Origin: Polaribacter atrinae
GTDB taxonomy: Bacteria > Bacteroidota > Bacteroidia > Flavobacteriales > Flavobacteriaceae
Length of the DNA: 64,000 nt
Direction: 5' to 3'
Assembly: GCF_038023995.1 (NCBI RefSeq)
Contig: NZ_CP150660.1
Span: 1,052,501 to 1,116,500, forward strand
A program made the translations under genes and the position numbers. Position 1 is the stretch's first letter. The number at the start of each line of letters is the position of its first letter. Below are positions 1 to 64,000 of this stretch, one piece after another. Under the pieces are notes generated by a model that did not search any database, was not told the DNA's origin, and saw nothing but the letters and a program-made list of their open reading frames with translations.

Positions 1-1121
1 CCACCAGTACCGTCTTCAGCCCCTAAAAACTTAGCAAAAACAGCTCCAAAATAATTACTAGCATCGTAGTTTTGGTAACCAGCACCTCCATTATCATTTG
101 AATATAAATAAATAAAGTTAGCCGCTTTACGAGCATCTTCATTGTCATCTAATAACAATAATGTTTTTTCTGATGGTCCATATCTGTTTGCTCCTCCAAT
201 TATAAAATCTTGCATAGAAGCACCAGTATCATTAAAGGTTGGTAAAATTTCTGTTGCTCTTCCTGTAAAATTATTGTAATAATTTGTTGCTTCATTTTCT
301 TTATATTGTACAGAGAAAATAAATTCATTATTTTCTTCGTTGTCTGTACCCCATAAATTATCATAACTACTTGCCAAACTTATACCTGTTGCTGCTATTT
401 GTTGCAATGCTGTTTTAGCCTCGTTAAAGTCTGCAGCACCACCCCCCATTAAATTTCCAGACCAAATAAAAACATCTCCTTTTAAAGCCAAAGTAGCCGC
501 TTTAGACCAATACACTTTACTACCTGTCCAGAAACTATTATCTGAACCGAAAGATGTTAAAGAAGCCGCTAAGTCTGATTTTATTAAAGCCATCACTTCA
601 TTTTTTGGTGATCTTGCCCTACTTAATCCTTCTGGATTTACATCTGTTAAAGGCTCTAAAACAATTGGCACATCTCCCCATGTTTTTAATAATGTATAGT
701 AATAGAAAGCTCTTAAACCATAAGCCTGCCCCATTAAATGTTTTTTCTCTATTTCATTAGTAAAAGTTACATTAGGTACATTTACTATAAAATCATTAAG
801 TTTATGCAAGTTAGAATAGAAACCTGCCCAACCTCCAAAAGGCGCCGTAGTAACCGTAAAATTAGACTCTATAAGCGAAGTATTAGAAGCAGACTCAAAT
901 GTATCTCCTCCCCAAATATCACTTCTTATTTCACCCAGTAACCAAAATGTATAATTACTAGACCTATATGTACCATACAAACCTGTGTGTGCTGCTTTGG
1001 CTCCTTCTTCAGTATCCCAAAAACCTGCAGCAGTCAATTCACTAGGACTTGTTATTTCTAGTTCGCTTTCACATGCGCTTAATGCAAAAACTGCAAATAA
1101 TATATATATATATTTTTTCAT
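1..1121 (-). CDS. susD: SusD/RagB-family outer-membrane lipoprotein (3' end beyond window)
   Basis: Surface glycan- or nutrient-binding lipoprotein that caps a SusC-type TonB-dependent transporter in the outer membrane. I translated the minus strand from the ATG at 1119-1121: a short signal peptide ends in a lipobox (ALSAC, lipidated Cys17), followed by a SusD-like N-terminus with the motifs GFWDTEEGAK, NDFIVNVPN, GQAYGLRAFYYYTLLKTWGD and WSKAATLALKGDVFIW (tetratricopeptide-like helices). About 373 codons are visible and the frame is open to position 1, so the C-terminus is missing; the family is usually 450-600 residues. It lies 11 bp downstream of susC and is almost certainly co-transcribed with it. 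The substrate cannot be told from the sequence. Confidence 0.93.
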   Translation of the reverse strand, partial: MKKYIYILFAVFALSACESELEITSPSELTAAGFWDTEEGAKAAHTGLYGTYRSSNYTFWLLGEIRSDIWGGDTFESASNTSLIESNFTVTTAPFGGWAGFYSNLHKLNDFIVNVPNVTFTNEIEKKHLMGQAYGLRAFYYYTLLKTWGDVPIVLEPLTDVNPEGLSRARSPKNEVMALIKSDLAASLTSFGSDNSFWTGSKVYWSKAATLALKGDVFIWSGNLMGGGAADFNEAKTALQQIAATGISLASSYDNLWGTDNEENNEFIFSVQYKENEATNYYNNFTGRATEILPTFNDTGASMQDFIIGGANRYGPSEKTLLLLDDNEDARKAANFIYLYSNDNGGAGYQNYDASNYFGAVFAKFLGAEDGTG

Positions 1122-1132
1122 TGTATAAAATT

Positions 1133-4100
1133 TTAAAATAATATGTTTACTCCTATAGTAATTGTTCTTGGCATTGGAAATTCACCATATTGCACTCCAC
1201 CTACTTCTGGAGAATCTCCACTATAGCTTTTAAAATAATGTAGATTAGATCCTGTTGCATAAATACTTAGATTACTTATAGCATCATTAAAGTATTTTGT
1301 TGGCACATTGTATTTAAAAGTGACCTCTCTTAAAGCTAAGTAATCTCCTTTTTCCCAAAATCTAGAAGAACTTCCATCTCCTCTAAAAATATTTTTTTGA
1401 GCATCAACAAATATAAAACGTGGCAAATCTGTATCTGTGTTAGTCGGTGACCAAGAGTTTAGCACCTCTATAGGTTGATTTAAATTTCCTTGTGTTTGCC
1501 CTAAACCTTTTACTCTAATATGGTTGTTAATTAAGTGACCAGTAGCAAAATCTGTTTTAATATATAAGTTAAAATTTTTATATGTTAAACTAGAAGTTAA
1601 ACCTCCAATAAAATCCGGAGTTGATCTCCCTAAAACTTTTCTATCTAAACTATTAATTACATTATCATCATTTTGATCTACCCAAGCTACATCACCAGGA
1701 AAACGTTTTGTAGGGTCACGCAACAGTTCATCTGATCTAGTTGCATGAGCATCTACAGCTGCTTGATCTGCATATATATAATCTTGCTCATACGTAACAA
1801 TAAGGTCATTACCTACACGCTGTCCTTCTTGTAAACCACCTACCCATTCATTTTGACCAGTTGCAGGATTGTAAATTTCCGTACCACCTTGTCTGTTTAA
1901 TTCATTATCATTTTCTGGCAACTTGATTACATAGTTTTTATTACTTGTTAAAGTAGCACCTACGTTCCAAGTTAAATCATCGTTTCTAACTACATCAGCA
2001 TTCATTTCTAATTCGAAACCTTTATTTCTAATGGTTCCATTATTAGTAAGTATCCCTCCAAAACCAGTATAGTAAGGCAGTGTTAAATACGCTAATTTAT
2101 CTTTTACATCTCTAGAGTACACATCTGTAATAAAGTTAAGTCTGTTATTAAAGAATGATACATCTAACCCAACATTAAAAGTTGTAGATCGCTCCCATAC
2201 AAGATCTAAAGTTGGTAAACCTGTGTTTGCATATCCTGTTTGTCCATTATAAGTTCCTTGTGATCCATAAGAACCAAAAACTCCAAAATTAGACAAGACT
2301 TCTAAGTTACCATTAGATCCGTAACTAAATCTAGGTTTTAATTTAGACACATATTTACCTATAACAGAATTCTGAATAAGCTCTTCATTATGCGCATTCC
2401 AACCTAAAGAAACACTCGGAAAAAAGTCAAATTTTTCATTCCCTAATCTAGATGAACCATCTCGCCTAAAAGTTGCGGAAACTAAATATTTGCTATCAAA
2501 ATCATATAATAGTCTTCCAAATGTAGAAACCAATGCATACTCTGTTTCAAAACTAGTAGCACCAGTTGGTTCTGCTCCTGCATTAAGTGTAGGAATTAAA
2601 TCTGTAGGAGACCCTTTAGTGCTTGCATAAGAACTAAAGTTATTATCTTTATAATATTCACCTCCTAAAAGCACATTAAAGTTATGGTCACCAAACTTTT
2701 TAGTATAAGATAATGTACCTGTTAATTGGTTTCTTAATGTTCTTCCCAAACTTGTAGATGCATTACGGGTTGTATTAAGTGAGCTTGAATTACTACCTTG
2801 TCTATATGATTTATTAAAACTTTCGTTATGGTTATTTACCGTAAAATGACTTGCTTGTGCAGATGCTGACAAGTTTTCTAAAATTTCCCAATCAACACCA
2901 ATAGAAGCAGTTAATCTTTGCTCTAAGTTTTCTCTCACAAATTTATCTTGATAATATAATGGGTTACCAAAACCTGCATTTGTACCTGGACTTAAAACAG
3001 TAGACATCGTTCCGTCTGGGTTGGTATCATAGGTTCTAGAGGTTGGTGCTTGACCTGCATACCTTCTAAACACAGTATCATCACCTCCTAAAGGACTTGT
3101 ATTTAAATTAGAGTGTGCATATAAAACATTAGAATTCACTTTAAGTTTATCTGATATATTGTATGAACCGCTAAACTTTGCAGAATATCTTTTAAAACCA
3201 GAGCCTAAAATTAAACCGTCATTATCTAAAAGACCTAAACCTAAATAATAAGTTCCGTCTTTATTACCACCATCAAATGATAAATAATGATCTTTAATTG
3301 TACTGTTTTGATATATATTATCACTTACGTCATTATCTAAAAATAAAATTTGTTTACTAGGATCTAAAGGATCTACTACTGTTTTCCACCCAGGTTGACC
3401 TAATAAATACCTATTAGAATCTGATAAAAACTGTGTTGTAAAAGCTGAATCTGTAGTATTATTACCTGTAGAAAAAGCCGTACTACCGTTATTTAAAAAA
3501 CCCGAATCGAAATTATTTCTGCCGGTTACTTCTGTATAATTAGCAACTGCTTGTCTGTTATATGTTATAAAGTCGGCAGCTCCAATAAACTTTTGGTCAT
3601 CCCTTCTTTCATTCATACTAAACTTATACTTATAATTTATAGAAGATCTCCCCTCTTTTCCGGTTTTAGTTGTTACCAAAATAACACCGTTTGCTGATCT
3701 TGCTCCATAAATAGCAGTTGCAGCAGCATCTTTTAACACCTCAATAGATTCAATATCATCCGAGTTTAAAGCATAAAATGATCCTGGAACTCCATCAATC
3801 AAGATCAACGGAGAGCCTCCACCACCAAAAGTAGTACCTCCTCGTAAAACAATTGAAGGCGTAGAACCAGGTTGCCCTGTATTGTTTGTAACTCTTAAAC
3901 CTGCAATTGTACCTTGCAAAGCGGTTGCAGCATTAGATCTAGATGATGTTTCTAAAACCTGTGTATCTAACTTAGAAATTGAAGTTGTTAAAGTAGCTCT
4001 GGTTTGTTTACCATACCCAGTAATAACAATTTCTTCTAACAATGCAGTATCTTGACTAAGAGACACATTAATTACTGTTTCCGAAGCCACTTTTACTTCA

Positions 4101-4354
4101 TTTGAAGCAAAACCTATATAGCTAAACACAAGGATATCTCCTGTTTTTGCACTAATAGAATATTTCCCATCAAAGTCTGAAGTAGTCCCAGTACTTGTTC
4201 CTTTTACAATAATTGAAGCCCCTGGTAATGGAAAATCATCTCCAGAAGTAATTACGGTTCCTGTAATTGTTTTTGCTTGACCATAACTTAATGTTGGCAA
4301 TGCAAAAAGCAAAATGAATATCAAATAAATGATATTGGAATCTTTTTTTTTCAT
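1133..4354 (-). CDS. susC: SusC/RagA-family TonB-linked outer-membrane transporter
   Basis: A 1073-residue TonB-dependent receptor importing an oligosaccharide or peptide across the outer membrane together with the adjacent SusD. In order: signal peptide (about 1-26, ending LSYGQ), carboxypeptidase-regulatory-like beta-sandwich (about 28-110, with ITGTVI and GASIIVKGT), a TonB-box/plug segment (EEIVITGYG; LILIDGVPG near 190; ATAIYGARSANGVILVTTK near 215-235), then a long 22-strand-type barrel ending in an aromatic residue (ITIGVNILF). Length is normal for SusC. The ATG at 4354 gives a clean signal peptide. The pair susC-susD is the signature of a polysaccharide-utilisation locus, whose enzymes would lie to the left of the window. 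It belongs to the ordinary chromosome, not to the cassette array. Confidence 0.96.
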   Translation of the reverse strand: MKKKDSNIIYLIFILLFALPTLSYGQAKTITGTVITSGDDFPLPGASIIVKGTSTGTTSDFDGKYSISAKTGDILVFSYIGFASNEVKVASETVINVSLSQDTALLEEIVITGYGKQTRATLTTSISKLDTQVLETSSRSNAATALQGTIAGLRVTNNTGQPGSTPSIVLRGGTTFGGGGSPLILIDGVPGSFYALNSDDIESIEVLKDAAATAIYGARSANGVILVTTKTGKEGRSSINYKYKFSMNERRDDQKFIGAADFITYNRQAVANYTEVTGRNNFDSGFLNNGSTAFSTGNNTTDSAFTTQFLSDSNRYLLGQPGWKTVVDPLDPSKQILFLDNDVSDNIYQNSTIKDHYLSFDGGNKDGTYYLGLGLLDNDGLILGSGFKRYSAKFSGSYNISDKLKVNSNVLYAHSNLNTSPLGGDDTVFRRYAGQAPTSRTYDTNPDGTMSTVLSPGTNAGFGNPLYYQDKFVRENLEQRLTASIGVDWEILENLSASAQASHFTVNNHNESFNKSYRQGSNSSSLNTTRNASTSLGRTLRNQLTGTLSYTKKFGDHNFNVLLGGEYYKDNNFSSYASTKGSPTDLIPTLNAGAEPTGATSFETEYALVSTFGRLLYDFDSKYLVSATFRRDGSSRLGNEKFDFFPSVSLGWNAHNEELIQNSVIGKYVSKLKPRFSYGSNGNLEVLSNFGVFGSYGSQGTYNGQTGYANTGLPTLDLVWERSTTFNVGLDVSFFNNRLNFITDVYSRDVKDKLAYLTLPYYTGFGGILTNNGTIRNKGFELEMNADVVRNDDLTWNVGATLTSNKNYVIKLPENDNELNRQGGTEIYNPATGQNEWVGGLQEGQRVGNDLIVTYEQDYIYADQAAVDAHATRSDELLRDPTKRFPGDVAWVDQNDDNVINSLDRKVLGRSTPDFIGGLTSSLTYKNFNLYIKTDFATGHLINNHIRVKGLGQTQGNLNQPIEVLNSWSPTNTDTDLPRFIFVDAQKNIFRGDGSSSRFWEKGDYLALREVTFKYNVPTKYFNDAISNLSIYATGSNLHYFKSYSGDSPEVGGVQYGEFPMPRTITIGVNILF

Positions 4355-5036
4355 GTGATTAATTTATTTAGTTGATTTGTATTATGTATAACATAACACA
4401 ATATTATAACAAAATATTAACTTTTACAAAATAATAATAGAAGTTTTTTTACAAAGTAAGGCTTAGTGGTCAAAAAGGCACATTAAAACCTTTGTATCGT
4501 TTATTCTCATTAGATTTTAAGCAAATGAAGGACTTTGAATAAAAAAACGTATAAATTGTAAAAGTGATTTTACAAAAAAGGGAGATTATCGCAATGGCAA
4601 ACAGAAGTATATTATGTCATAATTTTGGCAAACAATTTTTATAGGGAATTCGTTTAGAAATTGATTTATATTAAGTTAAAGTATATCAAAGAAGGTTAGA
4701 AAAGCTATTATTCTAAGGGATACAACTTATTGGGAAGGAATTTTGGAGTGATATATAAAGACTCCTTTTGTCCATTAGCCCTAAACTAATTATTTTATGT
4801 TTTTATTACTACATTTAAAAATACAGAATCTTACCATGTAACTTATAAGTACAAGCGCTATAGTTTTATATATAAATTAAAATTTACAAGTTACTTCTAA
4901 ATAAATATATTAAAACATTAATATTAGTACACATCATTCTGTTAATTTAAAGTATCTAAAAATAATTTTACACAAAAGAAGGAAGGGATTGTATTGCTAC
5001 AACCCCTTTTTTTATTCTCAGAAATGAAGTAAACCA
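4355..5036. other. Intergenic region upstream of susC
   Basis: About 680 bp of A+T-rich DNA between the start of susC and the IS982 copy. No convincing ORF is present on either strand. It must hold the susC promoter (minus strand), but I could not fix a box with confidence. The only clear structure is the terminator-like hairpin at its right end. Confidence 0.6.
4985..5013 (+). terminator. Rho-independent terminator-like hairpin
   Basis: Stem GGG-A-TTGTA with TACAA-CCC around a TTGC loop, followed by seven T. It reads on the plus strand, where no gene now precedes it, so it may be left from a lost gene or may insulate susC. Confidence 0.6.
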
Positions 5037-6035
5037 ACGTGAGTTCGATGTAAGAAATTTTAATTAAACCTATAAAAAAAGCAGAATATTCAGTATATTA
5101 AAATACTGAATATTAATAAATATTCTGCTTATGATTTCTGATAATAAAATCATAGAAATTTTCTGTTCTTTAGATGATTTTATGAAAGAATTTAACTTAA
5201 TTCTTGATAAAAACAGCATTTCTGATGGTTCAACAACTAAAAAACGTAATAGAAAGTTCAAAATGTCTGATAGTGAAGTGATGACCATACTTGTTATAAT
5301 TTACCTAAAGTCTTACCGAAACCTTAAACCATATTTGTAAATACAGACAAGATATGTTTCCAGAGTGTGTTTCTTATAATAGATTTGTAGAACTTCAAAA
5401 AAAGGTTACACAACCTTTAGCCGTTTTTATAAAAATGTATTGTTCAGGCGATTGCACAGGTATCTCTTTTATTGATTCTACTCCTTTAAAAGTATGTCAC
5501 TATAAAAGAGAAAAACAACATCAAGTATTTTAAGATGTTGCCAAAAAAAGCTATGGAACTATGGGGTGGTATTTTGGATTTAAACTACATCTTGTCTGCA
5601 ATGACAAAGGAGAAATTATTGATTTTATGTTCACTCCAGCCAATGTAGACGACAGATTCCCTCTCAAACAAAAGAAGTTTCACGACAAATTATTTGGGAA
5701 ATTTTTTGGAGACAAAGGATATATTGGGAAAGATTTATTTGAAAAACTTTTTGTAGACGGAATTCATTTAATAACTAAAGTTAGAAAAAACATGAAAAAG
5801 AAAGCAATGGACTATATGGATAAAGTTATCCTAAGAAAAAGAGCAATCATCGAAACAGTAAATGATGTACTAAAAAACACTTGCCAAATTGAACATTCTA
5901 GACATAGATCTTTTGATAATTTCATAACAAATATGATCTATGGATTAATTGCATATTCTTTTTTACCTAAAAAACCTTCTATAAAAATCCCGAATATGTT
6001 ACCGAATATTGCGATTAATTAGCTCGAACTCACGT
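5037..6035 (+). mobile_element. IS982-family insertion sequence, decayed
   Basis: About 999 bp bounded by perfect 12-bp inverted repeats, ACGTGAGTTCGA at 5037-5048 and its complement at 6024-6035 (13 bp if the adjoining A/T is included). It holds one transposase reading frame, now broken. Length and terminal AC fit the IS982 family. Flanking bases show no obvious target duplication. It sits between the chromosomal sus locus and the integrase debris, at the left edge of the accessory region. Confidence 0.85.
5131..6022 (+). pseudogene. IS982-family DDE transposase, frameshifted and with a stop
   Basis: The N-terminal 68 codons (5131 on) are followed by a frame change near 5300-5340. Family-typical sequence then resumes in another frame (FPECVSYNRFVELQKKV, then DCTGISFIDSTPLKVCH with the first catalytic Asp). 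An in-frame TAA at 5532-5534 interrupts the text just before DVAKKSYGTMGWYFGFKLHL. The C-terminal part, 5561-6022, is intact and carries GDKGYIG (second Asp) and the RKRAIIETVNDVLKN helix (catalytic Glu). With one frameshift and one nonsense codon the enzyme is inactive unless supplied in trans. Confidence 0.88.
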
Positions 6036-6095
6036 TAATTAATATAGACATAACCCAATTTAATAATTTCATTGCAGAATAACACATAGTTTCAC

Positions 6096-7298
6096 TTAAA
6101 ACTCTACAACTTTATCCAAAGCATCATCCGTATCTTCTTGTATAAAATTTGATTGATACAACACTGTTGTTGTAACCGATGAATGTCTATATAATTTCTG
6201 TAGCATTTGAATTGGAATTTTATTCCCTGAAATATTACCAAAACTATGACGCGCAATGTGCATGGTTAGTTTTTTATCAATTCCTGCTTTACTTGCTACA
6301 ATTTCTAATCTCCTATTAAAGTTTCTATTGACTGTTTTTATCCGAGTTTTAAGCCTTTTCTTATCTTTTAAGTTCACTCCTTCTAACTCATTAAAAAGAA
6401 AAACTGATTTGTCATTTTTATCCAAACTATTCAATATTTTAAAAACCTTCTGTGGTATTTTTAATGATACCAACTTATTATTTTTACCCATTCTATAATT
6501 TAGCCTATTATCAATAAAATCTTTCCATTTCAACATAATAACATCACTAAATCTTATACCTGCAAAATAAAAACTTAGCAACCAAGCTTCAAAGCACGTT
6601 CTTGAGCCTCTGTAAGACCTTCTATATCCTTGAGTATCTTAATCTCCTTAATATTTAAACCGATTTTTTTTGTCTCAGGAAACTTGATTTGATATTTACC
6701 GGCTTCAAAAGGATAGAACCTTTCTTTAACTATAGATTTTAATAAAGCTAAATTACACACAGTACGAATCGTAATCATATAATTTGCTACAGTTCTCAAT
6801 GCCAATCCTCTTTTAGTTATTAGAAAATTTTCAAACTTTTTTAAAATATCAACATCAAGCTCATTGAAAAAAAACTTGTCTTTATCTAAAAATAACTTAA
6901 AAACTTCTAGTCGTTTTTTTTCAATGTCAAATTGATGAAATTGTTCTCTATTTTTAATCTTCTCTAGATGTAGTTTTGAAACAGAAAAGAAATCGTTTGT
7001 CTCTGTTGAAACTATTTTGCTCTTAATATCATGAGAGGACAAATATTCATCTTTAAACTCCGCAGAAATCAGACTTTTGTTTGCTTTTGAAAGCCTATCT
7101 AAAATCAATTGATTGATTTCCAGAAAATCTAAATGCGTATTTTTAACACAATTATTTTTATTATCCCATTGACTTTTTTTTTATTACTTGCCCTATATAA
7201 ATATACGAGACTTTTCTATCCTTAATAATTCGAATGGTTATAGGATGTAAATTATTAGAGTTTGGTCTTTTTATTAAAAATGCAGATACTGAAGACAT
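6096..7298 (-). pseudogene. Bacteroidota-type tyrosine recombinase, two frameshifts
   Basis: Site-specific integrase of the kind carried by Bacteroidota genomic islands and conjugative transposons. The apparent original start is the ATG at 7296-7298 (MSSVSAFLIKRPNSNNLHPI), an N-terminal arm-DNA-binding region. The frame breaks in the poly-T run near 7170-7180, continues as WDNKNNCVKNTHLDFLEINQ into the SAM-like core-binding domain (to about 6580), and breaks again at about 6575-6590. The catalytic domain then reads AGIRFSDVIMLKW (first Arg), HIARHSFGN (His-x-x-Arg) and TTTVLYQ (Tyr nucleophile). All catalytic residues survive but in separate frames. It lacks the extra domain of integron integrases, so I do not assign it to the cassette array. 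Confidence 0.85.
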
Positions 7299-7472
7299 AA
7301 CATGAGATATTAAGTTAAATATATGAAAAAGGAATTTAAATACTTGCTAAAACATAGCTAAAACATTTGATGATATCAGATGGTATTATTCGATATAAAA
7401 CAATATTAAAAACCTAATAAACAATTGATTATAAAGGTAGTTATATTAATTTAAAATACATATCCCCGAATT

Positions 7473-7513
7473 CACGACCCTGAGGTCACGGGTTCAAATC
7501 CCGTTCTCGCTAC
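7473..7513 (+). other. tRNA 3'-end fragment, probable integration-site scar
   Basis: A T-arm (ACGGG stem, TTCAAAT loop, CCCGT stem) is followed by acceptor strand TCTCGCT and an A. The matching 5' acceptor (AGCGAGA) and D-arm are absent upstream, so only the 3' part of a tRNA is here. Tyrosine recombinases often integrate at tRNA 3' ends and leave such copies. Its own terminator follows at 7538. Broken integrase genes lie on both sides. The tRNA's amino acid cannot be stated. Confidence 0.7.
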
Positions 7514-7537
7514 AAGCTTAATGCTAATTAAATCAAA

Positions 7538-7564
7538 GAATTGTGTCTCACAATTCGTTTTTTT
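7538..7564 (+). terminator. Terminator downstream of the tRNA fragment
   Basis: Perfect 8-bp stem GAATTGTG / CACAATTC with a TCT loop, then G and seven T. A typical tRNA-gene terminator kept with the 3' fragment. Confidence 0.75.
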
Positions 7565-7621
7565 ATGTCTACATTTTTCTTACTTTTTCAAAGAGTACAA
7601 GATAAAGTACACGATTGCACT

Positions 7622-8560
7622 ATGAAATTGAATTATTCAGAGCCAAAATATTCACTGGAGGAGTTGATATTGGAGCTTGGTCTAAACTCTCAAAAAAAGA
7701 TAAAAAAGAAGCATTATCCAAAAATTGGTATGTCTATTATTCATTTAGAGATCCAATTACAGGAAAACTAAAAAGGCAGACCAATATAAAAGCAGGAGTC
7801 AATCTTTATAAAGATAAAAGAAGTAGAATACACATCTTAACTCAATTAAAGGAAAGTTTAGAATATGTTTTATCAAAAGGCTTCAATCCTTATGAAGACA
7901 ATAGTTCTTTAGCTGAATTTATCGAAAAAATTCTTTCTCCTGAAAAAAGCGAAATCAAGAATACACCAACACATGAAGAAACTCCAGTGTATCTTAAAAA
8001 AAGGCTGTACAAAAAACACCAATCCTCTCCCCTATTAATACATCTTTTGACTTAGCATTAAATACCAAATCTAAAGTTCTAAATGGAATTTCTTATAAAA
8101 ATTTTAAAAATAGAATTGAACAATTTAAAGAATGGCTCAATGAAGAAGGCCATGACCTTAAAGAAGACATTTCAATTATAAATAAGAAACTTGTAATACA
8201 ATATTTAAACACTGTATTACAAGCAACAAGTCCTAGAAATAGAAATAATACACGAACTGACATCAGCTCATTGTTTCAAACACTTGAAGACAATGAAATC
8301 ATTGAAAATAATTTTGTTAAGAAAATTAATGTTTTAAAATCTGTACCAGAAAGAAACAAAACCTATACTACAACTGAGCAGAAGGACATTTTTAAATATT
8401 TAGAAAAACAAGATGCTGTATTGTATCTTTTTGTTCAATTTATATCTTATAATTTTCTTAGACCTGTTGAAGTTTGTCGATTAAAAATTGGTGATATCGA
8501 TTTAATAGATAAAAAGATTTATGTGAGAGCCAAAAACAAGCCTGTAAAAATTAAAATCAT
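7622..8560 (+). pseudogene. Second tyrosine recombinase, frameshifted and missing its catalytic C-terminus
   Basis: The start is taken at ATG 7622 (MKLNYSEPK), since the text continues after a one-base slip near 7645 as IFTGGVDIGAWSKLSKKDKK, the usual beginning of this Bacteroidota integrase group. The N-terminal arm-binding domain includes WYVYYSFRDPITGKLKRQTN and ends GFNPYED. Another frameshift near 8000 leads into the SAM-like domain (SFDLALNTKSK, FKEWLNEEGHD). The catalytic domain begins normally (FLRPVEVCRLKIGDIDL, first Arg), but recognisable sequence stops at about 8556, before the His-x-x-Arg and Tyr motifs. It is dead. It lies 110 bp from the tRNA fragment, as is usual for an island integrase beside its att site. 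Confidence 0.82.
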
Positions 8561-9061
8561 TCTTTGCATAAACATTACAACCTTAATAATTCAGTTTTTT
8601 ATTGCTTTTATTTACAACGCAATGCACTCTTATTTCATTCCTTTCAACAAAAATACTTTTAGCTTTTCTGTGCTAAGCCTGGAATATCTTTTACCTATTC
8701 TTTTGAATTTCAATAAAACCCAAAACAGCGATATAATACAACATAACCTTACACGTATACTATTTTGAATGTAACAACTGCAATTAACGCATACTTCTAA
8801 TAATAAACATATACGGATGCTAAACTGACACATATTAGAAATTATTAAACAATAAAATAGATTAGATGGTTAACAACAGATGCTCTGTATAAAAAAATTT
8901 ACAAAGAAAGAACAAGAGCTAAGAACTACAAAAAAAGCTTCAAACAAAGTTCCTGCAAGTTTGCAACAAAAAAGCAACAGTAAAAAACGTCTAATATTTA
9001 ATTGCTTTCATTTTTTTTCATTAAATTTAAATGCTTAAAATAAAGAATGAATATCTTACTT
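8561..9061. other. Non-coding stretch between integrase remnant and array
   Basis: About 500 bp. The integrase-frame ORF runs on to 8768, but its sequence no longer resembles a recombinase. I see no gene, no attC-like pair and no repeat here. It may be scar DNA where a recombination or deletion removed the integrase C-terminus. Confidence 0.5.
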
Positions 9062-9104
9062 AAAAAAGTACTGTTTTCGATAAAACTTTAGTACTTTTTT
9101 TTTT
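9062..9104 (+). terminator. Strong terminator insulating the left end of the array
   Basis: Long stem AAAAAAGTACT with AGTACTTTTTT, inner stem GTTTT-CGAT-AAAAC, and a run of ten T. It would stop any transcript coming from the mobile-element debris just before the first cassette. Confidence 0.75.
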
Positions 9105-9127
9105 GAATATTAATTCTAAACAATCAT

Positions 9128-9156
9128 GATAATAAAAAGTAAAAACTTTTATTATC
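9128..9156. promoter_or_regulatory. Hairpin/dyad just before the first core site
   Basis: GATAATAAAA-A-GT pairs with ACTTTTATTATC around AAAA. It lies 47 bp upstream of the first cassette core and 25 bp upstream of a -7-like box. It could be an operator, part of an attI-like site, or another terminator arm; nothing in the sequence decides. Confidence 0.35.
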
Positions 9157-9180
9157 CCGAATATTTAAACCAATAATCAA

Positions 9181-9188
9181 TATATTTG
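9181..9188 (+). promoter_or_regulatory. Putative -7 box reading into the array (Pc-like)
   Basis: TATATTTG matches the Bacteroidota sigma -7 consensus TAnnTTTG. It is 15 bp before the first GTTAGCA core and points into cassette 1, where an integron Pc promoter would sit. No clear -33 TTTG is seen at the right distance, so the call is weak. Confidence 0.4.
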
Positions 9189-9243
9189 ATTTAATATAAC
9201 GAGTTAGCAAATATTAAAAAAAATACCCAACAAAAATTAAGTT

Positions 9244-10458
9244 ATGAAAAAAAATGTAAAATTAACATTAAGTCTAGTTTTAACCTTCTTATTGCTATAT
9301 AGTTGCAGTAATTCTTTAGAAGCTGATTCTAGCAAATTTGCCGAATTAATGTGTCAAGCAAATGAACTTGATAAAAAAATGGCTACTGGAGATATGAATG
9401 CGTACAACAAAAGAAATATGCTTATATTTGATATTGCCGAATTAGAACAGTCATTCGGAGATAAATACAAAGATGAAGACTCAAAAAAAGAATTTGACAA
9501 CGCTGTTTCTTTAGCAATGTTAAAAACGAAATGTAATACAGACAGTAAAACTAAAAATAAGGATAAGACAGTAACGAAAGAAGAAATAAGTGAACCAAAA
9601 ATTGACAAAGAGTTTATAACTTTAAATTCAATTCAAATTGGAGATAATATTACTCAACATCAAGATTACAAACTTGATAAAGAACAAGATAATTTTTTTG
9701 ATATTTATATTAATAAAGAAAAAACAACAATAAATAAACTTGAAGGGAATTTAAAACTTTATGTATCAAACTCAATTGTTGAAAAAATTGAATTTAATAG
9801 TGGTAATAGTTTTATGGGTTCAACAAGCGTTGCAGGTTCTGTTTTTGACGCAATGTTAAAAAAACGAAAAAATTGGGTTCGAGATGCTATGCTTAACTAC
9901 AACATTACTCAATGGGATGACTCAAGAAAAAAATCACAATATGTAAAACAAGACTTTTTACATCAATATGATTTAGAAAGAATTGAAATGTTAGGAACTC
10001 AATTGGGTTGGAATATGTCATATGTTATAACCTCTAAAGATGCAGAGAAAAAAGAGCTACAAGGAAAAAAAAGAAATCTTAATTTTGGTTCTACTAAAGA
10101 TAAAAAAGTAGTAGAGAAAAAAATAAACGAAAATCAAAAAGAGATTGAATTTATTGAATATAAAGGTGAAATAAAAACCTATCCTATTACAATGAAAATC
10201 AAATTCTATGGTGAATATAATTGCAATACTGATAACTCTTTAATTGAAGGATACTATTATTATAATAAGAGTGGTGAATCAAATAAATTGATCTTAAAAG
10301 GGTATTATTGTGGCAAAAATATTACAATTGAAGAAAAAGATTCTAACAACAACACTACTGGAATTTTTAATGGTATACAAAATAATAATACAATTGAGGG
10401 GGTTTGGAAAAACCCAAAGACTGATAAAAAATTAAACTTTATTATTAGAAAAGAATAA
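9244..10458 (+). CDS. Putative lipoprotein of unknown function (cassette 1)
   Basis: A 404-residue protein with a clear lipoprotein signal (hydrophobic 7-20, lipobox LLYSC, Cys21), so it is anchored in the inner or outer membrane. I do not recognise the family. A Lys/Asp-rich low-complexity linker (residues about 95-120) separates a helical N-terminal part from a C-terminal part with beta-like repeats (KGYYCGKNITIEEKD, GVWKNPKTDKK) that resemble small WG/MORN-like strands without being a clear match. The gene fills the first cassette, starting 41 bp after the core at 9203 and ending 8 bp before the inverse core of attC1. As first cassette it would be best placed for expression from the putative left-end promoter. 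Confidence 0.75.
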   Translation: MKKNVKLTLSLVLTFLLLYSCSNSLEADSSKFAELMCQANELDKKMATGDMNAYNKRNMLIFDIAELEQSFGDKYKDEDSKKEFDNAVSLAMLKTKCNTDSKTKNKDKTVTKEEISEPKIDKEFITLNSIQIGDNITQHQDYKLDKEQDNFFDIYINKEKTTINKLEGNLKLYVSNSIVEKIEFNSGNSFMGSTSVAGSVFDAMLKKRKNWVRDAMLNYNITQWDDSRKKSQYVKQDFLHQYDLERIEMLGTQLGWNMSYVITSKDAEKKELQGKKRNLNFGSTKDKKVVEKKINENQKEIEFIEYKGEIKTYPITMKIKFYGEYNCNTDNSLIEGYYYYNKSGESNKLILKGYYCGKNITIEEKDSNNNTTGIFNGIQNNNTIEGVWKNPKTDKKLNFIIRKE

Positions 10459-10465
10459 TAACATT

Positions 10466-10599
10466 TGCTAACACCGTATATAATTTATTGCTACCTTATC
10501 GCCTACTTACGAAAGTCCTCGCGGACTTTCTTGGTCGGTAATTATTTACTAAATTAGTTGCTTGAAACACGCAACAAACCATATACAACAACGTTGGCA
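10466..10599 (+). repeat. attC-like site 1
   Basis: Inverse core TGCTAAC at 10466-10472, core GTTGGCA at 10593-10599. Central hairpin GAAAGTCC-TCGC-GGACTTTC at 10511-10530. Paired L-type arms GTATATAATTTATTGC and GCAACAAACCATATAC surround it. Confidence 0.88.
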
Positions 10600-11113
10600 A
10601 CAATACCTCATCAGAACGTTGAAAATGTGTGATTTAAAGAAATTTTTTGAATTTTAAAACCGAATGATTGATAGATTTTAAATGTAGGATTTAAAGATGA
10701 AATGATTAAAAGATTTTACAGACTTTGACGGAAAATCTGAAAGCTCGAAAAATTTTTGTTTTTTAAATAAATGAGTTTTTAAGAAAAAAAGATTGAATTG
10801 ACATTGTCGGAAAATCTGAATGGAAAAAAGATTTAAAGATGAAAAGATTTTACAGACTTTGACGGAAAATCTGAACGCTCGAAAAATTTTTAGTTTTTAA
10901 GCAAATGAGTTTTATGAAAAAAGATTGAATTAACATTGTCGGAAAATCTGAATGGAAAAAGATTTAAAGATGAAATGATTTTACAGACTTTATGGAAAAT
11001 CTGAATGGAAAAAGATTTAAAGATGAAATGATTTTATAGACTTTGTGAAATATGAATTATAAAAAATATCTGAAATTTAAGAAAATTAGAGAAATTAAGA
11101 AAGATTGTACTGT
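10600..11113. other. Cassette 2: ORF-less cassette built of degenerate direct repeats
   Basis: No ORF of usable length on either strand. The body consists of several imperfect copies of a unit containing GATTTAAAGATGAAATGATT, then TTACAGACTTTGACGGAAAA and TCTGAA, with partial units such as GATTGAATTGACATTGTCGG between them, from about 10640 to 11050. The cassette starts GTTGGCAACA and ends TGTAGCCAAC. It could encode an RNA, be a decayed gene, or be passive repeat DNA; the repeats are in no consistent reading frame. Confidence 0.7.
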
Positions 11114-11246
11114 AGCCAACAGCGTGTAAAGAAAATTGCTACTTTTAGCTTGCTTGCGAAAATAATTGCAAACGTGGAAGTTTGGTAAATATTTACTAAA
11201 TTTACTGCTTGATAATCGCAACTTTCCTTACACAATCACGTTGTAA
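11114..11246 (+). repeat. attC-like site 2
   Basis: Inverse core AGCCAAC at 11114-11120, core GTTGTAA at 11240-11246. This divergent member lacks the usual central 8-bp hairpin; the outer arms (GTGTAAAG, CTTTCCTTACAC) still pair. Confidence 0.78.
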
Positions 11247-11450
11247 GTAATGCGGAAAAACGTGCTAAACATCAACATCTGAATTAAAAAACCAACCGCA
11301 CAGTCAAGCACATTTCATTTTTCTCGTGCCTCAAAAAATAAAAAGAGCTTGCCTTTTCCCAACGCTAAACTTCTGATAATACAATGAACATTTTCATTAT
11401 TTAACAATGAATTTTTGCTATCTTTCTGCCGAATTATAAAAAGGTTTAAA

Positions 11451-11657
11451 ATGAACCGAATAAAAGAAGTTTTAAAAGACAAAGGAATTAGTCAAACTTG
11501 GCTTGCTGAAAAAATGGACAAAAGTTATCCGACCATTAATGAATACGCAAGAAACAAAAGACAACCGAGTTTAGAAGACTTATACAAAATAGCAGAAATA
11601 CTACAAGTCAACGCAAAAGACTTGTTAGTAGATAGCGAAAATAAGATTGGGAAATAA
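11451..11657 (+). CDS. XRE/Cro-type helix-turn-helix regulator of the R-M system (cassette 3)
   Basis: A 68-residue DNA-binding protein, one HTH_3 domain: QTWLAEKMDKSYPTINEYAR is the helix-turn-helix, RQPSLEDLYKIAEIL the stabilising helices. The ATG at 11451 is chosen because the sister gene at 34188 begins with the same MNRIKEVLK. It lies directly ahead of the type III methylase (start 11659, no gap), the usual place of a regulator timing R-M expression. The two paralogues head two different type III systems, so this promoter-regulator part seems conserved while the R-M genes change. Confidence 0.85.
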   Translation: MNRIKEVLKDKGISQTWLAEKMDKSYPTINEYARNKRQPSLEDLYKIAEILQVNAKDLLVDSENKIGK

Positions 11658-11658
11658 G

Positions 11659-13629
11659 ATGAGTAAAGAACAAAAAATAACAGGCAACATACAACCACCA
11701 AATAAGGATTTGGAAATACTAAAACAAAACTTCCCAAGCTGTTTTGACAAAAAAGGAGAATTTGACTTTGAAAAATTCAAAATCCAACTTTCAAAAAACG
11801 AAATCAACTTTTCAAAAGAAAGTTACGGAATGGATTGGCTCGGTAAATCTTACGCTCGTTTATTGGCAACAGACGAAACTACTACTCTATTACAAGAAGA
11901 TGAAAAGTTTAACCAAAAAGAAGAAAATAAAAACTCTGAAAACTTACTCATAAAAGGCGACAATTTGGAAGTGCTAAAGCACTTATCAAATGCTTATTAC
12001 GAAAAAATAAAAATGATATACATAGACCCACCCTACAACACAGGTAGTGATGGTTTTGTATATGCAGACGACAGAAAATTCACTATAGATGAACTACAAG
12101 AATTAGCAGGAGTAAATGAAGAACGAGCCAAACGAATTTTAGATTTTACCCAAAGTAAAAGTAACTCACATTCTGCTTGGTTAACGTTTATGTACCCAAG
12201 ACTTTATATTGCCAAACAACTTCTAAAAGATGATGGTGCTATATTTGTTTCTATTGATGACAATGAATTAGCACAATTAAAATTGTTATTAGATGAAATA
12301 TTTGGAGAAGAAAATTTTGTAGAAATTTTTACTTGGAATAAAACATCAACACCAGCCTCATTATCTAAAAAGTCACGTAAAACTGTTGAATATATTTTAT
12401 GCTATGAAAAAAACAAAAATAATTTTAAATATTACGGAGAAGATTTATCTGGTGGAGACCAACCTCTTTTAAATGAAGGAAATAATATTGGAGTTTTAAA
12501 AATACCTAAGGATAAAATTATTTTTAAAATTGATGATGGTATTTATAATTCTGGACAATATCACAGAATAAATCTTCTTAATGATATTGAAATTATTGAA
12601 GGTAAAAGCTCTGAGGATTTAAACATAGAAGGTAGATTTAAATGGCAACAAAGTTTTTTAGATAATGAAATAAGTAAAGGGACAACCTTTATTATCAAAT
12701 CAAACAAGTTTTCAATTCGTTTCCAACGATTCGAAGATGAGAGCTATAAAACCCCAACTAATTATATTAGAGACAATATAATCTTCCCTTTATTAGACAA
12801 AACTAATGCAGAGATTGACACAAACGAAACTTCTTCTAAGGAATTAGAAGAATTATTTGGTAGCAAAGTTTTTGACTTTCCAAAACCTGTCAGTCTAATA
12901 AAATATTTAATAAATTTTTTAGTCAATGAAAATGAATTAATCTTAGACTTTTTTGCAGGCTCAGGAACAACAGGAGATTCAGTAATGCAACTCAACGCAG
13001 AAGATGCTGGAAATCGCAAATTTATTTTAGCACAATTACCCGAACTAATTGACCAAAAAAGTAATCAAACAGCTTACGATTTCGTGAAAAATGAGTTAAA
13101 AGTAGAAATACCTACCATTTTTGAAATTACAAAAGAAAGGTTGATAAGAGCAAGTAAAAAAATACAAGGAGAACGAGAAGGTGAAGACTTCTCAAATCAA
13201 GATTTAGGTTTCAAAGTATTTGAAACAATGCCAATATGGGAAGATTATAATTTTGAATCAGAAGAACTTGAAAAACAAACCACTTTGTTTGATGAAAGTA
13301 AACTAACCAAAGAAGACATAAAAGCACTATTAGTTACTTGGAAAACCTATGATGGTATTTCACTTACTGAAACAATACAAGAAACTGACTTAAATGGCTA
13401 TACAGGATATTATAGTTATGAGAATTTATATTTAATGGATAAAGGTTTTACAACCACAAACTTGAAAGTATTATTAGAAAAAATAGATATTGATAAAAAT
13501 TTTAACCCAACTACAATCATTGCATTTGGTTATCATTTTGAAAGTAAAAATTTGCGTGAAATAAGCGAAAATATTAAGTCTTATGCAAACAAAAAAAGTA
13601 TTGATATTGACTTTATAACACGCTATTAA
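11659..13629 (+). CDS. mod: Type III restriction-modification methyltransferase subunit Mod
   Basis: Adenine-N6 DNA methyltransferase, recognition and modification subunit of a type III R-M enzyme. Of about 656 residues, catalytic motif IV DPPYNTG lies near 122 and the S-adenosylmethionine site LDFFAGSGTTGDS near 430. IV precedes I, the beta-class order of EcoP15I-type Mod proteins. The region between them (about 220-400) would be the target recognition domain. ATG 11659 is preferred to an upstream in-frame TTG at 11647. The gene follows the regulator without a gap and precedes Res by 1 bp, a three-gene operon filling cassette 3. Target sequence is not predictable here. Confidence 0.94.
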   Translation: MSKEQKITGNIQPPNKDLEILKQNFPSCFDKKGEFDFEKFKIQLSKNEINFSKESYGMDWLGKSYARLLATDETTTLLQEDEKFNQKEENKNSENLLIKGDNLEVLKHLSNAYYEKIKMIYIDPPYNTGSDGFVYADDRKFTIDELQELAGVNEERAKRILDFTQSKSNSHSAWLTFMYPRLYIAKQLLKDDGAIFVSIDDNELAQLKLLLDEIFGEENFVEIFTWNKTSTPASLSKKSRKTVEYILCYEKNKNNFKYYGEDLSGGDQPLLNEGNNIGVLKIPKDKIIFKIDDGIYNSGQYHRINLLNDIEIIEGKSSEDLNIEGRFKWQQSFLDNEISKGTTFIIKSNKFSIRFQRFEDESYKTPTNYIRDNIIFPLLDKTNAEIDTNETSSKELEELFGSKVFDFPKPVSLIKYLINFLVNENELILDFFAGSGTTGDSVMQLNAEDAGNRKFILAQLPELIDQKSNQTAYDFVKNELKVEIPTIFEITKERLIRASKKIQGEREGEDFSNQDLGFKVFETMPIWEDYNFESEELEKQTTLFDESKLTKEDIKALLVTWKTYDGISLTETIQETDLNGYTGYYSYENLYLMDKGFTTTNLKVLLEKIDIDKNFNPTTIIAFGYHFESKNLREISENIKSYANKKSIDIDFITRY

Positions 13630-13630
13630 T

Positions 13631-16504
13631 ATGAAAGGATTTAATTTTGAAAAAAATCTACAGCATCAATCGCAAGCGGTAAAAAGTACGGTTACTGTTT
13701 TTGATAATTTAGAAATAGAAAACCCAAAAGGTGTTGACAAACAATTTCTTAATCCAGTCTTAAAAATTTATGATGGCAATAATACCTATCCTAAAAACAT
13801 AATAGAATTACAAAAGGTAAATAATATTGAAGGAAAGGTAAATCTAAACAGTAACATCATAGATATTATGATGGAAACAGGAACAGGAAAAACCTATACT
13901 TACACCAAAACCATTTTTGAACTCAATAAAAATTACGGTCTTTTTAAATTTATTGTTATTGTTCCTACACTTTCTATTAAAGCTGGAACAGTCGATTTTT
14001 TAAAAAGTGATAGTGCAAGAGCACATTTTAAAGAGCAATATGGTAGAACCATTAAATTACATATCGTAGAAAGTAAAAAAGGAGGTAAAAACAAAAAATC
14101 GTTTATGCCACCTGCTGTAAACAGTTTTGTTAACGCAGGAGTTTACGAAAAAAACAGCATTCAAGTAATGGTTATCAATGCAGGAATGGTAAACTCTGAA
14201 ACAATGCGAAAGAGTTTTGACAAAGGAATATTTGACAAACATATAGTTCCTTTTAAAGCAATTTCGGCAGTTAATCCTTTTCTAATAATAGATGAACCTC
14301 ATAAGTTTTCGAAAGCCAATAAAACTTGGGAGAATATTCAAAAAATGAAACCGCAATTTATTTTGCGTTATGGTGCAACATTTAAAGAATATGAAAATTT
14401 AGTTTACACATTAACTGCGGTCGATTCTTTCAATCGTAATTTAGTAAAAGGTGTAATAGGTCATATTACAGAGTTTGAAAGCGGAAAAAATGCTATTGTA
14501 AAACTCAATAATACAGATGGAAAAGAAGCTACTTTTGAATTATTGGAAGACAAGAGTAAAAAGACATTTAAACTTACTAAAAAAGAAAGTTTACAAAGAG
14601 TGCATTCTGCAATGGAAGACTTGTATGTAGAAAGTTTAAACAAAAGCAAAGTTGTTTTATCTAATGGAATTGAATTATCAAAAGGCGATAAATTAAACCC
14701 TTATTCTTATGCAGAAAAACTGCAAGAAGTAATGATTCAAAAAGCAATAAAAAGCCACTTTGAAAATGAGAAACAATTACTTACAAGAAGTGTAAAAATT
14801 AAACCAATTACACTATTCTTTATTGACAACATAGAAGAGTACAGAAATGAAGATGGTTATTTAAGAACTACTATTGAAAGTTTGATAAAAGCAGAAGTAA
14901 AAACCTTACTTAAAACTGAAAAGAACAAGTTTTACAAAGCATATCTTGAAAAAACTTTAAAAGATATAAGTCTCACTCACGCAGGATATTTTTCAAAAGA
15001 TAATTCAGAGAAAGATGAAGCGATTGAAAAAGAAATAAACGAAATATTGCACGACAAACAAGCAATGCTTGATTTGGATAATCCAAGACGTTTTATTTTT
15101 TCAAAATGGACTTTACGAGAAGGTTGGGATAATCCTAATGTTTTTCAGATTTGTAAATTAAGAAGTAGTGGTAGCGATATTTCTAAACTGCAAGAAGTTG
15201 GTAGAGGTTTAAGGCTTCCAGTAAATGAATACGGAAACCGAGTTAAAGACGAACAGTTTTATCTAAACTACTTTGTAGATTTTACAGAAAGTGATTTTGT
15301 AGATAAATTAGTAAATGAAATAAATGAGAAATCTGGTGCAATTTCAATAGAGGATATTCCAGAAAAATTATCAGACGATATCGTTAAGAAAATTTGCGAA
15401 TTATACGAAACCACAGAAGATGATTTATTTGAAATATTAGACGAAAATAATGTTGTAACAAGGTCTAATAAATTCAAAGAAGGCGGTTTTGACTTTATTA
15501 AACATAACTATCCTAAAATATTTCAAGGTGTTGGCTCTAATAAAGTTAGAAAATCTACAGATAAGAAAAAACAAGTTAGTATACGAACAGAAAAATACAC
15601 CGAATTAAAAGAACTTTGGGAGAAATTAAATGAAAAGGTAATTTTAGAATACAAGTTTGAAAAAGAAGACAAATTCAAATCACTTTTTATAAATTTCTTG
15701 AATGAGCAAAACAGTAATTTCACTATTGAAGGTATAAAAGAAAGAACAGCACAAATTGAAATAACTGACAACGTTGTTGGAGTTAAAGAAGAACAAGAAA
15801 TCTATGGAAATGAGATAACGCCAATTTCTACAATGAAATACAGTAGTTTCTTGAAGGAATTAGCAAAAACATTAAACATCAATATAAAGACTTTAAACAG
15901 TTCATTTATTGATTCTAATATCGACATAAACAAATTTCTAAATATTGCCACAGTTCGTATTATTAAACAAAAATTTGAGAATTATTTGATGTTTAACGCA
16001 ATAGATAAATTTGGAATTGAATATCAAAAAGTAAGCAACGAAATTCATCCAACTAAATTTACTGACGAAAAAGGAAATGTATTAAAAGAAATTTCTGCAT
16101 CTGATGTTGGAGTAATGTATTCTGATAAGAAAGTAGCTGACCAATATTTACTTGATGAATTATTTTACGATTCTGAATTAGAAAAACAGAATATTGAAAC
16201 TAATTTATCAGAAGTTATTGTCTTCTCTAAAATCCCAAAAAACTCAATAAAGATTCCTGTTGCTGGCGGAAAAAGTTATTCGCCTGACTTTGCTTATGTA
16301 TTAAATTATGAAGACAAATCGAAAAAGTTGTACTTTGTTGTAGAGACTAAAGGTAAAGATGAAGAAAAGTTAGATAAAGAAGAAAGACAAAAAATAAAAC
16401 ACGCAGAAAAGTTTTTTGGAGATACAGTAAAAATTAAATTCAAAACACAATTCAGCAATAAGAAAATAGAAAGTTTAATACGAGAAATTATAGTTGAAAA
16501 ATAG
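13631..16504 (+). CDS. res: Type III restriction subunit Res (helicase-nuclease)
   Basis: A 957-residue ATP-dependent restriction subunit. Superfamily 2 helicase motifs: Walker A METGTGKT near 81-88, DEPH box near 220, motif III LRYGATFKEY, and motifs V-VI KWTLREGWDNPNV and QEVGRGLRLP near 490-525. The C-terminal PD-(D/E)XK nuclease has SPDFAYV near 882 and VVETKGK near 902, the Asp and Glu-x-Lys of the active site. Length and order match type III Res. It needs Mod to bind and cut DNA. No damage is visible, so the pair looks functional. Confidence 0.94.
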   Translation: MKGFNFEKNLQHQSQAVKSTVTVFDNLEIENPKGVDKQFLNPVLKIYDGNNTYPKNIIELQKVNNIEGKVNLNSNIIDIMMETGTGKTYTYTKTIFELNKNYGLFKFIVIVPTLSIKAGTVDFLKSDSARAHFKEQYGRTIKLHIVESKKGGKNKKSFMPPAVNSFVNAGVYEKNSIQVMVINAGMVNSETMRKSFDKGIFDKHIVPFKAISAVNPFLIIDEPHKFSKANKTWENIQKMKPQFILRYGATFKEYENLVYTLTAVDSFNRNLVKGVIGHITEFESGKNAIVKLNNTDGKEATFELLEDKSKKTFKLTKKESLQRVHSAMEDLYVESLNKSKVVLSNGIELSKGDKLNPYSYAEKLQEVMIQKAIKSHFENEKQLLTRSVKIKPITLFFIDNIEEYRNEDGYLRTTIESLIKAEVKTLLKTEKNKFYKAYLEKTLKDISLTHAGYFSKDNSEKDEAIEKEINEILHDKQAMLDLDNPRRFIFSKWTLREGWDNPNVFQICKLRSSGSDISKLQEVGRGLRLPVNEYGNRVKDEQFYLNYFVDFTESDFVDKLVNEINEKSGAISIEDIPEKLSDDIVKKICELYETTEDDLFEILDENNVVTRSNKFKEGGFDFIKHNYPKIFQGVGSNKVRKSTDKKKQVSIRTEKYTELKELWEKLNEKVILEYKFEKEDKFKSLFINFLNEQNSNFTIEGIKERTAQIEITDNVVGVKEEQEIYGNEITPISTMKYSSFLKELAKTLNINIKTLNSSFIDSNIDINKFLNIATVRIIKQKFENYLMFNAIDKFGIEYQKVSNEIHPTKFTDEKGNVLKEISASDVGVMYSDKKVADQYLLDELFYDSELEKQNIETNLSEVIVFSKIPKNSIKIPVAGGKSYSPDFAYVLNYEDKSKKLYFVVETKGKDEEKLDKEERQKIKHAEKFFGDTVKIKFKTQFSNKKIESLIREIIVEK

Positions 16505-16647
16505 CCAGCGCACAAAGCCATACACATTCGCAATTCGCTTCAGCCAACACACAAGCCAAAAATTGCAAAAGAGTATGTCTTGCCAAAGCTCACATTTGAA
16601 CTAAATAACAAACATCGGAAAACCAAGCAGAACGTGAAAAGCACTAC
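16505..16647 (+). repeat. Shared 3' flank of R-M cassettes, copy A
   Basis: This non-coding tail (AAGCCATACACATTCGCAAT to ACCAAGCAGAACG) recurs with small changes at 38810-38944 and 53453-53591, behind two other R-M systems. It contains the inverted words ...TTGCAATTCGC and ATTGCAAAAG. The following attC (site 3) is also shared. Confidence 0.8.
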
Positions 16648-16844
16648 TTACAACAACGTGTATAAAACATAGCTATTATAGGCTTTCCGAGAGGTTTCTG
16701 TATATTTACAAAGTACGCCAAATTTTTTATTTGGTTATATTTATAAAAGAAAATTAAACATAAAAATAAAAAATTCGGCTTGTGCTAAATCCGAAAAGTT
16801 AGCGACTATTTATACGCTACGTTTCATACACAAGACCGTTGTAA
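16648..16844 (+). repeat. attC-like site 3 (long type)
   Basis: Inverse core TTACAAC at 16648-16654, core GTTGTAA at 16838-16844; 197 bp. The middle is a long A+T stem: GCCAAATTTTTTATTT pairs with AAATAAAAAATTCGGC. Same type as sites 16 and 28. Confidence 0.83.
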
Positions 16845-16856
16845 GGCATTAGAAAA

Positions 16857-17315
16857 ATGAAACGAATAAGTAACATAATGACATACGTTCTTCTTCCAAT
16901 ATTTATTGGTGGACTGATTTATATTGTTTCTCGCTCAAAATCTCTCAAAATGTTTGATTGGTTTGAGAAAATTAATTTATCAAATGAAGTCAGTATAATT
17001 AGAGATTATTTTTCAAATGTTGAGTTACCAAATTGGATAATTTATAATCTACCTGATTTTCTTTGGGTATTTTCCTTTACCTCACTTTTGTTTATCATAT
17101 GGAACAAGAAAATTGAAAAAGAAAATGTGTTCTATTTATTATTTCCAATGGGAATTGGTGTACTTTCAGAATTTGGACAACTCTTCTCTATTATAAACGG
17201 GACATTTGACAAGGTTGATATAATCTTCTACGTTTTTGGTGGCTTATCAAGTATATATATAATCAGTAAATTTAAAATAAACAATTATGAAAAAACAGTT
17301 ACTACACATTTCTAG
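16857..17315 (+). CDS. VanZ-like small integral membrane protein (cassette 4)
   Basis: A 152-residue protein with about four membrane segments (10-25, 67-84, 95-112, 122-140). The stretch FPMGIGVLSEFGQLFSIINGTFDKVDI resembles the VanZ-like core (E-x-x-Q followed by G-x-x-D). VanZ proteins are linked to teicoplanin resistance in Gram-positives, but their role in Bacteroidota is unknown. It begins 13 bp after the core at 16844 and overlaps the next gene by 29 bp in another frame, so the two are likely translated together. Assignment rests on motif pattern only. Confidence 0.6.
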   Translation: MKRISNIMTYVLLPIFIGGLIYIVSRSKSLKMFDWFEKINLSNEVSIIRDYFSNVELPNWIIYNLPDFLWVFSFTSLLFIIWNKKIEKENVFYLLFPMGIGVLSEFGQLFSIINGTFDKVDIIFYVFGGLSSIYIISKFKINNYEKTVTTHF

Positions 17316-17640
17316 TATTTTAGCAATCTTTGCTTTTATATTCCTTGCATTTGGTTCAGATGACGACAACAGTTCTTCTTCAGCAGATACAAATAAAATG
17401 TTGGCATATAATTATGCAGAAGATTTTGTTAAACAACGTTTAAAGTCACCTTCAACAGCTGAATTTCCAGGACTTTTTGAAAAGGCTGACCACATAACAG
17501 AATTAGGAAATGAAGAATATCGAATTAACTCTTGGGTTGACAGTCAAAATGGTTTTGGAGCAATGATAAGAAGTAAATTTAGTTGTAAAATAATATTCAA
17601 AGATGATAAAGTCAGAGTTGAAGACTTAGTAATCGACTGA
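17287..17640 (+). CDS. Small secreted or membrane-tethered protein, unknown function
   Basis: 117 residues: a hydrophobic N-terminal segment (8-22), an acidic/Ser-rich linker (SDDDNSSSSADT), then a compact domain with YNYAEDFVKQRLKSPSTAEF and NSWVDSQNGFGAMIRSKFSC. The words LKSPSTAEFP and a later tryptophan/serine strand recur in small bacterial and phage proteins of unknown role; I cannot name the function. It overlaps the VanZ-like gene and ends 10 bp before the inverse core of attC4. Confidence 0.7.
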   Translation: MKKQLLHISSILAIFAFIFLAFGSDDDNSSSSADTNKMLAYNYAEDFVKQRLKSPSTAEFPGLFEKADHITELGNEEYRINSWVDSQNGFGAMIRSKFSCKIIFKDDKVRVEDLVID

Positions 17641-17650
17641 ATAAAACGCC

Positions 17651-17839
17651 TTACAACAATGTATAAAAATAATAAGGGTTTTAGTGCTTAATTCAAAGTT
17701 TAGTGCATTTAATGAAGTCCGCAAAATTTTCAATTTTGCGTGTATCTTTTTTAAAGGTAAAAATTAAAAATTTTGCTAAGTGCTAAACCGAAAGCCAGTG
17801 CATTTTAATCCCTTACTATTCTTATACTAAACGTTGGCA
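17651..17839 (+). repeat. attC-like site 4 (long type)
   Basis: Inverse core TTACAAC at 17651-17657, core GTTGGCA at 17833-17839; 189 bp. Central hairpin CGCAAAATT-TTC-AATTTTGCG near 17718-17738. Cassette 4 starts GTTGTAAGGCATT and ends AACGCCTTACAAC. Confidence 0.84.
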
Positions 17840-17856
17840 ACAAGCAAAAAAACTAA

Positions 17857-18798
17857 ATGGATAAAAATTTGAAATGTTTCATCTCTTCGTCACACAATGT
17901 TGACACATCACATATCAAGAATATTCTTGCCGAAAATAGTGTGCAAACTTTTGACTTATATGACTTTTCTGTTGGAGATTCAATACAACAAATCTTAAAA
18001 AGGAAAATCAAGGAAGCTGACTTCGCTATATTTATAATTACTGACAATAATCCAAACGTAATATATGAAATGGGGGTTTGTGAAGGTCTTGGAAAACAGC
18101 ACTTCATTCTACTTGACAAAGATTTAAAAATCCCTTTTTACATTCAAAACAAATTGTTCATAAGGACTGATGTAAATGATTTTGAATTTACTAGAAACTC
18201 AATTTCAAAATTACTTTTAGATATAAAGAAAAAAACAAAACCATATTATTCAAAACAAAAAGATAAAATAAAAAAGTCAATAGAATATCATAGTGATACT
18301 AAAAGTCAATTAAGAGATATTCTTTCAGAAATTCAAGATTTACGAAACTATACAAGTGGTGATAAAAACGGAGGGAATTCAGCTAGAAATGGATTTAAAA
18401 TGGAAGATATTACCGCTAAAGTTTTCAACATTCTAAAACTAAACTATGTTGAAAATAACACAAATAAAGACAAAGGAATTGATTTCGCTTTGTGGAGTGA
18501 TAATTTAGGTAAAATATTAGGGAACCCTATAATTTTTGAGCTTAAATATGGTCGTTTAAATAGAGCTAGACTTGAAAACGCAGAAAATCAAATTAGAAAG
18601 TATATTGAGATTTCTGATGCCAAAGTTGGTGTTCTGCTCTATCTCGATAGAGAAAATAAAAGGCATAAAATCAAATCTTCCCTTTCTCCATTAATATTTA
18701 GTTACGATTTAGAAGACTTCGTTAATGAACTAATAGAAACTTCATTTGAGACTTTGATGTTAAATCAAAGAAACAAAATAGCACACGGACTCGAATAA
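17857..18798 (+). CDS. TIR-like nucleotide-binding domain fused to a PD-(D/E)XK nuclease (cassette 5)
   Basis: 313 residues. The N-terminal domain (about 5-120) has the fold pattern of TIR-like NAD/nucleotide-binding proteins: KCFISSSH at strand 1, EADFAIFIITDNNPNVIYEMGVCEGLGK, then HFILLDKD. The C-terminal domain (about 170-300) reads KGIDFAL near 205 and IIFELKYG near 224, the Asp...Glu-x-Lys active site of Mrr/archaeal-type restriction nucleases. A charged helical linker joins them. The stop overlaps the next gene's start (TAATG), and that gene also encodes a PD-(D/E)XK domain, giving a tight two-gene unit in its own cassette. An anti-phage role is inferred from these domains and the R-M-rich surroundings. 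Confidence 0.72.
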   Translation: MDKNLKCFISSSHNVDTSHIKNILAENSVQTFDLYDFSVGDSIQQILKRKIKEADFAIFIITDNNPNVIYEMGVCEGLGKQHFILLDKDLKIPFYIQNKLFIRTDVNDFEFTRNSISKLLLDIKKKTKPYYSKQKDKIKKSIEYHSDTKSQLRDILSEIQDLRNYTSGDKNGGNSARNGFKMEDITAKVFNILKLNYVENNTNKDKGIDFALWSDNLGKILGNPIIFELKYGRLNRARLENAENQIRKYIEISDAKVGVLLYLDRENKRHKIKSSLSPLIFSYDLEDFVNELIETSFETLMLNQRNKIAHGLE

Positions 18799-19334
18799 TG
18801 GCTATATATTCTCAACCAAAAATATCGCGATTATTAAGAGAATCTGACAATGCACCTAATACTTATGTTAAGGGAGCAAAATTAGAAGAACTTGTTCGTT
18901 ATATTTTCTGTAAAGTTCCAAAAGTAACTCACTACGATTCCAACGTTTTAGATGGTGTAAGAGCTCACGAACTTGATGTAGTTTTCAATAATGATACTAG
19001 AAATTCTGATTTATATTTTTTGGATTATGCTATCATAACTGAATGCAAGAACACAGGAACTCCAGTCAGTAGTGCTCAAGTAGGTTGGCTAATAAGAAAA
19101 CTGCAAGACAGATTTGCTACTATGGGAATTTTGATTTCTTTAAATGGAATTACAGGAGCAAGAGACGGAACAAGTAATGCTCATAGTGAAATTTTAAACG
19201 CTTTAATTAGGGATAATATCAGAATCTTAGTAATAAATAGGGAAGACATTTTAGCGTTTAGAAATACAGATGATTTAGTGCAATTATTACAAAGAAAATT
19301 AATGAAATTGAATATACACAGAACGATTGAATAA
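18798..19334 (+). CDS. PD-(D/E)XK-type endonuclease, partner of the TIR-like gene
   Basis: A 178-residue protein of the restriction-endonuclease-like fold. KGAKLEELVRYIFCKVP is the opening helix with the Glu typical of Mrr-like folds, ELDVVF near 58 supplies the Asp, and IITECKN near 79 the Glu-x-Lys-type active site (E-C-K). The following LIRKLQDRFATMGILISLNG is the usual helix-strand after the active site. Its start overlaps the upstream stop (TAATG), so translation is coupled. Two different nuclease domains beside a TIR-like sensor is not a pairing I recognise as a named system. It could also be a decoy or structural subunit. Confidence 0.7.
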   Translation: MAIYSQPKISRLLRESDNAPNTYVKGAKLEELVRYIFCKVPKVTHYDSNVLDGVRAHELDVVFNNDTRNSDLYFLDYAIITECKNTGTPVSSAQVGWLIRKLQDRFATMGILISLNGITGARDGTSNAHSEILNALIRDNIRILVINREDILAFRNTDDLVQLLQRKLMKLNIHRTIE

Positions 19335-19342
19335 AAGCCAGT

Positions 19343-19538
19343 TGCCAACAATGTATAAAAAACATAGGGCGTTTGTGCTTATCCGAAAGTTCTTTGCATA
19401 TTAACAAAGTCCGCTAAATATAAATTTTGGCATTTATAGTAGAAAAAATAAAAGCAAAATATTTATATTTCGCTAAGTAATAAACCGATAAGAAAGTGCT
19501 TTTTAACCGCCCTACGTTTCTTATACTAAACGTTACCT
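19343..19538 (+). repeat. attC-like site 5 (long type)
   Basis: Inverse core TGCCAAC at 19343-19349, core GTTACCT at 19532-19538; 196 bp. Central A+T stem around TAAATATAAATTTT and AAAATATTTATATTT. The core departs from GTTRRRY, yet matches its own cassette's other end. Confidence 0.82.
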
Positions 19539-19543
19539 GCAAG

Positions 19544-19650
19544 CTGAAAAAACCACCGCACGGTCAAGCACATTTATTTTTTGCCAACGCTAAAAGCCAA
19601 CCCACAAAAAAATAAAAGAGCTTGCCCTTCCCCGCCAGCACCCAACCGAA
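19544..19650 (+). repeat. R-M-flank stem-loop element (5' of cassette 6 genes)
   Basis: AAGCACATTTATTTTTTG and CAAAAAAATAAAAGAGCTT form an imperfect inverted repeat around GCCAACGC-rich loop text. Relatives lie at 11295-11340, 25053-25115, 34035-34090 and 50305-50365, always next to an R-M operon. Confidence 0.7.
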
Positions 19651-19692
19651 ATGAAAATCAAATTTAGTATGGCTGAATCTCAAAATGTTTAT

Positions 19693-19700
19693 TATATTTG
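19693..19700 (+). promoter_or_regulatory. Putative -7 box of the cassette 6 R-M operon
   Basis: TATATTTG fits the Bacteroidota TAnnTTTG box and stands 33 bp before the ATG at 19734. It argues against the upstream TTG start at 19698, which it overlaps. It would give this cassette its own promoter. Confidence 0.5.
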
Positions 19701-19733
19701 TCAATCAATGACAAGTCTAAATATTCAAGTCAA

Positions 19734-20060
19734 ATGAAACAATATTTTGGAGAGTACATAAGAAATTTAAGAACTAAAAAAGGTTTTACATTAACTCAAT
19801 TAGGAGCGAAACTTGATTTAGATTCTGCAAATCTTAGCAAAATCGAAAATGGAAAAAGAGATTTTGATGAAAAAAGACTTGAGTTGTTAGCCTCGGTTTT
19901 TGAACTTGATATTGAAAAATTAAAAACTGAGTTCTTTAGTGAACTCTTCGCTAAAAAAATATACCAAACCAATTGCTCTACTGAGGTTCTAAATGTTGCG
20001 GAAGAAAAAGTAAAATACTATAGAGAACATAACGTAGAACAAGGAAAACTTAAATTATAA
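19734..20060 (+). CDS. XRE-type helix-turn-helix regulator (cassette 6)
   Basis: 108 residues from the ATG at 19734 (a TTG at 19698 would overlap the promoter box). HTH_3 domain: TLTQLGAKLDLDSANLSKIE with the recognition helix and NGKRDFDEKRLELLASVF. A C-terminal helical extension of about 45 residues (SELFAKKIYQTNCSTEV) is longer than in simple C-proteins. It ends just before the type IIG gene (20061) and is probably the control protein of this R-M operon. Confidence 0.85.
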   Translation: MKQYFGEYIRNLRTKKGFTLTQLGAKLDLDSANLSKIENGKRDFDEKRLELLASVFELDIEKLKTEFFSELFAKKIYQTNCSTEVLNVAEEKVKYYREHNVEQGKLKL

Positions 20061-23000
20061 ATGTCTCAAAGGAAACAACAATTAACCGAATTGGTAGAAA
20101 GATACCAAGTCTTCAAAAGAGAAGGGCGTTTAGACTTAAGTTCTGAGGAAACGATTAGAGCTTGGATAAATGAATTGCTTGCAATTTTTGATTGGAACGT
20201 TATGGACACGTCCCAAATACTGCAAGAAAAAGTATTGTCACGAGAAGAAAAGAAAAGATTACAAGAAATTGATTCAACCTCTACTCGACCAGATTACACT
20301 TTTAAAATAGGGAATCAAAAACTTACTTTTCTTGATGCTAAAGCAGTTTCAGTTAATATCGAAACGAGTAACGCTTCCGCTTTTCAAATTAAATCTTATG
20401 GTTGGTCAATTTTAGCACCTTGTTCATTTTTAACAAACTTTGAGGAATTTGCAATCTACGATTGTACTTATATTCCTAATCAATCACAATCAGCAAATCT
20501 TGGTAGAACGTATTTAAAATTAGATAATTACATTGAAAATTTTGATGTTTTAGAAAAACATCTTCTAAAATCTAACATCTTAAATGGTACACTAGAAAAA
20601 CTATATTCAGACACGCTTAAAAATGTAGGAAGTGTTCAAAAATTATCTCCCGATATAGTCTTTGCTGAGCAACTCTCTAATTTCAGGTTATCTCTTGCTA
20701 AAAATATTGTAGAAAACAATAACGCAGTAATTAACAATAACACAGAGTTATTAGCTTATCTAACTCAGGTAATAATAAATAGAATAATTTTCATTCGAAT
20801 ATGCGAAGCACGCAGGATTGAACGTGAAGGTTTGTTACTAACATTTAAAGAAAATGGCTTTTGGTCAGAGTTCAAAAACTCATCCTACAATGATTTTTAT
20901 GAACACTATGACGGACCACTTTTCGATAGAATTAATACAATCCAAGAACTAGAAATTGACAATGATGTCATTATGGAATTGATAGATTTACTCTATTATC
21001 CCTCTCCATATAGATTTGAGGTAATTCCAACAAAATTATTGAGTGATATTTATGAAATTTTCTTGTCTAAAAAACTAATAATTGAAGATGGAGAAGTATC
21101 CGAAAAACTAAAACTAGAATACATCAAAACAAATGGTGCAATTAGTACGCCTCAATATTTAGTTCAAGATTTACTTAAAAGAACTATTATAAAAGAAGAT
21201 TTAATTGAAAGAGGCCTTGAAAGTGTTTCTGATACAAAAATCTTAGACTTTGCTTGTGGTAGCGGAATTTTTCTAATTGAAACTTTTGATTATTTACAAG
21301 ATGTATTCATCAATTTCTACAAAGAAAACCCATCTCAGGAATTTAGTCATTTCTTTTTCCAAAATTCAGATTTAACCACATTAACGATTGCTGGAAAAAG
21401 ACACCTAATCTCAAAATGTATTTTTGGTGTTGACATTGATCCAGAAGCGGTTGAAGTTGCTAGAATGTCTTTGTCTCTTAAGGTTGTAGATAGTTCTGAG
21501 TTCTATGAAAATTATCAAGAAATTGGAATTTTTGGTAATCAAATTCTAAACAATGTTGGTAACAACATCAAATGTGGAAATACGCTCGTTTCAACAGATA
21601 TAACCACGAAATATCCACAAATAAATTCTGATCAAGAACAGCTTTTCAGAACAAATGCTTTTGACTACAATAGCTTAAACGGGTTTTCTGAAATATTCAG
21701 TAGTAAAGGTGGTTTTGATTACATAGTTGGTAATCCTCCTTATGTTGAAGTCAAAAATTATAATCTAGAATATCCTTTTATGCACAAGTACATAAAGGAA
21801 AACTATACTACCACAAAAAAAGACAAAATAGACTTATCTGTTGCATTCATTGAAAAAGGAGTTTCAATTCTTAATGAAAAAGGTAAGATTGGTTTGATTA
21901 TTCAAAAGAGGTTTTTTAAAACCAATTACGGCTATGATGTTAGAGAATTTATCGGCTCAAACAATTTTTTATCTCAAGTTATAAATTTCAATTCAACAAA
22001 AATTTTTAAAGGTAGAATCACTTATGTTGCCTTAATGATTTTAGATAAAAGTAAGCCAGATGTAATAAATTGCTACAATGCTTCATCTGATGTTTCTGAG
22101 TTACCTTTTGAGTTAAATTCTATTCCTGAAGTGGAGAGAGAAAATCAAAACTTTACTCAAATTCAATCTATTGATTTGAGTTCAGATTTATGGCAAATTG
22201 AAGACGCAGAAGTTTTAGCTATTAATATAGATTTACTAAAAAACCATAGTAGGTTTGGAGATTTTGCAAAAGTAAGAGGTGGAATTCAAGCTTTATGGAA
22301 TAGAGCGTACCATATAAATGTTAGCTCTCTAAACGCTAAAGGAACTTTATCTGGTAATACACATTTAGAAGAAAATATCACATTAGAAATTGATGCGTGT
22401 CGACCACTAATAACTAACGAAGGTTTTTATCCATTCCGTGATGATACAACTCATACATATGTGATTTTTCCATATGATATCATTGATGGAGAAAAAATTC
22501 AAATTCCATTTGACGAATATGAAAATCGTTATCCTTTGGTTGGTGCATATTTAAAAAGACAAGAAACATTAATAAAAGATAAAGTACAAACTAAACCTGA
22601 TGATAATTGGCATCTCTACACAAGAGAAAATAGTCACGAAAGAACCTTTGACAAGGTTCTTTTACCAATGACATCCAATGACACTTATGCAACCATCACA
22701 AAAAATCCACTTAATTATTGTGATAATGCCAATATGTATTTTATTGACCTTCCAGATAAATCAGATATAAATTTATTTGCTGTTGCTGGAATAATTAATT
22801 CTACAATCTTCTCTGTTTTAGCTAGACCTGTTGCCAATCCTCAATCTGGCGGTTATTTTAAATTCAATAAACAATTTATCGAACCGTTACCTTTTCCAAA
22901 GGAAAATTTCAATTCGAATATCGGATTAGTAACTGAGATTTCAGTTTTAGCACAAACTATTCAGCAAACACAAGAGCAATACAAGCATTCTTCTCCACGA

Positions 23001-23153
23001 CAAAAGACAGTTTTAAAAGCAACTTTAAGTGAATGTTGGACAAATCTTGACAGCAAAGTTTATCAACTTTATGATTTAAATGTTGACCAAATTTCCTTTT
23101 TCAATGAAAGAGGAAGAAATATTAACCGCCTAGAAATACTTAATAGATTATGA
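20061..23153 (+). CDS. Eco57I-like type IIG restriction-modification enzyme
   Basis: A 1030-residue single-chain endonuclease-methyltransferase. N-terminal PD-(D/E)XK nuclease: RPDYTF near 76 and FLDAKA near 90. Helical connector, then gamma-class N6-adenine methyltransferase: STPQYLVQDLL, motif I LDFACGSGIF near 394, motif IV GNPPYVEV near 557. The C-terminal part (about 700-1030, including PLPFPKEN) is the target recognition domain. The next gene, also an N6 methylase, overlaps by 4 bp (ATGA). The Eco57I family often pairs such a bifunctional enzyme with a separate modification methylase. Confidence 0.92.
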   Translation: MSQRKQQLTELVERYQVFKREGRLDLSSEETIRAWINELLAIFDWNVMDTSQILQEKVLSREEKKRLQEIDSTSTRPDYTFKIGNQKLTFLDAKAVSVNIETSNASAFQIKSYGWSILAPCSFLTNFEEFAIYDCTYIPNQSQSANLGRTYLKLDNYIENFDVLEKHLLKSNILNGTLEKLYSDTLKNVGSVQKLSPDIVFAEQLSNFRLSLAKNIVENNNAVINNNTELLAYLTQVIINRIIFIRICEARRIEREGLLLTFKENGFWSEFKNSSYNDFYEHYDGPLFDRINTIQELEIDNDVIMELIDLLYYPSPYRFEVIPTKLLSDIYEIFLSKKLIIEDGEVSEKLKLEYIKTNGAISTPQYLVQDLLKRTIIKEDLIERGLESVSDTKILDFACGSGIFLIETFDYLQDVFINFYKENPSQEFSHFFFQNSDLTTLTIAGKRHLISKCIFGVDIDPEAVEVARMSLSLKVVDSSEFYENYQEIGIFGNQILNNVGNNIKCGNTLVSTDITTKYPQINSDQEQLFRTNAFDYNSLNGFSEIFSSKGGFDYIVGNPPYVEVKNYNLEYPFMHKYIKENYTTTKKDKIDLSVAFIEKGVSILNEKGKIGLIIQKRFFKTNYGYDVREFIGSNNFLSQVINFNSTKIFKGRITYVALMILDKSKPDVINCYNASSDVSELPFELNSIPEVERENQNFTQIQSIDLSSDLWQIEDAEVLAINIDLLKNHSRFGDFAKVRGGIQALWNRAYHINVSSLNAKGTLSGNTHLEENITLEIDACRPLITNEGFYPFRDDTTHTYVIFPYDIIDGEKIQIPFDEYENRYPLVGAYLKRQETLIKDKVQTKPDDNWHLYTRENSHERTFDKVLLPMTSNDTYATITKNPLNYCDNANMYFIDLPDKSDINLFAVAGIINSTIFSVLARPVANPQSGGYFKFNKQFIEPLPFPKENFNSNIGLVTEISVLAQTIQQTQEQYKHSSPRQKTVLKATLSECWTNLDSKVYQLYDLNVDQISFFNERGRNINRLEILNRL

Positions 23154-25042
23154 TTAGTAAAGACATATCTAACTTTCTAAATGAACTTTCTGATGATTTA
23201 TTAATTGTCAATAAGCTTATTGTTGGTTCCTATCTTCAATTCAACAAAATTTCAGTAAAGAACAATAAATTAATCCTTTCTTGCATTGAAGGTAATGATG
23301 TAAAAACCATTAGTACATTTATCAAATTAATAGAATTTAAGAACGGAAAATTCGATTTTGAAGATGTTATTCACTTATTCGAAACGAGTATTCCTTCAAA
23401 AGATATTTCAGTAAATGGAGCTGTTTACACACCAAATTATATAAAAGACTACATAGTTAAAGAGACACTTTGCAAAATAAAAGATTCAAATTTACCAACT
23501 ATTAAAGTGTCGGACATTGCTTGCGGAACTGGAGCTTTTTTATATACTGTAGCCCAAGAAATAAAGCAAAAAACAAACAGGAGTTATTTTGATATTTTTA
23601 AACAAAATATTTACGGTCTTGACATCTCCGATTATACAATTACAAGAGCAAAAATTTTACTTTCCCTTTTAGCAATCACAAACGGAGAAGATGAAAAGGA
23701 ATTTGAATTTAATTTGTTAGTCGGGAATGCCTTAAATTTCGATTGGAATAATCAAATAAATCAATTCAAAGGTTTCGATATAGTTATTGGCAATCCTCCT
23801 TATGTACGAGCTAAAAATTTAAGCGAAGAAACTAAATCACTTTTATCAAATTGGGAAGTTACAAAAACTGGCAATCCAGATTTATATATTCCGTTTTTTG
23901 AAATAGGGCTTAAATATCTAAAACCAAGTGGAATACTTGGTTATATAACTGTCAACACTTTCAAGAGAAGTGTTAATGCTAGAAATCTTAGAGAGTACTT
24001 TAAAACGAATCTATTTGATTTAAAAATTCTGGATTTTGGTAGTTCACAAATTTTTGCAAACAAGTCAACTTATACCTGTATTGTGTTTATCGCAAAGGAA
24101 AAATCTAATGAAGTTAAATATCAGAAAATAACAGCTAAAGATTTTCTGAATAAAAAAATAGCCAATTTTACGCGTATCAATTACAAGCTATTAAACACAA
24201 AAAAAGGTTGGATTTTAAATAAACCTGACGTATTAGAAAATATAAATAAAATTGAAAGTATTGGGATTCCATTAGGCGACAAATTTCCAATAAGAAATGG
24301 CTTAGCAACTTTAAGCAATGATGTTTTCATATTTAAGCCAGTCAATGAAGATGAAAATTATTTCTATCATCAGAATGGAAAACTACATAAAATAGAAAAA
24401 GGAATTTGTAGAGATGTAATAAAACCGAACAGGCTTAAAACTGAATCCGAAATTCCGACATTAAAAGAACAAATAATTTTTCCATACTATCAAGAAAATG
24501 CTCAAGCCAATCTTTTTGACTATAAATCAAATAAGAAAATTGCATTTGAGGAGGATTACTTTAAGACAAATTTTCCTAACGCATATAAGTACTTAGAAGG
24601 GAACAAAGTTCAACTGTTAAACAGAGATAAAGGGAAAAACGCAAAATATAAATGGTTTGAATTTGGAAGAACTCAAGCATTGAATGATTTGGGCAAAAAG
24701 TTACTATTTCCTTATATGGCTGGACAGCCTTACTTCGTATATACCGACCAAGATGACTTATTACTTTATGCAGGATATGCTATTTACTTTGATTCTGAAA
24801 GAGAATTGAAAGTTCTAAAAAGAATTTTGGAATCTAAACTGTTTTGGTACTATATTAAAAAAACGAGCAAACCATATTCAGGTAATTATTTTGCATTAGC
24901 CAAGAATTACGTTAAGGATTTTGGGATTTGCAATTTGAATGAAAATGAAAAGAATTATTTACTAGAAACCGAATCATTAGAAGATAGAAATGATTTCTTG
25001 TTTAAAAAATATAATATTAACCCGAAAGCAATAGCGGATTAG
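23150..25042 (+). CDS. N6-adenine DNA methyltransferase, partner of the type IIG enzyme
   Basis: 630 residues. VYTPNYIKDYIVKETL, motif I SDIACGTGAFLYTVA near 121, and motif IV GNPPYVRAKN near 217 define a gamma-class adenine methylase with a C-terminal recognition domain (TaqI-like C-terminal; PFPY-type end not clear). There is no N-terminal nuclease, so it is a modification-only partner that would protect the second strand or hemimethylated host DNA. Its start overlaps the upstream stop. It is the last gene of cassette 6, followed by the shared stem-loop element at 25053. Confidence 0.9.
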   Translation: MISKDISNFLNELSDDLLIVNKLIVGSYLQFNKISVKNNKLILSCIEGNDVKTISTFIKLIEFKNGKFDFEDVIHLFETSIPSKDISVNGAVYTPNYIKDYIVKETLCKIKDSNLPTIKVSDIACGTGAFLYTVAQEIKQKTNRSYFDIFKQNIYGLDISDYTITRAKILLSLLAITNGEDEKEFEFNLLVGNALNFDWNNQINQFKGFDIVIGNPPYVRAKNLSEETKSLLSNWEVTKTGNPDLYIPFFEIGLKYLKPSGILGYITVNTFKRSVNARNLREYFKTNLFDLKILDFGSSQIFANKSTYTCIVFIAKEKSNEVKYQKITAKDFLNKKIANFTRINYKLLNTKKGWILNKPDVLENINKIESIGIPLGDKFPIRNGLATLSNDVFIFKPVNEDENYFYHQNGKLHKIEKGICRDVIKPNRLKTESEIPTLKEQIIFPYYQENAQANLFDYKSNKKIAFEEDYFKTNFPNAYKYLEGNKVQLLNRDKGKNAKYKWFEFGRTQALNDLGKKLLFPYMAGQPYFVYTDQDDLLLYAGYAIYFDSERELKVLKRILESKLFWYYIKKTSKPYSGNYFALAKNYVKDFGICNLNENEKNYLLETESLEDRNDFLFKKYNINPKAIAD

Positions 25043-25052
25043 CAAACGCAAG

Positions 25053-25115
25053 GTTCAAGCACATTTATTTTTTGCCAACGCTAAAGCCAACGCACAAAAA
25101 AATAAAAGAGCTTAA
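25053..25115 (+). repeat. R-M-flank stem-loop element, 3' copy
   Basis: Same inverted repeat as at 19544 (AAGCACATTTATTTTTTG / CAAAAAAATAAAAGAGCTT), here downstream of the operon. Cassette 6 thus carries one copy at each end of its coding block. Confidence 0.72.
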
Positions 25116-25152
25116 ACCGCCAACGCCATCAGCAGAACGGAATAAAGCCAGC

Positions 25153-25283
25153 AGGTAACAATGTATATAAAAAATAGGCGAATATGTGCTAAATTCAAGC
25201 TTTTTGGCTCGTATCAAACTTTGTGCTTAATCGAAAGTTTCTTGCTTCCAAATCGCCTACTTTTCATATACTTAACGTTGGCT
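25153..25283 (+). repeat. attC-like site 6
   Basis: Inverse core AGGTAAC at 25153-25159, core GTTGGCT at 25277-25283. Cassette 6 starts GTTACCTGC and ends GCAGGTAAC (9 bp perfect). The middle lacks the common 8-bp hairpin; GGCGA and TCGCC mark the inner pair. Confidence 0.84.
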
Positions 25284-25297
25284 ACAATTTGAGCGAA

Positions 25298-25750
25298 ATG
25301 AAGAAAATATTGAACATTTTTACTCTGATTTTGATTTTTAATATCGGAAAATCTTTCGGACAAGATACGATTAGATTGAAAGGTCATTTAAGAGAAACTT
25401 TTCTTTTAGAATCTTTTGAATTGTATCCTGACAAAACTTTTAAATGGACTAATGAATATGATTTGAGTTGGAGTGAATATGGAGAATATAAAATAGAAAA
25501 AAACAAACTGACTTTTGATTTTTATATTTGGATGTGGAAACCGACAAGTATGAGTATAAAAGATAGTATTTCTAAAGTGCCGAAAAAATTGAGTACAAGA
25601 ATATTTGAAATAGACGAGAAAAGAATATATCCAATAACTGAAAAAGGAAAAAGAGTAATTAAAATGAAAGATCCATATTACAGGAGAAAATGGAGTTGGT
25701 TATTTGGAAATAAATATGAATATAAAATTATGGCGGACAAAAAACTGTAG
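25298..25750 (+). CDS. Secreted protein of unknown function (cassette 7)
   Basis: 150 residues from ATG 25298; an upstream start at 25223 would lie inside attC6. A signal peptide (1-20, ending GKSFGQ) leads into a small beta-rich domain: FLLESFELYPDKTFKWTNEY, YGEYKIEKNKLTFDFYIW. The pattern of a measured 'length/colour' strand meander is common in lipocalin-like Bacteroidota proteins, but no family can be named. The stop codon is inside the inverse core region of attC7, so the gene fills its cassette completely. Confidence 0.75.
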   Translation: MKKILNIFTLILIFNIGKSFGQDTIRLKGHLRETFLLESFELYPDKTFKWTNEYDLSWSEYGEYKIEKNKLTFDFYIWMWKPTSMSIKDSISKVPKKLSTRIFEIDEKRIYPITEKGKRVIKMKDPYYRRKWSWLFGNKYEYKIMADKKL

Positions 25751-25882
25751 CCAACACCGTATAAAAAAAATTGCTAAATTAGTGCTTAATTAAAGGCAGT
25801 TGCATTTTTATCAACTTCTGAATTTCCTTCGGAAATTCCTCGCTGACAAAACCGCAACTTTCCTTATACAACAACGTTGGCA
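25749..25882 (+). repeat. attC-like site 7
   Basis: Inverse core AGCCAAC at 25749-25755, core GTTGGCA at 25876-25882. Central hairpin GAATTTCC-TTC-GGAAATTC at 25820-25838, a different sequence with the same shape as the common type. Confidence 0.87.
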
Positions 25883-25904
25883 AACATTAACCAAAAAAAT
25901 ACGT

Positions 25905-26390
25905 ATGAGAAAAATTACATTAATACTGATTATAACTTTAGGGACAAATAGTTTATGCTCTCAAAGTTTAGATGAAACTTTTGATTGGATTGCAAGAAAT
26001 TCAAATGGAAGAGAAGCTGTAGACTATGATTACGAGAAAAAGAAACTTTTATTTATTTCATTTAGAGGAGACTCTTGGAGAAGTGTTGAGGAAATTGATC
26101 CAAAAAACATCAAAACTATAAAATTAAAATATGGAAGTAATGGCTGGAACTCTGTTCAATTACATTATAACTTATCAAAAGATATTTCTTATTCTACTTA
26201 TTTTTTAGATTCTAATTTTAATGAAAAACCAGAAACTAGGAAAAATTACAAAAACGGAAAAATTTATATTGACTTTAATTTGAATGTTAACAAAGAAAAA
26301 ATAAAACAGTTCAAGAATGCTTTTTTGAATATCTTTAAAAAATTAGGAATTAATTTGAATGACGATGATGAAATGTTTAAAAATGAGTAA
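25905..26390 (+). CDS. Secreted protein of unknown function (cassette 8, first gene)
   Basis: 161 residues from ATG 25905 (the longer reading from 25800 lies in attC7). Signal peptide ends near SLCSQ (residue about 19). The mature part has FDWIARNSNGREAVDYDYE and VQLHYNLSKDISYSTYFLDS, a mixed alpha/beta domain. Its end overlaps the next gene by 8 bp (ATGAGTAA), so translation is coupled. No named family recognised. Confidence 0.75.
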   Translation: MRKITLILIITLGTNSLCSQSLDETFDWIARNSNGREAVDYDYEKKKLLFISFRGDSWRSVEEIDPKNIKTIKLKYGSNGWNSVQLHYNLSKDISYSTYFLDSNFNEKPETRKNYKNGKIYIDFNLNVNKEKIKQFKNAFLNIFKKLGINLNDDDEMFKNE

Positions 26391-26814
26391 AAAACATAAA
26401 TATTTTTTAATATTTGGAATAATTACAACATTATTTCAGCTTCAATTAAACTCTCAAGTATTAAAATTTAAAGCTTTTAGTCTTTCCACTAAAGTAAAAG
26501 AACTTGATGATAATCTTGATTTAATTTGGCAAGATTGGGATGACTGGAGGGATAATTCTTCTCTAATAATCATAGATGGAAAAAAAGATAGAATTAAAAT
26601 ATTTGCGAATAAAACATTAGTCTTTGATATAGTCAAATATAATGAAGAAGTACAAGATGAATTTTATTTTTATTGTGTAGATGATGAAGGAAATGAACTT
26701 AAATTAGAATTGTATAAAAAAAGAACCAAAGAAGGAAAAGTTTATTTTCAATTTTATATTCGTAAAGAAGATATTCAAGCAGTATATAACTTAAAACTAT
26801 TAGAAGACGAATAA
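26383..26814 (+). CDS. Secreted protein of unknown function (cassette 8, second gene)
   Basis: 143 residues from ATG 26383, chosen because it gives a standard signal peptide (MSKKHKYFLIFGIITTLFQL, cut near LNSQ) and a short ATGAGTAA overlap with the preceding gene. The mature domain includes DLIWQDWDDWRDNSSLIIID and FYFYCVDDEGNELKLELYKK, a small beta sheet with acidic loops. Two adjoining exported proteins in one cassette suggest a pair acting together in the periplasm, which is inference only. Confidence 0.75.
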   Translation: MSKKHKYFLIFGIITTLFQLQLNSQVLKFKAFSLSTKVKELDDNLDLIWQDWDDWRDNSSLIIIDGKKDRIKIFANKTLVFDIVKYNEEVQDEFYFYCVDDEGNELKLELYKKRTKEGKVYFQFYIRKEDIQAVYNLKLLEDE

Positions 26815-26821
26815 AACGATT

Positions 26822-26953
26822 TGCCAACACCGTATAAAATTAATTGCTGGTTTTAGCCAATTTACGAAAGTCCTCGCGGACTTTCTATCTGTGATTTATT
26901 TGCTAACTTTAGTGCTTAAAATACGCAACTAATCTTATACAACAACGTTAGCT
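26822..26953 (+). repeat. attC-like site 8
   Basis: Inverse core TGCCAAC at 26822-26828, core GTTAGCT at 26947-26953. Hairpin GAAAGTCC-TCGC-GGACTTTC at 26866-26885. Confidence 0.88.
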
Positions 26954-26984
26954 GTAATTTACCCGAAATCTCCTGAAAAAAGAA

Positions 26985-27593
26985 ATGAAAAGAAAGTTTG
27001 TCTACGTAATAAGAATTATAAATACAAAATTTTATAAAATTGGAATATCTAATAATGTAGAAAGTAGGTTGAAAGAATTGAACACAGCTACTCCTTTTGA
27101 AATGAAAATTATTTTTAAGAAATATTTTAAAGATTTTCATTTAATTGAAAATTATGTTCAAAATACTTTTATAAACAAACATATAAGAGGAGAATGGTTT
27201 GAACTATCTATTTATGATGTAAATTCAATAAAAACGTTTTTGGAAAATCTCGAAAGCAGAAATGAAATTAGTGCGGAAATAAAAAAGAGACTGGTATCAA
27301 CAAAAAAACATCAGAAAAATAATTTAAAATCTTCAATAATATTTAAAGGAGTTGAATTAAGACCAAAATCACTTAACATAAATCAAAGTTGGGAAATAGT
27401 TTATTACGCAAAGGAAAAAAAACAAGATGAATTCAAACGATTTAGAGTTAAAGGTGGAATAAATAGAATTAAGAATAAAACTGAACGACTGATTTTCGCT
27501 GATGAATTGAAACACCATCTAATTAGAATTCTTGAATCTGGATATAACCCTTTTGAAAATAACGGAAAAGCAGTAACAATTTATTCACCATAA
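26985..27593 (+). CDS. GIY-YIG (T5orf172/MUG113-like) protein with an integrase-type arm-binding domain (cassette 9)
   Basis: 202 residues. The N-terminal part matches the T5orf172-type GIY-YIG fold: FVYVIRI at 4-10, FYKIGISNNVESRLKEL at 17-33, with a final NKHIRGEWFELS. The C-terminal part (about 130-195: WEIVYYAKEKK, FKRFRVKGGINR, LIRILESGYNPFE) follows the same pattern as the N-terminal arm-DNA-binding domain of the broken integrase at 7622 (WYVYYSFRD..., GFNPYED). The protein thus seems to join a possible nuclease with a recombinase-type DNA-binding module. Whether it cuts DNA is unknown; the usual catalytic Arg and Glu cannot be placed with certainty. Confidence 0.7.
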   Translation: MKRKFVYVIRIINTKFYKIGISNNVESRLKELNTATPFEMKIIFKKYFKDFHLIENYVQNTFINKHIRGEWFELSIYDVNSIKTFLENLESRNEISAEIKKRLVSTKKHQKNNLKSSIIFKGVELRPKSLNINQSWEIVYYAKEKKQDEFKRFRVKGGINRIKNKTERLIFADELKHHLIRILESGYNPFENNGKAVTIYSP

Positions 27594-27649
27594 AAAGAAC
27601 TACTGAAAATTGAGAAAGAGATTAAAATACAGAATAAGATAAAAACTAC

Positions 27650-27782
27650 AGCTAACACCGTATAAAAATAATGCGTAGTTTAGTGCTTAATCAAGAGTTT
27701 GTGCATTTTTGCCAAGTCTCATTTTCCTTCGGAAAATTAGCCTTGCACAAAACCGCACTATCCTTATACAAATACGTTAGCA
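27650..27782 (+). repeat. attC-like site 9
   Basis: Inverse core AGCTAAC at 27650-27656, core GTTAGCA at 27776-27782. Hairpin ATTTTCC-TTC-GGAAAAT at 27721-27737. Cassette 9 begins GTTAGCTGTAATTT and ends AAACTACAGCTAAC. Confidence 0.86.
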
Positions 27783-27800
27783 AATATTTAAAACCAACCT

Positions 27801-28376
27801 ATGAACATAAAATTACTAATTGTAAGTCTTTTAATTTCATCAATATCATTTTCCCAAATTTCGGAAAGTACTGGATTGTATTTTGCGAAAGAATTTAGTA
27901 AAGACCAAGCACTTTACAAAGCCAAAGATTACGTGATGACAGAAGTAATCGGTGTAGAAAATGCATTAATTAAATTCGATATTGACCCTTTAGCAGCTGC
28001 TTCATCGGGCGAATTGACATCATTAGTTTACGGCTGTGAAGAAAAGAATTTGAGTGGTCTTGTTTTGGGTTTTTATGGCAGTCGATGGAATAAAGCAGGT
28101 GTGGTTTATCAAGCATACGCTTTTAAAAATCTTCCTGAAAATAAAGCATTAGAAATACTATCAAAATTAGATAGTTACATTGATAATGAATCGAAATATT
28201 TATCCGCTGATTCGGATAACAACAATATGTTTTTCAAATACGACGATATGACTTTTTTAATTTATCGTGACGGTAGTGTGAAAATAAGAGTATTTTGGAA
28301 CGGATTCGATTCAGAATGGGAATCAACAGCTTTCGGTCGAACAAAAAGAAGATTTGAACGTAAAATAAAGGACTAA
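27801..28376 (+). CDS. Secreted protein of unknown function (cassette 10)
   Basis: 191 residues with signal peptide (MNIKLLIVSLLISSISFSQ). The mature domain has FDIDPLAAASSGELTSLVYG, GLVLGFYGSRWNKAGVVYQA and a C-terminal basic end (RTKRRFERKIKD). The composition, with a few Cys-free strands and a conserved-looking GFYGSRWNKAG, suggests a stable small exported domain; no family recognised. The stop overlaps the next ATG (TAATG), so it forms an operon with the membrane protein that follows. Confidence 0.73.
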   Translation: MNIKLLIVSLLISSISFSQISESTGLYFAKEFSKDQALYKAKDYVMTEVIGVENALIKFDIDPLAAASSGELTSLVYGCEEKNLSGLVLGFYGSRWNKAGVVYQAYAFKNLPENKALEILSKLDSYIDNESKYLSADSDNNNMFFKYDDMTFLIYRDGSVKIRVFWNGFDSEWESTAFGRTKRRFERKIKD

Positions 28377-28825
28377 TGGAAGAATTTTGGGCAGACCCCT
28401 ATTTTAATAAAATAATCCTGACAATAATTGCAGTTTTAACTAAACTGTTTTTCGGATTTATTTTTAAGACCGAGAAAGATTATCAAGGAATTTTAATCCT
28501 TGCGTATTATATTTTACCGATTGTAATAATTGTTTGGCTGAACCTTGACCCAAACATTGAAAATTCAAAATTAACAACTACAATTATTTGTATAAATATA
28601 GGCTTAATCATTTTCAACTACTTACAACAAAATATTACAGACACGAATAAAATGCTCGGACAACTCGCAAACACAGAATATGACAAAGTAGAAAAAGTCA
28701 AGCAAATTAATGCTGTTCAGGTTGAAAAAATGAAAGCTATAAATGAGAATCAGAAATATATTTTGAGTGAAATCTCGAAAATTAACGATAGAATTATAGG
28801 TCATTTTAAAGACAGAGCGGAATAA
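28376..28825 (+). CDS. Membrane protein with coiled-coil tail, unknown function
   Basis: 149 residues: three hydrophobic segments (about 12-30, 38-55, 66-84) followed by a charged coiled-coil tail (NTEYDKVEKVKQINAVQVEK and onward). It begins on the A of the upstream stop codon. A membrane anchor with a cytosolic coiled coil next to a secreted protein hints at a pair spanning the inner membrane, but nothing identifies the job. Confidence 0.72.
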   Translation: MEEFWADPYFNKIILTIIAVLTKLFFGFIFKTEKDYQGILILAYYILPIVIIVWLNLDPNIENSKLTTTIICINIGLIIFNYLQQNITDTNKMLGQLANTEYDKVEKVKQINAVQVEKMKAINENQKYILSEISKINDRIIGHFKDRAE

Positions 28826-28832
28826 AAACATT

Positions 28833-29040
28833 TGCTAACAATGTATATAAAAAATAGCGCGAGCAGTTGCTAACACAAAGGTTCGGGCATTTTTTCGAGG
28901 TCGCCAAATTTTTAAATTTGGCTATTTGAGAAAAGAAAAATAAATAGAAAAATTTAAAAATTCGGCTTGAGTTCAACCGAATGGATAGCGTGCAAATCAG
29001 CGCTACTTTTCATATACTCGACCGTTAGCAAATATTTAAA
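28833..29040 (+). repeat. attC-like site 10 (longest, 208 bp)
   Basis: Inverse core TGCTAAC at 28833-28839, core GTTAGCA at 29034-29040. The middle holds CCAAATTTTTAAATTTGG and the pair ATTTTTAAATTTGGC / ATTTAAAAATTCGGC. A relative of sites 3, 16 and 28 with altered arms. Confidence 0.82.
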
Positions 29041-29050
29041 AAAAATCAGT

Positions 29051-29395
29051 ATGCAAATCGAAAATGATGAAAATCTAAAAATGTTTTTACTTGAATTATT
29101 TAAAAAAGAAGTACCAAATATTTTTAATAATAATTTGAAAAATAATTCACGAGAAGCTTTAGAAGAACTAAAAAAAACAATTTATCTTGGAAAAAACCTA
29201 AAGAAAAGTATTAAAGAAAAACAGAATAAATATCAAAATGGAACCAACTATTCTGACTTTTCAATTGATCTTTTTATAGATAATTTAATTCTTGAAATTC
29301 TTAAGGACAATAATTTTGATTCTATATTTGATTGGGATGAAGACGAATTTGAACAAATTTTAAGTTCTATGACTATAGTAATTGAAAAAGGCTAA
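29051..29395 (+). CDS. Small acidic helical protein (cassette 11, first gene)
   Basis: 114 residues from ATG 29051; an earlier start at 28967 lies in attC10. Predicted mostly helical and charged, with no signal peptide: LLELFKKEVPNIFNNNLKNN in the first half, FDWDEDEFEQILSSMTIVIE at the end. It resembles small cytosolic partner or immunity-type proteins only in size and charge. Unknown function. Confidence 0.68.
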   Translation: MQIENDENLKMFLLELFKKEVPNIFNNNLKNNSREALEELKKTIYLGKNLKKSIKEKQNKYQNGTNYSDFSIDLFIDNLILEILKDNNFDSIFDWDEDEFEQILSSMTIVIEKG

Positions 29396-29415
29396 AAACA
29401 TCAATAAATATAAAA

Positions 29416-29508
29416 ATGAAAGCAGTAATAGAAATAATTGTCAGGATAGTTATTAGTTTAATTGTAATAGCAGTAATATGGGGCATTTTAATGAAAATAT
29501 TCAACTAA
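29416..29508 (+). CDS. 30-residue single-span membrane peptide (cassette 11)
   Basis: A short ORF of 30 codons: MKAVIEIIVRIVISLIVIAV then IWGILMKIFN, almost entirely hydrophobic with a basic start. It lies between the two larger genes of cassette 11 in the same direction. It could be a small membrane protein or a toxin-like peptide; coding status is unproven. Confidence 0.45.
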   Translation: MKAVIEIIVRIVISLIVIAVIWGILMKIFN

Positions 29509-29533
29509 ATAGGAATTTAAAAAATGTAAAAGA

Positions 29534-29935
29534 ATGAGTGGAATTGATTTTAATAAATGTTCTATTTCTATGGGAAAAGTTCTTAAAATGTTAGAGGAAG
29601 TAACTCCTAAAATTAGAACAAGTTATGATTTAGAAGAAAATAAAGAAGAAATATTAATAATTGCTTATGTATGTAGAGTTGGAATTATCGATAGGATTGA
29701 AAAATATCCTTCCTGGATGAAAAATGATTTACCAATCAGAATTCCAAAAGGATTATTTCGTTATAAAAAAGTGAATATGACTGAAGCATTTGAAATGACA
29801 ATTGGAAATTTAATGAAGCTTACTGAAAAAAATAAAGAAATTTTTGATATAACTGAAAATGTTTTGAGAAGAGGAAAAGGATTTTACCAGTTTGAAACTA
29901 TTCTACCATTTAACTTCAAAAAAGAACATAATTGA
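29534..29935 (+). CDS. Hypothetical cytosolic protein (cassette 11, last gene)
   Basis: 133 residues, no signal or membrane segment. Helical with a conserved-looking central part (EEILIIAYVCRVGIIDRIEK, SWMKNDLPIRIPKGLFRYKK) and a basic/aromatic C-terminus. I do not recognise it. It is the third gene of a cassette that begins GTTAGCAAATATT and ends just before attC11. Confidence 0.68.
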   Translation: MSGIDFNKCSISMGKVLKMLEEVTPKIRTSYDLEENKEEILIIAYVCRVGIIDRIEKYPSWMKNDLPIRIPKGLFRYKKVNMTEAFEMTIGNLMKLTEKNKEIFDITENVLRRGKGFYQFETILPFNFKKEHN

Positions 29936-29972
29936 GTAATTTGAAAATTAAAAGAGATTGAAAAAAAACATT

Positions 29973-30104
29973 TGCTAACACCGTGTATAATTTATTGCTA
30001 GTTTTAGCCAATTTACGAAAGTCCTCGCGGACTTTCTATCTGTGATTTATTTACTAACTTTAGTGCTTTAAACACGCAACAAATCATACACAACAACGTT
30101 GGCA
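29973..30104 (+). repeat. attC-like site 11
   Basis: Inverse core TGCTAAC at 29973-29979, core GTTGGCA at 30098-30104. Hairpin GAAAGTCC-TCGC-GGACTTTC at 30017-30036. Confidence 0.88.
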
Positions 30105-30142
30105 TTCATTAATAAAAAATACCGAAGACAAATAATAATCTT

Positions 30143-31537
30143 ATGAAAAATAATATTTTTATAGCAACAGTTTTGTTGTTTTTATTAACTCCAACTTTAA
30201 CACACACACAAATATTCCCAAAAGAAAGTTATGAAATAAGTAATTTAATCCCCAATAATTATAAATTAAAAAATCTACAAAAAGGTGATTTAAATGGAGA
30301 TACAATAGAGGATTTAGTTTTAATTATCAAAAATACAAAAACAAAAAAAAAATCTATAGCAATTTATTATTATGATTTTGAACTAAAAAAATGGAAATTG
30401 AAGTCAGAATCTAAAAATTTCTTTAACTATGAGGATGGTGATATTTTTAAAACGTCATCGAGTAGGTATCAAAATTCTGATGATAAAAACACATATGAAG
30501 AAATTACATCTATAGAAATTAAAGGACAAATAATAATTATAGGGACAAATGATGGTTTTGGAAATTCTATTACAACAAATGTTAAATTAAATAAAATAGG
30601 AAAATATGAAATTATTGGAATAAAAATTAATTCATTCCCAAGAAACTCATTTTACGATGTCAGTATAAATTTTTTAAGTTCAAAGATGAAAATTGCTACA
30701 ACTTTTTTTGCCGCTTCCGATAATGACGATGACATAATTGAAGAAGAATGGTTTAAAATATTAAATCTTAAAAGATATAATTTTGATGATTTTAGCATTA
30801 AAAAATTCTACATAGATGAAAATAAATTTAATAAAAAGAAAATAATTAAATCTAAAATAAACAACTCATTGTCGGAAAATTACTCGATTCCTGAAACTAT
30901 TAAATACATTAATAATATTGCGAATTCAGAATATATATTAGAGTTTAAGAATAATACATTTATTACAAAAAAATACGATTGGGTAGATCATCGTTATAAA
31001 AAAAGGAAACAATGGGAAAAAAGTAGCGAAATTCATTTAAGTAATATATCGAGGGTTTCAATCGGTGAACCCAATATGTATAGCAGTAAGGGTTCACACT
31101 CTTCAGTTTCTATCCATTGTAAATATGAAGATGATTGTGCAAAGGGCTATTATGCATATCCAGAATACACAACAATTCCTCTTTTTTCTTGGAAAGTTGG
31201 TAACAATAATAATGCAAAGAAAATTGCAAACGCATTAAGGTATATTATTGAAAAAGCGAATAATTCAACAACAAATAAGGACCCATTCTCCAAATATAGT
31301 AAAGAGACAAAAGATTACAGCAAAATCAACATAAATGATTTATATATTGGGATGAATAAAAAAAATGTATTCAATACTATAAATACAAAACCAATAGTTG
31401 AATTAATTGAATTAGATTATGAAGTTTATAAAGTAAGAAAAGGTAGTGATCAGTATTTTCTATATTTTTCAAATAATAAACTAAATAGAGTTGACAAAGG
31501 AGAAAGTATTTATGACGCAATTATAATTATTGATTGA
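30143..31537 (+). CDS. Secreted protein, FG-GAP/VCBS-like N-terminus (cassette 12)
   Basis: 464 residues. The signal peptide ends near THTQ (about 23). The segment KNLQKGDLNGDTIEDLVLII has the DxNxDxxxDL calcium-binding loop of FG-GAP/VCBS repeats, continuing as ETKSIAIYYYD-like strands. The rest is a Lys/Asn-rich secreted region. The last 60 residues (INDLYIGMNKKNVFNTINTK) look like a separate small domain that recurs in many Bacteroidota outer-envelope proteins (IGMSKxxVFxxI pattern). Probably periplasmic or surface exposed. Function unknown. Confidence 0.7.
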   Translation: MKNNIFIATVLLFLLTPTLTHTQIFPKESYEISNLIPNNYKLKNLQKGDLNGDTIEDLVLIIKNTKTKKKSIAIYYYDFELKKWKLKSESKNFFNYEDGDIFKTSSSRYQNSDDKNTYEEITSIEIKGQIIIIGTNDGFGNSITTNVKLNKIGKYEIIGIKINSFPRNSFYDVSINFLSSKMKIATTFFAASDNDDDIIEEEWFKILNLKRYNFDDFSIKKFYIDENKFNKKKIIKSKINNSLSENYSIPETIKYINNIANSEYILEFKNNTFITKKYDWVDHRYKKRKQWEKSSEIHLSNISRVSIGEPNMYSSKGSHSSVSIHCKYEDDCAKGYYAYPEYTTIPLFSWKVGNNNNAKKIANALRYIIEKANNSTTNKDPFSKYSKETKDYSKININDLYIGMNKKNVFNTINTKPIVELIELDYEVYKVRKGSDQYFLYFSNNKLNRVDKGESIYDAIIIID

Positions 31538-31550
31538 AAAAATAACGAAA

Positions 31551-31681
31551 TGCCAACACCGTATATAATTTATTGCTAGTTCTAGCCTACTTACGAAAAT
31601 CCTCGCGGATTTTCTATTCGGTTTTTATTTGCTAAATTACGTGCTAAACCACGCAACAAACCATATACAAACACGTTGCCA
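31551..31681 (+). repeat. attC-like site 12
   Basis: Inverse core TGCCAAC at 31551-31557, core GTTGCCA at 31675-31681. Hairpin GAAAATCC-TCGC-GGATTTTC at 31595-31614: one base pair changed on both sides relative to the common form. Confidence 0.87.
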
Positions 31682-32085
31682 AAAACAGTCCAAAAATTAC
31701 GTGCGAATAAACTCACAAGCGAATTATTTTGACTTTCTAAAAAAAGAAATTAGAATATAAGCTGAATTAAAACGGCTGAATTAAAACGAAAAAAATTTTT
31801 TAAGGGAATTGTATTTCGCGCGAAAAAAATTTTGCTTCCTAAAGTTGGAATTTTAAATCAAAAACGGAAATTCTGCGTGCGAATTTCAGCATACTTTTGA
31901 AAACAGAATTATGCTGAATGAAAACTTAAACGAATCAGTAAGCGTGAATTTTGCAAGACCAAAAAAATAGAATTTAAGAAAGCTAGGTAAATTGGAAAAT
32001 AAATCGGAATTTTAAAACAGAATAGAACGAAAAAAATTATATTTGAAAAAGAGTGAAAATTAGCTGAAAACAAAAAAACTGCATT
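31682..32085. other. Cassette 13: ORF-less cassette
   Basis: About 400 bp without a usable ORF on either strand; a 61-codon minus-strand frame here ends inside the attC and has no features of a gene. The text is A/T-rich with repeated words GGAATTTTAA, GAATTAAAACG and GCGTGCGAAT. The cassette begins GTTGCCAAAA and ends TTTGGCAAC. It may be a decayed gene or an RNA. Confidence 0.65.
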
Positions 32086-32217
32086 TGGCAACACCGTGTA
32101 TGTTTTATTGCTTTTTATGGTTTTTCTTGCGAAAAACCACGCAAACGTAAAAGTTTGGTTTTTTTAAGTTATTATTAGCTAAATTTCCGCAACAAAGCAT
32201 ACACAAACACGTTGTAA
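32086..32217 (+). repeat. attC-like site 13
   Basis: Inverse core TGGCAAC at 32086-32092, core GTTGTAA at 32211-32217. Hairpin GGTTTTTC-TTGC-GAAAAACC at 32119-32138. Confidence 0.87.
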
Positions 32218-32310
32218 AACATTTAAAAAAAATCCGAACTAACTTGGAAAAGTTGATAATTATCATAGAAAAAATGGCTTATCAATTTTACTTTTGAGAA
32301 AACCGAAAAA

Positions 32311-33057
32311 ATGGAAATTCTAAAACTTACAGATAAGAATATTCAAGACGAGCATATTTGTTGTGCAATAAGCGACAAAAAATGCCAAAACGGATATGAA
32401 AAGAAAAAAGAGTGGCTGAAAAAAGAATTTAAAAATGGCTACAATTTTCAAAAAGTTGACGTTCGAGGAAAAGTATTTATTGAATATGTACCGATTGAAA
32501 ATTCTTGGCTTCCATTAATCGGAAAAAATTTTATGGTCATTAATTGTTTTTGGGTTTCTGGACAATTCAAAGGAAAAGGAAACGGAAAAAAATTATTGGA
32601 ACAATGTTTAGCCGACTCAAAAGGAATGGACGGAATTATTGCAGTTTCGAGCGATAAAAAAAGACCTTTTATGACTGACCCGAAATTTCTCGAACATCAA
32701 GGATTTGAAATTATTGACGAGGCGAAACCTTATTTTAAACTTTGGGGACTAAAAACAAATCCTAACGCTGAATTTCCGAAATTTATGGAAAGTGCAAAAT
32801 CTGGGAATTGTAGGAATAACAACGGAATTACAGCATACTATTCGAATACTTGTCCATTTACTGAATTTTACACAAATGAATTATTAAGAGAATACGTAAA
32901 AAAGAAAAATATTCCTTTAGAAATTAATCACATTAAATCTCAAGAAGATGGTCGAAAAATGCCAATTCCGTGGATTATAAATAGTGTTTTTTACAAAGGA
33001 GAGTTAGTGAGTTTAGAAATGAAAGTAGAAAGACATTTAGACAAACTAATTGGATAA
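32311..33057 (+). CDS. YoaP-like protein: GNAT acetyltransferase plus thioredoxin-like YoaP domain (cassette 14)
   Basis: 248 residues. The N-terminal half is a GNAT fold: FWVSGQFKGKGNGKKLLEQC is the acetyl-CoA loop (Q/R-x-x-G-x-G/A analogue), followed by GIIAVSSDKKRPFMTDPKFL. The C-terminal half, from about 170, is YoaP-like: ITAYYSNTCPFTEFYTNELL, a CPFT-type thioredoxin-like strand, then PIPWIINSVFYKGELVS. Length fits the YoaP group. The substrate is not established for the family as far as I know. It is a single-gene cassette starting 94 bp after its core, with no visible damage. Confidence 0.82.
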   Translation: MEILKLTDKNIQDEHICCAISDKKCQNGYEKKKEWLKKEFKNGYNFQKVDVRGKVFIEYVPIENSWLPLIGKNFMVINCFWVSGQFKGKGNGKKLLEQCLADSKGMDGIIAVSSDKKRPFMTDPKFLEHQGFEIIDEAKPYFKLWGLKTNPNAEFPKFMESAKSGNCRNNNGITAYYSNTCPFTEFYTNELLREYVKKKNIPLEINHIKSQEDGRKMPIPWIINSVFYKGELVSLEMKVERHLDKLIG

Positions 33058-33065
33058 AAAACGTT

Positions 33066-33199
33066 TTACAACACCGTATATAATTTATTGCTGGCTTTTT
33101 GCCTGCTTACGAAAGTCCTCGCGGACTTTCTTGGTCGGAAATTATTTACTAAATTAGTTGCTTGAAACACGCAACAAACCATATACAAAAACGTTGTGT
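33066..33199 (+). repeat. attC-like site 14
   Basis: Inverse core TTACAAC at 33066-33072, core GTTGTGT at 33193-33199. Hairpin GAAAGTCC-TCGC-GGACTTTC at 33111-33130. Cassette 14 starts GTTGTAAAACATTT and ends AAACGTTTTACAAC. Confidence 0.88.
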
Positions 33200-33320
33200 G
33201 TAATGTAAAAACCGAAATGATTCTTGATTAATAGTTATATAATCCAAATTAAATTACAAAATTTTGTAACAATATTTATTACTATGCGTCAAATAAGAAA
33301 ATAATTTAAAATATATAAAT

Positions 33321-33491
33321 ATGAAAACAAATGATTTAATACTTGTAGTTGGAATTTTGGGAATTTTATTTTGTGGATACTTTTTGATAATTGGAAAAGA
33401 TACATCAACAAGTTTAATTGGATTTATATCTGGATCAAGCTTGATATATCTTTGGAGTTATTTAAGGAAAAAAACAAAAAAATATAACTAA
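33321..33491 (+). CDS. 56-residue membrane protein (cassette 15)
   Basis: A short ORF, ATG 33321 to TAA 33491. Two hydrophobic spans (LILVVGILGILFCGYFLII and LIGFISGSSLIYLWSYL) and a Lys-rich tail (RKKTKKYN). It is the only plausible gene in cassette 15, so it is probably real in spite of its size. Function unknown; small two-span proteins of this kind include holin- or stress-related peptides. Confidence 0.6.
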   Translation: MKTNDLILVVGILGILFCGYFLIIGKDTSTSLIGFISGSSLIYLWSYLRKKTKKYN

Positions 33492-33837
33492 ATCTCTTTT
33501 GTTGTAATTTTGGAGTTTTACGGTAAGCTTAATTTAGATATGTTGGAAAATATACAGTTACAAGATTAATTGAGTTTATTTACAAAATAATCATAATATT
33601 TTTCGGCTCTATGTCGATTGCAATGTGTCGCTTTATATTGTATAATTATTTTTGATTATGCAAATCATTACTGATACAAATGTTTATCCTTAAAAGACTT
33701 ACGATATAAGTTAATTTTTAAAAACATAATGTCCATCGTATTAGACATCGAACCATTTTTTCTTAAAATTGTGGAAATAAAACAGACATATGAATCCAAA
33801 CTCTGAATAGAATCATATTCTAATGTAAAAACACTAC
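33492..33837. other. Non-coding tail of cassette 15
   Basis: About 345 bp with no ORF, repeat or clear hairpin, between the 56-residue gene and attC15. It may be a gene remnant. Confidence 0.55.
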
Positions 33838-33971
33838 ACACAACACCGTATATAATTTATTGCTGGCTTTTTGCCTACTTGCGAAAGTCCTCGCGGACTT
33901 TCTTGGTCCGTAATTATTTACTAAATTAGTTGCTTGTAACACGCAACAAACCATATACACAAACGTTGTGT
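33838..33971 (+). repeat. attC-like site 15
   Basis: Inverse core ACACAAC at 33838-33844, core GTTGTGT at 33965-33971. Hairpin GAAAGTCC-TCGC-GGACTTTC at 33883-33902. Cassettes 15 and 16 have the same opening, GTTGTGTGTAATGTAAAA. Confidence 0.88.
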
Positions 33972-34110
33972 GTAATGTAAAAATGGTGCTAAAATTGAAC
34001 ATTTGAACTAAAAAAGCCAACGCACAAACAGCACATTTATTTTTTTGCCAACGCGAAAATCCAACCCTCAAAAAAAATAAAAGAGCTGTTTCTTGCCAAC
34101 GCTCAAACAC
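33972..34110 (+). repeat. Shared 5' flank of R-M cassettes 16 and 28
   Basis: From the core through GTGCTAAAATTGAACATTTG and the stem-loop AGCACATTTATTTTTTT / AAAAAAAATAAAAGAGCT to TTGCCAACGCTC, this stretch is nearly the same as 50242-50382. The genes behind it are unrelated (type III versus type IIG). Confidence 0.82.
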
Positions 34111-34187
34111 GAGAATACAACGAACATTTTCACTATATTTCAGCGAATTATTATTACATTGCGACTAAATAACCAAAAAGGTTACAA

Positions 34188-34385
34188 ATGAACCGAATAA
34201 AAGAAGTTCTAAAAAATAAAGGAATATCTCAAACTTGGCTTGCAGACCAAACTGATAAAAGTTATACGACTATCAACGAGTACGCAAGAAACAAAAGACA
34301 GCCGAGTTTGGAAGACTTATACAAAATAGCAGAAATACTAAATGTACAGGTCAGCGAATTACTAATTGAAAGAAACGACCAATAA
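34188..34385 (+). CDS. XRE/Cro-type helix-turn-helix regulator (cassette 16)
   Basis: 65 residues, nearly the same as the regulator at 11451 over the first 52 residues (MNRIKEVLKNKGISQTWLAD..., YARNKRQPSLEDLYKIAEIL) and different at the C-terminus. One HTH_3 domain. It lies directly before the Mod gene (start 34386, immediately after the stop). Probable controller of R-M gene expression. The close match between the two regulators contrasts with the clearly different Mod and Res proteins behind them. Confidence 0.86.
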   Translation: MNRIKEVLKNKGISQTWLADQTDKSYTTINEYARNKRQPSLEDLYKIAEILNVQVSELLIERNDQ

Positions 34386-36245
34386 ATGAAACTATACGAA
34401 GCGTTAGAAAAGCAACTTAAAAAGGAAATCAACTTTGTTTCCGACAACGGAGAATTAAAAAAATGGGTCGTAATTAATAAAGCACAAAATTATGATGTTG
34501 ACTTAATTGCCATTTTACTGGAGGACAAAGAACTAAAAGAGAAATTCTTTTTAGACATAAAAGGCACTTTGGTTTTTAATCAAAATTTATTTGTTCAGTT
34601 TCTGGAACAGAAAAACTACCTAAACGACAGTTATACACAATACAAAAACAAAGTTGGATTAACAATTGACGGAAAATACCTAAAACAACGCAACGAAGTT
34701 GCGTTAGTTTGGCCATTTAAAGATTGTATTTTGGAAGGTGGACAAAGTCGTGAGGAAGATAAACGAGAAGAAATTTTCTTTAACGAAACCTTGGCACAAG
34801 ACGAAATCACTCAACTTTTAGAACCTAAAGTGTTGACAAACGCTAAAACCTACGATAAAGATGGCGAACACGAATTTAAAGGCTTTACAAGAGATGCTGA
34901 ACTAAACAAAAAAAGAGGTTTAACAGAAGATACCATTACAGATAACCTAATAATTAAGGGAAATAATCTTTTAGCTTTACACTCTCTGAAAAAAGAATTT
35001 GCTGGAAAAGTAAAACTGATATATATCGACCCACCATATAATACAGGTGGTGATAGTTTCGGGTATAATGATAAGTTTAATCATTCTTCTTGGTTAACAT
35101 TTATGAAAAACCGTTTAATCATTGCTCGTGAATTATTGAGTGATGAAGGAGTTATTTTTGTAAGTCTTGATGATAATGAAGCTCACTATTGTAAGATTCT
35201 TATGGATGAAATTTTTAAAAGAGAAAACTTCATTGCAGATATTTGCCATAAATCAAGAGGCTCAATTTCAAATGATAAAATAATATCGCCAAACCATAAC
35301 CATATACTTTTATTCGCAAAAAATGAGAGAAAAGTCTTTGCAAAAAAGTCTCTTTTTGGTATAAAAAAGAATTTAGATGGTTTTGATAAAACTGATAAAA
35401 ATGGAGATTATAAATTAGTACCAGTTGATGGACCTGGAGGAGCATCAAAAGGCAATCCTTTTTATGAATTTGAAGGAATAGAAGGTTATTGGCGATTCTC
35501 GAAAGAGAGAATGCAAAGAATGTTTAATGAAGGCCTTGTTGTTAAAACAGCAACTGGTTTACAACAAAAATATTACAAAGAAAAAGCAGCCAAATCAAGA
35601 CAAACTGTAACAACTTGGTGGGAAGAAAAATTCTTAACATCAAGCGCAACTACTAAACTTAAAAAATTAATGGGTGCAGATGTCTTTAAAAATCCAAAAA
35701 ATACTGATTTACTTAAAAGAATTGTAGAATTATGGGCTACCGATAATGATATTATACTTGATTATCACGCAGGAAGTGGTACGACAGCACACGCTGTATT
35801 AGAGTTGAATAAAGAAGATGGTTTGAATCGAAAATTTATTATGATTGAACAAATGGACTATATTGAAAGTGTAACAAATCAAAGAGTTCAAAAAGTTATC
35901 GAGCAAAATAAACAGGGTTCATTTACTTACATAGAACTCAAAAAGCACAATCAAACATTTATAGACCAAATAGAAGAAGCCAAAAACAGTAAGACATTAT
36001 TGGATATTTGGGAGCAAATGAAAGCTAAATCTTTCCTTGATTACAATGTAGATATACAAAAACAAGATGAACATATTGCCGATTTTAAAAAATTGGAATT
36101 GGCACAACAAAAAAAGCATTTAATAGAACTGTTAGATAAAAACCAATTATATGTAAATCTCTCATCAATTAATGATAAAGATTTCGATTGTTCAAAAGCA
36201 GAGAAAAAAGTTACAGAAGATTTTTACCAACTTAAAAAAGATTAA
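34386..36245 (+). CDS. mod: Type III R-M methyltransferase subunit Mod (second system)
   Basis: 619 residues. Motif IV DPPYNTGGD lies near 214 and motif I LDYHAGSGTTAHA near 457, the beta-class order. It has a longer N-terminal region (about 1-140, with FLEQKNYLNDSYTQYKNKVG) than the cassette 3 Mod. The DNA-specificity region lies between the motifs, with RGSISNDKIISPNHNHILLF and WRFSKERM. It differs throughout from the other Mod, so it is an independent system, not a duplicate. The operon is regulator, Mod, Res, spaced 0 and 2 bp. Confidence 0.94.
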   Translation: MKLYEALEKQLKKEINFVSDNGELKKWVVINKAQNYDVDLIAILLEDKELKEKFFLDIKGTLVFNQNLFVQFLEQKNYLNDSYTQYKNKVGLTIDGKYLKQRNEVALVWPFKDCILEGGQSREEDKREEIFFNETLAQDEITQLLEPKVLTNAKTYDKDGEHEFKGFTRDAELNKKRGLTEDTITDNLIIKGNNLLALHSLKKEFAGKVKLIYIDPPYNTGGDSFGYNDKFNHSSWLTFMKNRLIIARELLSDEGVIFVSLDDNEAHYCKILMDEIFKRENFIADICHKSRGSISNDKIISPNHNHILLFAKNERKVFAKKSLFGIKKNLDGFDKTDKNGDYKLVPVDGPGGASKGNPFYEFEGIEGYWRFSKERMQRMFNEGLVVKTATGLQQKYYKEKAAKSRQTVTTWWEEKFLTSSATTKLKKLMGADVFKNPKNTDLLKRIVELWATDNDIILDYHAGSGTTAHAVLELNKEDGLNRKFIMIEQMDYIESVTNQRVQKVIEQNKQGSFTYIELKKHNQTFIDQIEEAKNSKTLLDIWEQMKAKSFLDYNVDIQKQDEHIADFKKLELAQQKKHLIELLDKNQLYVNLSSINDKDFDCSKAEKKVTEDFYQLKKD

Positions 36246-36247
36246 TT

Positions 36248-38815
36248 ATGGCATATTTATATGATACATTAATCAAAGAATTTGGTAAAAGAGAAGTTGC
36301 AAGAACGGAAGTACCAAATTACATTACGGATAATATCAAATACGATATAAGACCTTATCAAGAAGAATCTTTTAAGCGCTTTATGCTTTGTTACAACGAA
36401 GATTTTGATGCAAAACCAAATAAGCCTTTTCACCTACTCTACAATATGGCAACTGGTAGCGGAAAAACGTTAGTTATGGCTGGTTTAATGCTATATCTTT
36501 ATGAAAAAGGCTATCGGAATTTTTTGTTTTTTGTGAATAGCAACAATATTATTACAAAAACAAAAGACAACTTTTTAAATCCTCAAGCATCAAAATACTT
36601 ATTTAGTGAGAAAATAGTAATAGACAATAAGGAAATTTTAATAAAAGACGTTGACAATTTTGAGGAAGCTGATAATGAAAACATAAATATCAATTTTACA
36701 ACCATACAACAATTACATATTGACTTAAATAACACAAAGGAAAATAGTGTTACTTATGAAGATTTTAAAGACAAAAAAATTGCTTTAATTGCTGACGAAG
36801 CTCATCATTTAAGTTCTGGAACAAAAAGCGGAAAACTATTTGGAAGTTGGGAAGGAACTGTTGAGGAAATACTAAAACAGAATTACGATAATATTCTGTT
36901 AGAGTTTACAGCAACTTTAGACTATGAAACCCAATCAATCGTAGAAAAGTATCAAGATAAAGTTATCCAAAAATACGATTTAGCACAGTTTAGAATTGAT
37001 AAGTATTCTAAAGAAATAAATTTAATTAGGTCGTTATATGATGAACAAGAACGGATTATTCAAGCCTTAATTTTAAACTTGTATCGTCAAGAAATAGCTA
37101 CTTCGATCAATATTAACTTAAAGCCTGTAATTCTCTTTAAGGCAAAAAGAACGATTAAGGAATCAGAAGAAAATAAAGAAAACTTCCACAATCTTATTGA
37201 TGATTTTTCTGCTAAAATGGTAGAAAACATTAAAAAGACTTCGACTATTGGTATTGTTCAAAAAGCATTTGACTTTTTTGCGAAAATCAATTTGTCAAGT
37301 AATGACATCGCAAAACGAATCAAGTCAATCTTCAAAGAAGAAAATTGCATAAGTGCAAATAATGATAAAGAAGCTGAACTAAACCAAATAAAACTAAACA
37401 CTCTGGAAGATGAAAACAACCCAATTAGAGCAGTTTTTGCAGTTCAAAAATTAAATGAAGGTTGGGACGTTTTAAACTTATTTGACATTGTAAGATTATA
37501 CGAAGGTCAAAATACAGGTGGAACTAATACAACAATCGGAAAAACAACGCTTTCAGAAGCCCAATTAATTGGTAGAGGAGCAAGATATTTTCCGTTTAAA
37601 TTAGAAGAAGGACAAGACCTTTACAAACGTAAATATGATGAAGATTTATCTAACGATTTAAAAGTTTTAGAAGAACTTTATTACCATACAAAAGAGGACA
37701 ATCGTTACATTTCAGAATTGAAAAAAGCCTTGGTAGAATCTGGGATTTATGAAGATGAAGATAAATCAATACAACTTAGTTTATTTCTAAAGCCAGAATT
37801 CAAGAAGACTGATTTCTATAAAACTGGCAAAGTTATTTTTAATAAGAAAATTGAGAAAAGCTACGATAATGTAAAATCGTTTTCGGATTTAGGCGTTTCA
37901 AAAAGGAATATAAGTTTTACGCTATCTTCTGGAATGGGTAAAAAAAGTAGTGTATTCTTTGAAATGGAAAACCCTAAATCTAATGACGAAGTAATTAAAG
38001 AACGAGACGTAAAAATTTCTGATATTTCAAAGCATATTATTCGCTACGCATTAACTCAAAATCCCTTTTACTATTTTGAAAATTTAGAAAGGTATTTCCC
38101 AAATACAAAATCCTTATCAAATTTTATTGACAGTAAAGAATATTTAGGAGGTTTAGAGATAACATTAAGAGGAACAAAAACAAGACTTGACGAAATTTCT
38201 AATTTCGACTATTTGTTAGCAGTTCAAAAGTTATTGCAAACCATCGAATCTGAAATAAAATCGAACTTAACAGAATATGAAGGCTCTGAATACATCAACA
38301 AAAATGTTCACGAAGTCTTTAAAGACAAGGAAATTAAAGTTTACAAAGACAGCGAAAGAGCTGATGGACAATTTGACGTAGTAAGCGAACCAGAATGGTA
38401 TGTTTATAACGCCAATTACGGAACAAGTGAAGAAAAAGAATTTGTGAAAATGTTTGCAAGAAGATTTGAGCAATTGGAAAATAATTTTGAAAATATTTAC
38501 TTAATCAGAAATGAAAGAGAAATTAAAATCATTGATAAATTAGGTAGAGCATTTGAACCAGATTTCGTGCTATTCTGCAAACAAAAAGCTGGAAAAGAAT
38601 TGACTTATCAAGTTTTCATTGAACCGAAAGGAAATCATTTGAAAGCACACGATAAATGGAAAGAGGACTTTTTAAAAGAAATTAGAGAGGACAAAAAAAC
38701 CATTGAAATCGATTCTGATAATTATTTAATAACTGGAGTTCCTTTTTACAATAACGAAAACGAAAATGAATTTAAGGAAACATTGGAAAACACTCTGAAC
38801 AATGCCAACGCATAA
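36248..38815 (+). CDS. res: Type III restriction subunit Res (second system)
   Basis: 855 residues. Walker A MATGSGKT near 66, DEAHH near 183, LLEFTATLDYE (motif III), AVQKLNEGWDVLNLFDIVRL and QLIGRGARYF near 438 (motifs V-VI), then a C-terminal nuclease with FEPDFVLF near 771 and FIEPKG near 790 (Asp...Glu-x-Lys). All key residues are present. The gene ends next to the same 3' flank found behind the cassette 3 and cassette 28 enzymes; the final codons (NANA) and NANA of the cassette 28 enzyme are the beginning of that shared flank. Confidence 0.94.
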   Translation: MAYLYDTLIKEFGKREVARTEVPNYITDNIKYDIRPYQEESFKRFMLCYNEDFDAKPNKPFHLLYNMATGSGKTLVMAGLMLYLYEKGYRNFLFFVNSNNIITKTKDNFLNPQASKYLFSEKIVIDNKEILIKDVDNFEEADNENININFTTIQQLHIDLNNTKENSVTYEDFKDKKIALIADEAHHLSSGTKSGKLFGSWEGTVEEILKQNYDNILLEFTATLDYETQSIVEKYQDKVIQKYDLAQFRIDKYSKEINLIRSLYDEQERIIQALILNLYRQEIATSININLKPVILFKAKRTIKESEENKENFHNLIDDFSAKMVENIKKTSTIGIVQKAFDFFAKINLSSNDIAKRIKSIFKEENCISANNDKEAELNQIKLNTLEDENNPIRAVFAVQKLNEGWDVLNLFDIVRLYEGQNTGGTNTTIGKTTLSEAQLIGRGARYFPFKLEEGQDLYKRKYDEDLSNDLKVLEELYYHTKEDNRYISELKKALVESGIYEDEDKSIQLSLFLKPEFKKTDFYKTGKVIFNKKIEKSYDNVKSFSDLGVSKRNISFTLSSGMGKKSSVFFEMENPKSNDEVIKERDVKISDISKHIIRYALTQNPFYYFENLERYFPNTKSLSNFIDSKEYLGGLEITLRGTKTRLDEISNFDYLLAVQKLLQTIESEIKSNLTEYEGSEYINKNVHEVFKDKEIKVYKDSERADGQFDVVSEPEWYVYNANYGTSEEKEFVKMFARRFEQLENNFENIYLIRNEREIKIIDKLGRAFEPDFVLFCKQKAGKELTYQVFIEPKGNHLKAHDKWKEDFLKEIREDKKTIEIDSDNYLITGVPFYNNENENEFKETLENTLNNANA

Positions 38816-38944
38816 GCCATACACATTTGCAATTCGCTACAGCCAACACACAAGCCCAAAATTGCAAAAGAGTATGTCTTGCCAACGCACACATTTGAAC
38901 TAAATAACAAACATAGGAAAACCAAGCAGAACGCAAAACACTAC
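38816..38944 (+). repeat. Shared 3' flank of R-M cassettes, copy B
   Basis: Near-copy of 16505-16647 and 53460-53591, running through GAGTATGTCTTGCCAACGC to CAAAACACTACACACAAC. Confidence 0.82.
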
Positions 38945-39141
38945 ACACAACAACGTGTATAAAACATAGCTATTATAGGCTTTCCGAGAGGTTTTTGCTT
39001 ATTTATAAAGTCCGCCAAATTTTTATTTTTGTATATTTAGAAATTAAAAGATAAATAGAAAAAATAAAAATTCGGCTCGTGCTAAATCTGAAAAGTTAGC
39101 GTTCATTTATACGCTACGTTTCATACACAAGACCGTTGTAT
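38945..39141 (+). repeat. attC-like site 16 (long type)
   Basis: Inverse core ACACAAC at 38945-38951, core GTTGTAT at 39135-39141; 197 bp. Nearly the same as sites 3 and 28, including TATAGGCTTTCCGAGAGG and GCTACGTTTCATACACAAGA. Confidence 0.85.
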
Positions 39142-39239
39142 TTAATATCGGAGACTTTTGGAATTTTCAACCCACTTTATCGAATATTCAAGAATTTTTT
39201 GTGGAGAAGTTTAACGGTTTTGACTTTGGAATTTTAAGA

Positions 39240-39304
39240 CTCAAACTGAACGATTGAAATCGTTGAGAGTTTACTCTCAAAACATTGAAACGTTTTTCAG
39301 TTTG
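39240..39304 (+). ncRNA. Candidate structured RNA in the 553-bp cassette
   Basis: A nine-pair closing stem CAAACTGAA / TTCAGTTTG (39242-39250 with 39296-39304) encloses three hairpins: AACGAT-TGAA-ATCGTT, TGAGAG-TTTA-CTCTCA and AAAAC-...-GTTTT. This four-way, cloverleaf-like fold is present at the same place in all five copies (offset +105 to +169). It is followed 144 bp later by a terminator-like hairpin. Transcription is not shown. Confidence 0.4.
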
Positions 39305-39447
39305 AAGATAGTTAAAAAATTTGAGAAAGTCAAGTAAGATCCTACTTCTCTTGTAATTAACTTGAATATTCTTTCACTCTAAGACGTTCCATATAAAAAG
39401 CATATAAAACATATTAGAGCGAAAAACTGAATTGAAAACCAATCTAT

Positions 39448-39476
39448 GTAGCGTCTTCGAGACTACGTATTTTTTA
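39448..39476 (+). terminator. Terminator-like hairpin in the 553-bp cassette
   Basis: GTA-GC-GTCT-TCG-AGAC-TAC with a two-base bulge, then GTATTTTTT. Present in each copy at offset +313. Confidence 0.5.
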
Positions 39477-39559
39477 ATATTTTTAAGAGAAGTTCACAAT
39501 AATTCATTAGAAGAAGTAGGCTCTAGAATATCCAGAGGAATAATTATGGAAAATACTAA

Positions 39560-39694
39560 ACACAACAGCCTATATAAAAAATAGCTACATCAGTTATTAT
39601 TTAAAAAAATTCTGTATTTTTAAAAGCCAATAGAATGCCTACAGAAAATATAGCTTAAAATGATCGCTACTTTCCATATAGGCAAACGTTGTAT
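39560..39694 (+). repeat. attC-like site 17 (553-bp-cassette type)
   Basis: Inverse core ACACAAC at 39560-39566, core GTTGTAT at 39688-39694. Arms CCTATAT and ATATAGG pair perfectly; no GC hairpin in the middle (TTCTGTATTTTT... TACAGAA pair instead). Confidence 0.86.
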
Positions 39695-40240
39695 TTAATA
39701 TCGGAGACTTTTGGAATTTTCAACCCACTTTATCGAATATTCAAGAATTTTTTGTGGAGAAGTTTAACGGTTTTGACTTTGGAATTTTAAGACTCAAACT
39801 GAACGATTGAAATCGTTGAGAGTTTACTCTCAAAACATTGAAACGTTTTTCAGTTTGAAGATAGTTAAAAAATTTGAGAAAGTCAAGTAAGATCCTACTT
39901 CTCTTGTAATTAACTTGAATATTCTTTCACTCTAAGACGTTCCATATAAAAAGCATATAAAACATATTAGAGCGAAAAACTGAATTGAAAACCAATCTAT
40001 GTAGCGTCTTCGAGACTACGTATTTTTTAATATTTTTAAGAGAAGTTCACAATAATTCATTAGAAGAAGTAGGCTCTAGAATATCCAGAGGAATAATTAT
40101 GGAAAATACTAAACACAACAGCCTATATAAAAAATAGCTACATCAGTTATTATTTAAAAAAATTCTGTATTTTTAAAAGCCAATAGAATGCCTACAGAAA
40201 ATATAGCTTAAAATGATCGCTACTTTCCATATAGGCAAAC
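39688..40240 (+). repeat. 553-bp ORF-less cassette, copy 2 (cassette 18, tandem to copy 1)
   Basis: Direct tandem repeat of copy 1. Branched RNA region at 39793-39857. Tandem identical cassettes are expected if cassettes can be re-inserted next to themselves or if the array recombines unequally. Confidence 0.9.
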
Positions 40241-40247
40241 GTTGGCA
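40113..40247 (+). repeat. attC-like site 18 (553-bp-cassette type)
   Basis: Inverse core ACACAAC at 40113-40119, core GTTGGCA at 40241-40247. Same as site 17 except for the last bases, which belong to cassette 19. Confidence 0.86.
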
Positions 40248-40303
40248 GTAATTAAATCCCCATAAAAACGGAGAAATTCGAAAATAGTTGAAGTAAATTA
40301 AAT

Positions 40304-40672
40304 ATGAAAAATAAATATATACTAATTGTAATGTTATTCGTTTCTTTTAATATTTTTTCACAAAAAACGAAATGTGTAGATTTAATTAAATACGCAAAAG
40401 AAGAAAGTTATTCAAATGACGAAGTGAGTTCATATAAACTTTCTGAATCTTCTTGGTTAAAAAAAGTTAAAGCTTATCATTTCAGAAATAATTCTACTGT
40501 AATTACTGCTGAAATAAGATTGAAAAATTCTTATGAAACTAAAAAATATGTTTTTTGTGGAGTTACATTTGATAATTGGGTAGCTTTTACAACTGGAGCA
40601 TTTGACCCAAACACGACATATGGGGAAAGATTTCATAAATATATTTTTAATAATAAATGTAATTGTAATTAA
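40304..40672 (+). CDS. Small secreted protein (cassette 19, first gene)
   Basis: 122 residues. Signal peptide MKNKYILIVMLFVSFNIFSQ, then a domain with KCVDLIKYAKEESYSNDEVS, KKVKAYHFRNNSTVITAEIR and a C-terminal Cys pair (NNKCNCN). The arrangement of an N-terminal Cys and two C-terminal Cys suggests a disulphide-stabilised exported domain (KTSC-like pattern is possible but not certain). Function unknown. The next gene follows after 28 bp. Confidence 0.72.
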   Translation: MKNKYILIVMLFVSFNIFSQKTKCVDLIKYAKEESYSNDEVSSYKLSESSWLKKVKAYHFRNNSTVITAEIRLKNSYETKKYVFCGVTFDNWVAFTTGAFDPNTTYGERFHKYIFNNKCNCN

Positions 40673-40700
40673 AAAATGAATAGAACCAATAAATTCTAAA

Positions 40701-41198
40701 ATGGAAGGAAAAATAATTATTGGAATTATTTCAGCTTTTATATTAGTAATTACAGCTACTTTTATAAATTCTGAAAACTTATCTAAAACTCAAAAAAATA
40801 TTTTATTTATTTTAATCTTATTTCCTCCAGCGCAATGGATATTAGGAATAATTTTCTTGAATTTAAACAAGGAAAATTCAAATCAAAAATTCATATCTAA
40901 AAAAAGGAAAAATAAGAAATCAAAAGGGAAAAAAAATATTAAGCGAAAAAAAAATAATGAAAAGAAGCAACTTGAAAAAATTAACAGTACAAAGAAAAAA
41001 ACAAAGATTATAAAAACTCAGAATAAAAAAATAAGTGTTGAAAAATTGACCCCACAAATAGCTCTAATTAAAAGTAAGTTTAAAGAAAATAGAAAATTAT
41101 TGCGAAAAGAACTTAAAATGAATTTAATAACTGATATAGAATATGAATATAAATTAAAAATATTGAAAGAGAAAAAAGAAAAAGAATTGTTAGAATAA
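40701..41198 (+). CDS. Membrane protein with Lys-rich tail (cassette 19, second gene)
   Basis: 165 residues: two hydrophobic spans (4-21 and 33-56), then about 60 residues rich in Lys (KKRKNKKSKGKKNIKRKKNN) and a charged helix resembling SHOCT-like C-terminal pieces (ALIKSKFKENRKLLRKELKM, TDIEYEYKLKILKEKKEKEL). SHOCT-type tails, short oligomerisation helices at protein ends, would fit. The basic linker could bind nucleic acid or phospholipid heads. Unknown function. Confidence 0.68.
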   Translation: MEGKIIIGIISAFILVITATFINSENLSKTQKNILFILILFPPAQWILGIIFLNLNKENSNQKFISKKRKNKKSKGKKNIKRKKNNEKKQLEKINSTKKKTKIIKTQNKKISVEKLTPQIALIKSKFKENRKLLRKELKMNLITDIEYEYKLKILKEKKEKELLE

Positions 41199-41205
41199 AA
41201 ACTAC

Positions 41206-41339
41206 TGCCAACACCGTGTAATAAAAATTGCTAAATTAGTACTTTATTAAAAGCAGTTGCATTTCTGTAAACTTCTATTTTCCTTCGGAAAATAGCCGTT
41301 CACTTTAAACGCAACTTTCAGTACACAACAACGTTCTAC
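41206..41339 (+). repeat. attC-like site 19
   Basis: Inverse core TGCCAAC at 41206-41212, core GTTCTAC at 41333-41339. Hairpin CTATTTTCC-TTC-GGAAAATAG at 41275-41295. Core GTTCTAC departs strongly from GTTRRRY. Confidence 0.85.
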
Positions 41340-41817
41340 GCAATTTGACCAAATTAACGAAAATTGTACTTAAATTCAAGTTTTTTGATTTTTAAGAAAG
41401 AAAAAATGAAACCGAATTTGAAACCGAATTTGAAATTGAAAATAAAACGGCGGAATTAATTACTCTTGCGGAATTGCAAAACGTGCGGAAAAAAAGCGGA
41501 ATTTAGGATTCGCCCAAAACCTGTTCTTTGCATCGAAAATTTAGCTAACCGAAAAGTTTCGGCTGAATAGCAGAATCGCTAAACCTAACGGCTGAACTGT
41601 ATGAAAAAAGGATTTTCCCAGGTTTCGTCTTTAACGAGGAAAACCAAGAAAACCCAAAGTTTGAGCTGAATAACAAAACGGTAAAACGTGTGGAAAAACA
41701 TTGCGGAATGAAATCCGAAATTTTTTTGAGATTTTAAGAAAAAATAGAAGAAATAGAATTTTAAAAACACAGCGGAATTTGACTCGTGCGAATAAACACA
41801 AACGGAATAAAAACTGC
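41340..41817. other. Cassette 20: ORF-less cassette
   Basis: About 480 bp without a credible ORF; a 61-codon minus-strand frame at 41585-41770 is most likely chance. It contains repeated words ACCGAATTTGAA (three in a row near 41410) and GCGGAATT. It starts GTTCTACGCAATTT and ends AAACTGCGTAGAAC, which shows clearly that the terminal bases are a property of the cassette. Confidence 0.65.
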
Positions 41818-41948
41818 GTAGAACAACGTGTATAATAAATGGCTGGTCCTCGCCTACTTACGAAAATCCTTGCGGATTTTCTATTTGGTTTTTATTTGCT
41901 AAATTAGGTGCTTAAACACGCCACTAATCATACACAAAACCGTTGGCA
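41818..41948 (+). repeat. attC-like site 20
   Basis: Inverse core GTAGAAC at 41818-41824, core GTTGGCA at 41942-41948. Hairpin GAAAATCC-TTGC-GGATTTTC at 41862-41881. Uses the variant AACAACGTGTATA at its left arm. Confidence 0.87.
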
Positions 41949-41997
41949 AACATTAACCAATCACACTTTTGAAAAAGAAAAAGGAATAAATGGAATT

Positions 41998-42510
41998 ATG
42001 AAAAACATTAATCTGAAAAAGCATTTATTTAAAATTGTACTTCTGATTTTCGGAATTTACTTGACATATAATTATTTTGACAACAAAAAGAAGATTGCGG
42101 ATTTAGATTATGGGATTAAAGCAAACGTTTTGAGAAAATCTCTTAATGTTCCAATCATAGATGAATATATGACAGCGGAAAGCAAATACGACGAATTTTT
42201 CGGAAATAGATGGGAATCTTGGAGAGAAAAACCAAAATCTGACGAAATACTTCACGTTTGGAAAGTAGTAATTCCTTCAGAAAACGAACAGTATATTTTG
42301 GACGAAGAAATGGATGCTTATCGAATGAAAAACGAAAATGGAAGAATTGCACAATTAAATATTTATAGCAAAATAATTAAGGACTCTTTTTTAACTCGAA
42401 CTGGACGAATTTTTTATAATACTGAACCTAGAGAAAAATTAGAATTAAATGAAATAGGAGTTGATAGTGTTGTGAAAAGTTGGAATTTAAACTACTTGAT
42501 TAAAAAATAA
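41998..42510 (+). CDS. Single-span membrane protein (cassette 21)
   Basis: 170 residues from ATG 41998; a start at 41908 would be in attC20. One N-terminal anchor (HLFKIVLLIFGIYLTYNYF), then an exported-looking domain: LRKSLNVPIIDEYMTAESKY, EILHVWKVVIPSENEQYILD, and a C-terminal GVDSVVKSWNLNYLIKK. The domain may face the periplasm. I do not know the family. Confidence 0.72.
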   Translation: MKNINLKKHLFKIVLLIFGIYLTYNYFDNKKKIADLDYGIKANVLRKSLNVPIIDEYMTAESKYDEFFGNRWESWREKPKSDEILHVWKVVIPSENEQYILDEEMDAYRMKNENGRIAQLNIYSKIIKDSFLTRTGRIFYNTEPREKLELNEIGVDSVVKSWNLNYLIKK

Positions 42511-42515
42511 CGATT

Positions 42516-42646
42516 TGCCAACACCGTGTATAATTAATGGCTGGTTCTCGCCTACTTACGAAAATCCTCGCGGATTTTCTATTAGGTTTTTATTTGCTAA
42601 ATTAGGTGCTTAAACACGCCACTAATCATACACAAACACGTTGTAA
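42516..42646 (+). repeat. attC-like site 21
   Basis: Inverse core TGCCAAC at 42516-42522, core GTTGTAA at 42640-42646. Hairpin GAAAATCC-TCGC-GGATTTTC at 42560-42579. Confidence 0.88.
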
Positions 42647-43170
42647 AAAACTGGGCGAAAGTATAATCCGCAAGTAAAAGTTCTTTTAAAAACATTTAGC
42701 TTTAAAGTCTGAAAACTCAAAAAAGCGAAATAAAACGTTTGAAAAATTAGTTTATTGGAACACTCTCTCGCGAATCAAAATTTTGAAAAAAATTAGAAGG
42801 TTTTTAGAATTTTAAGAAAGGAAAAATAGTTCTTTTCGTTCGGAGTTTTAAAACGCAAAAAAAAGGAAAAAGTTTGCGGAATTTAGCTTGTTTGAAAATA
42901 TCTGAAAACTTGAAACTTATTTACTGTTTGAAGCTAAAATTGCGGAATTAAGCAAAGTGCTGAGTAAAAGTCGGAGAAATTCGTTCTTAAAGACAAATTT
43001 AGAAAGTCTGAGAGATTTCTAAGAGTAAAATAAAGGTATACTCATGTTCTGAATTAAAAACTTGTGAAAACACTGAAAAATAAAAATTGCGGAATTTGCT
43101 AAGAAACTCAAAAAAGGAGAAAAAAAAATAGGAATTTTATAACTTATAAAGTGGAAATTAAACACGCATT
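42647..43170. other. Cassette 22: ORF-less cassette
   Basis: About 520 bp, no ORF of note. Style is like cassettes 13 and 20 (words AATTTTAAGAAAG, TTGCGGAATT, CTGAAAACT). It begins GTTGTAAAAA and ends CATTTTACAAC. Confidence 0.65.
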
Positions 43171-43303
43171 TTACAACACCTTGTATAAAAAATTGCTAAA
43201 TTTGGCTTAATCAAAGGTTTGTGCTTTTTTGTCAACTCCTATTTTCCTGCGGAAAATAGCCGTCGACTTAAAACGCAACTTTCCATACACAACAACGTTG
43301 TGC
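43171..43303 (+). repeat. attC-like site 22
   Basis: Inverse core TTACAAC at 43171-43177, core GTTGTGC at 43297-43303. Hairpin CTATTTTCC-TGC-GGAAAATAG at 43239-43259. Confidence 0.87.
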
Positions 43304-43329
43304 ACAAGCTGAAAAAAAATTGGAACATA

Positions 43330-43674
43330 ATGAAAAATACGACAATTGACATAAACGATTCTACTATTAAAAAATATGTGGAATCATTACGACCTGAAAA
43401 TCTTGAAATTCGTAAACAAGTCGATATTGGATATTCATATGACGGAAAAATTGTAATACTATTTGAAATTAGACCTGAATGGGATAATCCAAAAAAGATG
43501 CAACAAATTGAATTTGCAAAAATTCGACATTACAAATCAAGAAAAGAATGGAATTTATATTGGATGCGAGCAAGTGGAAAATGGGAACTTTACGAACCAT
43601 TACCTAAATCAACGCATTTAGCGAAAATCATCGAAATCATAAAAGAAGATAAACACGATTGCTTTTATGGATAA
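43330..43674 (+). CDS. DUF3024-family protein (cassette 23, first gene)
   Basis: 114 residues from ATG 43330 (an ORF extension to 43219 lies in attC22). It matches the DUF3024 pattern along its whole length: VESLRPENLEIRKQVDIGYS, IVILFEIRPEWDNPKKMQQI, EWNLYWMRASGKWELYEP and the closing EDKHDCFYG (family D-x-Y-A-C-F-F-G). Biochemical role unknown. It overlaps the next gene by 8 bp (ATGGATAA). Confidence 0.85.
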   Translation: MKNTTIDINDSTIKKYVESLRPENLEIRKQVDIGYSYDGKIVILFEIRPEWDNPKKMQQIEFAKIRHYKSRKEWNLYWMRASGKWELYEPLPKSTHLAKIIEIIKEDKHDCFYG

Positions 43675-44083
43675 ATCAAAAAAAAGTATAGTTAGAGAAA
43701 TTGCGCAAGAATTAGATTGCGGAAATGAATGCTATTATAATTTTAAAACCAGCGAAATATTAGCAATTCCGAATTTATCACAAATATTCGACGAGGAAGA
43801 ATTTAAAGAGTCTTTTAAAGAAAGTTTAAAAAAATTAAAGAAGTATAAAGCTGATTTTATCAAAATCGAAATTTTGGAAAGTTTTGAATCCTTTAAAATT
43901 ATGGAGAGATTTGTTGAGCAAGTAACAGATGCAAAACTTCAAGTGGAATTAGAGAATATTTTAGCAAACAAAAAACCTTTCCAGAATTTTAAGCAAAAAA
44001 TTGACCATTCAAATTTTAGACAAAGTTGGTTTGAATTTAAGCAAATTGAGTTGGAAAGAATAGTAGAAAATCAATTGAAATGA
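43667..44083 (+). CDS. UPF0158-family protein (cassette 23, second gene)
   Basis: 138 residues of UPF0158 type: IAQELDCGNECYYNFKTSEI at the start, IEILESFESFKIMERFVEQV in the middle and KPFQNFKQKIDHSNFRQSWF near the end, the family's KPFxxFK...R..WF signature. Cytosolic, no membrane segment. Function is unknown in general; the family is common as a stand-alone gene. Here it is translationally coupled to a DUF3024 gene in one cassette. Confidence 0.85.
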   Translation: MDKSKKSIVREIAQELDCGNECYYNFKTSEILAIPNLSQIFDEEEFKESFKESLKKLKKYKADFIKIEILESFESFKIMERFVEQVTDAKLQVELENILANKKPFQNFKQKIDHSNFRQSWFEFKQIELERIVENQLK

Positions 44084-44094
44084 AAAAAGCCTGT

Positions 44095-44227
44095 GCACAA
44101 CACCGTATAAACTTTATTGCTAGTTTTAGCTCACTTGGGAAATTCCTCCGGAATTTCGCCGTTCGTGTTTTATTTAGTAAATTCATTGCTTAAACAACGC
44201 AACAAAGCTTATACAACAACGTTGTAT
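44095..44227 (+). repeat. attC-like site 23
   Basis: Inverse core GCACAAC at 44095-44101, core GTTGTAT at 44221-44227. Hairpin GAAATTCC-TCC-GGAATTTC at 44139-44157. Cassette 23 begins GTTGTGCACAAGC and ends GCCTGTGCACAAC. Confidence 0.87.
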
Positions 44228-44773
44228 TTAATATCGGAGACTTTTGGAATTTTCAACCCACTTTATCGAATATTCAAGAATTTTTTGTGGAGAAGTTTAA
44301 CGGTTTTGACTTTGGAATTTTAAGACTCAAACTGAACGATTGAAATCGTTGAGAGTTTACTCTCAAAACATTGAAACGTTTTTCAGTTTGAAGATAGTTA
44401 AAAAATTTGAGAAAGTCAAGTAAGATCCTACTTCTCTTGTAATTAACTTGAATATTCTTTCACTCTAAGACGTTCCATATAAAAAGCATATAAAACATAT
44501 TAGAGCGAAAAACTGAATTGAAAACCAATCTATGTAGCGTCTTCGAGACTACGTATTTTTTAATATTTTTAAGAGAAGTTCACAATAATTCATTAGAAGA
44601 AGTAGGCTCTAGAATATCCAGAGGAATAATTATGGAAAATACTAAACACAACAGCCTATATAAAAAATAGCTACATCAGTTATTATTTAAAAAAATTCTG
44701 TATTTTTAAAAGCCAATAGAATGCCTACAGAAAATATAGCTTAAAATGATCGCTACTTTCCATATAGGCAAAC
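44221..44773 (+). repeat. 553-bp ORF-less cassette, copy 3 (cassette 24)
   Basis: Same text as copy 1; branched RNA region at 44326-44390. It stands between the DUF3024 and type II R-M cassettes. Confidence 0.9.
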
Positions 44774-44780
44774 GTTGGCA
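44646..44780 (+). repeat. attC-like site 24 (553-bp-cassette type)
   Basis: Inverse core ACACAAC at 44646-44652, core GTTGGCA at 44774-44780. Confidence 0.86.
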
Positions 44781-44784
44781 AACA

Positions 44785-45663
44785 TTATACGGAATAATTC
44801 AAAAGCAGTCTATCCGAGACTAATTCTTGTTCTAAAGTTTGACCTTCCATTTGGAATCTTCTCAACATTGAACGTCCAACACTAACGAAAATTTCTTCCT
44901 CAAAAACATTTTCTGGAATTGGTAAATCGCAAAGATAATTTCCTGATTTTTTACTTCCGTCAATACTTAATGCAACTCGAACACCTTTATTTTTTGCTTT
45001 TTCAATTTCTGAAAACAAATCTTCTAATTGGAAAGATTGAGCACCATAAAGAATTCCTTGACTATGACTGTATGGTGGATCGCAATAAATTAAATCACCT
45101 TCTTTGGCTAGTTCAAAAACTTCTTTATAATCTGCGTGAATAAAATTTACATTTTTCATTCGTCCTTTCCAATTCTGAACTCTTTTCGCAAAACTGTCAA
45201 CTGAAATAGGTGTATGAGGTCCACAAGGTGTACTCATATAACCATCACTTTTTCTAAAGCGAACGATTCCACCATAACAAGATCTTGTTAAAAACAAAAA
45301 ATCTTTACCATTGTGATTTGCATTAAAAGATGCTTTTACACTTTCATAAACTTCCTTTTTATTCTCACCATTTAATTTGTTTCTACTCTCTGCATACCAA
45401 TCAATTAATCCGTTTGGATCGGACTTTAATTGTTGCCAAATTTCAATTAATGGCAAAAATGCATCAGAACCAACACCAATATTTGGAGCAACTGTTGCCA
45501 TTACAGCACCACTACCAAGAAAAGGCTCATAAAAAGTATTAAAATCAGTTGGAAAAAATCTTGCAATTTCAGATGCAAATCTTTGTTTATTGCCAACCCA
45601 TTTCAATAATTGACTTTTAGGCGGTGTGTAAGTAGCAAATTTGCTATCGAGTGTCAACTGCAT
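44785..45663 (-). CDS. D12-class (Dam-like) N6-adenine DNA methyltransferase of a type II R-M system (cassette 25)
   Basis: A 292-residue alpha-class adenine methylase. LLKWVGNKQRFASEIARFFP at 19-38 and YEPFLGSGAVMATVAP at 45-60 are the SAM-binding motifs. Motif IV CDPPYSHSQG lies near 192, with FLFLTRSCYGGIVRFRKSDG between them. Its specificity is unknown; Dam-like enzymes often methylate GATC. It is encoded on the minus strand, against almost every other gene in the array, and divergently from the controller and endonuclease across an 83-bp gap holding a dyad operator. The stop codon lies 5 bp from the cassette core. Confidence 0.92.
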   Translation of the reverse strand: MQLTLDSKFATYTPPKSQLLKWVGNKQRFASEIARFFPTDFNTFYEPFLGSGAVMATVAPNIGVGSDAFLPLIEIWQQLKSDPNGLIDWYAESRNKLNGENKKEVYESVKASFNANHNGKDFLFLTRSCYGGIVRFRKSDGYMSTPCGPHTPISVDSFAKRVQNWKGRMKNVNFIHADYKEVFELAKEGDLIYCDPPYSHSQGILYGAQSFQLEDLFSEIEKAKNKGVRVALSIDGSKKSGNYLCDLPIPENVFEEEIFVSVGRSMLRRFQMEGQTLEQELVSDRLLLNYSV

Positions 45664-45702
45664 AATTAAGAATTTTGGTAAATGTAATATTAATTATGTC
45701 CT

Positions 45703-45734
45703 TATCCTAATATCGGATATCCGAAAATAGGATA
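45703..45734. promoter_or_regulatory. C-box-like operator between methylase and controller/endonuclease
   Basis: A 32-bp dyad: outer arms TATCCTA and TAGGATA, inner palindrome CGGATATCCG, all sharing one centre at 45718.5. It lies 12 bp before the controller's GTG start and 39 bp from the methylase start, where a C-protein dimer pair would bind to control both directions. Confidence 0.72.
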
Positions 45735-45746
45735 TATTTTAGCATT

Positions 45747-45998
45747 GTGAATAAAAAAACACTCAAAAAAGGACAAATTGCACTTACAAAGACTTTATAC
45801 AGTCTACGTATGGGAGCTGGCTTAAAACAAACTGATTTAGCTAATCTTTTAGATGTTCCACAATCTTTTGTAAGTAAGATTGAAACTGGAGAGAGAGGAT
45901 TAGATTTAGTAGAATTAAAAATAGTTGTTGAGGCTATGGGAGCAACTTTAGCTGAATTTGTTATTGAATTTGAAAAAAACGTAAATGAAAGCAAATAA
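45747..45998 (+). CDS. C-protein-like XRE regulator of the type II R-M system
   Basis: 83 residues, GTG start at 45747. HTH_3 domain: GLKQTDLANLLDVPQSFVSK and the sister helix IETGERGLDLVELKIVVEAM. Size and place, directly before and overlapping (by 14 bp) the endonuclease, fit control proteins that delay endonuclease production after entry into a new host. Only 12 bp separate the dyad from the start, so the transcript may be nearly leaderless, as with many C-proteins. Confidence 0.86.
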   Translation: MNKKTLKKGQIALTKTLYSLRMGAGLKQTDLANLLDVPQSFVSKIETGERGLDLVELKIVVEAMGATLAEFVIEFEKNVNESK

Positions 45999-46836
45999 TA
46001 AATTTGAAAACCTTGATTTGGAGTTTTGGGCTAATATTAAGTTACTTAATCAAAGATTAGGTTATACAATAAGAAAAACTAAAAAAAATCCAGAAGGAGG
46101 TTTTGTTGTACCAAGTGTTGAAGACATCAAAAGAGTTTTTTCAGAAGAAGGTTTGTCAACCAAAAGACTAATCGAAAAAGATAACCTAACCGATTTTGGT
46201 AAGTTGGTAGTTGAGTATATGGAATTTAGAGGAGACATTTTGACTAACATTGTTCAGCCAAATCTTATGAATAAAGACCAAGCCAAAAAACTGTTCTACG
46301 AAATGAAAAAAGCAAACAAACCAAAGTGTCCGCTTCCAATGAACAAACAAAAGGACGAAAAAAGAGATCACTCTTTTTTAACAGGTTTGGTTAATATGAT
46401 TGTCGAAAAAAACAAGGGCGAGTTAGAGTGTGATTACGATCCAAAAGAACTGACTGCAATAACCAAAGATGGATTTCCAATAAGAACTTTATCTCGTAGA
46501 GTAGATGGTGCGTTTCCATCTGTTATCGATCCAAAAGCAATTTGGGAAATTAAAGAATATTACTATACAACTACATTTGGTAGTCGAGTTGCTGACGGAG
46601 TTTATGAAACTCAATTAGATGGCTGGGAATTATGGGAAACTAAAGAGAATACAGGAATTGAAGTAAAACACTACCTATTCGTTGATGACCATTTTACTTG
46701 GTGGATAAAAGGTCGTTCTTATCTTTGTCGTTTAATTGATACAATACATATGGGATTAGTAACAGAAGTGATTTTCGGAAAAGAAGTTGTGACAAGATTA
46801 CCCGAAATAGTTAAGTCTTGGGCTATCGATGAATAA
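45985..46836 (+). CDS. Putative type II restriction endonuclease (PD-(D/E)XK)
   Basis: 283 residues. The likely active site is RRVDGAFPSV near 172 (Asp) with IWEIKEYYYTTTFGSRVADG near 187 (Glu-x-Lys), a PD-(D/E)XK arrangement inside a protein otherwise unlike any I can name. The gene overlaps the C-protein gene, and the methylase lies in divergent orientation, giving a complete type II set in one cassette. The N-terminal helical part (1-150, e.g. EDIKRVFSEEGLSTKRLIEK) is probably involved in recognition or dimer contact. Role inferred mainly from context plus the motif. Confidence 0.78.
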   Translation: MKANNKFENLDLEFWANIKLLNQRLGYTIRKTKKNPEGGFVVPSVEDIKRVFSEEGLSTKRLIEKDNLTDFGKLVVEYMEFRGDILTNIVQPNLMNKDQAKKLFYEMKKANKPKCPLPMNKQKDEKRDHSFLTGLVNMIVEKNKGELECDYDPKELTAITKDGFPIRTLSRRVDGAFPSVIDPKAIWEIKEYYYTTTFGSRVADGVYETQLDGWELWETKENTGIEVKHYLFVDDHFTWWIKGRSYLCRLIDTIHMGLVTEVIFGKEVVTRLPEIVKSWAIDE

Positions 46837-46845
46837 ATAACGATT

Positions 46846-46978
46846 TGCCAACACCGTGTATAATTCATTGCTAGTTATAGCCTACTTACGAAAGTCCTCG
46901 CGGACTTTCTATCTGTGATTTATTTGCTAACTTTAGTGCTTGAAACACGCAACGAAATCATACACAAAACCGTTGTAA
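46846..46978 (+). repeat. attC-like site 25
   Basis: Inverse core TGCCAAC at 46846-46852, core GTTGTAA at 46972-46978. Hairpin GAAAGTCC-TCGC-GGACTTTC at 46890-46909. Confidence 0.88.
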
Positions 46979-47005
46979 GCAAGCTAAACCGAACAAACTC
47001 ACAGA

Positions 47006-48346
47006 ATGGAATTATTAACTAAATTTATCGATGATGCTAAAATAGATGACGAAGAATTCTTCGAATATGTCCAAGAAGCTGACAATGATGAATTAGCTGA
47101 ATTTGTACAATTATTTAATGAAGTAATTGATAATTCTTATTCAGAAGAAAAAAGTAATAACAAATTTAATTTTATTGCAAATTCAACTTTGAGTGGATTA
47201 TCATTTCCTTGTGGAGAAATAGATTGTAAAATAAATAGTATTTATTCACTTGCAAGAAATGCTATTTTATATGCGGACACAGTTTACTTACAAAATCCAT
47301 TTGCTCAATACGTAAAGCATAAAGAATTTAATGATAAATTAAGACAAGATTTAATTGGAGATTTAATTGTATTAAGTTACATAAGACCTTTACTTGAAGA
47401 AAAAATATTTAAAATAGCAGTTTCTAAAGTTCATTATTGTCACGATTGCTATACAAGATTTCAAGAAAATTACCTTCAAACATTTGATTGGAATCTAAAG
47501 ACTGTTGAACCTTTAATCGCAGATTACTTAATTGAAAATGTAGATTTTCACTTACTTTGGGGTGTTGAAAGTATTGGTATAGAAATTTCAGGAAATAATG
47601 ATTTATTGAATCATCCAATGGTTGTTAATTTCATAAAATACGTTCCCGAAAACTTAAAAAGTAAAGCAAGAAAAGGAGAAAGAATTAAGTTAAACAATTC
47701 GGATATAAAAAATTCTGGAATTACTAATTACCTACTTAACGAAATTGAAAAAAACTTATCAATTCAAGATTTTTATTCAACTTATTATTCTTGTCACGTT
47801 TTGACTGATAGAGAATTTGATATTAAACTTCTAAAACTAATAAATAAAGACATTTACGAACAAAATGCAAGACAAGGAGAAATAATTAAAAACCTTAATC
47901 ATTTAGTTCCCTTCATCGATGAAGTTCCAATAGAGAAACTTATAACAATGAGGAAAAATGAAGGAGAATCATTTCAAGTTTATCGTGACAAAGTCAATAG
48001 TCTTTCTAAAAACAATATCCTAACGATTCAAGATTCTAAACAAATTTATCAAGACGAAATTAGACCAGAATTGAATAAAATAAATTTGACATTAAAAAAT
48101 AATAAAAAAGTATTATGGGGAAATATAAAATCAAATGTATTTTTAGCTTCAACTTATATTTCAACAAGTTTATTCACAGGAATATTGCCAACAAATATTG
48201 ATAAAATAGTTGCATCAGTTGGAGGTTTTGGTTTTGCTAAAAATATCGGACAAGATGTTTTGAAATTAATAAAGAAACCTGAAGTTAGAAATAATGAATT
48301 ATATTTTTTATGGAAAATAAAACAAGATAACAAAATTGAGATATAG
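47006..48346 (+). CDS. Large unknown protein (cassette 26)
   Basis: 446 residues filling one cassette. No signal peptide. Acidic start (KIDDEEFFEYVQEADNDELA), then a helical body with a possible Cys/His metal site (VHYCHDCYTRF near 138, and CGEIDCK near 72). The C-terminal segment, KSNVFLASTYISTSLFTGIL and GGFGFAKNIGQDVLKLIKKP, may form a hydrophobic hairpin or weak membrane contact. No family recognised. Its neighbours (type II R-M before, PLD nuclease after) make a defence-related role worth testing, but this is context only. Confidence 0.65.
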   Translation: MELLTKFIDDAKIDDEEFFEYVQEADNDELAEFVQLFNEVIDNSYSEEKSNNKFNFIANSTLSGLSFPCGEIDCKINSIYSLARNAILYADTVYLQNPFAQYVKHKEFNDKLRQDLIGDLIVLSYIRPLLEEKIFKIAVSKVHYCHDCYTRFQENYLQTFDWNLKTVEPLIADYLIENVDFHLLWGVESIGIEISGNNDLLNHPMVVNFIKYVPENLKSKARKGERIKLNNSDIKNSGITNYLLNEIEKNLSIQDFYSTYYSCHVLTDREFDIKLLKLINKDIYEQNARQGEIIKNLNHLVPFIDEVPIEKLITMRKNEGESFQVYRDKVNSLSKNNILTIQDSKQIYQDEIRPELNKINLTLKNNKKVLWGNIKSNVFLASTYISTSLFTGILPTNIDKIVASVGGFGFAKNIGQDVLKLIKKPEVRNNELYFLWKIKQDNKIEI

Positions 48347-48356
48347 AAAAGCCTGC

Positions 48357-48488
48357 TTACAACACCGTATAAAATTAATTGCTGGTTTTAGCCTATTTAC
48401 GAAAGTCCTCGCGGACTTTCTATCTGTGATTTATTTGCTAACTTTAGTACTTAAAACACGCAACTAATCTTATACAAACACGTTAGGT
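48357..48488 (+). repeat. attC-like site 26
   Basis: Inverse core TTACAAC at 48357-48363, core GTTAGGT at 48482-48488. Hairpin GAAAGTCC-TCGC-GGACTTTC at 48401-48420. Cassette 26 begins GTTGTAAGCAAGC and ends GCCTGCTTACAAC. Confidence 0.88.
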
Positions 48489-48512
48489 GCAAGCAAAAAC
48501 AAACGACAGTAA

Positions 48513-50102
48513 ATGAAAACAACTTTCCTCGGAAACGGACTCGATTCAGGTAAAAAAAATAATGTCGGAAAACAACTTGCTAAATCTTTTGAAAGTAAAG
48601 ATTATAAGAAATTTTATGGTTTTGTTGCTTTCGCAACTCTTTCAGGATTTAAACCTTTTATGTCAGAGCTTGAAATAGCAAAATCAAATTACGAAGAAAT
48701 CAAATTATTTATTGGTATTGACCATAAAATTACTAGCGAAGAAGCACTTGAGTTTTTATTAAAAGAAAATATAGAAACTTATATTTATTACGATGAAGAT
48801 AATCATCGAAAAATTTATCACCCAAAATTATTCTTGTTTGAAGGTAACAATACTTCCAGAATAATCATAGGTTCCTCAAACCTTACTCATCAAGCACTTT
48901 ATTCCAATGTAGAAGCATCAATCCAATTAGACCTTGAATTAGATGACTTAAATACACTTACAGAAATTAAAGACTATTATTCAAGTCTTTTAGACCTTTC
49001 TTCACCTAACTTAAAATTACTTTCAAACGAGTATTTAGAACTTTTAAAAAAACAAGGTCTACTATCTAATGGAGATAATGATGAAGAAGACAATGACGAT
49101 GATGACCACAGAACTAAAAAGAAATATGAATATGACAAAAAGTTTACTGAAAGTGATAAAGAAAAATTTAATACAATATTAGAGAGGTATCTTTTATATA
49201 AACAAACCAAAAGACCTGATGGAATAGTAAGTAAACACGCAAAGGACAGGGAATTATTTAGGTGGTATCAAAAAATGCACGCTTTATACAATCAAGATAA
49301 TAATTCTCTACCTTTTGTTTATTTCGAAAGATTACTAGAAGCTGATTTTCCTTTTGATGGTATAGGTCGCAAAAGAAAACAATTACTTAAATGGAAAGAA
49401 GATTTTCAAAAAGTTCTTGAATATAAAAACAAAGTTGACCCAGATAAAAAATACACATATGTTCCTCAATTTAAGAATAAATCGAATGAATATTATGAAG
49501 TAGGTTTATGGTGTGCTCAACAAAAACAAAGAAGAAAAGGAAACAAGAATTATGGAATGGAATGGAGTCAATTTGAGGAAGATAAAATGAATTCTATAAA
49601 TTTTGTTTGGGATGTTTCTACTTTAGGTTTCAGAACAACAGAAGATAAATGGTCAGATACTTATGTAGAATTAGAAAATTATTACTCAAACAAAAAAAAC
49701 TACAAAACAGTTCCTTCTCAAAAAACATACATTGGTCATTGGTTAAGTGACCAAATGTCATTTAAAACAAGACAAGACAGAGAAAACAGAAATGATTTAT
49801 TGAGCATTGAAAAAGAAAAAATGTTAGGAAAACTTCTTAATGAAAATGGTGTAGAATGGGAATGGAGAAAACAAAAAGAAAGAGAAAGTATTCAAAGTAA
49901 AATTAAAAGTTGGCAATTTGTAGAAAAACTAAAAAACGAAGGAAAAATAAAAGAGTTTAGAGAGCAAAATCCAAAAGTCTTAAAAAAATACAGAGATGAT
50001 GTAGCTCAATTAAGAAGCCATACAAAAAGGTGGAATAATGAAAAAAATAAATGGAAATATGAACTTGTTGACAAAGTAGGATTTCCATATAAGAAAGAAT
50101 AA
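48513..50102 (+). CDS. PLD-family nuclease with helicase-associated (HA) DNA-binding repeats (cassette 27)
   Basis: 529 residues. The N-terminal PLD domain has IYHPKLFLFEG near 101 and RIIIGSSNLTHQALYSNVEA near 115, the HxK...GSSN set of phospholipase-D-type nucleases such as BfiI/NgoFVII-like restriction enzymes. A very acidic linker follows (DNDEEDNDDDDH, about 188-200). The C-terminal half carries W-rich stretches, YYEVGLWCAQQKQRRKGNKN near 328, MNSINFVWDVS and TYIGHWLSDQMSFK, like helicase-associated (HA) repeats that bind DNA. Only one HxK motif is visible, so dimerisation is expected. No helicase or methylase accompanies it in the cassette. Confidence 0.75.
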   Translation: MKTTFLGNGLDSGKKNNVGKQLAKSFESKDYKKFYGFVAFATLSGFKPFMSELEIAKSNYEEIKLFIGIDHKITSEEALEFLLKENIETYIYYDEDNHRKIYHPKLFLFEGNNTSRIIIGSSNLTHQALYSNVEASIQLDLELDDLNTLTEIKDYYSSLLDLSSPNLKLLSNEYLELLKKQGLLSNGDNDEEDNDDDDHRTKKKYEYDKKFTESDKEKFNTILERYLLYKQTKRPDGIVSKHAKDRELFRWYQKMHALYNQDNNSLPFVYFERLLEADFPFDGIGRKRKQLLKWKEDFQKVLEYKNKVDPDKKYTYVPQFKNKSNEYYEVGLWCAQQKQRRKGNKNYGMEWSQFEEDKMNSINFVWDVSTLGFRTTEDKWSDTYVELENYYSNKKNYKTVPSQKTYIGHWLSDQMSFKTRQDRENRNDLLSIEKEKMLGKLLNENGVEWEWRKQKERESIQSKIKSWQFVEKLKNEGKIKEFREQNPKVLKKYRDDVAQLRSHTKRWNNEKNKWKYELVDKVGFPYKKE

Positions 50103-50110
50103 ATGCCTGC

Positions 50111-50241
50111 ACCTAACACCGTATATAATTTATTGCTAGTTCTAGCCTACTTACGAAAATTCTCGCGGATTTTCTATTCGGTTTTTATTTACTAAATTAC
50201 GTGCTAAACCACGCAACAAACCATATACAAACACGTTGTGT
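50111..50241 (+). repeat. attC-like site 27
   Basis: Inverse core ACCTAAC at 50111-50117, core GTTGTGT at 50235-50241. Hairpin GAAAATTC-TCGC-GGATTTTC at 50155-50174, with one mismatch (an uncompensated change from GAAAATCC). Confidence 0.87.
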
Positions 50242-50382
50242 GTAATGTAAAAATCGTGCTAAAATTGAACATTTGAACTAAAAAAGCCAGCCACACAAAC
50301 AGCACATTTATTTTTTTTGCCAACGCGAAAAGCCAACGCAAAAAAAAATAAAAGAGCTGTTTTTTGCCAACGCTCGGAATAA
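50242..50382 (+). repeat. Shared 5' flank of R-M cassettes 16 and 28, second copy
   Basis: Nearly the same as 33972-34110, including GTGCTAAAATTGAACATTTG and the inverted pair around GCCAACGC. It precedes a type IIG enzyme here, without the HTH regulator present in cassette 16. Confidence 0.82.
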
Positions 50383-50413
50383 TATTAAATTTGAGAAAAA
50401 AGATTAAAACTTT

Positions 50414-53400
50414 ATGAGCTTATTTCAGAACTCTGTTCTAAACAAATATTTAAAAGGATTGGAGTCCGAAAAAGTCAATCAAGCTTATGAGCGATTCACA
50501 AGCCATTTCCATAATCCGACCATTCAAGAAAATATCCGAAATTCCAAAGAGGAACAATATCAAGGCGAATTTCTAATTGACCTTTTTGTAAACGTATTTG
50601 GATACGTTAAAAACCCAACACCTGACTTTAATCTCACAACGGAATTAAAAAACATAAAAGGCTCTAAAAAAACTGATGGAGCAATTCTAAAAGGAGAAAA
50701 AGCACTCGCAGTAATTGAACTAAAAGGAACAAATACAACCGATTTAAGCAAAGTAGAAACCCAAGCTTTTGGCTATAAAAATAACCAACCAGGTTGTAAA
50801 TATGTTATTACTTCCAACTTTGAGAAGTTGCGTTTTTACATTGACAATGCAGTAGATTTTGAAGAATTTAATCTTTTTCAACTCACAAAAGAACGTTTTG
50901 ACATTCTTTGGCTTTGTCTTTCATCAGAATATCTTTTAAAAGACATTCCCAAAAAGATTAAAGACGAATCCCTAACCCAAGAGGAGAATATTACCAAAAA
51001 ATTATACAAAGATTACGCTTCTTTCAGAAACGAGATTTTTGATGCAATACAAAATGAAAATCCTGAATACGACAAGCTTACTTTATTCAAGAAAACACAA
51101 AAACTACTTGACCGTTTTTTATTCATCTTCTTTGCAGAAGACAGATTATTACTTCCACCAAATTCTATTCGTTCAATTGTAAACCAATGGACAGATTTGA
51201 AAGACAAATACGATGAGTATTTTCCTTTGTACGACCGATTTAAAAAGTATTTCGGTTATATGAACACAGGACACAAAGGACAACAACACAACATTTTTGC
51301 ATACAATGGTGGGCTTTTTGCACCAGACGAGATTTTAGATAACATCAAAATAAACGATGATTTACTTTACAAACACACAGTTAATTTAAGCAACTATGAT
51401 TTTGAAAGTGAAGTAAGTGTAAACATTCTTGGACACATTTTTGAACATTCGTTAAACGACATTGACGAAATTCAAGCAGAAATACAAGGAGTAGAAACAG
51501 AACAAAGCAAAACCAAACGTAAAAAAGATGGAGTTTTCTACACACCAAAATATATTACAAAATACATTGTAGATAAAACCATTGGTAAACTATGTGAGGA
51601 AAAGAAAACCAAACTTGACATACAAGAAGCCGAATACGAGAAAGAACGTAGAGGAAGACAAAAAGCCACATTAAAAAAACTAACTCAAAAATTAGAAGAT
51701 TATAGAAATTGGTTACTACAAATTACAATTTGCGACCCAGCTTGTGGTAGTGGTGCATTTTTAAACCAAGCGTTAGAATTTTTAATTGCAGAACACCAAT
51801 ATATTGATGAATTGCAAGCCAAATTGTTTGGAGATGCAATGATATTGAGTGAGGTTGAGAATGCGATTTTGGAAAATAATATTTACGGTGTAGATATTAA
51901 TGAAGAAAGTGTAGAAATAGCAAAACTTTCACTTTGGTTACGAACTGCACAAAAAGGCAGAAAATTAACCTCATTAAATAACAATATAAAATGTGGCAAC
52001 AGTTTAATAGATGACCCAATATTCGCAGGAGACAAAGCCTTTAATTGGCAAAATGAATTTCCAGAGGTTTTTTCAAAAGGTGGTTTTGATGTTATTATTG
52101 GTAATCCACCTTACGTAGATATTAAAGGTTTAGATAATGATTTAGTTAAGGTATTATTCAATACTTATAAGACAACTGAAAATAGAATTAATCTCTATTC
52201 AATATTTATAGAAAAAGGTTATGATTTAGTCAAAAAGGATGGATTTTTATCCTTTATAAACCCTAATTCAATACTTGTTAACTCATCATATACAAAGATT
52301 AGAAAATTGTTATTGGATGATATGACAAGAATAGTAAAACTACCTGATGATGTTTTTGAAGATGCAACAGTCGAAACGATAATTTTTGAATTTAGAAAAG
52401 ATTACTCAAATGACAAAGTCAATACAATTGTTTACAATAAAAGTGAAAAAATAAGTTATGTTGATGATTTGAGAACAAAAGAAATTTCAAAAGCAAATTG
52501 GAAACAAAATGAAAATTGGAACTTCAACATTTACGTAAGTCCAGAACAATTTGAGCTTTTACAAAAAATCCCTTCTAATTCTGTAGAGTTAGAAACGATT
52601 GCTGATTTTACTTTAGGAATAACACCTTATGACAAATATAGAGGTCATTCACAAGAAATTATTAAATCAAGAGCGTTTCATTCAAAAACAAAAGATAGCG
52701 ATATATATAAGCCATTAATAAGTGGTGGTAATATTGAACGATATTATGTTTCAGATGAAATAACGGAATATATTAAATATGGCGATTGGCTTGGAGCACC
52801 AAGAGACGAAAGGTTTTTCAAATCACCTCGTATTTTAATTCGACAGATAGTATCGGGAAAACCACCAAGAATATATGCAGGATATACAGATAAATCTCTT
52901 TATTATACTCAAATTGGATTTGGAGTTATACCAAATCCTGAAACAATTAGCGTAAAATCTTTGTTAGCTTTGATTAATTCTAACTTAATCAACTTTTATC
53001 ACAAGTATTCATTTCTTGACTTGGAAAAAGAACTTTTTCAAAAAATACTAATTGCCAACTGTAAAAAGTTCCCTATTTCAAACAGATTGCTTAAAGAACC
53101 CAATCTTTTCAATCAAATAATTGAAAAAATGATTGAATTAAAAGAACAAGAAAATTTATTGATTAATAACTTTATTGAGTTATTCGAGTCCAAATTATCC
53201 ATCAATAAACCTTCAAAGAAACTTCAAAATTGGAATATATTAGATTTTGGCAGTCTATTAAAAGAGTTTAAAAAATTAAAAGTAAAATTGAGTTTAGAAG
53301 AAGAAGCTGAATGGATGCAGTATTTTAAAGGACAAAAGCAAAAAGCGGAAATAGTAAAAACTGAAATTGAAAAAACCGAAATAGAAATTGACCAAATGGT

Positions 53401-53461
53401 TTATGAATTGTATGGATTATCGGAAAATGAAATTAAAATAGTAGAAAATGCCAACGCATAA
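50414..53461 (+). CDS. Solo Eco57I-like type IIG restriction-modification enzyme (cassette 28)
   Basis: 1015 residues. N-terminal nuclease: KKTDGAIL near 85 and VIELKGT near 100. Adenine methylase: FYTPKYITKYIVDKTI, motif I CDPACGSGAFLNQALE near 440, motif IV IGNPPYVDIKG near 564. C-terminal target recognition and coiled coil (KGQKQKAEIVKTEIEKTEIE) near the end. As a single chain it could both modify and cut; no partner gene is in the cassette. The final residues NANA and the DNA behind them are shared with the end of the cassette 16 Res gene. Confidence 0.92.
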   Translation: MSLFQNSVLNKYLKGLESEKVNQAYERFTSHFHNPTIQENIRNSKEEQYQGEFLIDLFVNVFGYVKNPTPDFNLTTELKNIKGSKKTDGAILKGEKALAVIELKGTNTTDLSKVETQAFGYKNNQPGCKYVITSNFEKLRFYIDNAVDFEEFNLFQLTKERFDILWLCLSSEYLLKDIPKKIKDESLTQEENITKKLYKDYASFRNEIFDAIQNENPEYDKLTLFKKTQKLLDRFLFIFFAEDRLLLPPNSIRSIVNQWTDLKDKYDEYFPLYDRFKKYFGYMNTGHKGQQHNIFAYNGGLFAPDEILDNIKINDDLLYKHTVNLSNYDFESEVSVNILGHIFEHSLNDIDEIQAEIQGVETEQSKTKRKKDGVFYTPKYITKYIVDKTIGKLCEEKKTKLDIQEAEYEKERRGRQKATLKKLTQKLEDYRNWLLQITICDPACGSGAFLNQALEFLIAEHQYIDELQAKLFGDAMILSEVENAILENNIYGVDINEESVEIAKLSLWLRTAQKGRKLTSLNNNIKCGNSLIDDPIFAGDKAFNWQNEFPEVFSKGGFDVIIGNPPYVDIKGLDNDLVKVLFNTYKTTENRINLYSIFIEKGYDLVKKDGFLSFINPNSILVNSSYTKIRKLLLDDMTRIVKLPDDVFEDATVETIIFEFRKDYSNDKVNTIVYNKSEKISYVDDLRTKEISKANWKQNENWNFNIYVSPEQFELLQKIPSNSVELETIADFTLGITPYDKYRGHSQEIIKSRAFHSKTKDSDIYKPLISGGNIERYYVSDEITEYIKYGDWLGAPRDERFFKSPRILIRQIVSGKPPRIYAGYTDKSLYYTQIGFGVIPNPETISVKSLLALINSNLINFYHKYSFLDLEKELFQKILIANCKKFPISNRLLKEPNLFNQIIEKMIELKEQENLLINNFIELFESKLSINKPSKKLQNWNILDFGSLLKEFKKLKVKLSLEEEAEWMQYFKGQKQKAEIVKTEIEKTEIEIDQMVYELYGLSENEIKIVENANA

Positions 53462-53591
53462 GCCATACACATTTGCAATTCGCTTCGGCCACCACATAAG
53501 TCAAAAATTGCAAAAGAGTATGTCTTGCCAACGCTCAATTCAGAACTAAATAACAAACATCGGAAAACCAAGCAGAACGCAAAAACACTAC
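53462..53591 (+). repeat. Shared 3' flank of R-M cassettes, copy C
   Basis: Third copy of the flank at 16505 and 38816, with the same closing ACACTACACACAAC as cassette 16. Confidence 0.82.
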
Positions 53592-53788
53592 ACACAACAA
53601 CGTGTATAAAACATAGCTATTACAGGCTTTCCGAGAGGTTTTTGCTTATTTATTAAGTCCGCCAAATTTTTATTTTTGTATATTTAGAATTTAAAAGATA
53701 AATAGAAAAAATAAAAATTCGGCTAGTGCTAAATCCGAAAAGTTAGCGTTTATTTATACGCTACGTTTCATACACAAGACCGTTGTAT
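53592..53788 (+). repeat. attC-like site 28 (long type)
   Basis: Inverse core ACACAAC at 53592-53598, core GTTGTAT at 53782-53788; 197 bp, nearly the same as sites 3 and 16. Confidence 0.85.
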
Positions 53789-54334
53789 TTAATATCGGAG
53801 ACTTTTGGAATTTTCAACCCACTTTATCGAATATTCAAGAATTTTTTGTGGAGAAGTTTAACGGTTTTGACTTTGGAATTTTAAGACTCAAACTGAACGA
53901 TTGAAATCGTTGAGAGTTTACTCTCAAAACATTGAAACGTTTTTCAGTTTGAAGATAGTTAAAAAATTTGAGAAAGTCAAGTAAGATCCTACTTCTCTTG
54001 TAATTAACTTGAATATTCTTTCACTCTAAGACGTTCCATATAAAAAGCATATAAAACATATTAGAGCGAAAAACTGAATTGAAAACCAATCTATGTAGCG
54101 TCTTCGAGACTACGTATTTTTTAATATTTTTAAGAGAAGTTCACAATAATTCATTAGAAGAAGTAGGCTCTAGAATATCCAGAGGAATAATTATGGAAAA
54201 TACTAAACACAACAGCCTATATAAAAAATAGCTACATCAGTTATTATTTAAAAAAATTCTGTATTTTTAAAAGCCAATAGAATGCCTACAGAAAATATAG
54301 CTTAAAATGATCGCTACTTTCCATATAGGCAAAC
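53782..54334 (+). repeat. 553-bp ORF-less cassette, copy 4 (cassette 29)
   Basis: Same text as copy 1. Branched RNA region at 53887-53951. It follows an R-M cassette of the shared-flank type, as do copies 1 and 2. Confidence 0.9.
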
Positions 54335-54341
54335 GTTGGCA
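54207..54341 (+). repeat. attC-like site 29 (553-bp-cassette type)
   Basis: Inverse core ACACAAC at 54207-54213, core GTTGGCA at 54335-54341. Confidence 0.86.
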
Positions 54342-54428
54342 ATAATTTAGCAACGAACTCAAAATATTATTGTGAGAAACTTTAAAATTTAATAAATTCG
54401 TGAATAACTTCTTAAACAAAGAAAAACT

Positions 54429-54560
54429 ATGATAGACTATAAATGCTTTGGTCCAGACGATGATTTTGACGAAGAAACTGCAACACCAAGAGAAAAAGCT
54501 CAACAGTGGTGGGGAGATCCTGATGTGAATCCTAATACAGGAAGAAGAGATGACGATTAA
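54429..54560 (+). CDS. 43-residue acidic protein (cassette 30, first gene)
   Basis: A short ORF: MIDYKCFGPDDDFDEETATP, then REKAQQWWGDPDVNPNTGRR and DDD. Very acidic with a Trp pair. It overlaps the acetyltransferase start by 11 bp (ATGACGATTAA), which supports translation of both. Size and charge recall small partner or immunity-type proteins, without further evidence. Confidence 0.55.
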   Translation: MIDYKCFGPDDDFDEETATPREKAQQWWGDPDVNPNTGRRDDD

Positions 54561-55038
54561 GTTCAGAGAATGCACTAAAGAAGATTTCATCAGTTTCAAA
54601 ACAATGATGTCTTCTTTAGACTCTTCTCACAAAAAATTCTCTTCATCAATAAAAAATGTAATTGATAATGAAAGATATATTGAGCTGTTCTATAAAGCGT
54701 TGAACAGCGTAAATTTTTTTTTAACTTTTGCTGAACAGAACAATGAAATTATCGGTTTTTCTTACTCAAAAATAAATCACATAAAAAACAGTTATTTATT
54801 TAAAGATTGTTCTATTGGAGAAATTCAATATTTATATATTCAAAAAGAACATAGACTGAATCAAATTGGAAGACTATTATTAGAGAAAACCGAATTATCT
54901 CTAAAAGAACAGAATGTATCCGAAATTAGATTAAGAGTTTATTCATCCAATAATGAATCCTTCCCAGAGAAAGCAAATTACGAAGAAGATTATAAAGTCT
55001 TCCGAAAAAAAACTATTGCCAACACCGTGTATAATTAA
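54550..55038 (+). CDS. GNAT-family acetyltransferase (cassette 30), reading into the attC
   Basis: 162 residues. TIKFRECTKEDFISFKTMMS is the first GNAT strand and helix. IGEIQYLYIQKEHRLNQIGR holds the acetyl-CoA loop (R-L-N-Q-I-G-R, a Q/R-x-x-G-x-G/A variant), followed by LLLEKTELSLKE and IRLRVYSSN. Substrate unknown. The stop lies at 55038, 15 bp inside attC30, so the last seven residues (ANTVYN end) are encoded by the recombination site and would change if a different site were joined there. Confidence 0.83.
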   Translation: MTIKFRECTKEDFISFKTMMSSLDSSHKKFSSSIKNVIDNERYIELFYKALNSVNFFLTFAEQNNEIIGFSYSKINHIKNSYLFKDCSIGEIQYLYIQKEHRLNQIGRLLLEKTELSLKEQNVSEIRLRVYSSNNESFPEKANYEEDYKVFRKKTIANTVYN

Positions 55039-55147
55039 TGGCTAATTCTCGCCTACTTACGAAAATCCTCGCGGATTTTCTATTCGGTTTTTATTTGCTA
55101 AATTACGTGCTTAAACACGCCACTAATCATACACAAACACGTTGTAG
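55017..55147 (+). repeat. attC-like site 30
   Basis: Inverse core TGCCAAC at 55017-55023, core GTTGTAG at 55141-55147. Hairpin GAAAATCC-TCGC-GGATTTTC at 55061-55080. Overlaps the end of the GNAT gene. Confidence 0.88.
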
Positions 55148-55158
55148 CAAATTACAGA

Positions 55159-55641
55159 ATGAAAACAATTAAAGTAGATTTAGACTTTTTAGAATTTATA
55201 AAAACTGGAAAATTTGGTTTTATTAAGCTTGGAGAAAATAAAACTGAAATTGAAAGTCAAGGTTTACCAGCTGAAAATTGGATTAATGGAAAATCTAAAG
55301 AAAATTCAAGAATATGGAGATATGGAAATATTGAATTTCATTTTAATGAAAAAAATGAATTAATTCAAATTTTCAATGATTATATATCTGAAATTAATGG
55401 TGGAGAAAGTTTCTTTATTTCAGACTTTTGGATTTTTCCAAATAATGGAGAAAAACCTAGCTTACTAAAAACAATGAAGGAATTAAATTTTTTGAATATA
55501 GATTTTATGAAAAAAACTTATGAAGTTGGAATTATTGAAATAAAACTTAAAAATGGAGTTTACTTTTCATTTTATGGAAATAAAGAAAACAAAACTGAAA
55601 GTCCAAATAATTGGAAAATGTGTGTAATCGGAAAAAAATAA
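55159..55641 (+). CDS. Hypothetical cytosolic protein (cassette 31)
   Basis: 160 residues, no signal peptide. It opens FLEFIKTGKFGFIKLGENKT, then GLPAENWINGKSKENSRIWR and YGNIEFHFNEKNELIQIFND. This arrangement (FG-x-x-x-LG, then WxYGxxEFHF) occurs in a group of small bacterial proteins that also appear as immunity-like proteins, but I cannot give it a firm family name. It fills its cassette, from 18 bp after the core to 12 bp before the inverse core end. Confidence 0.68.
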   Translation: MKTIKVDLDFLEFIKTGKFGFIKLGENKTEIESQGLPAENWINGKSKENSRIWRYGNIEFHFNEKNELIQIFNDYISEINGGESFFISDFWIFPNNGEKPSLLKTMKELNFLNIDFMKKTYEVGIIEIKLKNGVYFSFYGNKENKTESPNNWKMCVIGKK

Positions 55642-55646
55642 ACTTG

Positions 55647-55780
55647 CTACAACACCGTGTAATAAAAATTGCTTAATTTTAGCTTAACCAAAAGTTGTTG
55701 CTTTTTTATTCACTTCTATTTTCCTGTGGAAAATAGCCGTTCACAAAAATCGCAACTTTCAATACACAACAACGTTGCCA
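55647..55780 (+). repeat. attC-like site 31
   Basis: Inverse core CTACAAC at 55647-55653, core GTTGCCA at 55774-55780. Hairpin CTATTTTCC-TGT-GGAAAATAG at 55716-55736. Confidence 0.87.
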
Positions 55781-55803
55781 ACAAGCTAAAAAAACCGAAC
55801 TAA

Positions 55804-55835
55804 TTACCAAATTGGTAACTTTTTTATTATATTTG
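55804..55835 (+). promoter_or_regulatory. Promoter/operator of the HigBA module
   Basis: Palindrome TTACCAA-A-TTGGTAA at 55804-55818 is followed by TATATTTG at 55828-55835, a match to the Bacteroidota -7 box, 17 bp before the toxin start. An antitoxin dimer on the palindrome would cover the promoter, as expected for autorepression. Confidence 0.62.
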
Positions 55836-55852
55836 CGTCAAACAATTATAAT

Positions 55853-56146
55853 GTGAGAGTAATCGCAAAACGAACTTTACGAGATTTTTGGGAAAAACAC
55901 GCTGATTGTGAAGAACAATTAAAATCGTGGTATAGAGAAACTGAAAAATCCGAATGGAAAAATATTAACGAATTAAAAAGTGAATATCCGAGTGCTAGTA
56001 TTTTAAAAGACAATCGAATTGTTTACAATATAAAAGGTAATAATTATCGTTTGATTGTAAAATTTAATTTTGAATACGGAATATGCTGGATAAGGTTTAT
56101 CGGAACTCACGCTGAATATGATAAAATTGACGCAAATAATATCTAA
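55853..56146 (+). CDS. higB: HigB-type toxin (mRNA interferase) of a type II toxin-antitoxin pair (cassette 32)
   Basis: 97 residues, GTG start at 55853 (an ATG two bases upstream is out of frame and closed by TGA). HigB-toxin family pattern: VIAKRTLRDFWEKHADCEEQ, LKSWYRETEKSEWKNINELK, then NRIVYNIKGNNYRLIVKFNF and WIRFIGTHAEYDKI. The family cuts mRNA at ribosomes. The antitoxin gene follows after 2 bp (toxin first, the HigBA order). A toxin-antitoxin pair with its own promoter is a common stabiliser of cassette arrays. Confidence 0.9.
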   Translation: MRVIAKRTLRDFWEKHADCEEQLKSWYRETEKSEWKNINELKSEYPSASILKDNRIVYNIKGNNYRLIVKFNFEYGICWIRFIGTHAEYDKIDANNI

Positions 56147-56148
56147 TT

Positions 56149-56505
56149 ATGAAAATATTACCAATTAGAAACGAAAAAGACTATCAAAACGCACTCAACA
56201 GACTTGAGGAAATTTTTGATGCAAAAAAAGGAACGGAAGATGGAGACGAATTGGAAATCTTGTCAATTTTGATTGATAGATATGAAAATGAACAATTCCC
56301 AATCGGAATGCCTGACCCAATCGAAGCAATTAAATTCCGAATGGAACAAATGGGAATGAAACAAAAGGATTTAGCAGAAGTTGTTGGATTTAAAAGTAGA
56401 GTTAGCGAAATTTTAAATAAAAAAAGAAAACTGACTCTAGATATGATTAGAAAACTCAACACTACTCTACATATTCCTACTGAAGTTTTAATTCAAGATT
56501 ATTAA
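56149..56505 (+). CDS. higA: HigA-type antitoxin with helix-turn-helix
   Basis: 118 residues. The N-terminal half (YQNALNRLEEIFDAKKGTED, GDELEILSILIDRYENEQFP) is the HigA-specific toxin-binding part. The C-terminal XRE domain has MKQKDLAEVVGFKSRVSEIL and NKKRKLTLDMIRKLNTTLHI. It would neutralise HigB and repress the operon at the palindrome before higB. Length and order fit the HigA group paired with HigB toxins. Confidence 0.92.
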   Translation: MKILPIRNEKDYQNALNRLEEIFDAKKGTEDGDELEILSILIDRYENEQFPIGMPDPIEAIKFRMEQMGMKQKDLAEVVGFKSRVSEILNKKRKLTLDMIRKLNTTLHIPTEVLIQDY

Positions 56506-56520
56506 TTGAAAAAAGCCAGT

Positions 56521-56654
56521 TGGCAACACCGTATATAATTTATTGCTGGCTTCTCGCCTACTTACGAAAGTCCTCGCGGACTTTCTTCGTCGGTAATTAT
56601 TTACTAAATTAGTTGCTTAAACCACGCAACAAACCATATACAAACACGTTGTGC
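56521..56654 (+). repeat. attC-like site 32
   Basis: Inverse core TGGCAAC at 56521-56527, core GTTGTGC at 56648-56654. Hairpin GAAAGTCC-TCGC-GGACTTTC at 56566-56585. Confidence 0.88.
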
Positions 56655-56715
56655 GTAAGTTGCTCACTCAAATCTGAAAAATGATTTTGATACATAAATA
56701 TTGAAAAATAAAAAT

Positions 56716-57564
56716 ATGAAAAAAGGATTTATCTATATATTATCAAATAATTCTCTGAAAGAAAATCTTTTGAAAATTGGAAAAACGGGAAAGGAAACAT
56801 CAGATAGAACAAAACAATTATCATCATCAACAAGCATTCCTGAAAATTTTGAAATCGAAGATGAATTTGAATTTTCTGATATAAATTGGGCTGAAAGAAA
56901 AGTACATTCTATTCTCTCAAAATATCGCCCGAATAAAAGAAAGGAATTTTTTAATTGCGAAATAAGTATTGCAAAACAAGCAATAATTGAAATACAAATA
57001 GAAGATAAAAAAAGAGAGATTTCAACTTTAAAAAATGATTTAAAATCAGTTAAAGATATTTTGAGTAATTCAGAATTTTTGGAACATAAATGGAAAAATT
57101 TCTTTCAAAATCTAAATTGGAATTTTAAGGAAATTGACAGAAAAAAAGACTATTTACAGCCGAATTTTATTCTTGAAACTAAAAGTTGGGACATTGGACC
57201 AAAAGGAGAAATGGAAATTTCTAATACAGACTCTAAAATCTATGTTTGTCCAGAATTAACAAAAAACCCAGATAAAAAAAATCTTCCTTCCGAAATAAGT
57301 GAATTAATTGAGCAACCGAATGGAAACTCAAGATTAATATTTGTGAATAATCAACCAAAAGAAGAAATGACAGAAATCATCTTTGGTTGGGAATATATTC
57401 CTGAAAGTGAAAAATGGGAAAAAAGGAAATTTATAGAAACAGAAAACGAATTTGGACTTTTTGATGAAGATAGAACTTGGTTTGACTTTGTAAACGGAAA
57501 ATCTGTTGAAAGAGATGGTTTATATCCAAACAAATCGGAAATAATGAAACTATGGAATGAATAA
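56716..57564 (+). CDS. GIY-YIG (T5orf172-like) protein (cassette 33)
   Basis: 282 residues from ATG 56716 (a TTG start 15 bp earlier is possible). The N-terminal GIY-YIG-like domain has FIYILSNN, LLKIGKTGKETSDRTKQLSS and WAERKVHSILSKYRPNKRKE, ending FNCEISIAKQAII. A charged helix (about 95-120) follows, then a domain of about 160 residues with NPDKKNLPSEISELIEQPNG and EIIFGWEYIPESEKWEK. The last part has the look of a restriction-like or recognition domain (IYVCPELTKNP, FILETKSWD: E-x-K), so a nuclease role is possible. Unlike cassette 9 it has no integrase-type arm domain. Confidence 0.72.
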   Translation: MKKGFIYILSNNSLKENLLKIGKTGKETSDRTKQLSSSTSIPENFEIEDEFEFSDINWAERKVHSILSKYRPNKRKEFFNCEISIAKQAIIEIQIEDKKREISTLKNDLKSVKDILSNSEFLEHKWKNFFQNLNWNFKEIDRKKDYLQPNFILETKSWDIGPKGEMEISNTDSKIYVCPELTKNPDKKNLPSEISELIEQPNGNSRLIFVNNQPKEEMTEIIFGWEYIPESEKWEKRKFIETENEFGLFDEDRTWFDFVNGKSVERDGLYPNKSEIMKLWNE

Positions 57565-57571
57565 AACCTAC

Positions 57572-57703
57572 GCACAACACCGTATAAAATTAATTGCTAG
57601 TTCTAGCCTACTTACGAAAGTCCTCGCGGACTTTCTATCTGTGATTTATTTGCTAACTTTAGTGCTTAAAACACGCAACTAATCTTATACAAACACGTTG
57701 GGC
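57572..57703 (+). repeat. attC-like site 33
   Basis: Inverse core GCACAAC at 57572-57578, core GTTGGGC at 57697-57703 (this one fits GTTRRRY). Hairpin GAAAGTCC-TCGC-GGACTTTC at 57616-57635. Confidence 0.88.
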
Positions 57704-57737
57704 GTAAGCTAAAAATCAGAACGTTAAAACTTGACAA

Positions 57738-58289
57738 ATGAGTAAAACAAGAATATTTACAACTCGAAAGTTAGAAAAAATAACGAAAGAATTTATATCT
57801 GAAAATGAGGAATTTAATAATGAATATTTAGGAGATTGGACTTCTACTCTATTTTATGTAAGTCATAAAAAATGTTGGTTATTAATCAATAAAATGACAA
57901 AATACCTTTTAATCTTACCGAATATAAAGAAAACTGACTTAAAAAATATATCTTCTATTTTTAAAGAGAATTTATTTGCTCAACTAACTTTTGACGGAAT
58001 TGAAACAAGATATGAATTGGTGGAGAAAATAATCGGAGAAATTAAATTGCAGGAAACAAATAATGACAGAAGTACTAATGGTTCTTTAAATAACTGTTTG
58101 CTTTTTCTTGAGGATTGGAAATATGAATTTGGAGATTATGAAAATATGAACTTTAGAGATTTGAATGGCAGACTAAATAGTTCACCGAACAAAATGTTGA
58201 ATTGGAAATATCCAAAAGAAAAAATGAATGAAATGATAAATAATTACGAAAAAAAATCATTTTTAGAAAAAAACAGAATTGTACTTTAA
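57738..58289 (+). CDS. Hypothetical protein (cassette 34)
   Basis: 183 residues without signal peptide: RIFTTRKLEKITKEFISENE, EYLGDWTSTLFYVSHKKCWL and LINKMTKYLLILPNIKKTDL, then a helical end (YPKEKMNEMINNYEKKSFLE). The segment TSTLFYVSHKKCWLLINKMTKY resembles the DUF6933 or 'MinD-like ATPase small partner' pattern seen in single-gene cassettes, but I cannot confirm it. It is the only gene of its cassette. Confidence 0.65.
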   Translation: MSKTRIFTTRKLEKITKEFISENEEFNNEYLGDWTSTLFYVSHKKCWLLINKMTKYLLILPNIKKTDLKNISSIFKENLFAQLTFDGIETRYELVEKIIGEIKLQETNNDRSTNGSLNNCLLFLEDWKYEFGDYENMNFRDLNGRLNSSPNKMLNWKYPKEKMNEMINNYEKKSFLEKNRIVL

Positions 58290-58359
58290 AACAGGAAAGA
58301 ATTGAAAGATTTAGAATAACAAAATAGAATTTGAAAAAAAGTTGAACAAAAAAGCCTAC

Positions 58360-58491
58360 GCCCAACACCATATATAATTTATTGCTGGCTTTTTGCTTAC
58401 TTACGAAAATCCTCGCGGATTTTCTATTCAGTTTTTATTTACTAAATTAGGTGCTAAATCACGCAACAAACCATATATAAACACGTTGTAT
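58360..58491 (+). repeat. attC-like site 34
   Basis: Inverse core GCCCAAC at 58360-58366, core GTTGTAT at 58485-58491. Hairpin GAAAATCC-TCGC-GGATTTTC at 58405-58424. Cassette 34 starts GTTGGGCGTAAGC and ends GCCTACGCCCAAC. Confidence 0.88.
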
Positions 58492-59037
58492 TTAATATCG
58501 GAGACTTTTGGAATTTTCAACCCACTTTATCGAATATTCAAGAATTTTTTGTGGAGAAGTTTAACGGTTTTGACTTTGGAATTTTAAGACTCAAACTGAA
58601 CGATTGAAATCGTTGAGAGTTTACTCTCAAAACATTGAAACGTTTTTCAGTTTGAAGATAGTTAAAAAATTTGAGAAAGTCAAGTAAGATCCTACTTCTC
58701 TTGTAATTAACTTGAATATTCTTTCACTCTAAGACGTTCCATATAAAAAGCATATAAAACATATTAGAGCGAAAAACTGAATTGAAAACCAATCTATGTA
58801 GCGTCTTCGAGACTACGTATTTTTTAATATTTTTAAGAGAAGTTCACAATAATTCATTAGAAGAAGTAGGCTCTAGAATATCCAGAGGAATAATTATGGA
58901 AAATACTAAACACAACAGCCTATATAAAAAATAGCTACATCAGTTATTATTTAAAAAAATTCTGTATTTTTAAAAGCCAATAGAATGCCTACAGAAAATA
59001 TAGCTTAAAATGATCGCTACTTTCCATATAGGCAAAC
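58485..59037 (+). repeat. 553-bp ORF-less cassette, copy 5 (cassette 35)
   Basis: Same text as copy 1. Branched RNA region at 58590-58654. The next gene (59050) starts 12 bp after the cassette boundary. Confidence 0.9.
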
Positions 59038-59044
59038 GTTGCCC
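58910..59044 (+). repeat. attC-like site 35 (553-bp-cassette type)
   Basis: Inverse core ACACAAC at 58910-58916, core GTTGCCC at 59038-59044. Confidence 0.86.
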
Positions 59045-59049
59045 ACAAT

Positions 59050-60030
59050 ATGAAAAAAACTTTGAGAACTACATTTACACTTGGAATTTTATTAATTGGA
59101 ATTACTGTTTTTGGACAAGATTTCGGATTTGATATTCATAATATTTCGCTGAATGAATATGTCCAAATGGAAGAAAATTTAAAAAGTAAAAGAATCCCAA
59201 CAACTTCAAATCACGTTTCATTTAGTGGAGATGCTCAACCGATTAAATACAAAAGAACTGAAAAGAAAATAGCGGACTTAATAACTTACTATTACTTTAA
59301 AGAAAAAGACTCAACAATGAGTTCTGTGCTTTACGAATGGGATGTTTCTAACTTTGTAAAGAAAGATAACAATCAAAAACCTAAAAAATATCAAAAAGCA
59401 TTTATTTCAAAATATAAAGGTCTTAAAGAAAAAATTTCATCCGAATTTGGAGAACCAAAAACAAAGAGAAATTATTCTAATATTAGTCGATTAGATTCCA
59501 TAAATACGTTTGTAGAAAGTTCAACTTGGAAACCGAATGATAGTACAGAAATTGAAATGTATGCAACTATTTCTAACTATTACGAAAAAAGAGGTGCAAG
59601 CACAATAAATCCAGTTCATCGAATAAGACTTTACGTAAGAAATCAAGCTAACGAAAAGGAAAAAGAAATTCCAAAACTTGACGAGAAAAAGTTGGCTGAA
59701 TTGGAAAAAATAAAGACTGACTTTTTTACCGCTTTAAAAGAAAAAGATATATCAAAATCAAAAGAATTTTTATCGGACTTAATACTTGAAAAAGTTACTG
59801 ACGAGCAATTAAATCTATTAATCGACAACATAGATTTTGAGAGAAAAACTGAATTAATTCACAGCGGAATCCAAATGGGACTTAATGGCAGTATGTTTAC
59901 ATTACTTCAGTATAAATATTCAGATGACAGTTCAAGTCCGCCAAATGAAATGATTAAACTGATTTTTGACGACAAAGATAAAGTTGTAGGAATTCAGCCG
60001 ATTAAAATGCAAGGGAAAATTAAGGAATAA
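59050..60030 (+). CDS. Secreted protein of unknown function (cassette 36)
   Basis: 326 residues. Signal peptide MKKTLRTTFTLGILLIGITV, cut near VFGQD. The mature part has YEWDVSNFVKKDNNQKPKKY, YKGLKEKISSEFGEPKTKRN and a C-terminal DUF-like helical domain (KIKTDFFTALKEKDISKSKE, DEQLNLLIDNIDFERKTELI) resembling the small DUF3887-type fold common after secreted Bacteroidota proteins. The start lies only 5 bp after the core GTTGCCC, leaving no room for a Shine-Dalgarno site inside the cassette. Translation would rely on the upstream attC or on a leaderless mode. Confidence 0.72.
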   Translation: MKKTLRTTFTLGILLIGITVFGQDFGFDIHNISLNEYVQMEENLKSKRIPTTSNHVSFSGDAQPIKYKRTEKKIADLITYYYFKEKDSTMSSVLYEWDVSNFVKKDNNQKPKKYQKAFISKYKGLKEKISSEFGEPKTKRNYSNISRLDSINTFVESSTWKPNDSTEIEMYATISNYYEKRGASTINPVHRIRLYVRNQANEKEKEIPKLDEKKLAELEKIKTDFFTALKEKDISKSKEFLSDLILEKVTDEQLNLLIDNIDFERKTELIHSGIQMGLNGSMFTLLQYKYSDDSSSPPNEMIKLIFDDKDKVVGIQPIKMQGKIKE

Positions 60031-60038
60031 AATACTGT

Positions 60039-60172
60039 GGGCAACAACGTATATAATTTATAGCTTGGTCTGTTCTTACTCACGAAAAGCCTCTCGGCTT
60101 TTCTATTTTCGGTATTTATTTGCTAAATTACAGGCAGAAACACGCTACAAATCATATACAAGACCGTTGTAA
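60039..60172 (+). repeat. attC-like site 36
   Basis: Inverse core GGGCAAC at 60039-60045, core GTTGTAA at 60166-60172. Hairpin GAAAAGCC-TCTC-GGCTTTTC at 60084-60103: again a paired change. The 3' arm also differs (CACGCTACAAATCATATAC). Confidence 0.87.
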
Positions 60173-60248
60173 AACATTAAAAACCAATACATCTATAATA
60201 AAACAAATAGACTTATAGATAAGTAGGTGATATAAAAGAAAAAGGAAC

Positions 60249-60595
60249 ATGAAAAAAGAAGAAGAAAAAAGAAAAAAGAAGAAGAAAAAATAACAGAAAA
60301 CAGAATAGATAGATTAAATTCAATATCTAAAAAAATAAAAGAATACGAAGGAAAAGAATCAAATTTAGTTAAAGTTGAATTTTTAATAAAAGATGAAATA
60401 AAAAACGAAGAACTAAAAGAGAACGATAAGAATCATATTGAAAACTTGCAAAGCTTATTAGACTATGAATTAATGAAGTGTAACACATCTAAAAAGACAA
60501 AAAATAAATCCCATTTAAAAGAAGATTATGGGTATTTAATAAATAGATTTGAAAGATTAGTTAATAAATTTATTGATAAAAAGAAAAACCCTTAA
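60249..60595 (+). pseudogene. Small charged protein frameshifted by a 20-bp tandem duplication (cassette 37)
   Basis: ATG 60249 is followed by two exact copies of a 20-bp A/G-rich unit (60251-60270 and 60271-60290). With both copies the frame hits TAA after 14 codons. With one copy it would read on as MKKEEEKITENRIDRLNSIS to a TAA at 60593-60595, giving 108 residues rich in Lys and Glu, helical (EYEGKESNLVKVEFLIKDEI, NRFERLVNKFIDKK). The unit length is not a multiple of three, so loss of one copy restores the gene. This is a slipped-strand switch, a recent mutation, or an assembly error. Confidence 0.7.
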
Positions 60596-60617
60596 TACTA
60601 ACTATAAAAATCTAAGT

Positions 60618-61956
60618 GGCAGTATCTCATAAACTGTGTAAGTTTTAAAATCTCAGGTTAAATATTAATCTGAGATTTTTTTATTCATTAATTTTAACTT
60701 TTACACACTTATGAAACCAGAAGATTTATTAAACGAAGACTTTTTAAAACAATTCAAGAATGCACCAGAGCTAACATCCTTTTTAGAACAGTTGCACAAA
60801 CGTGGTATTGAGAAGTTACTAGAAGGGGAACTAGATGCCCATTTAGACTACGATAAGCACAAAAAAAGTAAAGCAGCCAACCTTCGAAATGGTTACACTA
60901 AAAAGAAATTAAAATCCGTTTTAGGAGAAACAGAGATTCAAGTTCCTCGAGACCGTGATAGTTCTTTTAATCCTTTAATTGTAAAGAAAAGAGAAAGTAC
61001 AACAGAAGGCATCGAAAATATTATTATATCGCTTTATGCCAAAGGCATGAGTAACAGTGATATTGAAGAACAAATACGTGAGCTGTACGATTTTAATATT
61101 TCTACATCCACTATTTCAAGGATTACAGATAAGATTACAGAAGATGTTATTGCTTGGCGGAACAGGCCTTTGGAGGCCACTTACCTAATTGTTTGGATGG
61201 ATGGCATCGTATTTAAAGTTAGGGAAAACTCTAAAGTCATAAACAAGACTATTTATATTGCAGTAGGCCTGAGAACAGATGGCAAAAAGGAAGTCCTAGG
61301 ATTATGGTTAGGTAAAAATGAATCTTCAGCCTTTTGGATGAGTGTTTTAACCGATATTAAAGCTCGAGGAACTCAAGATATACTTATCACAGCTACCGAT
61401 AATTTAAATGGATTTACGGATACTATTAAAACTATTTTTCCGAAATCAACGACTCAAATTTGTGTTGTGCATCAAATAAGAAATTCGTGTCGTTACGTGG
61501 TCTGGAAGGACAAAAAGGAATTTACTCGTGACATGAAGCAAATCTATACTGCTCCTACAAAAGAAGCTGCCAAAGCTGCTTTAAATGACTTCAAAACTAA
61601 ATGGGATTCTAAATATTCTTACGCCATTAAAAGTTGGGAAAATAATTGGGATGAGCTTACAGTATTCTTTGATTTTCCTATTGAAATAAGAACCATAATC
61701 TACACCACAAATCTTATAGAAAACCTAAATGGAAAGATACGGAAATACACAAAAAACAAACTCTCGTTTCCAACCGATGAAGCAGTTATGAAATCCGTGT
61801 TTTTAGCTTTGAGAGAAAGCACTAAAAAATGGACCATGCCAATCAGAAATTGGGGAGTGATACTAAATCAATTTTTAGCTATATTTGAAAACAGGATTAA
61901 GTTATAAATAACCTAACCCTGAAATTTTGAACTTACACACTTTTTAGGATAGTGTC
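60618..61956 (+). mobile_element. IS256-family insertion sequence, apparently intact
   Basis: 1339 bp with imperfect terminal repeats: left GGCAGTATCTCATAAACTGT and right (reversed) GACACTATCCTAAAAAGTGT, both continuing GTAAGTT. It is flanked by an 8-bp direct repeat ATCTAAGT at 60610-60617 and 61957-61964, the target duplication typical of this family. It is inserted in cassette 37, whose outer ends remain matched (GTTGTAAAACATT and AACGTTTCACAAC). Confidence 0.92.
60711..61907 (+). CDS. IS256-family (MULE-type) transposase
   Basis: A 398-residue DDE transposase of normal length. [20 protein letters not shown] and [20 protein letters not shown] form the N-terminal DNA-binding region. Catalytic Asp in [13 protein letters not shown] (near 163), second Asp in [12 protein letters not shown] (near 230), Glu in [16 protein letters not shown] (near 345), the signature of IS256 enzymes. 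[13 protein letters not shown] is the C/H box. No frameshift is seen, so the element may be active. Confidence 0.96.
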
Positions 61957-62241
61957 ATCTAAGTCTTGACTATTTTCAAATAAAAATTTTAATTCAGTTA
62001 TATTGTTTACTGTATAACATTTACATACCAAAAAATGACATAATGAATCTTTCTTTTCGGAAACTACTGATATCGTAACTTTATTACTCACAGAAATAAT
62101 CACCTCAATTCTATATTCAATTTTGTTATTTTTAGATTTAGGAATTGTTATTTTAGAGTAAAAACTAGACCCTGTTTCTTTTTTGTAAAGAAAATTAAAG
62201 TTATTTTCTAATAAATAAGTTTTAATAAAAGAATCAGACAT
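61933..62241 (-). CDS. Small protein with IS-altered C-terminus (cassette 37)
   Basis: 102 residues on the minus strand: SDSFIKTYLLENNFNFLYKK, TIPKSKNNKIEYRIEVIISV and CHFLVCKCYTVNNITELKFL, a small beta-rich cytosolic protein I cannot name. Its last codons (DLDDTILKSV) come from the target duplication and IS end. Without the insertion the frame would read SQDLDFYS and stop three codons after the point of entry, so the change is slight. It is one of only two minus-strand genes in the array besides the transposon's surroundings. Confidence 0.6.
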   Translation of the reverse strand: MSDSFIKTYLLENNFNFLYKKETGSSFYSKITIPKSKNNKIEYRIEVIISVSNKVTISVVSEKKDSLCHFLVCKCYTVNNITELKFLFENSQDLDDTILKSV

Positions 62242-62262
62242 AACAATTAGAAATTTAACGTT

Positions 62263-62395
62263 TCACAACACCGTATATAATTTATTTTTATCTATAGCTT
62301 ATCTAAAAAACTACATCTTAAAACATACTAAGTATTGTATTTATATATTTATGCTAATCCAATACAAAACAAATCATATACAATCAACGTTAGGC
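62263..62395 (+). repeat. attC-like site 37
   Basis: Inverse core TCACAAC at 62263-62269, core GTTAGGC at 62389-62395. Outer arms (CCGTATATAATTTATTT, AAATCATATACAA) pair, but the middle is A+T-rich without the standard hairpin. Confidence 0.8.
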
Positions 62396-62412
62396 ACAAT
62401 TAGATAACAACT

Positions 62413-62871
62413 ATGGCATCTGCATTTTGGACTTTAGAAGATGGAAGAGGATTCGCAAGACGTTGGTCTGGAATGGCCTATATGTTGGAGCTAATAACAA
62501 ATGAATTAAAACACATTGCAGGAGCAGAAGATTTTTACAATTACTTGGAATGGTTTGTTATTAGAGAAGAAAAAGGAGATGAATATAATGGCTTCGGTGG
62601 ATTTATTAGAAATGATGAGAACATTATGTTTGACATTGATTTAAGGACATTCACACCAGCTAATAGAGCTTATTTTTGGGGAGCAACTCAAAAAGCATTA
62701 ATAAAGTTAATAAAGCAAAAAGACGAAAAAAATGAAGGTATCATTTTCCTCTTGACCACTTTACTTGATATGCATAAGAGAATCAAAAAAGGAGAAGACC
62801 CAATGGAATTAAATCATATGAATAATATTGAATCTGAACCGACTGAAAAACTTGGACCAGGTTGGAAATAA
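62413..62871 (+). CDS. Hypothetical protein (cassette 38, first gene)
   Basis: 152 residues: SAFWTLEDGRGFARRWSGMA, MLELITNELKHIAGAEDFYN, GFGGFIRNDENIMFDIDLRT and FTPANRAYFWGATQKALIKL. A soluble helical protein whose pattern (FxRRW...E.. and R.F...N...FW.A...AL) recurs in cassette-type small proteins; no named family. It is followed by another gene 6 bp downstream. Confidence 0.68.
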   Translation: MASAFWTLEDGRGFARRWSGMAYMLELITNELKHIAGAEDFYNYLEWFVIREEKGDEYNGFGGFIRNDENIMFDIDLRTFTPANRAYFWGATQKALIKLIKQKDEKNEGIIFLLTTLLDMHKRIKKGEDPMELNHMNNIESEPTEKLGPGWK

Positions 62872-62877
62872 AATACT

Positions 62878-63543
62878 ATGGATAAAGAAATAACATTTTC
62901 GGAATTTATAGAACATATATGCAAAAGACCACTAATGTATTGCTTGGGTGGAACTTTCAATGAAGTTTCGGCTTTTATCCAAGGATATTGTTCTGCTAAA
63001 GAAACACCGATTAGCGGAACTGAATTCAATCGATTTGTCTGCTTAAAAAATTCTTTCCCAACGAATTATATTTGGACTTACGTAATTAAAACTTGCTCGA
63101 AAAATGATGAAGACGGAATTTCGAATATAAAAGAAACAATTCTCGAATTTATAGAATTGTCCAACCGAATGAACGAAGAAGAATTATTCCAATTTGCTGT
63201 TGATAATGCAAATACGAAAGAAGGAGAACCAGAAAAAGTTTTTCGGAAATTCGAGAACGCTTTATTAGTAGGTAATAAAAAAATCATTCAATCCTTAATT
63301 TTAGATAACGATAAAGCAGATTTATTATGGAAAGGGAAATATCCAGATTCTGTTACTGAAAAGCTGAATGAATTGTCAGAAAACCAACCAATAAAGAGAA
63401 TTAAGGAATCTGAAAACGGAAAGTCAGTTGAATTAGTTGCTTCAGGTTTCCCATTTACAATTGAACTTATATTAAAAAATAACGAATGGAAAGTTAATGC
63501 GGACAAAATAATAAAATTAAGAACTGAAAATAACTGTGCCTAA
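62878..63543 (+). CDS. Hypothetical protein with SEC-C-like end region (cassette 38, second gene)
   Basis: 221 residues: FSEFIEHICKRPLMYCLGGT, FNEVSAFIQGYCSAKETPIS and FNRFVCLKNSFPTNYIWTYV form a helical N-terminal domain of the kind seen in Imm-like proteins (short 'RPxMYxG...FxxGY' pattern). The C-terminal half has SVELVASGFPFTIELILKNN and EWKVNADKIIKLRTENNCA, a small nuclear-transport-factor-2/DUF-type beta end. The stop codon lies inside the inverse core region of attC38. An immunity-type role is possible but unproven. Confidence 0.65.
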   Translation: MDKEITFSEFIEHICKRPLMYCLGGTFNEVSAFIQGYCSAKETPISGTEFNRFVCLKNSFPTNYIWTYVIKTCSKNDEDGISNIKETILEFIELSNRMNEEELFQFAVDNANTKEGEPEKVFRKFENALLVGNKKIIQSLILDNDKADLLWKGKYPDSVTEKLNELSENQPIKRIKESENGKSVELVASGFPFTIELILKNNEWKVNADKIIKLRTENNCA

Positions 63544-63671
63544 CACCGTGTATAACCAATTGCTTGGTTTGTGTGTACTCGGAAATTCCTAACGGAATTT
63601 CCTATTGGTTCGTTTTCTTTTGTTAACTTAGTTCTCGCCAACGCAACTAGCCATACACAAAACCGTTAGCT
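63538..63671 (+). repeat. attC-like site 38
   Basis: Inverse core GCCTAAC at 63538-63544, core GTTAGCT at 63665-63671. Hairpin GGAAATTCC-TAAC-GGAATTTCC at 63581-63602. Cassette 38 begins GTTAGGCACAATTAG and ends TAACTGTGCCTAAC. Last complete site in the window. Confidence 0.88.
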
Positions 63672-63713
63672 GTTATTTAAGAAAAACGCTACAGAATAAA
63701 ATCTATAGCGTTT

Positions 63714-63807
63714 AATGAGTTTCCTAGCTCTAAACCACTGAGACTTACTTCCCCTATTTTGAAAAATTAGTGGAAAAGGTTGGATTCGAACCAACGACCA
63801 GGATGGA
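63714..63807 (-). other. tRNA-like fragments just past the last complete attC site
   Basis: On the minus strand there is a T-arm (GTTGG-TTCGAAT-CCAAC), acceptor CTTTTCC and A at about 63771-63803. Some 16 bases on comes GGGGAAG and a D-arm-like CTCAGTGGTTTAGAG. The two acceptor strands would pair (with two G-U). The order is 3' half then 5' half, and no anticodon arm is clear. Probably debris of tRNA-linked recombination. Confidence 0.35.
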
Positions 63808-63859
63808 ATCTTTATAGTATATTGTAATTTCCAAATATTTAAATACAAAAGTAGAATAA

Positions 63860-64000
63860 ATGACTGACTTTAAATCTGAATCCTATACAAATTTATTAGA
63901 ATCACATACGAGACTTAATAATTATATAAAAATATCTACAGTATCTGTTGACTATCTTTATAATTCGAAAGAAGATAATAAAGAATTATCAAACCTCATT
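63860..64000 (+). CDS. Start of a gene cut by the window edge
   Basis: An ORF from ATG 63860 is open to the end of the window (47 codons): MTDFKSESYTNLLESHTRLN, then NYIKISTVSVDYLYNSKEDN and KELSNLI. It looks helical and cytosolic. It follows the core GTTAGCT (63665), so it may be the gene of cassette 39. Too little is visible to say more. Confidence 0.5.
   Translation, partial: MTDFKSESYTNLLESHTRLNNYIKISTVSVDYLYNSKEDNKELSNLI

Follow-up and report, generated by a model that had tools for sequence, protein, structure and literature searches.

Integrons of the IntI type, comprising the sedentary superintegrons of the Vibrio type and the mobile class 1 elements, possess an attI site beside the recombinase gene and co-oriented cassettes that each end in a folding attC site, with a cassette boundary at G|TT and a preference for the bottom strand; in all of these features, as well as in superintegron size and a decayed distal end, they resemble the locus described here. 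The complementarity between the start and the end of a classical cassette covers 7 nt. Integron integrases are considered to owe their single-strand recombination to the acquisition of the I2 domain, deletion of which abolishes IntI1 function (PMC7790495); how I2 could be favoured by selection while there were no attC sites yet has been termed a "chicken-egg paradox" (PMC4792948). Bacteroidota are listed among the integron phyla (PMC8618304), with In0 and Salinibacter ruber M1 as examples in print (PMC9024848). The integron surveys consulted make a match to IntI profiles or the presence of the IntI domain a requirement (PMC9024848, PMC9668308, PMC2426708), so that a Bacteroidota system lacking I2 would escape their definition; no report of such an integron was found in the literature searched, namely openly licensed papers, with preprints outside its scope.

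In the window analysed here, a 64-kb stretch of a Polaribacter-like chromosome, a preliminary description had reported 38 attC-like sites in a single orientation, cassette starts complementary to their own ends and an integron-like geometry spanning 9203..63671. All 38 sites were located on the + strand (positions 10470-63667, Table 1), corresponding to 38 cassettes of which the first begins at 9203; a covariance model trained on 28 of these sites recovers 38/38 (28/38 by construction). The span is correct for the window, but the array extends ~118 kb past its end: rather than a small CALIN (a CALIN-type or sedentary array had been considered), the window is the head end of an array of ~172 kb (array 1) with at least 137 sites, a count omitting one site that is split by the L011/L012 border. 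A second array of 34 sites (array 2) lies elsewhere on the same chromosome, and the two arrays together place more than 170 cassettes in integron-like order in this genome. Within the window's array portion, 40/43 ORFs of at least 100 aa are co-oriented (the alternative count of 40/41 leaves out two ORFs on the minus strand, 102 and 110 aa long); an Rfam search of the window gave no match and ARAGORN no tRNA.

Table 1. Features of the window. All attC-like sites are recovered by the covariance model.
Feature	Coordinates	Strand	Remarks
attI-like site, type 2	9128..9202	+	64/75 nt identical to L133 attI-like stretch
Cassette A0	9204..10593	+	cassette start GTTAGCAAATATT; complement of cassette end GTTAGCAAATGTT; ORF of 404 aa without Pfam match
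attC-like site 1	10470..10595	+	
attC-like site 2	11118..11242	+	
Type III restriction-modification genes, one cassette	11647..16504	+	
attC-like site 3	16652..16840	+	long, 189 nt
attC-like site 4	17655..17835	+	long
CAP12/Pycsar-type TIR domain protein	17857..18798	+	Pfam 26 bits, barely over cut-off; no PADLOC match
attC-like site 5	19347..19534	+	long
Type IIG-like and Eco57I-like enzyme genes, one 5.7-kb cassette	20061..25042	+	
attC-like site 6	25157..25279	+	
attC-like site 7	25753..25878	+	
attC-like site 8	26826..26949	+	
attC-like site 9	27654..27778	+	
attC-like site 10	28837..29026	+	long
attC-like site 11	29977..30100	+	
attC-like site 12	31555..31677	+	
attC-like site 13	32090..32213	+	
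attC-like site 14	33070..33195	+	94% identical site on Tenacibaculum plasmid
attC-like site 15	33842..33967	+	
Second type III restriction-modification cassette	34386..38815	+	
attC-like site 16	38949..39137	+	long
553-bp cassette, two tandem copies	39136..40241	+	100% identity over 553 nt
attC-like site 17	39564..39690	+	
attC-like site 18	40117..40243	+	
attC-like site 19	41210..41335	+	
Cassettes A19-A22	41334..44221	+	again at 110106-112993 (window coordinates extended along the chromosome), full length, 100%, different order
attC-like site 20	41822..41944	+	
attC-like site 21	42520..42642	+	
attC-like site 22	43175..43299	+	
attC-like site 23	44099..44223	+	
553-bp cassette, three further identical copies	44222-44774, 53783-54335, 58486-59038	+	100% identity
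attC-like site 24	44650..44776	+	
Adenine methyltransferase (minus) and type II restriction enzyme (plus), one cassette	44785..46836	.	
attC-like site 25	46850..46974	+	
attC-like site 26	48361..48484	+	
attC-like site 27	50115..50237	+	
Type IIG restriction enzyme-methyltransferase cassette	50414..53461	+	
attC-like site 28	53596..53784	+	long
attC-like site 29	54211..54337	+	
attC-like site 30	55021..55143	+	
attC-like site 31	55651..55776	+	
HigB-type toxin-antitoxin cassette	55853..56505	+	
attC-like site 32	56525..56650	+	
attC-like site 33	57576..57699	+	
attC-like site 34	58364..58487	+	
attC-like site 35	58914..59040	+	
attC-like site 36	60043..60168	+	
attC-like site 37	62267..62391	+	64 bits, weakest of short class
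attC-like site 38	63542..63667	+	array goes on past window

The geometry reported before is upheld by the relation between cassette ends: for the 37 cassettes lying between two window sites, positions 4-9 of the cassette start, set against the reverse complement of the same cassette's end, agree in 215/222 letters, with at least 5/6 letters in each of the 37, and the best of 20,000 shuffles reached 126/222. Reading of the sequence reveals the same complementarity for the first cassette. At the threshold of at least 5/6 letters, agreement was found for 127/136 cassettes of array 1 (window included) and 30/33 of array 2, with shuffle means of 8-9% in both cases. The arrangement is thus that of an integron: tandem, co-oriented cassettes with one attC each and a start derived from the cassette's own attC.

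The core of the window sites reads GTT in 38/38, GTTR in 37/38 and the classical GTTRRRY in only 3/38 cases; with both arrays taken together, GTTR is found in 165/171 and GTTRRRY in 14/171, so that the GTTRRRY / RYYYAAC core is not characteristic of these sites. The predicted folding energy of the bottom strand lies below that of the top strand in 38/38 window sites (five of which are identical copies), with a mean z of -2.7 and z < -2 in 29/38; counting against our preferred explanation, in 9/38 no outer pairs form in the best fold predicted for the bottom strand alone. Compensatory changes occur at 9/13 stem pairs, and prediction and covariation agree on an attC hairpin that favours the bottom strand. 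A tally of 16 stem positions over 139 distinct sites (non-standard site ends omitted, as were arms with fewer than 5/6 matches from the arm counts) gave 1742 Watson-Crick pairs, 328 top-strand A.C, 3 top-strand G.T and 151 other combinations: since A.C on the top strand is G.T on the bottom strand, the ratio of 328 to 3 reveals a bottom-strand bias, and the stem as modelled pairs throughout on the bottom strand only. The check by site folding that had been proposed earlier comes out in favour as regards strand preference; classical extrahelical bases were not found inside the stem of the 139 sites. The inner and the distal stem share one offset in 129/139 sites, which argues for the lack of a bulge between them; in most sites a 3-nt asymmetry adjoins the core.

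With a cassette family defined by at least 90% identity over 90% of length, 47/171 cassettes belong to 19 near-identical families, 11 of which hold a 100% identical pair and hence probably reflect recent events. One such pair (A101/B26) is identical over 1263 nt with one copy in each array. Across 19 duplicate pairs, identity breaks off no more than 5 nt from the right boundary in 19/19 and from the left boundary in 15/19, the end point being CG|TT; the remaining four lie behind related sites, into which identity runs for 12-31 nt. For the 553-bp cassette, 3/4 checked pairs stop at CG|TT on both sides, and in the pair involving 53783 identity enters the related preceding site by 31 nt. At least one cassette is common to different genera, and sites are also present on a plasmid and a phage; a phage search with the 553-bp cassette gave no match, and one with site 14 gave a partial match in one phage. 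Judged by these copies, the cassettes have moved. The criterion given earlier for a set of static repeats is mostly answered in favour of an integron-like array, with cassettes that are duplicated, shuffled and shared and a bottom strand that pairs preferentially. A static repeat family spread by homologous recombination or replication slippage could draw on sites similar enough for recombination and on the 4/19 pairs that reach into related flanking sites, yet the start/own-end complementarity, the common G|TT boundaries amid unrelated flanks, the shuffled cassette order and the strand bias all oppose this reading, which we regard as the least probable of those considered.

At the head of array 1, the junction of the attI-like site lies before the GTT at 9203. 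In a relative of the same genus (L133) the recombinase gene ends inside the attI-like stretch, and the first ~42 nt of 9128..9202 are the counterpart of the 3'-terminal stretch of a recombinase gene that has been lost. The view that the window holds no working integrase is borne out; the decayed tail at the array head had been overlooked, as had the spread of the sites within the family (see below). It indicates that array 1 has lost its own recombinase, and having kept attI the array would now be served in trans. The motif TAnnTTTG, the Bacteroidetes -7 promoter element and here a candidate part of a Pc promoter for the cassettes, occurs at -22 in the window site; over the type-2 attI-like sites the count is 9/16 (shuffle mean 0.4), and none was seen by eye in type-1 sites. 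The broken island integrases in the left part of the window were also considered as cognate enzyme and discarded: the pieces are of other Pfam types (SAM_5, partial PF00589) with weak catalytic-domain similarity (31% over 149 aa).

Two candidate recombinases are encoded in the genome. The first (374 aa, at 3.854 Mb) has an open frame and is accompanied by attI and by array 2, which begins 99 nt behind the gene; the second type (407 aa) lies at 2.777 Mb, where an adjacent array was rejected, as no attI and only one very weak site were found. An attI-like junction of similar sequence lies 1-156 nt past the recombinase stop in 29/36 loci, preceded immediately by ATATAA in 26/29, and such stretches presumably function as attI. 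Seven loci were not scored as attI, the junction being >700 nt off or unlike attI (L032, L059, L126, L134, L041) or not present (L047, L069); the tally also omits L130 (no model hit) and the partial hit L049:19536-19623. At 25/48 Bacteroidota recombinase loci we found 76 model hits, all on the recombinase strand, and of the 75 tallied by side none lay upstream despite twice as much upstream DNA having been searched; in further relatives 112/112 hits (10/11 loci) were downstream and co-directional. The order recombinase, attI-like site, co-directional array is thus seen in many Bacteroidota relatives; counted against this are 23/48 loci without a site in the available flank, some of these flanks being short. 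That the host XerC/XerD move the cassettes, as phages use dif, with the linked recombinase a mere accessory, would fit two genes of this genome that have the length and motif of XerC/D; given that each hit, in the loci that have any, lies on the downstream side of the linked recombinase and in its direction, and that the sites are unlike dif, this appears highly improbable.

Comparison of 46 family members with 26 IntI sequences reveals a gap between two catalytic patches of 92-94 residues in the former and 134-145 in the latter, and by this measure the 46 recombinases lack the ~42-residue IntI-specific (I2) domain (this comparison and the tree omit 4/48 Bacteroidota loci with frames <265 aa). 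TIGR02249 remains below cut-off for both own enzymes with profile positions ~177-239 unmatched, and the recommended search for the IntI-specific domain returned nothing above cut-off: the proposal of an integrase outside the window or a different tyrosine recombinase thus holds for a different recombinase located elsewhere, but this is no IntI, and the I2-bearing integrase by which the IntI definition delimits an integron was not found. Counted against our preferred explanation, six recombinases of other phyla (L073-L077, L080) also lack I2 and have no adjoining model hit. Among the NCBIfam models, the own enzyme scores highest against NF040815, a model for XerA titled "site-specific tyrosine recombinase/integron integrase", with 202 bits (cut-off 220; passed by 2/4 tested relatives), and next against IntI (190 bits, cut-off 265); it does not reach the curated thresholds for XerC, XerD and IntI. 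Compared to IntI it has ~95 additional N-terminal residues, for which no credible Pfam match was obtained, and its structural model reached a pLDDT of 84.6 and a pTM of 0.55. In the tree, a clade with 100/99 support unites 25 IntI rows, and one more IntI row (L096) stands apart on a very long branch; given long branches and weak deep support, it does not settle the age of the family relative to IntI. The loss of IntI1 function without I2, described in PMC7790495, speaks against a working I2-less integrase unless the mechanism differs.

Among 149 Flavobacteriaceae genomes the recombinase was detected in 101, sites in 126 and both in 95, with IntI at E 1e-40 in 0/149 (positive control 5/5). Against our explanation we count sites without the recombinase at E 1e-40 in 31/149, the recombinase without model hits in 6/149 and, for Bacteroidia outside the family, model matches in 14/192 genomes compared to the recombinase family in 97/192, the site model having been trained on a single genome, the present one. 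These numbers bear on a classical IntI integron, with its integrase elsewhere or supplied by a mobile element and the I2-less recombinase a bystander. The sites do resemble attC, and according to PMC9892861 IntI1 recombined the bottom strand of attC2 from Polaribacter phage P12002L, the top strand giving no recombinants; this phage carries sites matching our model (8 matches with E no higher than 0.05, of which three measure just 54-57 nt), among which the attC tested may or may not be included, and its record names no product as recombinase. With sites in 126 family genomes devoid of IntI at this threshold and the attI-like site directly behind the I2-less recombinase in 29/36 loci, we nevertheless deem this very unlikely. 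A former integron, now decayed and inactive in this genome, deserves somewhat more weight but is still unlikely: it would fit the array head devoid of its recombinase, the concentration of weakly matched array-1 cassettes in the last ~37 kb (7/9) and the state of the 2.777 Mb locus, and is contradicted by the open frame of the 3.854 Mb recombinase with its attI and array and by the 11 families with identical, probably recent pairs.

On the DNA evidence, the cassette boundaries, the attI-like site, the bottom-strand-only pairing, the duplication and reshuffling of whole cassettes and the linkage of recombinase, attI and array across genera can be taken as demonstrated. We therefore regard the window as very probably the head of a chromosomal superintegron that belongs to an integron lineage found widely among Bacteroidota, with a recombinase lacking I2 and sites apparently lacking classical extrahelical stem bases. 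The I2-less tyrosine recombinase (of either type) most likely excises and inserts cassettes: the bottom strand of the attC-like site would fold and be cut at G|TT, and the circular cassette would then be inserted either at a further attC or at the attI-like site that follows the recombinase gene. Whether this lineage is a full integron that represents either a pre-I2 state or an independent, XerA-like origin, and chooses its strand by G.T wobbles and the 3-nt asymmetry, we judge to be evenly balanced. A natural and common I2-less system with folded sites makes the chicken-egg paradox testable, and the reading just given, if true, would dissolve it. With such a system a large bacterial group would join those that use superintegrons, its cassettes including restriction-modification and toxin-antitoxin genes; searches demanding the IntI domain would miss the system.

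Compared with XerA, XerC and XerD (NF040815, TIGR02224/5), the own enzyme shares the patch spacing of the own Xer-length rows, but differs in its extra N-terminal region and in its linked attI and arrays. In comparison to IntI integrons, the Polaribacter system differs in a recombinase that lacks the IntI-specific domain and carries the N-terminal extension, in a recombinase gene just upstream of and co-directional with the array, in the rarity of the GTTRRRY core (14/171 sites), in a start/end complementarity reaching ~14 nt, in sites without a bulge between inner and distal stem, and in multi-gene cassettes that reach ~5.7 kb in the window.

The window is a stretch of a 4.01 Mb chromosome contained in a single contig, and all 38 attC-like sites of the preliminary description could be located in it in one orientation, running with small variations from AAC..CGT(A/G)TA at the start to TA(C/T)A...CGTT at the end and measuring 123-127 nt in 32 and 181-190 nt in 6 cases. 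The complementarity of each cassette's start to its own end, also claimed there, was found with at least 5 of 6 letters in all 37 window cassettes lying between two sites: compared as GTT plus six letters, 215 of 222 letters matched overall (20,000 shuffles reach 126 at best), and the two ends of a single site matched hardly above unrelated pairs. Such complementarity is predicted by cutting between G and TT and closure of a circle with one site. Arm pairing extends to about position 14, with the exception of position 11, which pairs in none of the 37 window cassettes; among 122 distinct arms, 103 have a top-strand A.C there.

A covariance model built from 28 window sites (R1) matched 150 of 150 scored candidates on the chromosome, which thus carries at least 150 sites. 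In the fetched stretches, array 1, the head of which lies in the window, counts 137 sites from 1,061,703 to about 1,234,200 (one border site excluded), and array 2 counts 34 sites on the minus strand (3,809,389-3,853,946); complementarity of at least 5 of 6 letters holds for 127 of the 136 cassettes in array 1 and for 30 of the 33 in array 2 (shuffle means 8-9%). Seven of the nine weakly matched array 1 cassettes are crowded into its last ~37 kb, as expected for an old distal end. Sites of this kind also occur outside both arrays, either in small clusters or alone (706-708 kb, 2.414 Mb and 3.996 Mb, plus isolated sites).

Domain searches with Pfam and PADLOC covered 40 ORFs, one of them outside the array (the window holds 60 ORFs of at least 80 aa; 10 were given to PADLOC). 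Apart from the restriction-modification genes, named contents were a toxin-antitoxin pair and a TIR match barely above cut-off, and many cassette ORFs obtained no family name. The long sites may travel together with the restriction-modification genes.

Features located along the window
Feature	Position	Setting	Basis
Restriction-modification genes	11647-16504	one cassette	Pfam + PADLOC
Restriction-modification genes	20061-25042	one cassette	Pfam + PADLOC
Restriction-modification genes	34386-38815	one cassette	Pfam + PADLOC
Restriction-modification genes	44785-46836	one cassette	Pfam + PADLOC
Restriction-modification genes	50414-53461	one cassette	Pfam + PADLOC
189-nt site, ~138-nt upstream segment conserved	16502-16840	closes restriction-modification cassette	
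189-nt site, ~138-nt upstream segment conserved	38801-39137	closes restriction-modification cassette	
189-nt site, ~138-nt upstream segment conserved	53447-53784	closes restriction-modification cassette	
Mutator-family transposase	60711-61907	within cassette	
53-nt repeat (AGCACATTTATTTTTTGCCAACGC...)	19564-19616, 25055-25107, 34028-34080, 50300-50352	inside four cassettes	
553-bp cassette, five identical copies	39136-40241 (two), 44222-44774, 53783-54335, 58486-59038	no ATG-started ORF of at least 25 codons	
tRNA 3' end-like sequence, then broken integrase pieces	7475-8768	adjoining array head	by eye (tRNA end)

Cassette movement was analysed through copy families, defined as cassettes at least 90% identical across 90% of their length: among 171 cassettes compared, 47 belong to 19 such families, 11 of which include a 100% pair; of the 38 cassettes in the window, 14 are duplicated in this sense. 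Array 1 cassettes A19-A22 reappear at a distance of ~69 kb, rearranged to 21, 19, 22, 20 and each with 100% identity, and A101 equals cassette B26 of array 2 over 1263 nt. Identity stops at most 5 nt past the right boundary in 19 of 19 examined pairs and past the left boundary in 15 of 19, the remaining four sitting behind related sites. Array 2 cassette B32 matches a cassette of another Flavobacteriaceae genus at 95% over its length, and window site 14 has a 94% match on a Tenacibaculum plasmid. This T. finnmarkense plasmid (CP116298.1, 101651-117775) has four places matching site 14, with an annotated tyrosine recombinase ~5.5 kb from the best one. In one relative, two recombinase-attI-array units (L128 and L129, genome G181) lie 57 kb apart, with almost identical attI and common stretches at ~98%.

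That a different tyrosine recombinase might act from outside the window gained support at the head of array 2, which starts 99 nt past the stop of a gene for a 374-aa tyrosine recombinase; a protein 98% identical to this enzyme is assigned to a Polaribacter MAG, and the genome is accordingly regarded as Polaribacter-like. An IntI-like integrase elsewhere, the other source proposed, did not emerge: at E 1e-40 the IntI family matched in none of 149 Flavobacteriaceae genomes, whereas all 5 control genomes with IntI were recognised. The 374-aa enzyme belongs to a large family (all 8000 candidates scored match at E 0.001, a lower bound), and its best NCBIfam scores, 202 bits for NF040815 (XerA type, with a product name already containing 'integron integrase') and 190 bits for IntI, each fall below the cut-off; two of four relatives tested passed that of NF040815 and none that of IntI. 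Between the two catalytic patches lie 92-94 residues in 46 Bacteroidota rows versus 134-145 in 26 IntI rows, indicating that the IntI-specific domain (I2) is missing in the former; it is missing too in six rows from other phyla. By eye, the ORF preceding the recombinase gene was taken as dnaE; Pfam gave no family for its last 157 aa, and among 78 loci searched this neighbour recurred next to the recombinase of a single relative (L107/L126, both from one genome).

Across the 149 Flavobacteriaceae genomes, the recombinase occurs in 101 and sites in 126, with 95 genomes having the two together (Fisher p about 1e-5); across 198 Bacteroidia genomes, including 6 of the own family, the recombinase occurs in 102, R1 sites in 17 and both in 14. 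Outside the own family, G257, G267, G291 and G330 have a listed site and the recombinase on one contig, co-directional and with the site downstream. The best 80 loci of the family scan comprise 48 from Bacteroidota, where R1 gave 76 matches at 25 loci, every one on the recombinase strand, and 32 from other phyla (26 with true IntI), where R1 gave no match. All 75 tallied matches lie downstream of the recombinase, although the search took in 404 kb on the upstream side against 205 kb on the downstream side, and at 11 further loci 112 of 112 matches, at 10 of the loci, were downstream and co-directional.

For 29 of 36 loci the first cassette could be placed to start 1-156 nt past the end of the recombinase gene (an approximate position for L126-L136), with ATATAA immediately ahead of the junction in 26 of 29. 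Two types of attI can be told apart by eye: one accompanies recombinases resembling the 374-aa enzyme, the other the remaining recombinases. The window array starts at 9203 behind a type-2 attI, of which 64 of 75 nt are the same as in a same-genus relative whose recombinase gene end forms the first 42 nt; the window array therefore once carried a recombinase gene of its own at this place. At 2.777 Mb a recombinase of the second type, 407 aa long, persists, and no attI was found beside it. The stretch adjoining the array head is perhaps a decayed genomic island; ARAGORN found no tRNA in spite of the tRNA 3' end-like sequence.

RNAalifold on 28 sites gave 13 pairs, with compensatory changes in 9 and one-sided standard changes in none. 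Over 16 stem positions, 139 distinct sites, which are related and hence not independent of one another, gave 1742 Watson-Crick cells, 328 top-strand A.C, 3 top-strand G.T and 151 others; as top A.C is bottom G.T, pairing throughout is achieved on the bottom strand only. The proposed folding check was answered in part: the bottom strand had the lower energy at all 38 window sites (outer pairs missing from the best fold in 9 of them), but classical extrahelical bases within the stem were not seen upon offset comparison of the 139 sites. Inner and distal stem keep a single offset in 129 of 139, implying no bulge between them, and the best offset is 3 in 127 of 139, a 3-nt asymmetry next to the core that may stand in for extrahelical bases.

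Taken together, the system almost certainly behaves as an integron, and it is very likely driven by the linked I2-less recombinase; we infer that catalysis takes place, that cassettes form circles and that the window array is served in trans. By definition it is not a member of the IntI integron family, since on testing the integrase domain proved to be missing and the core consensus GTTRRRY to be present in only a small minority of sites. PMC8618304 names Bacteroidota among integron-bearing phyla, surveys (PMC9668308, PMC2426708) require the IntI domain, and PMC8138268 describes the insertion as essential to integron function, although its integron-like subgroup does not conserve it fully; I2-less relatives may therefore have been met as proteins already. 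For Polaribacter phage P12002L, PMC9892861 reports that IntI1 recombined the attC2 bottom strand, with no recombinants for the top strand, and that attC1 failed. In this phage R1 has 8 matches (E up to 0.05), among which attC2 may lie. In its stretch 37980-39280, around a methyltransferase gene, the sites are compact (54-56 nt), and by eye the inter-site stretches show start/own-end complementarity. The I2 hypothesis, by which IntI gained single-strand recombination through I2, and the accompanying chicken-egg paradox, on which this I2-less system bears, are set out in PMC7790495 and PMC4792948.
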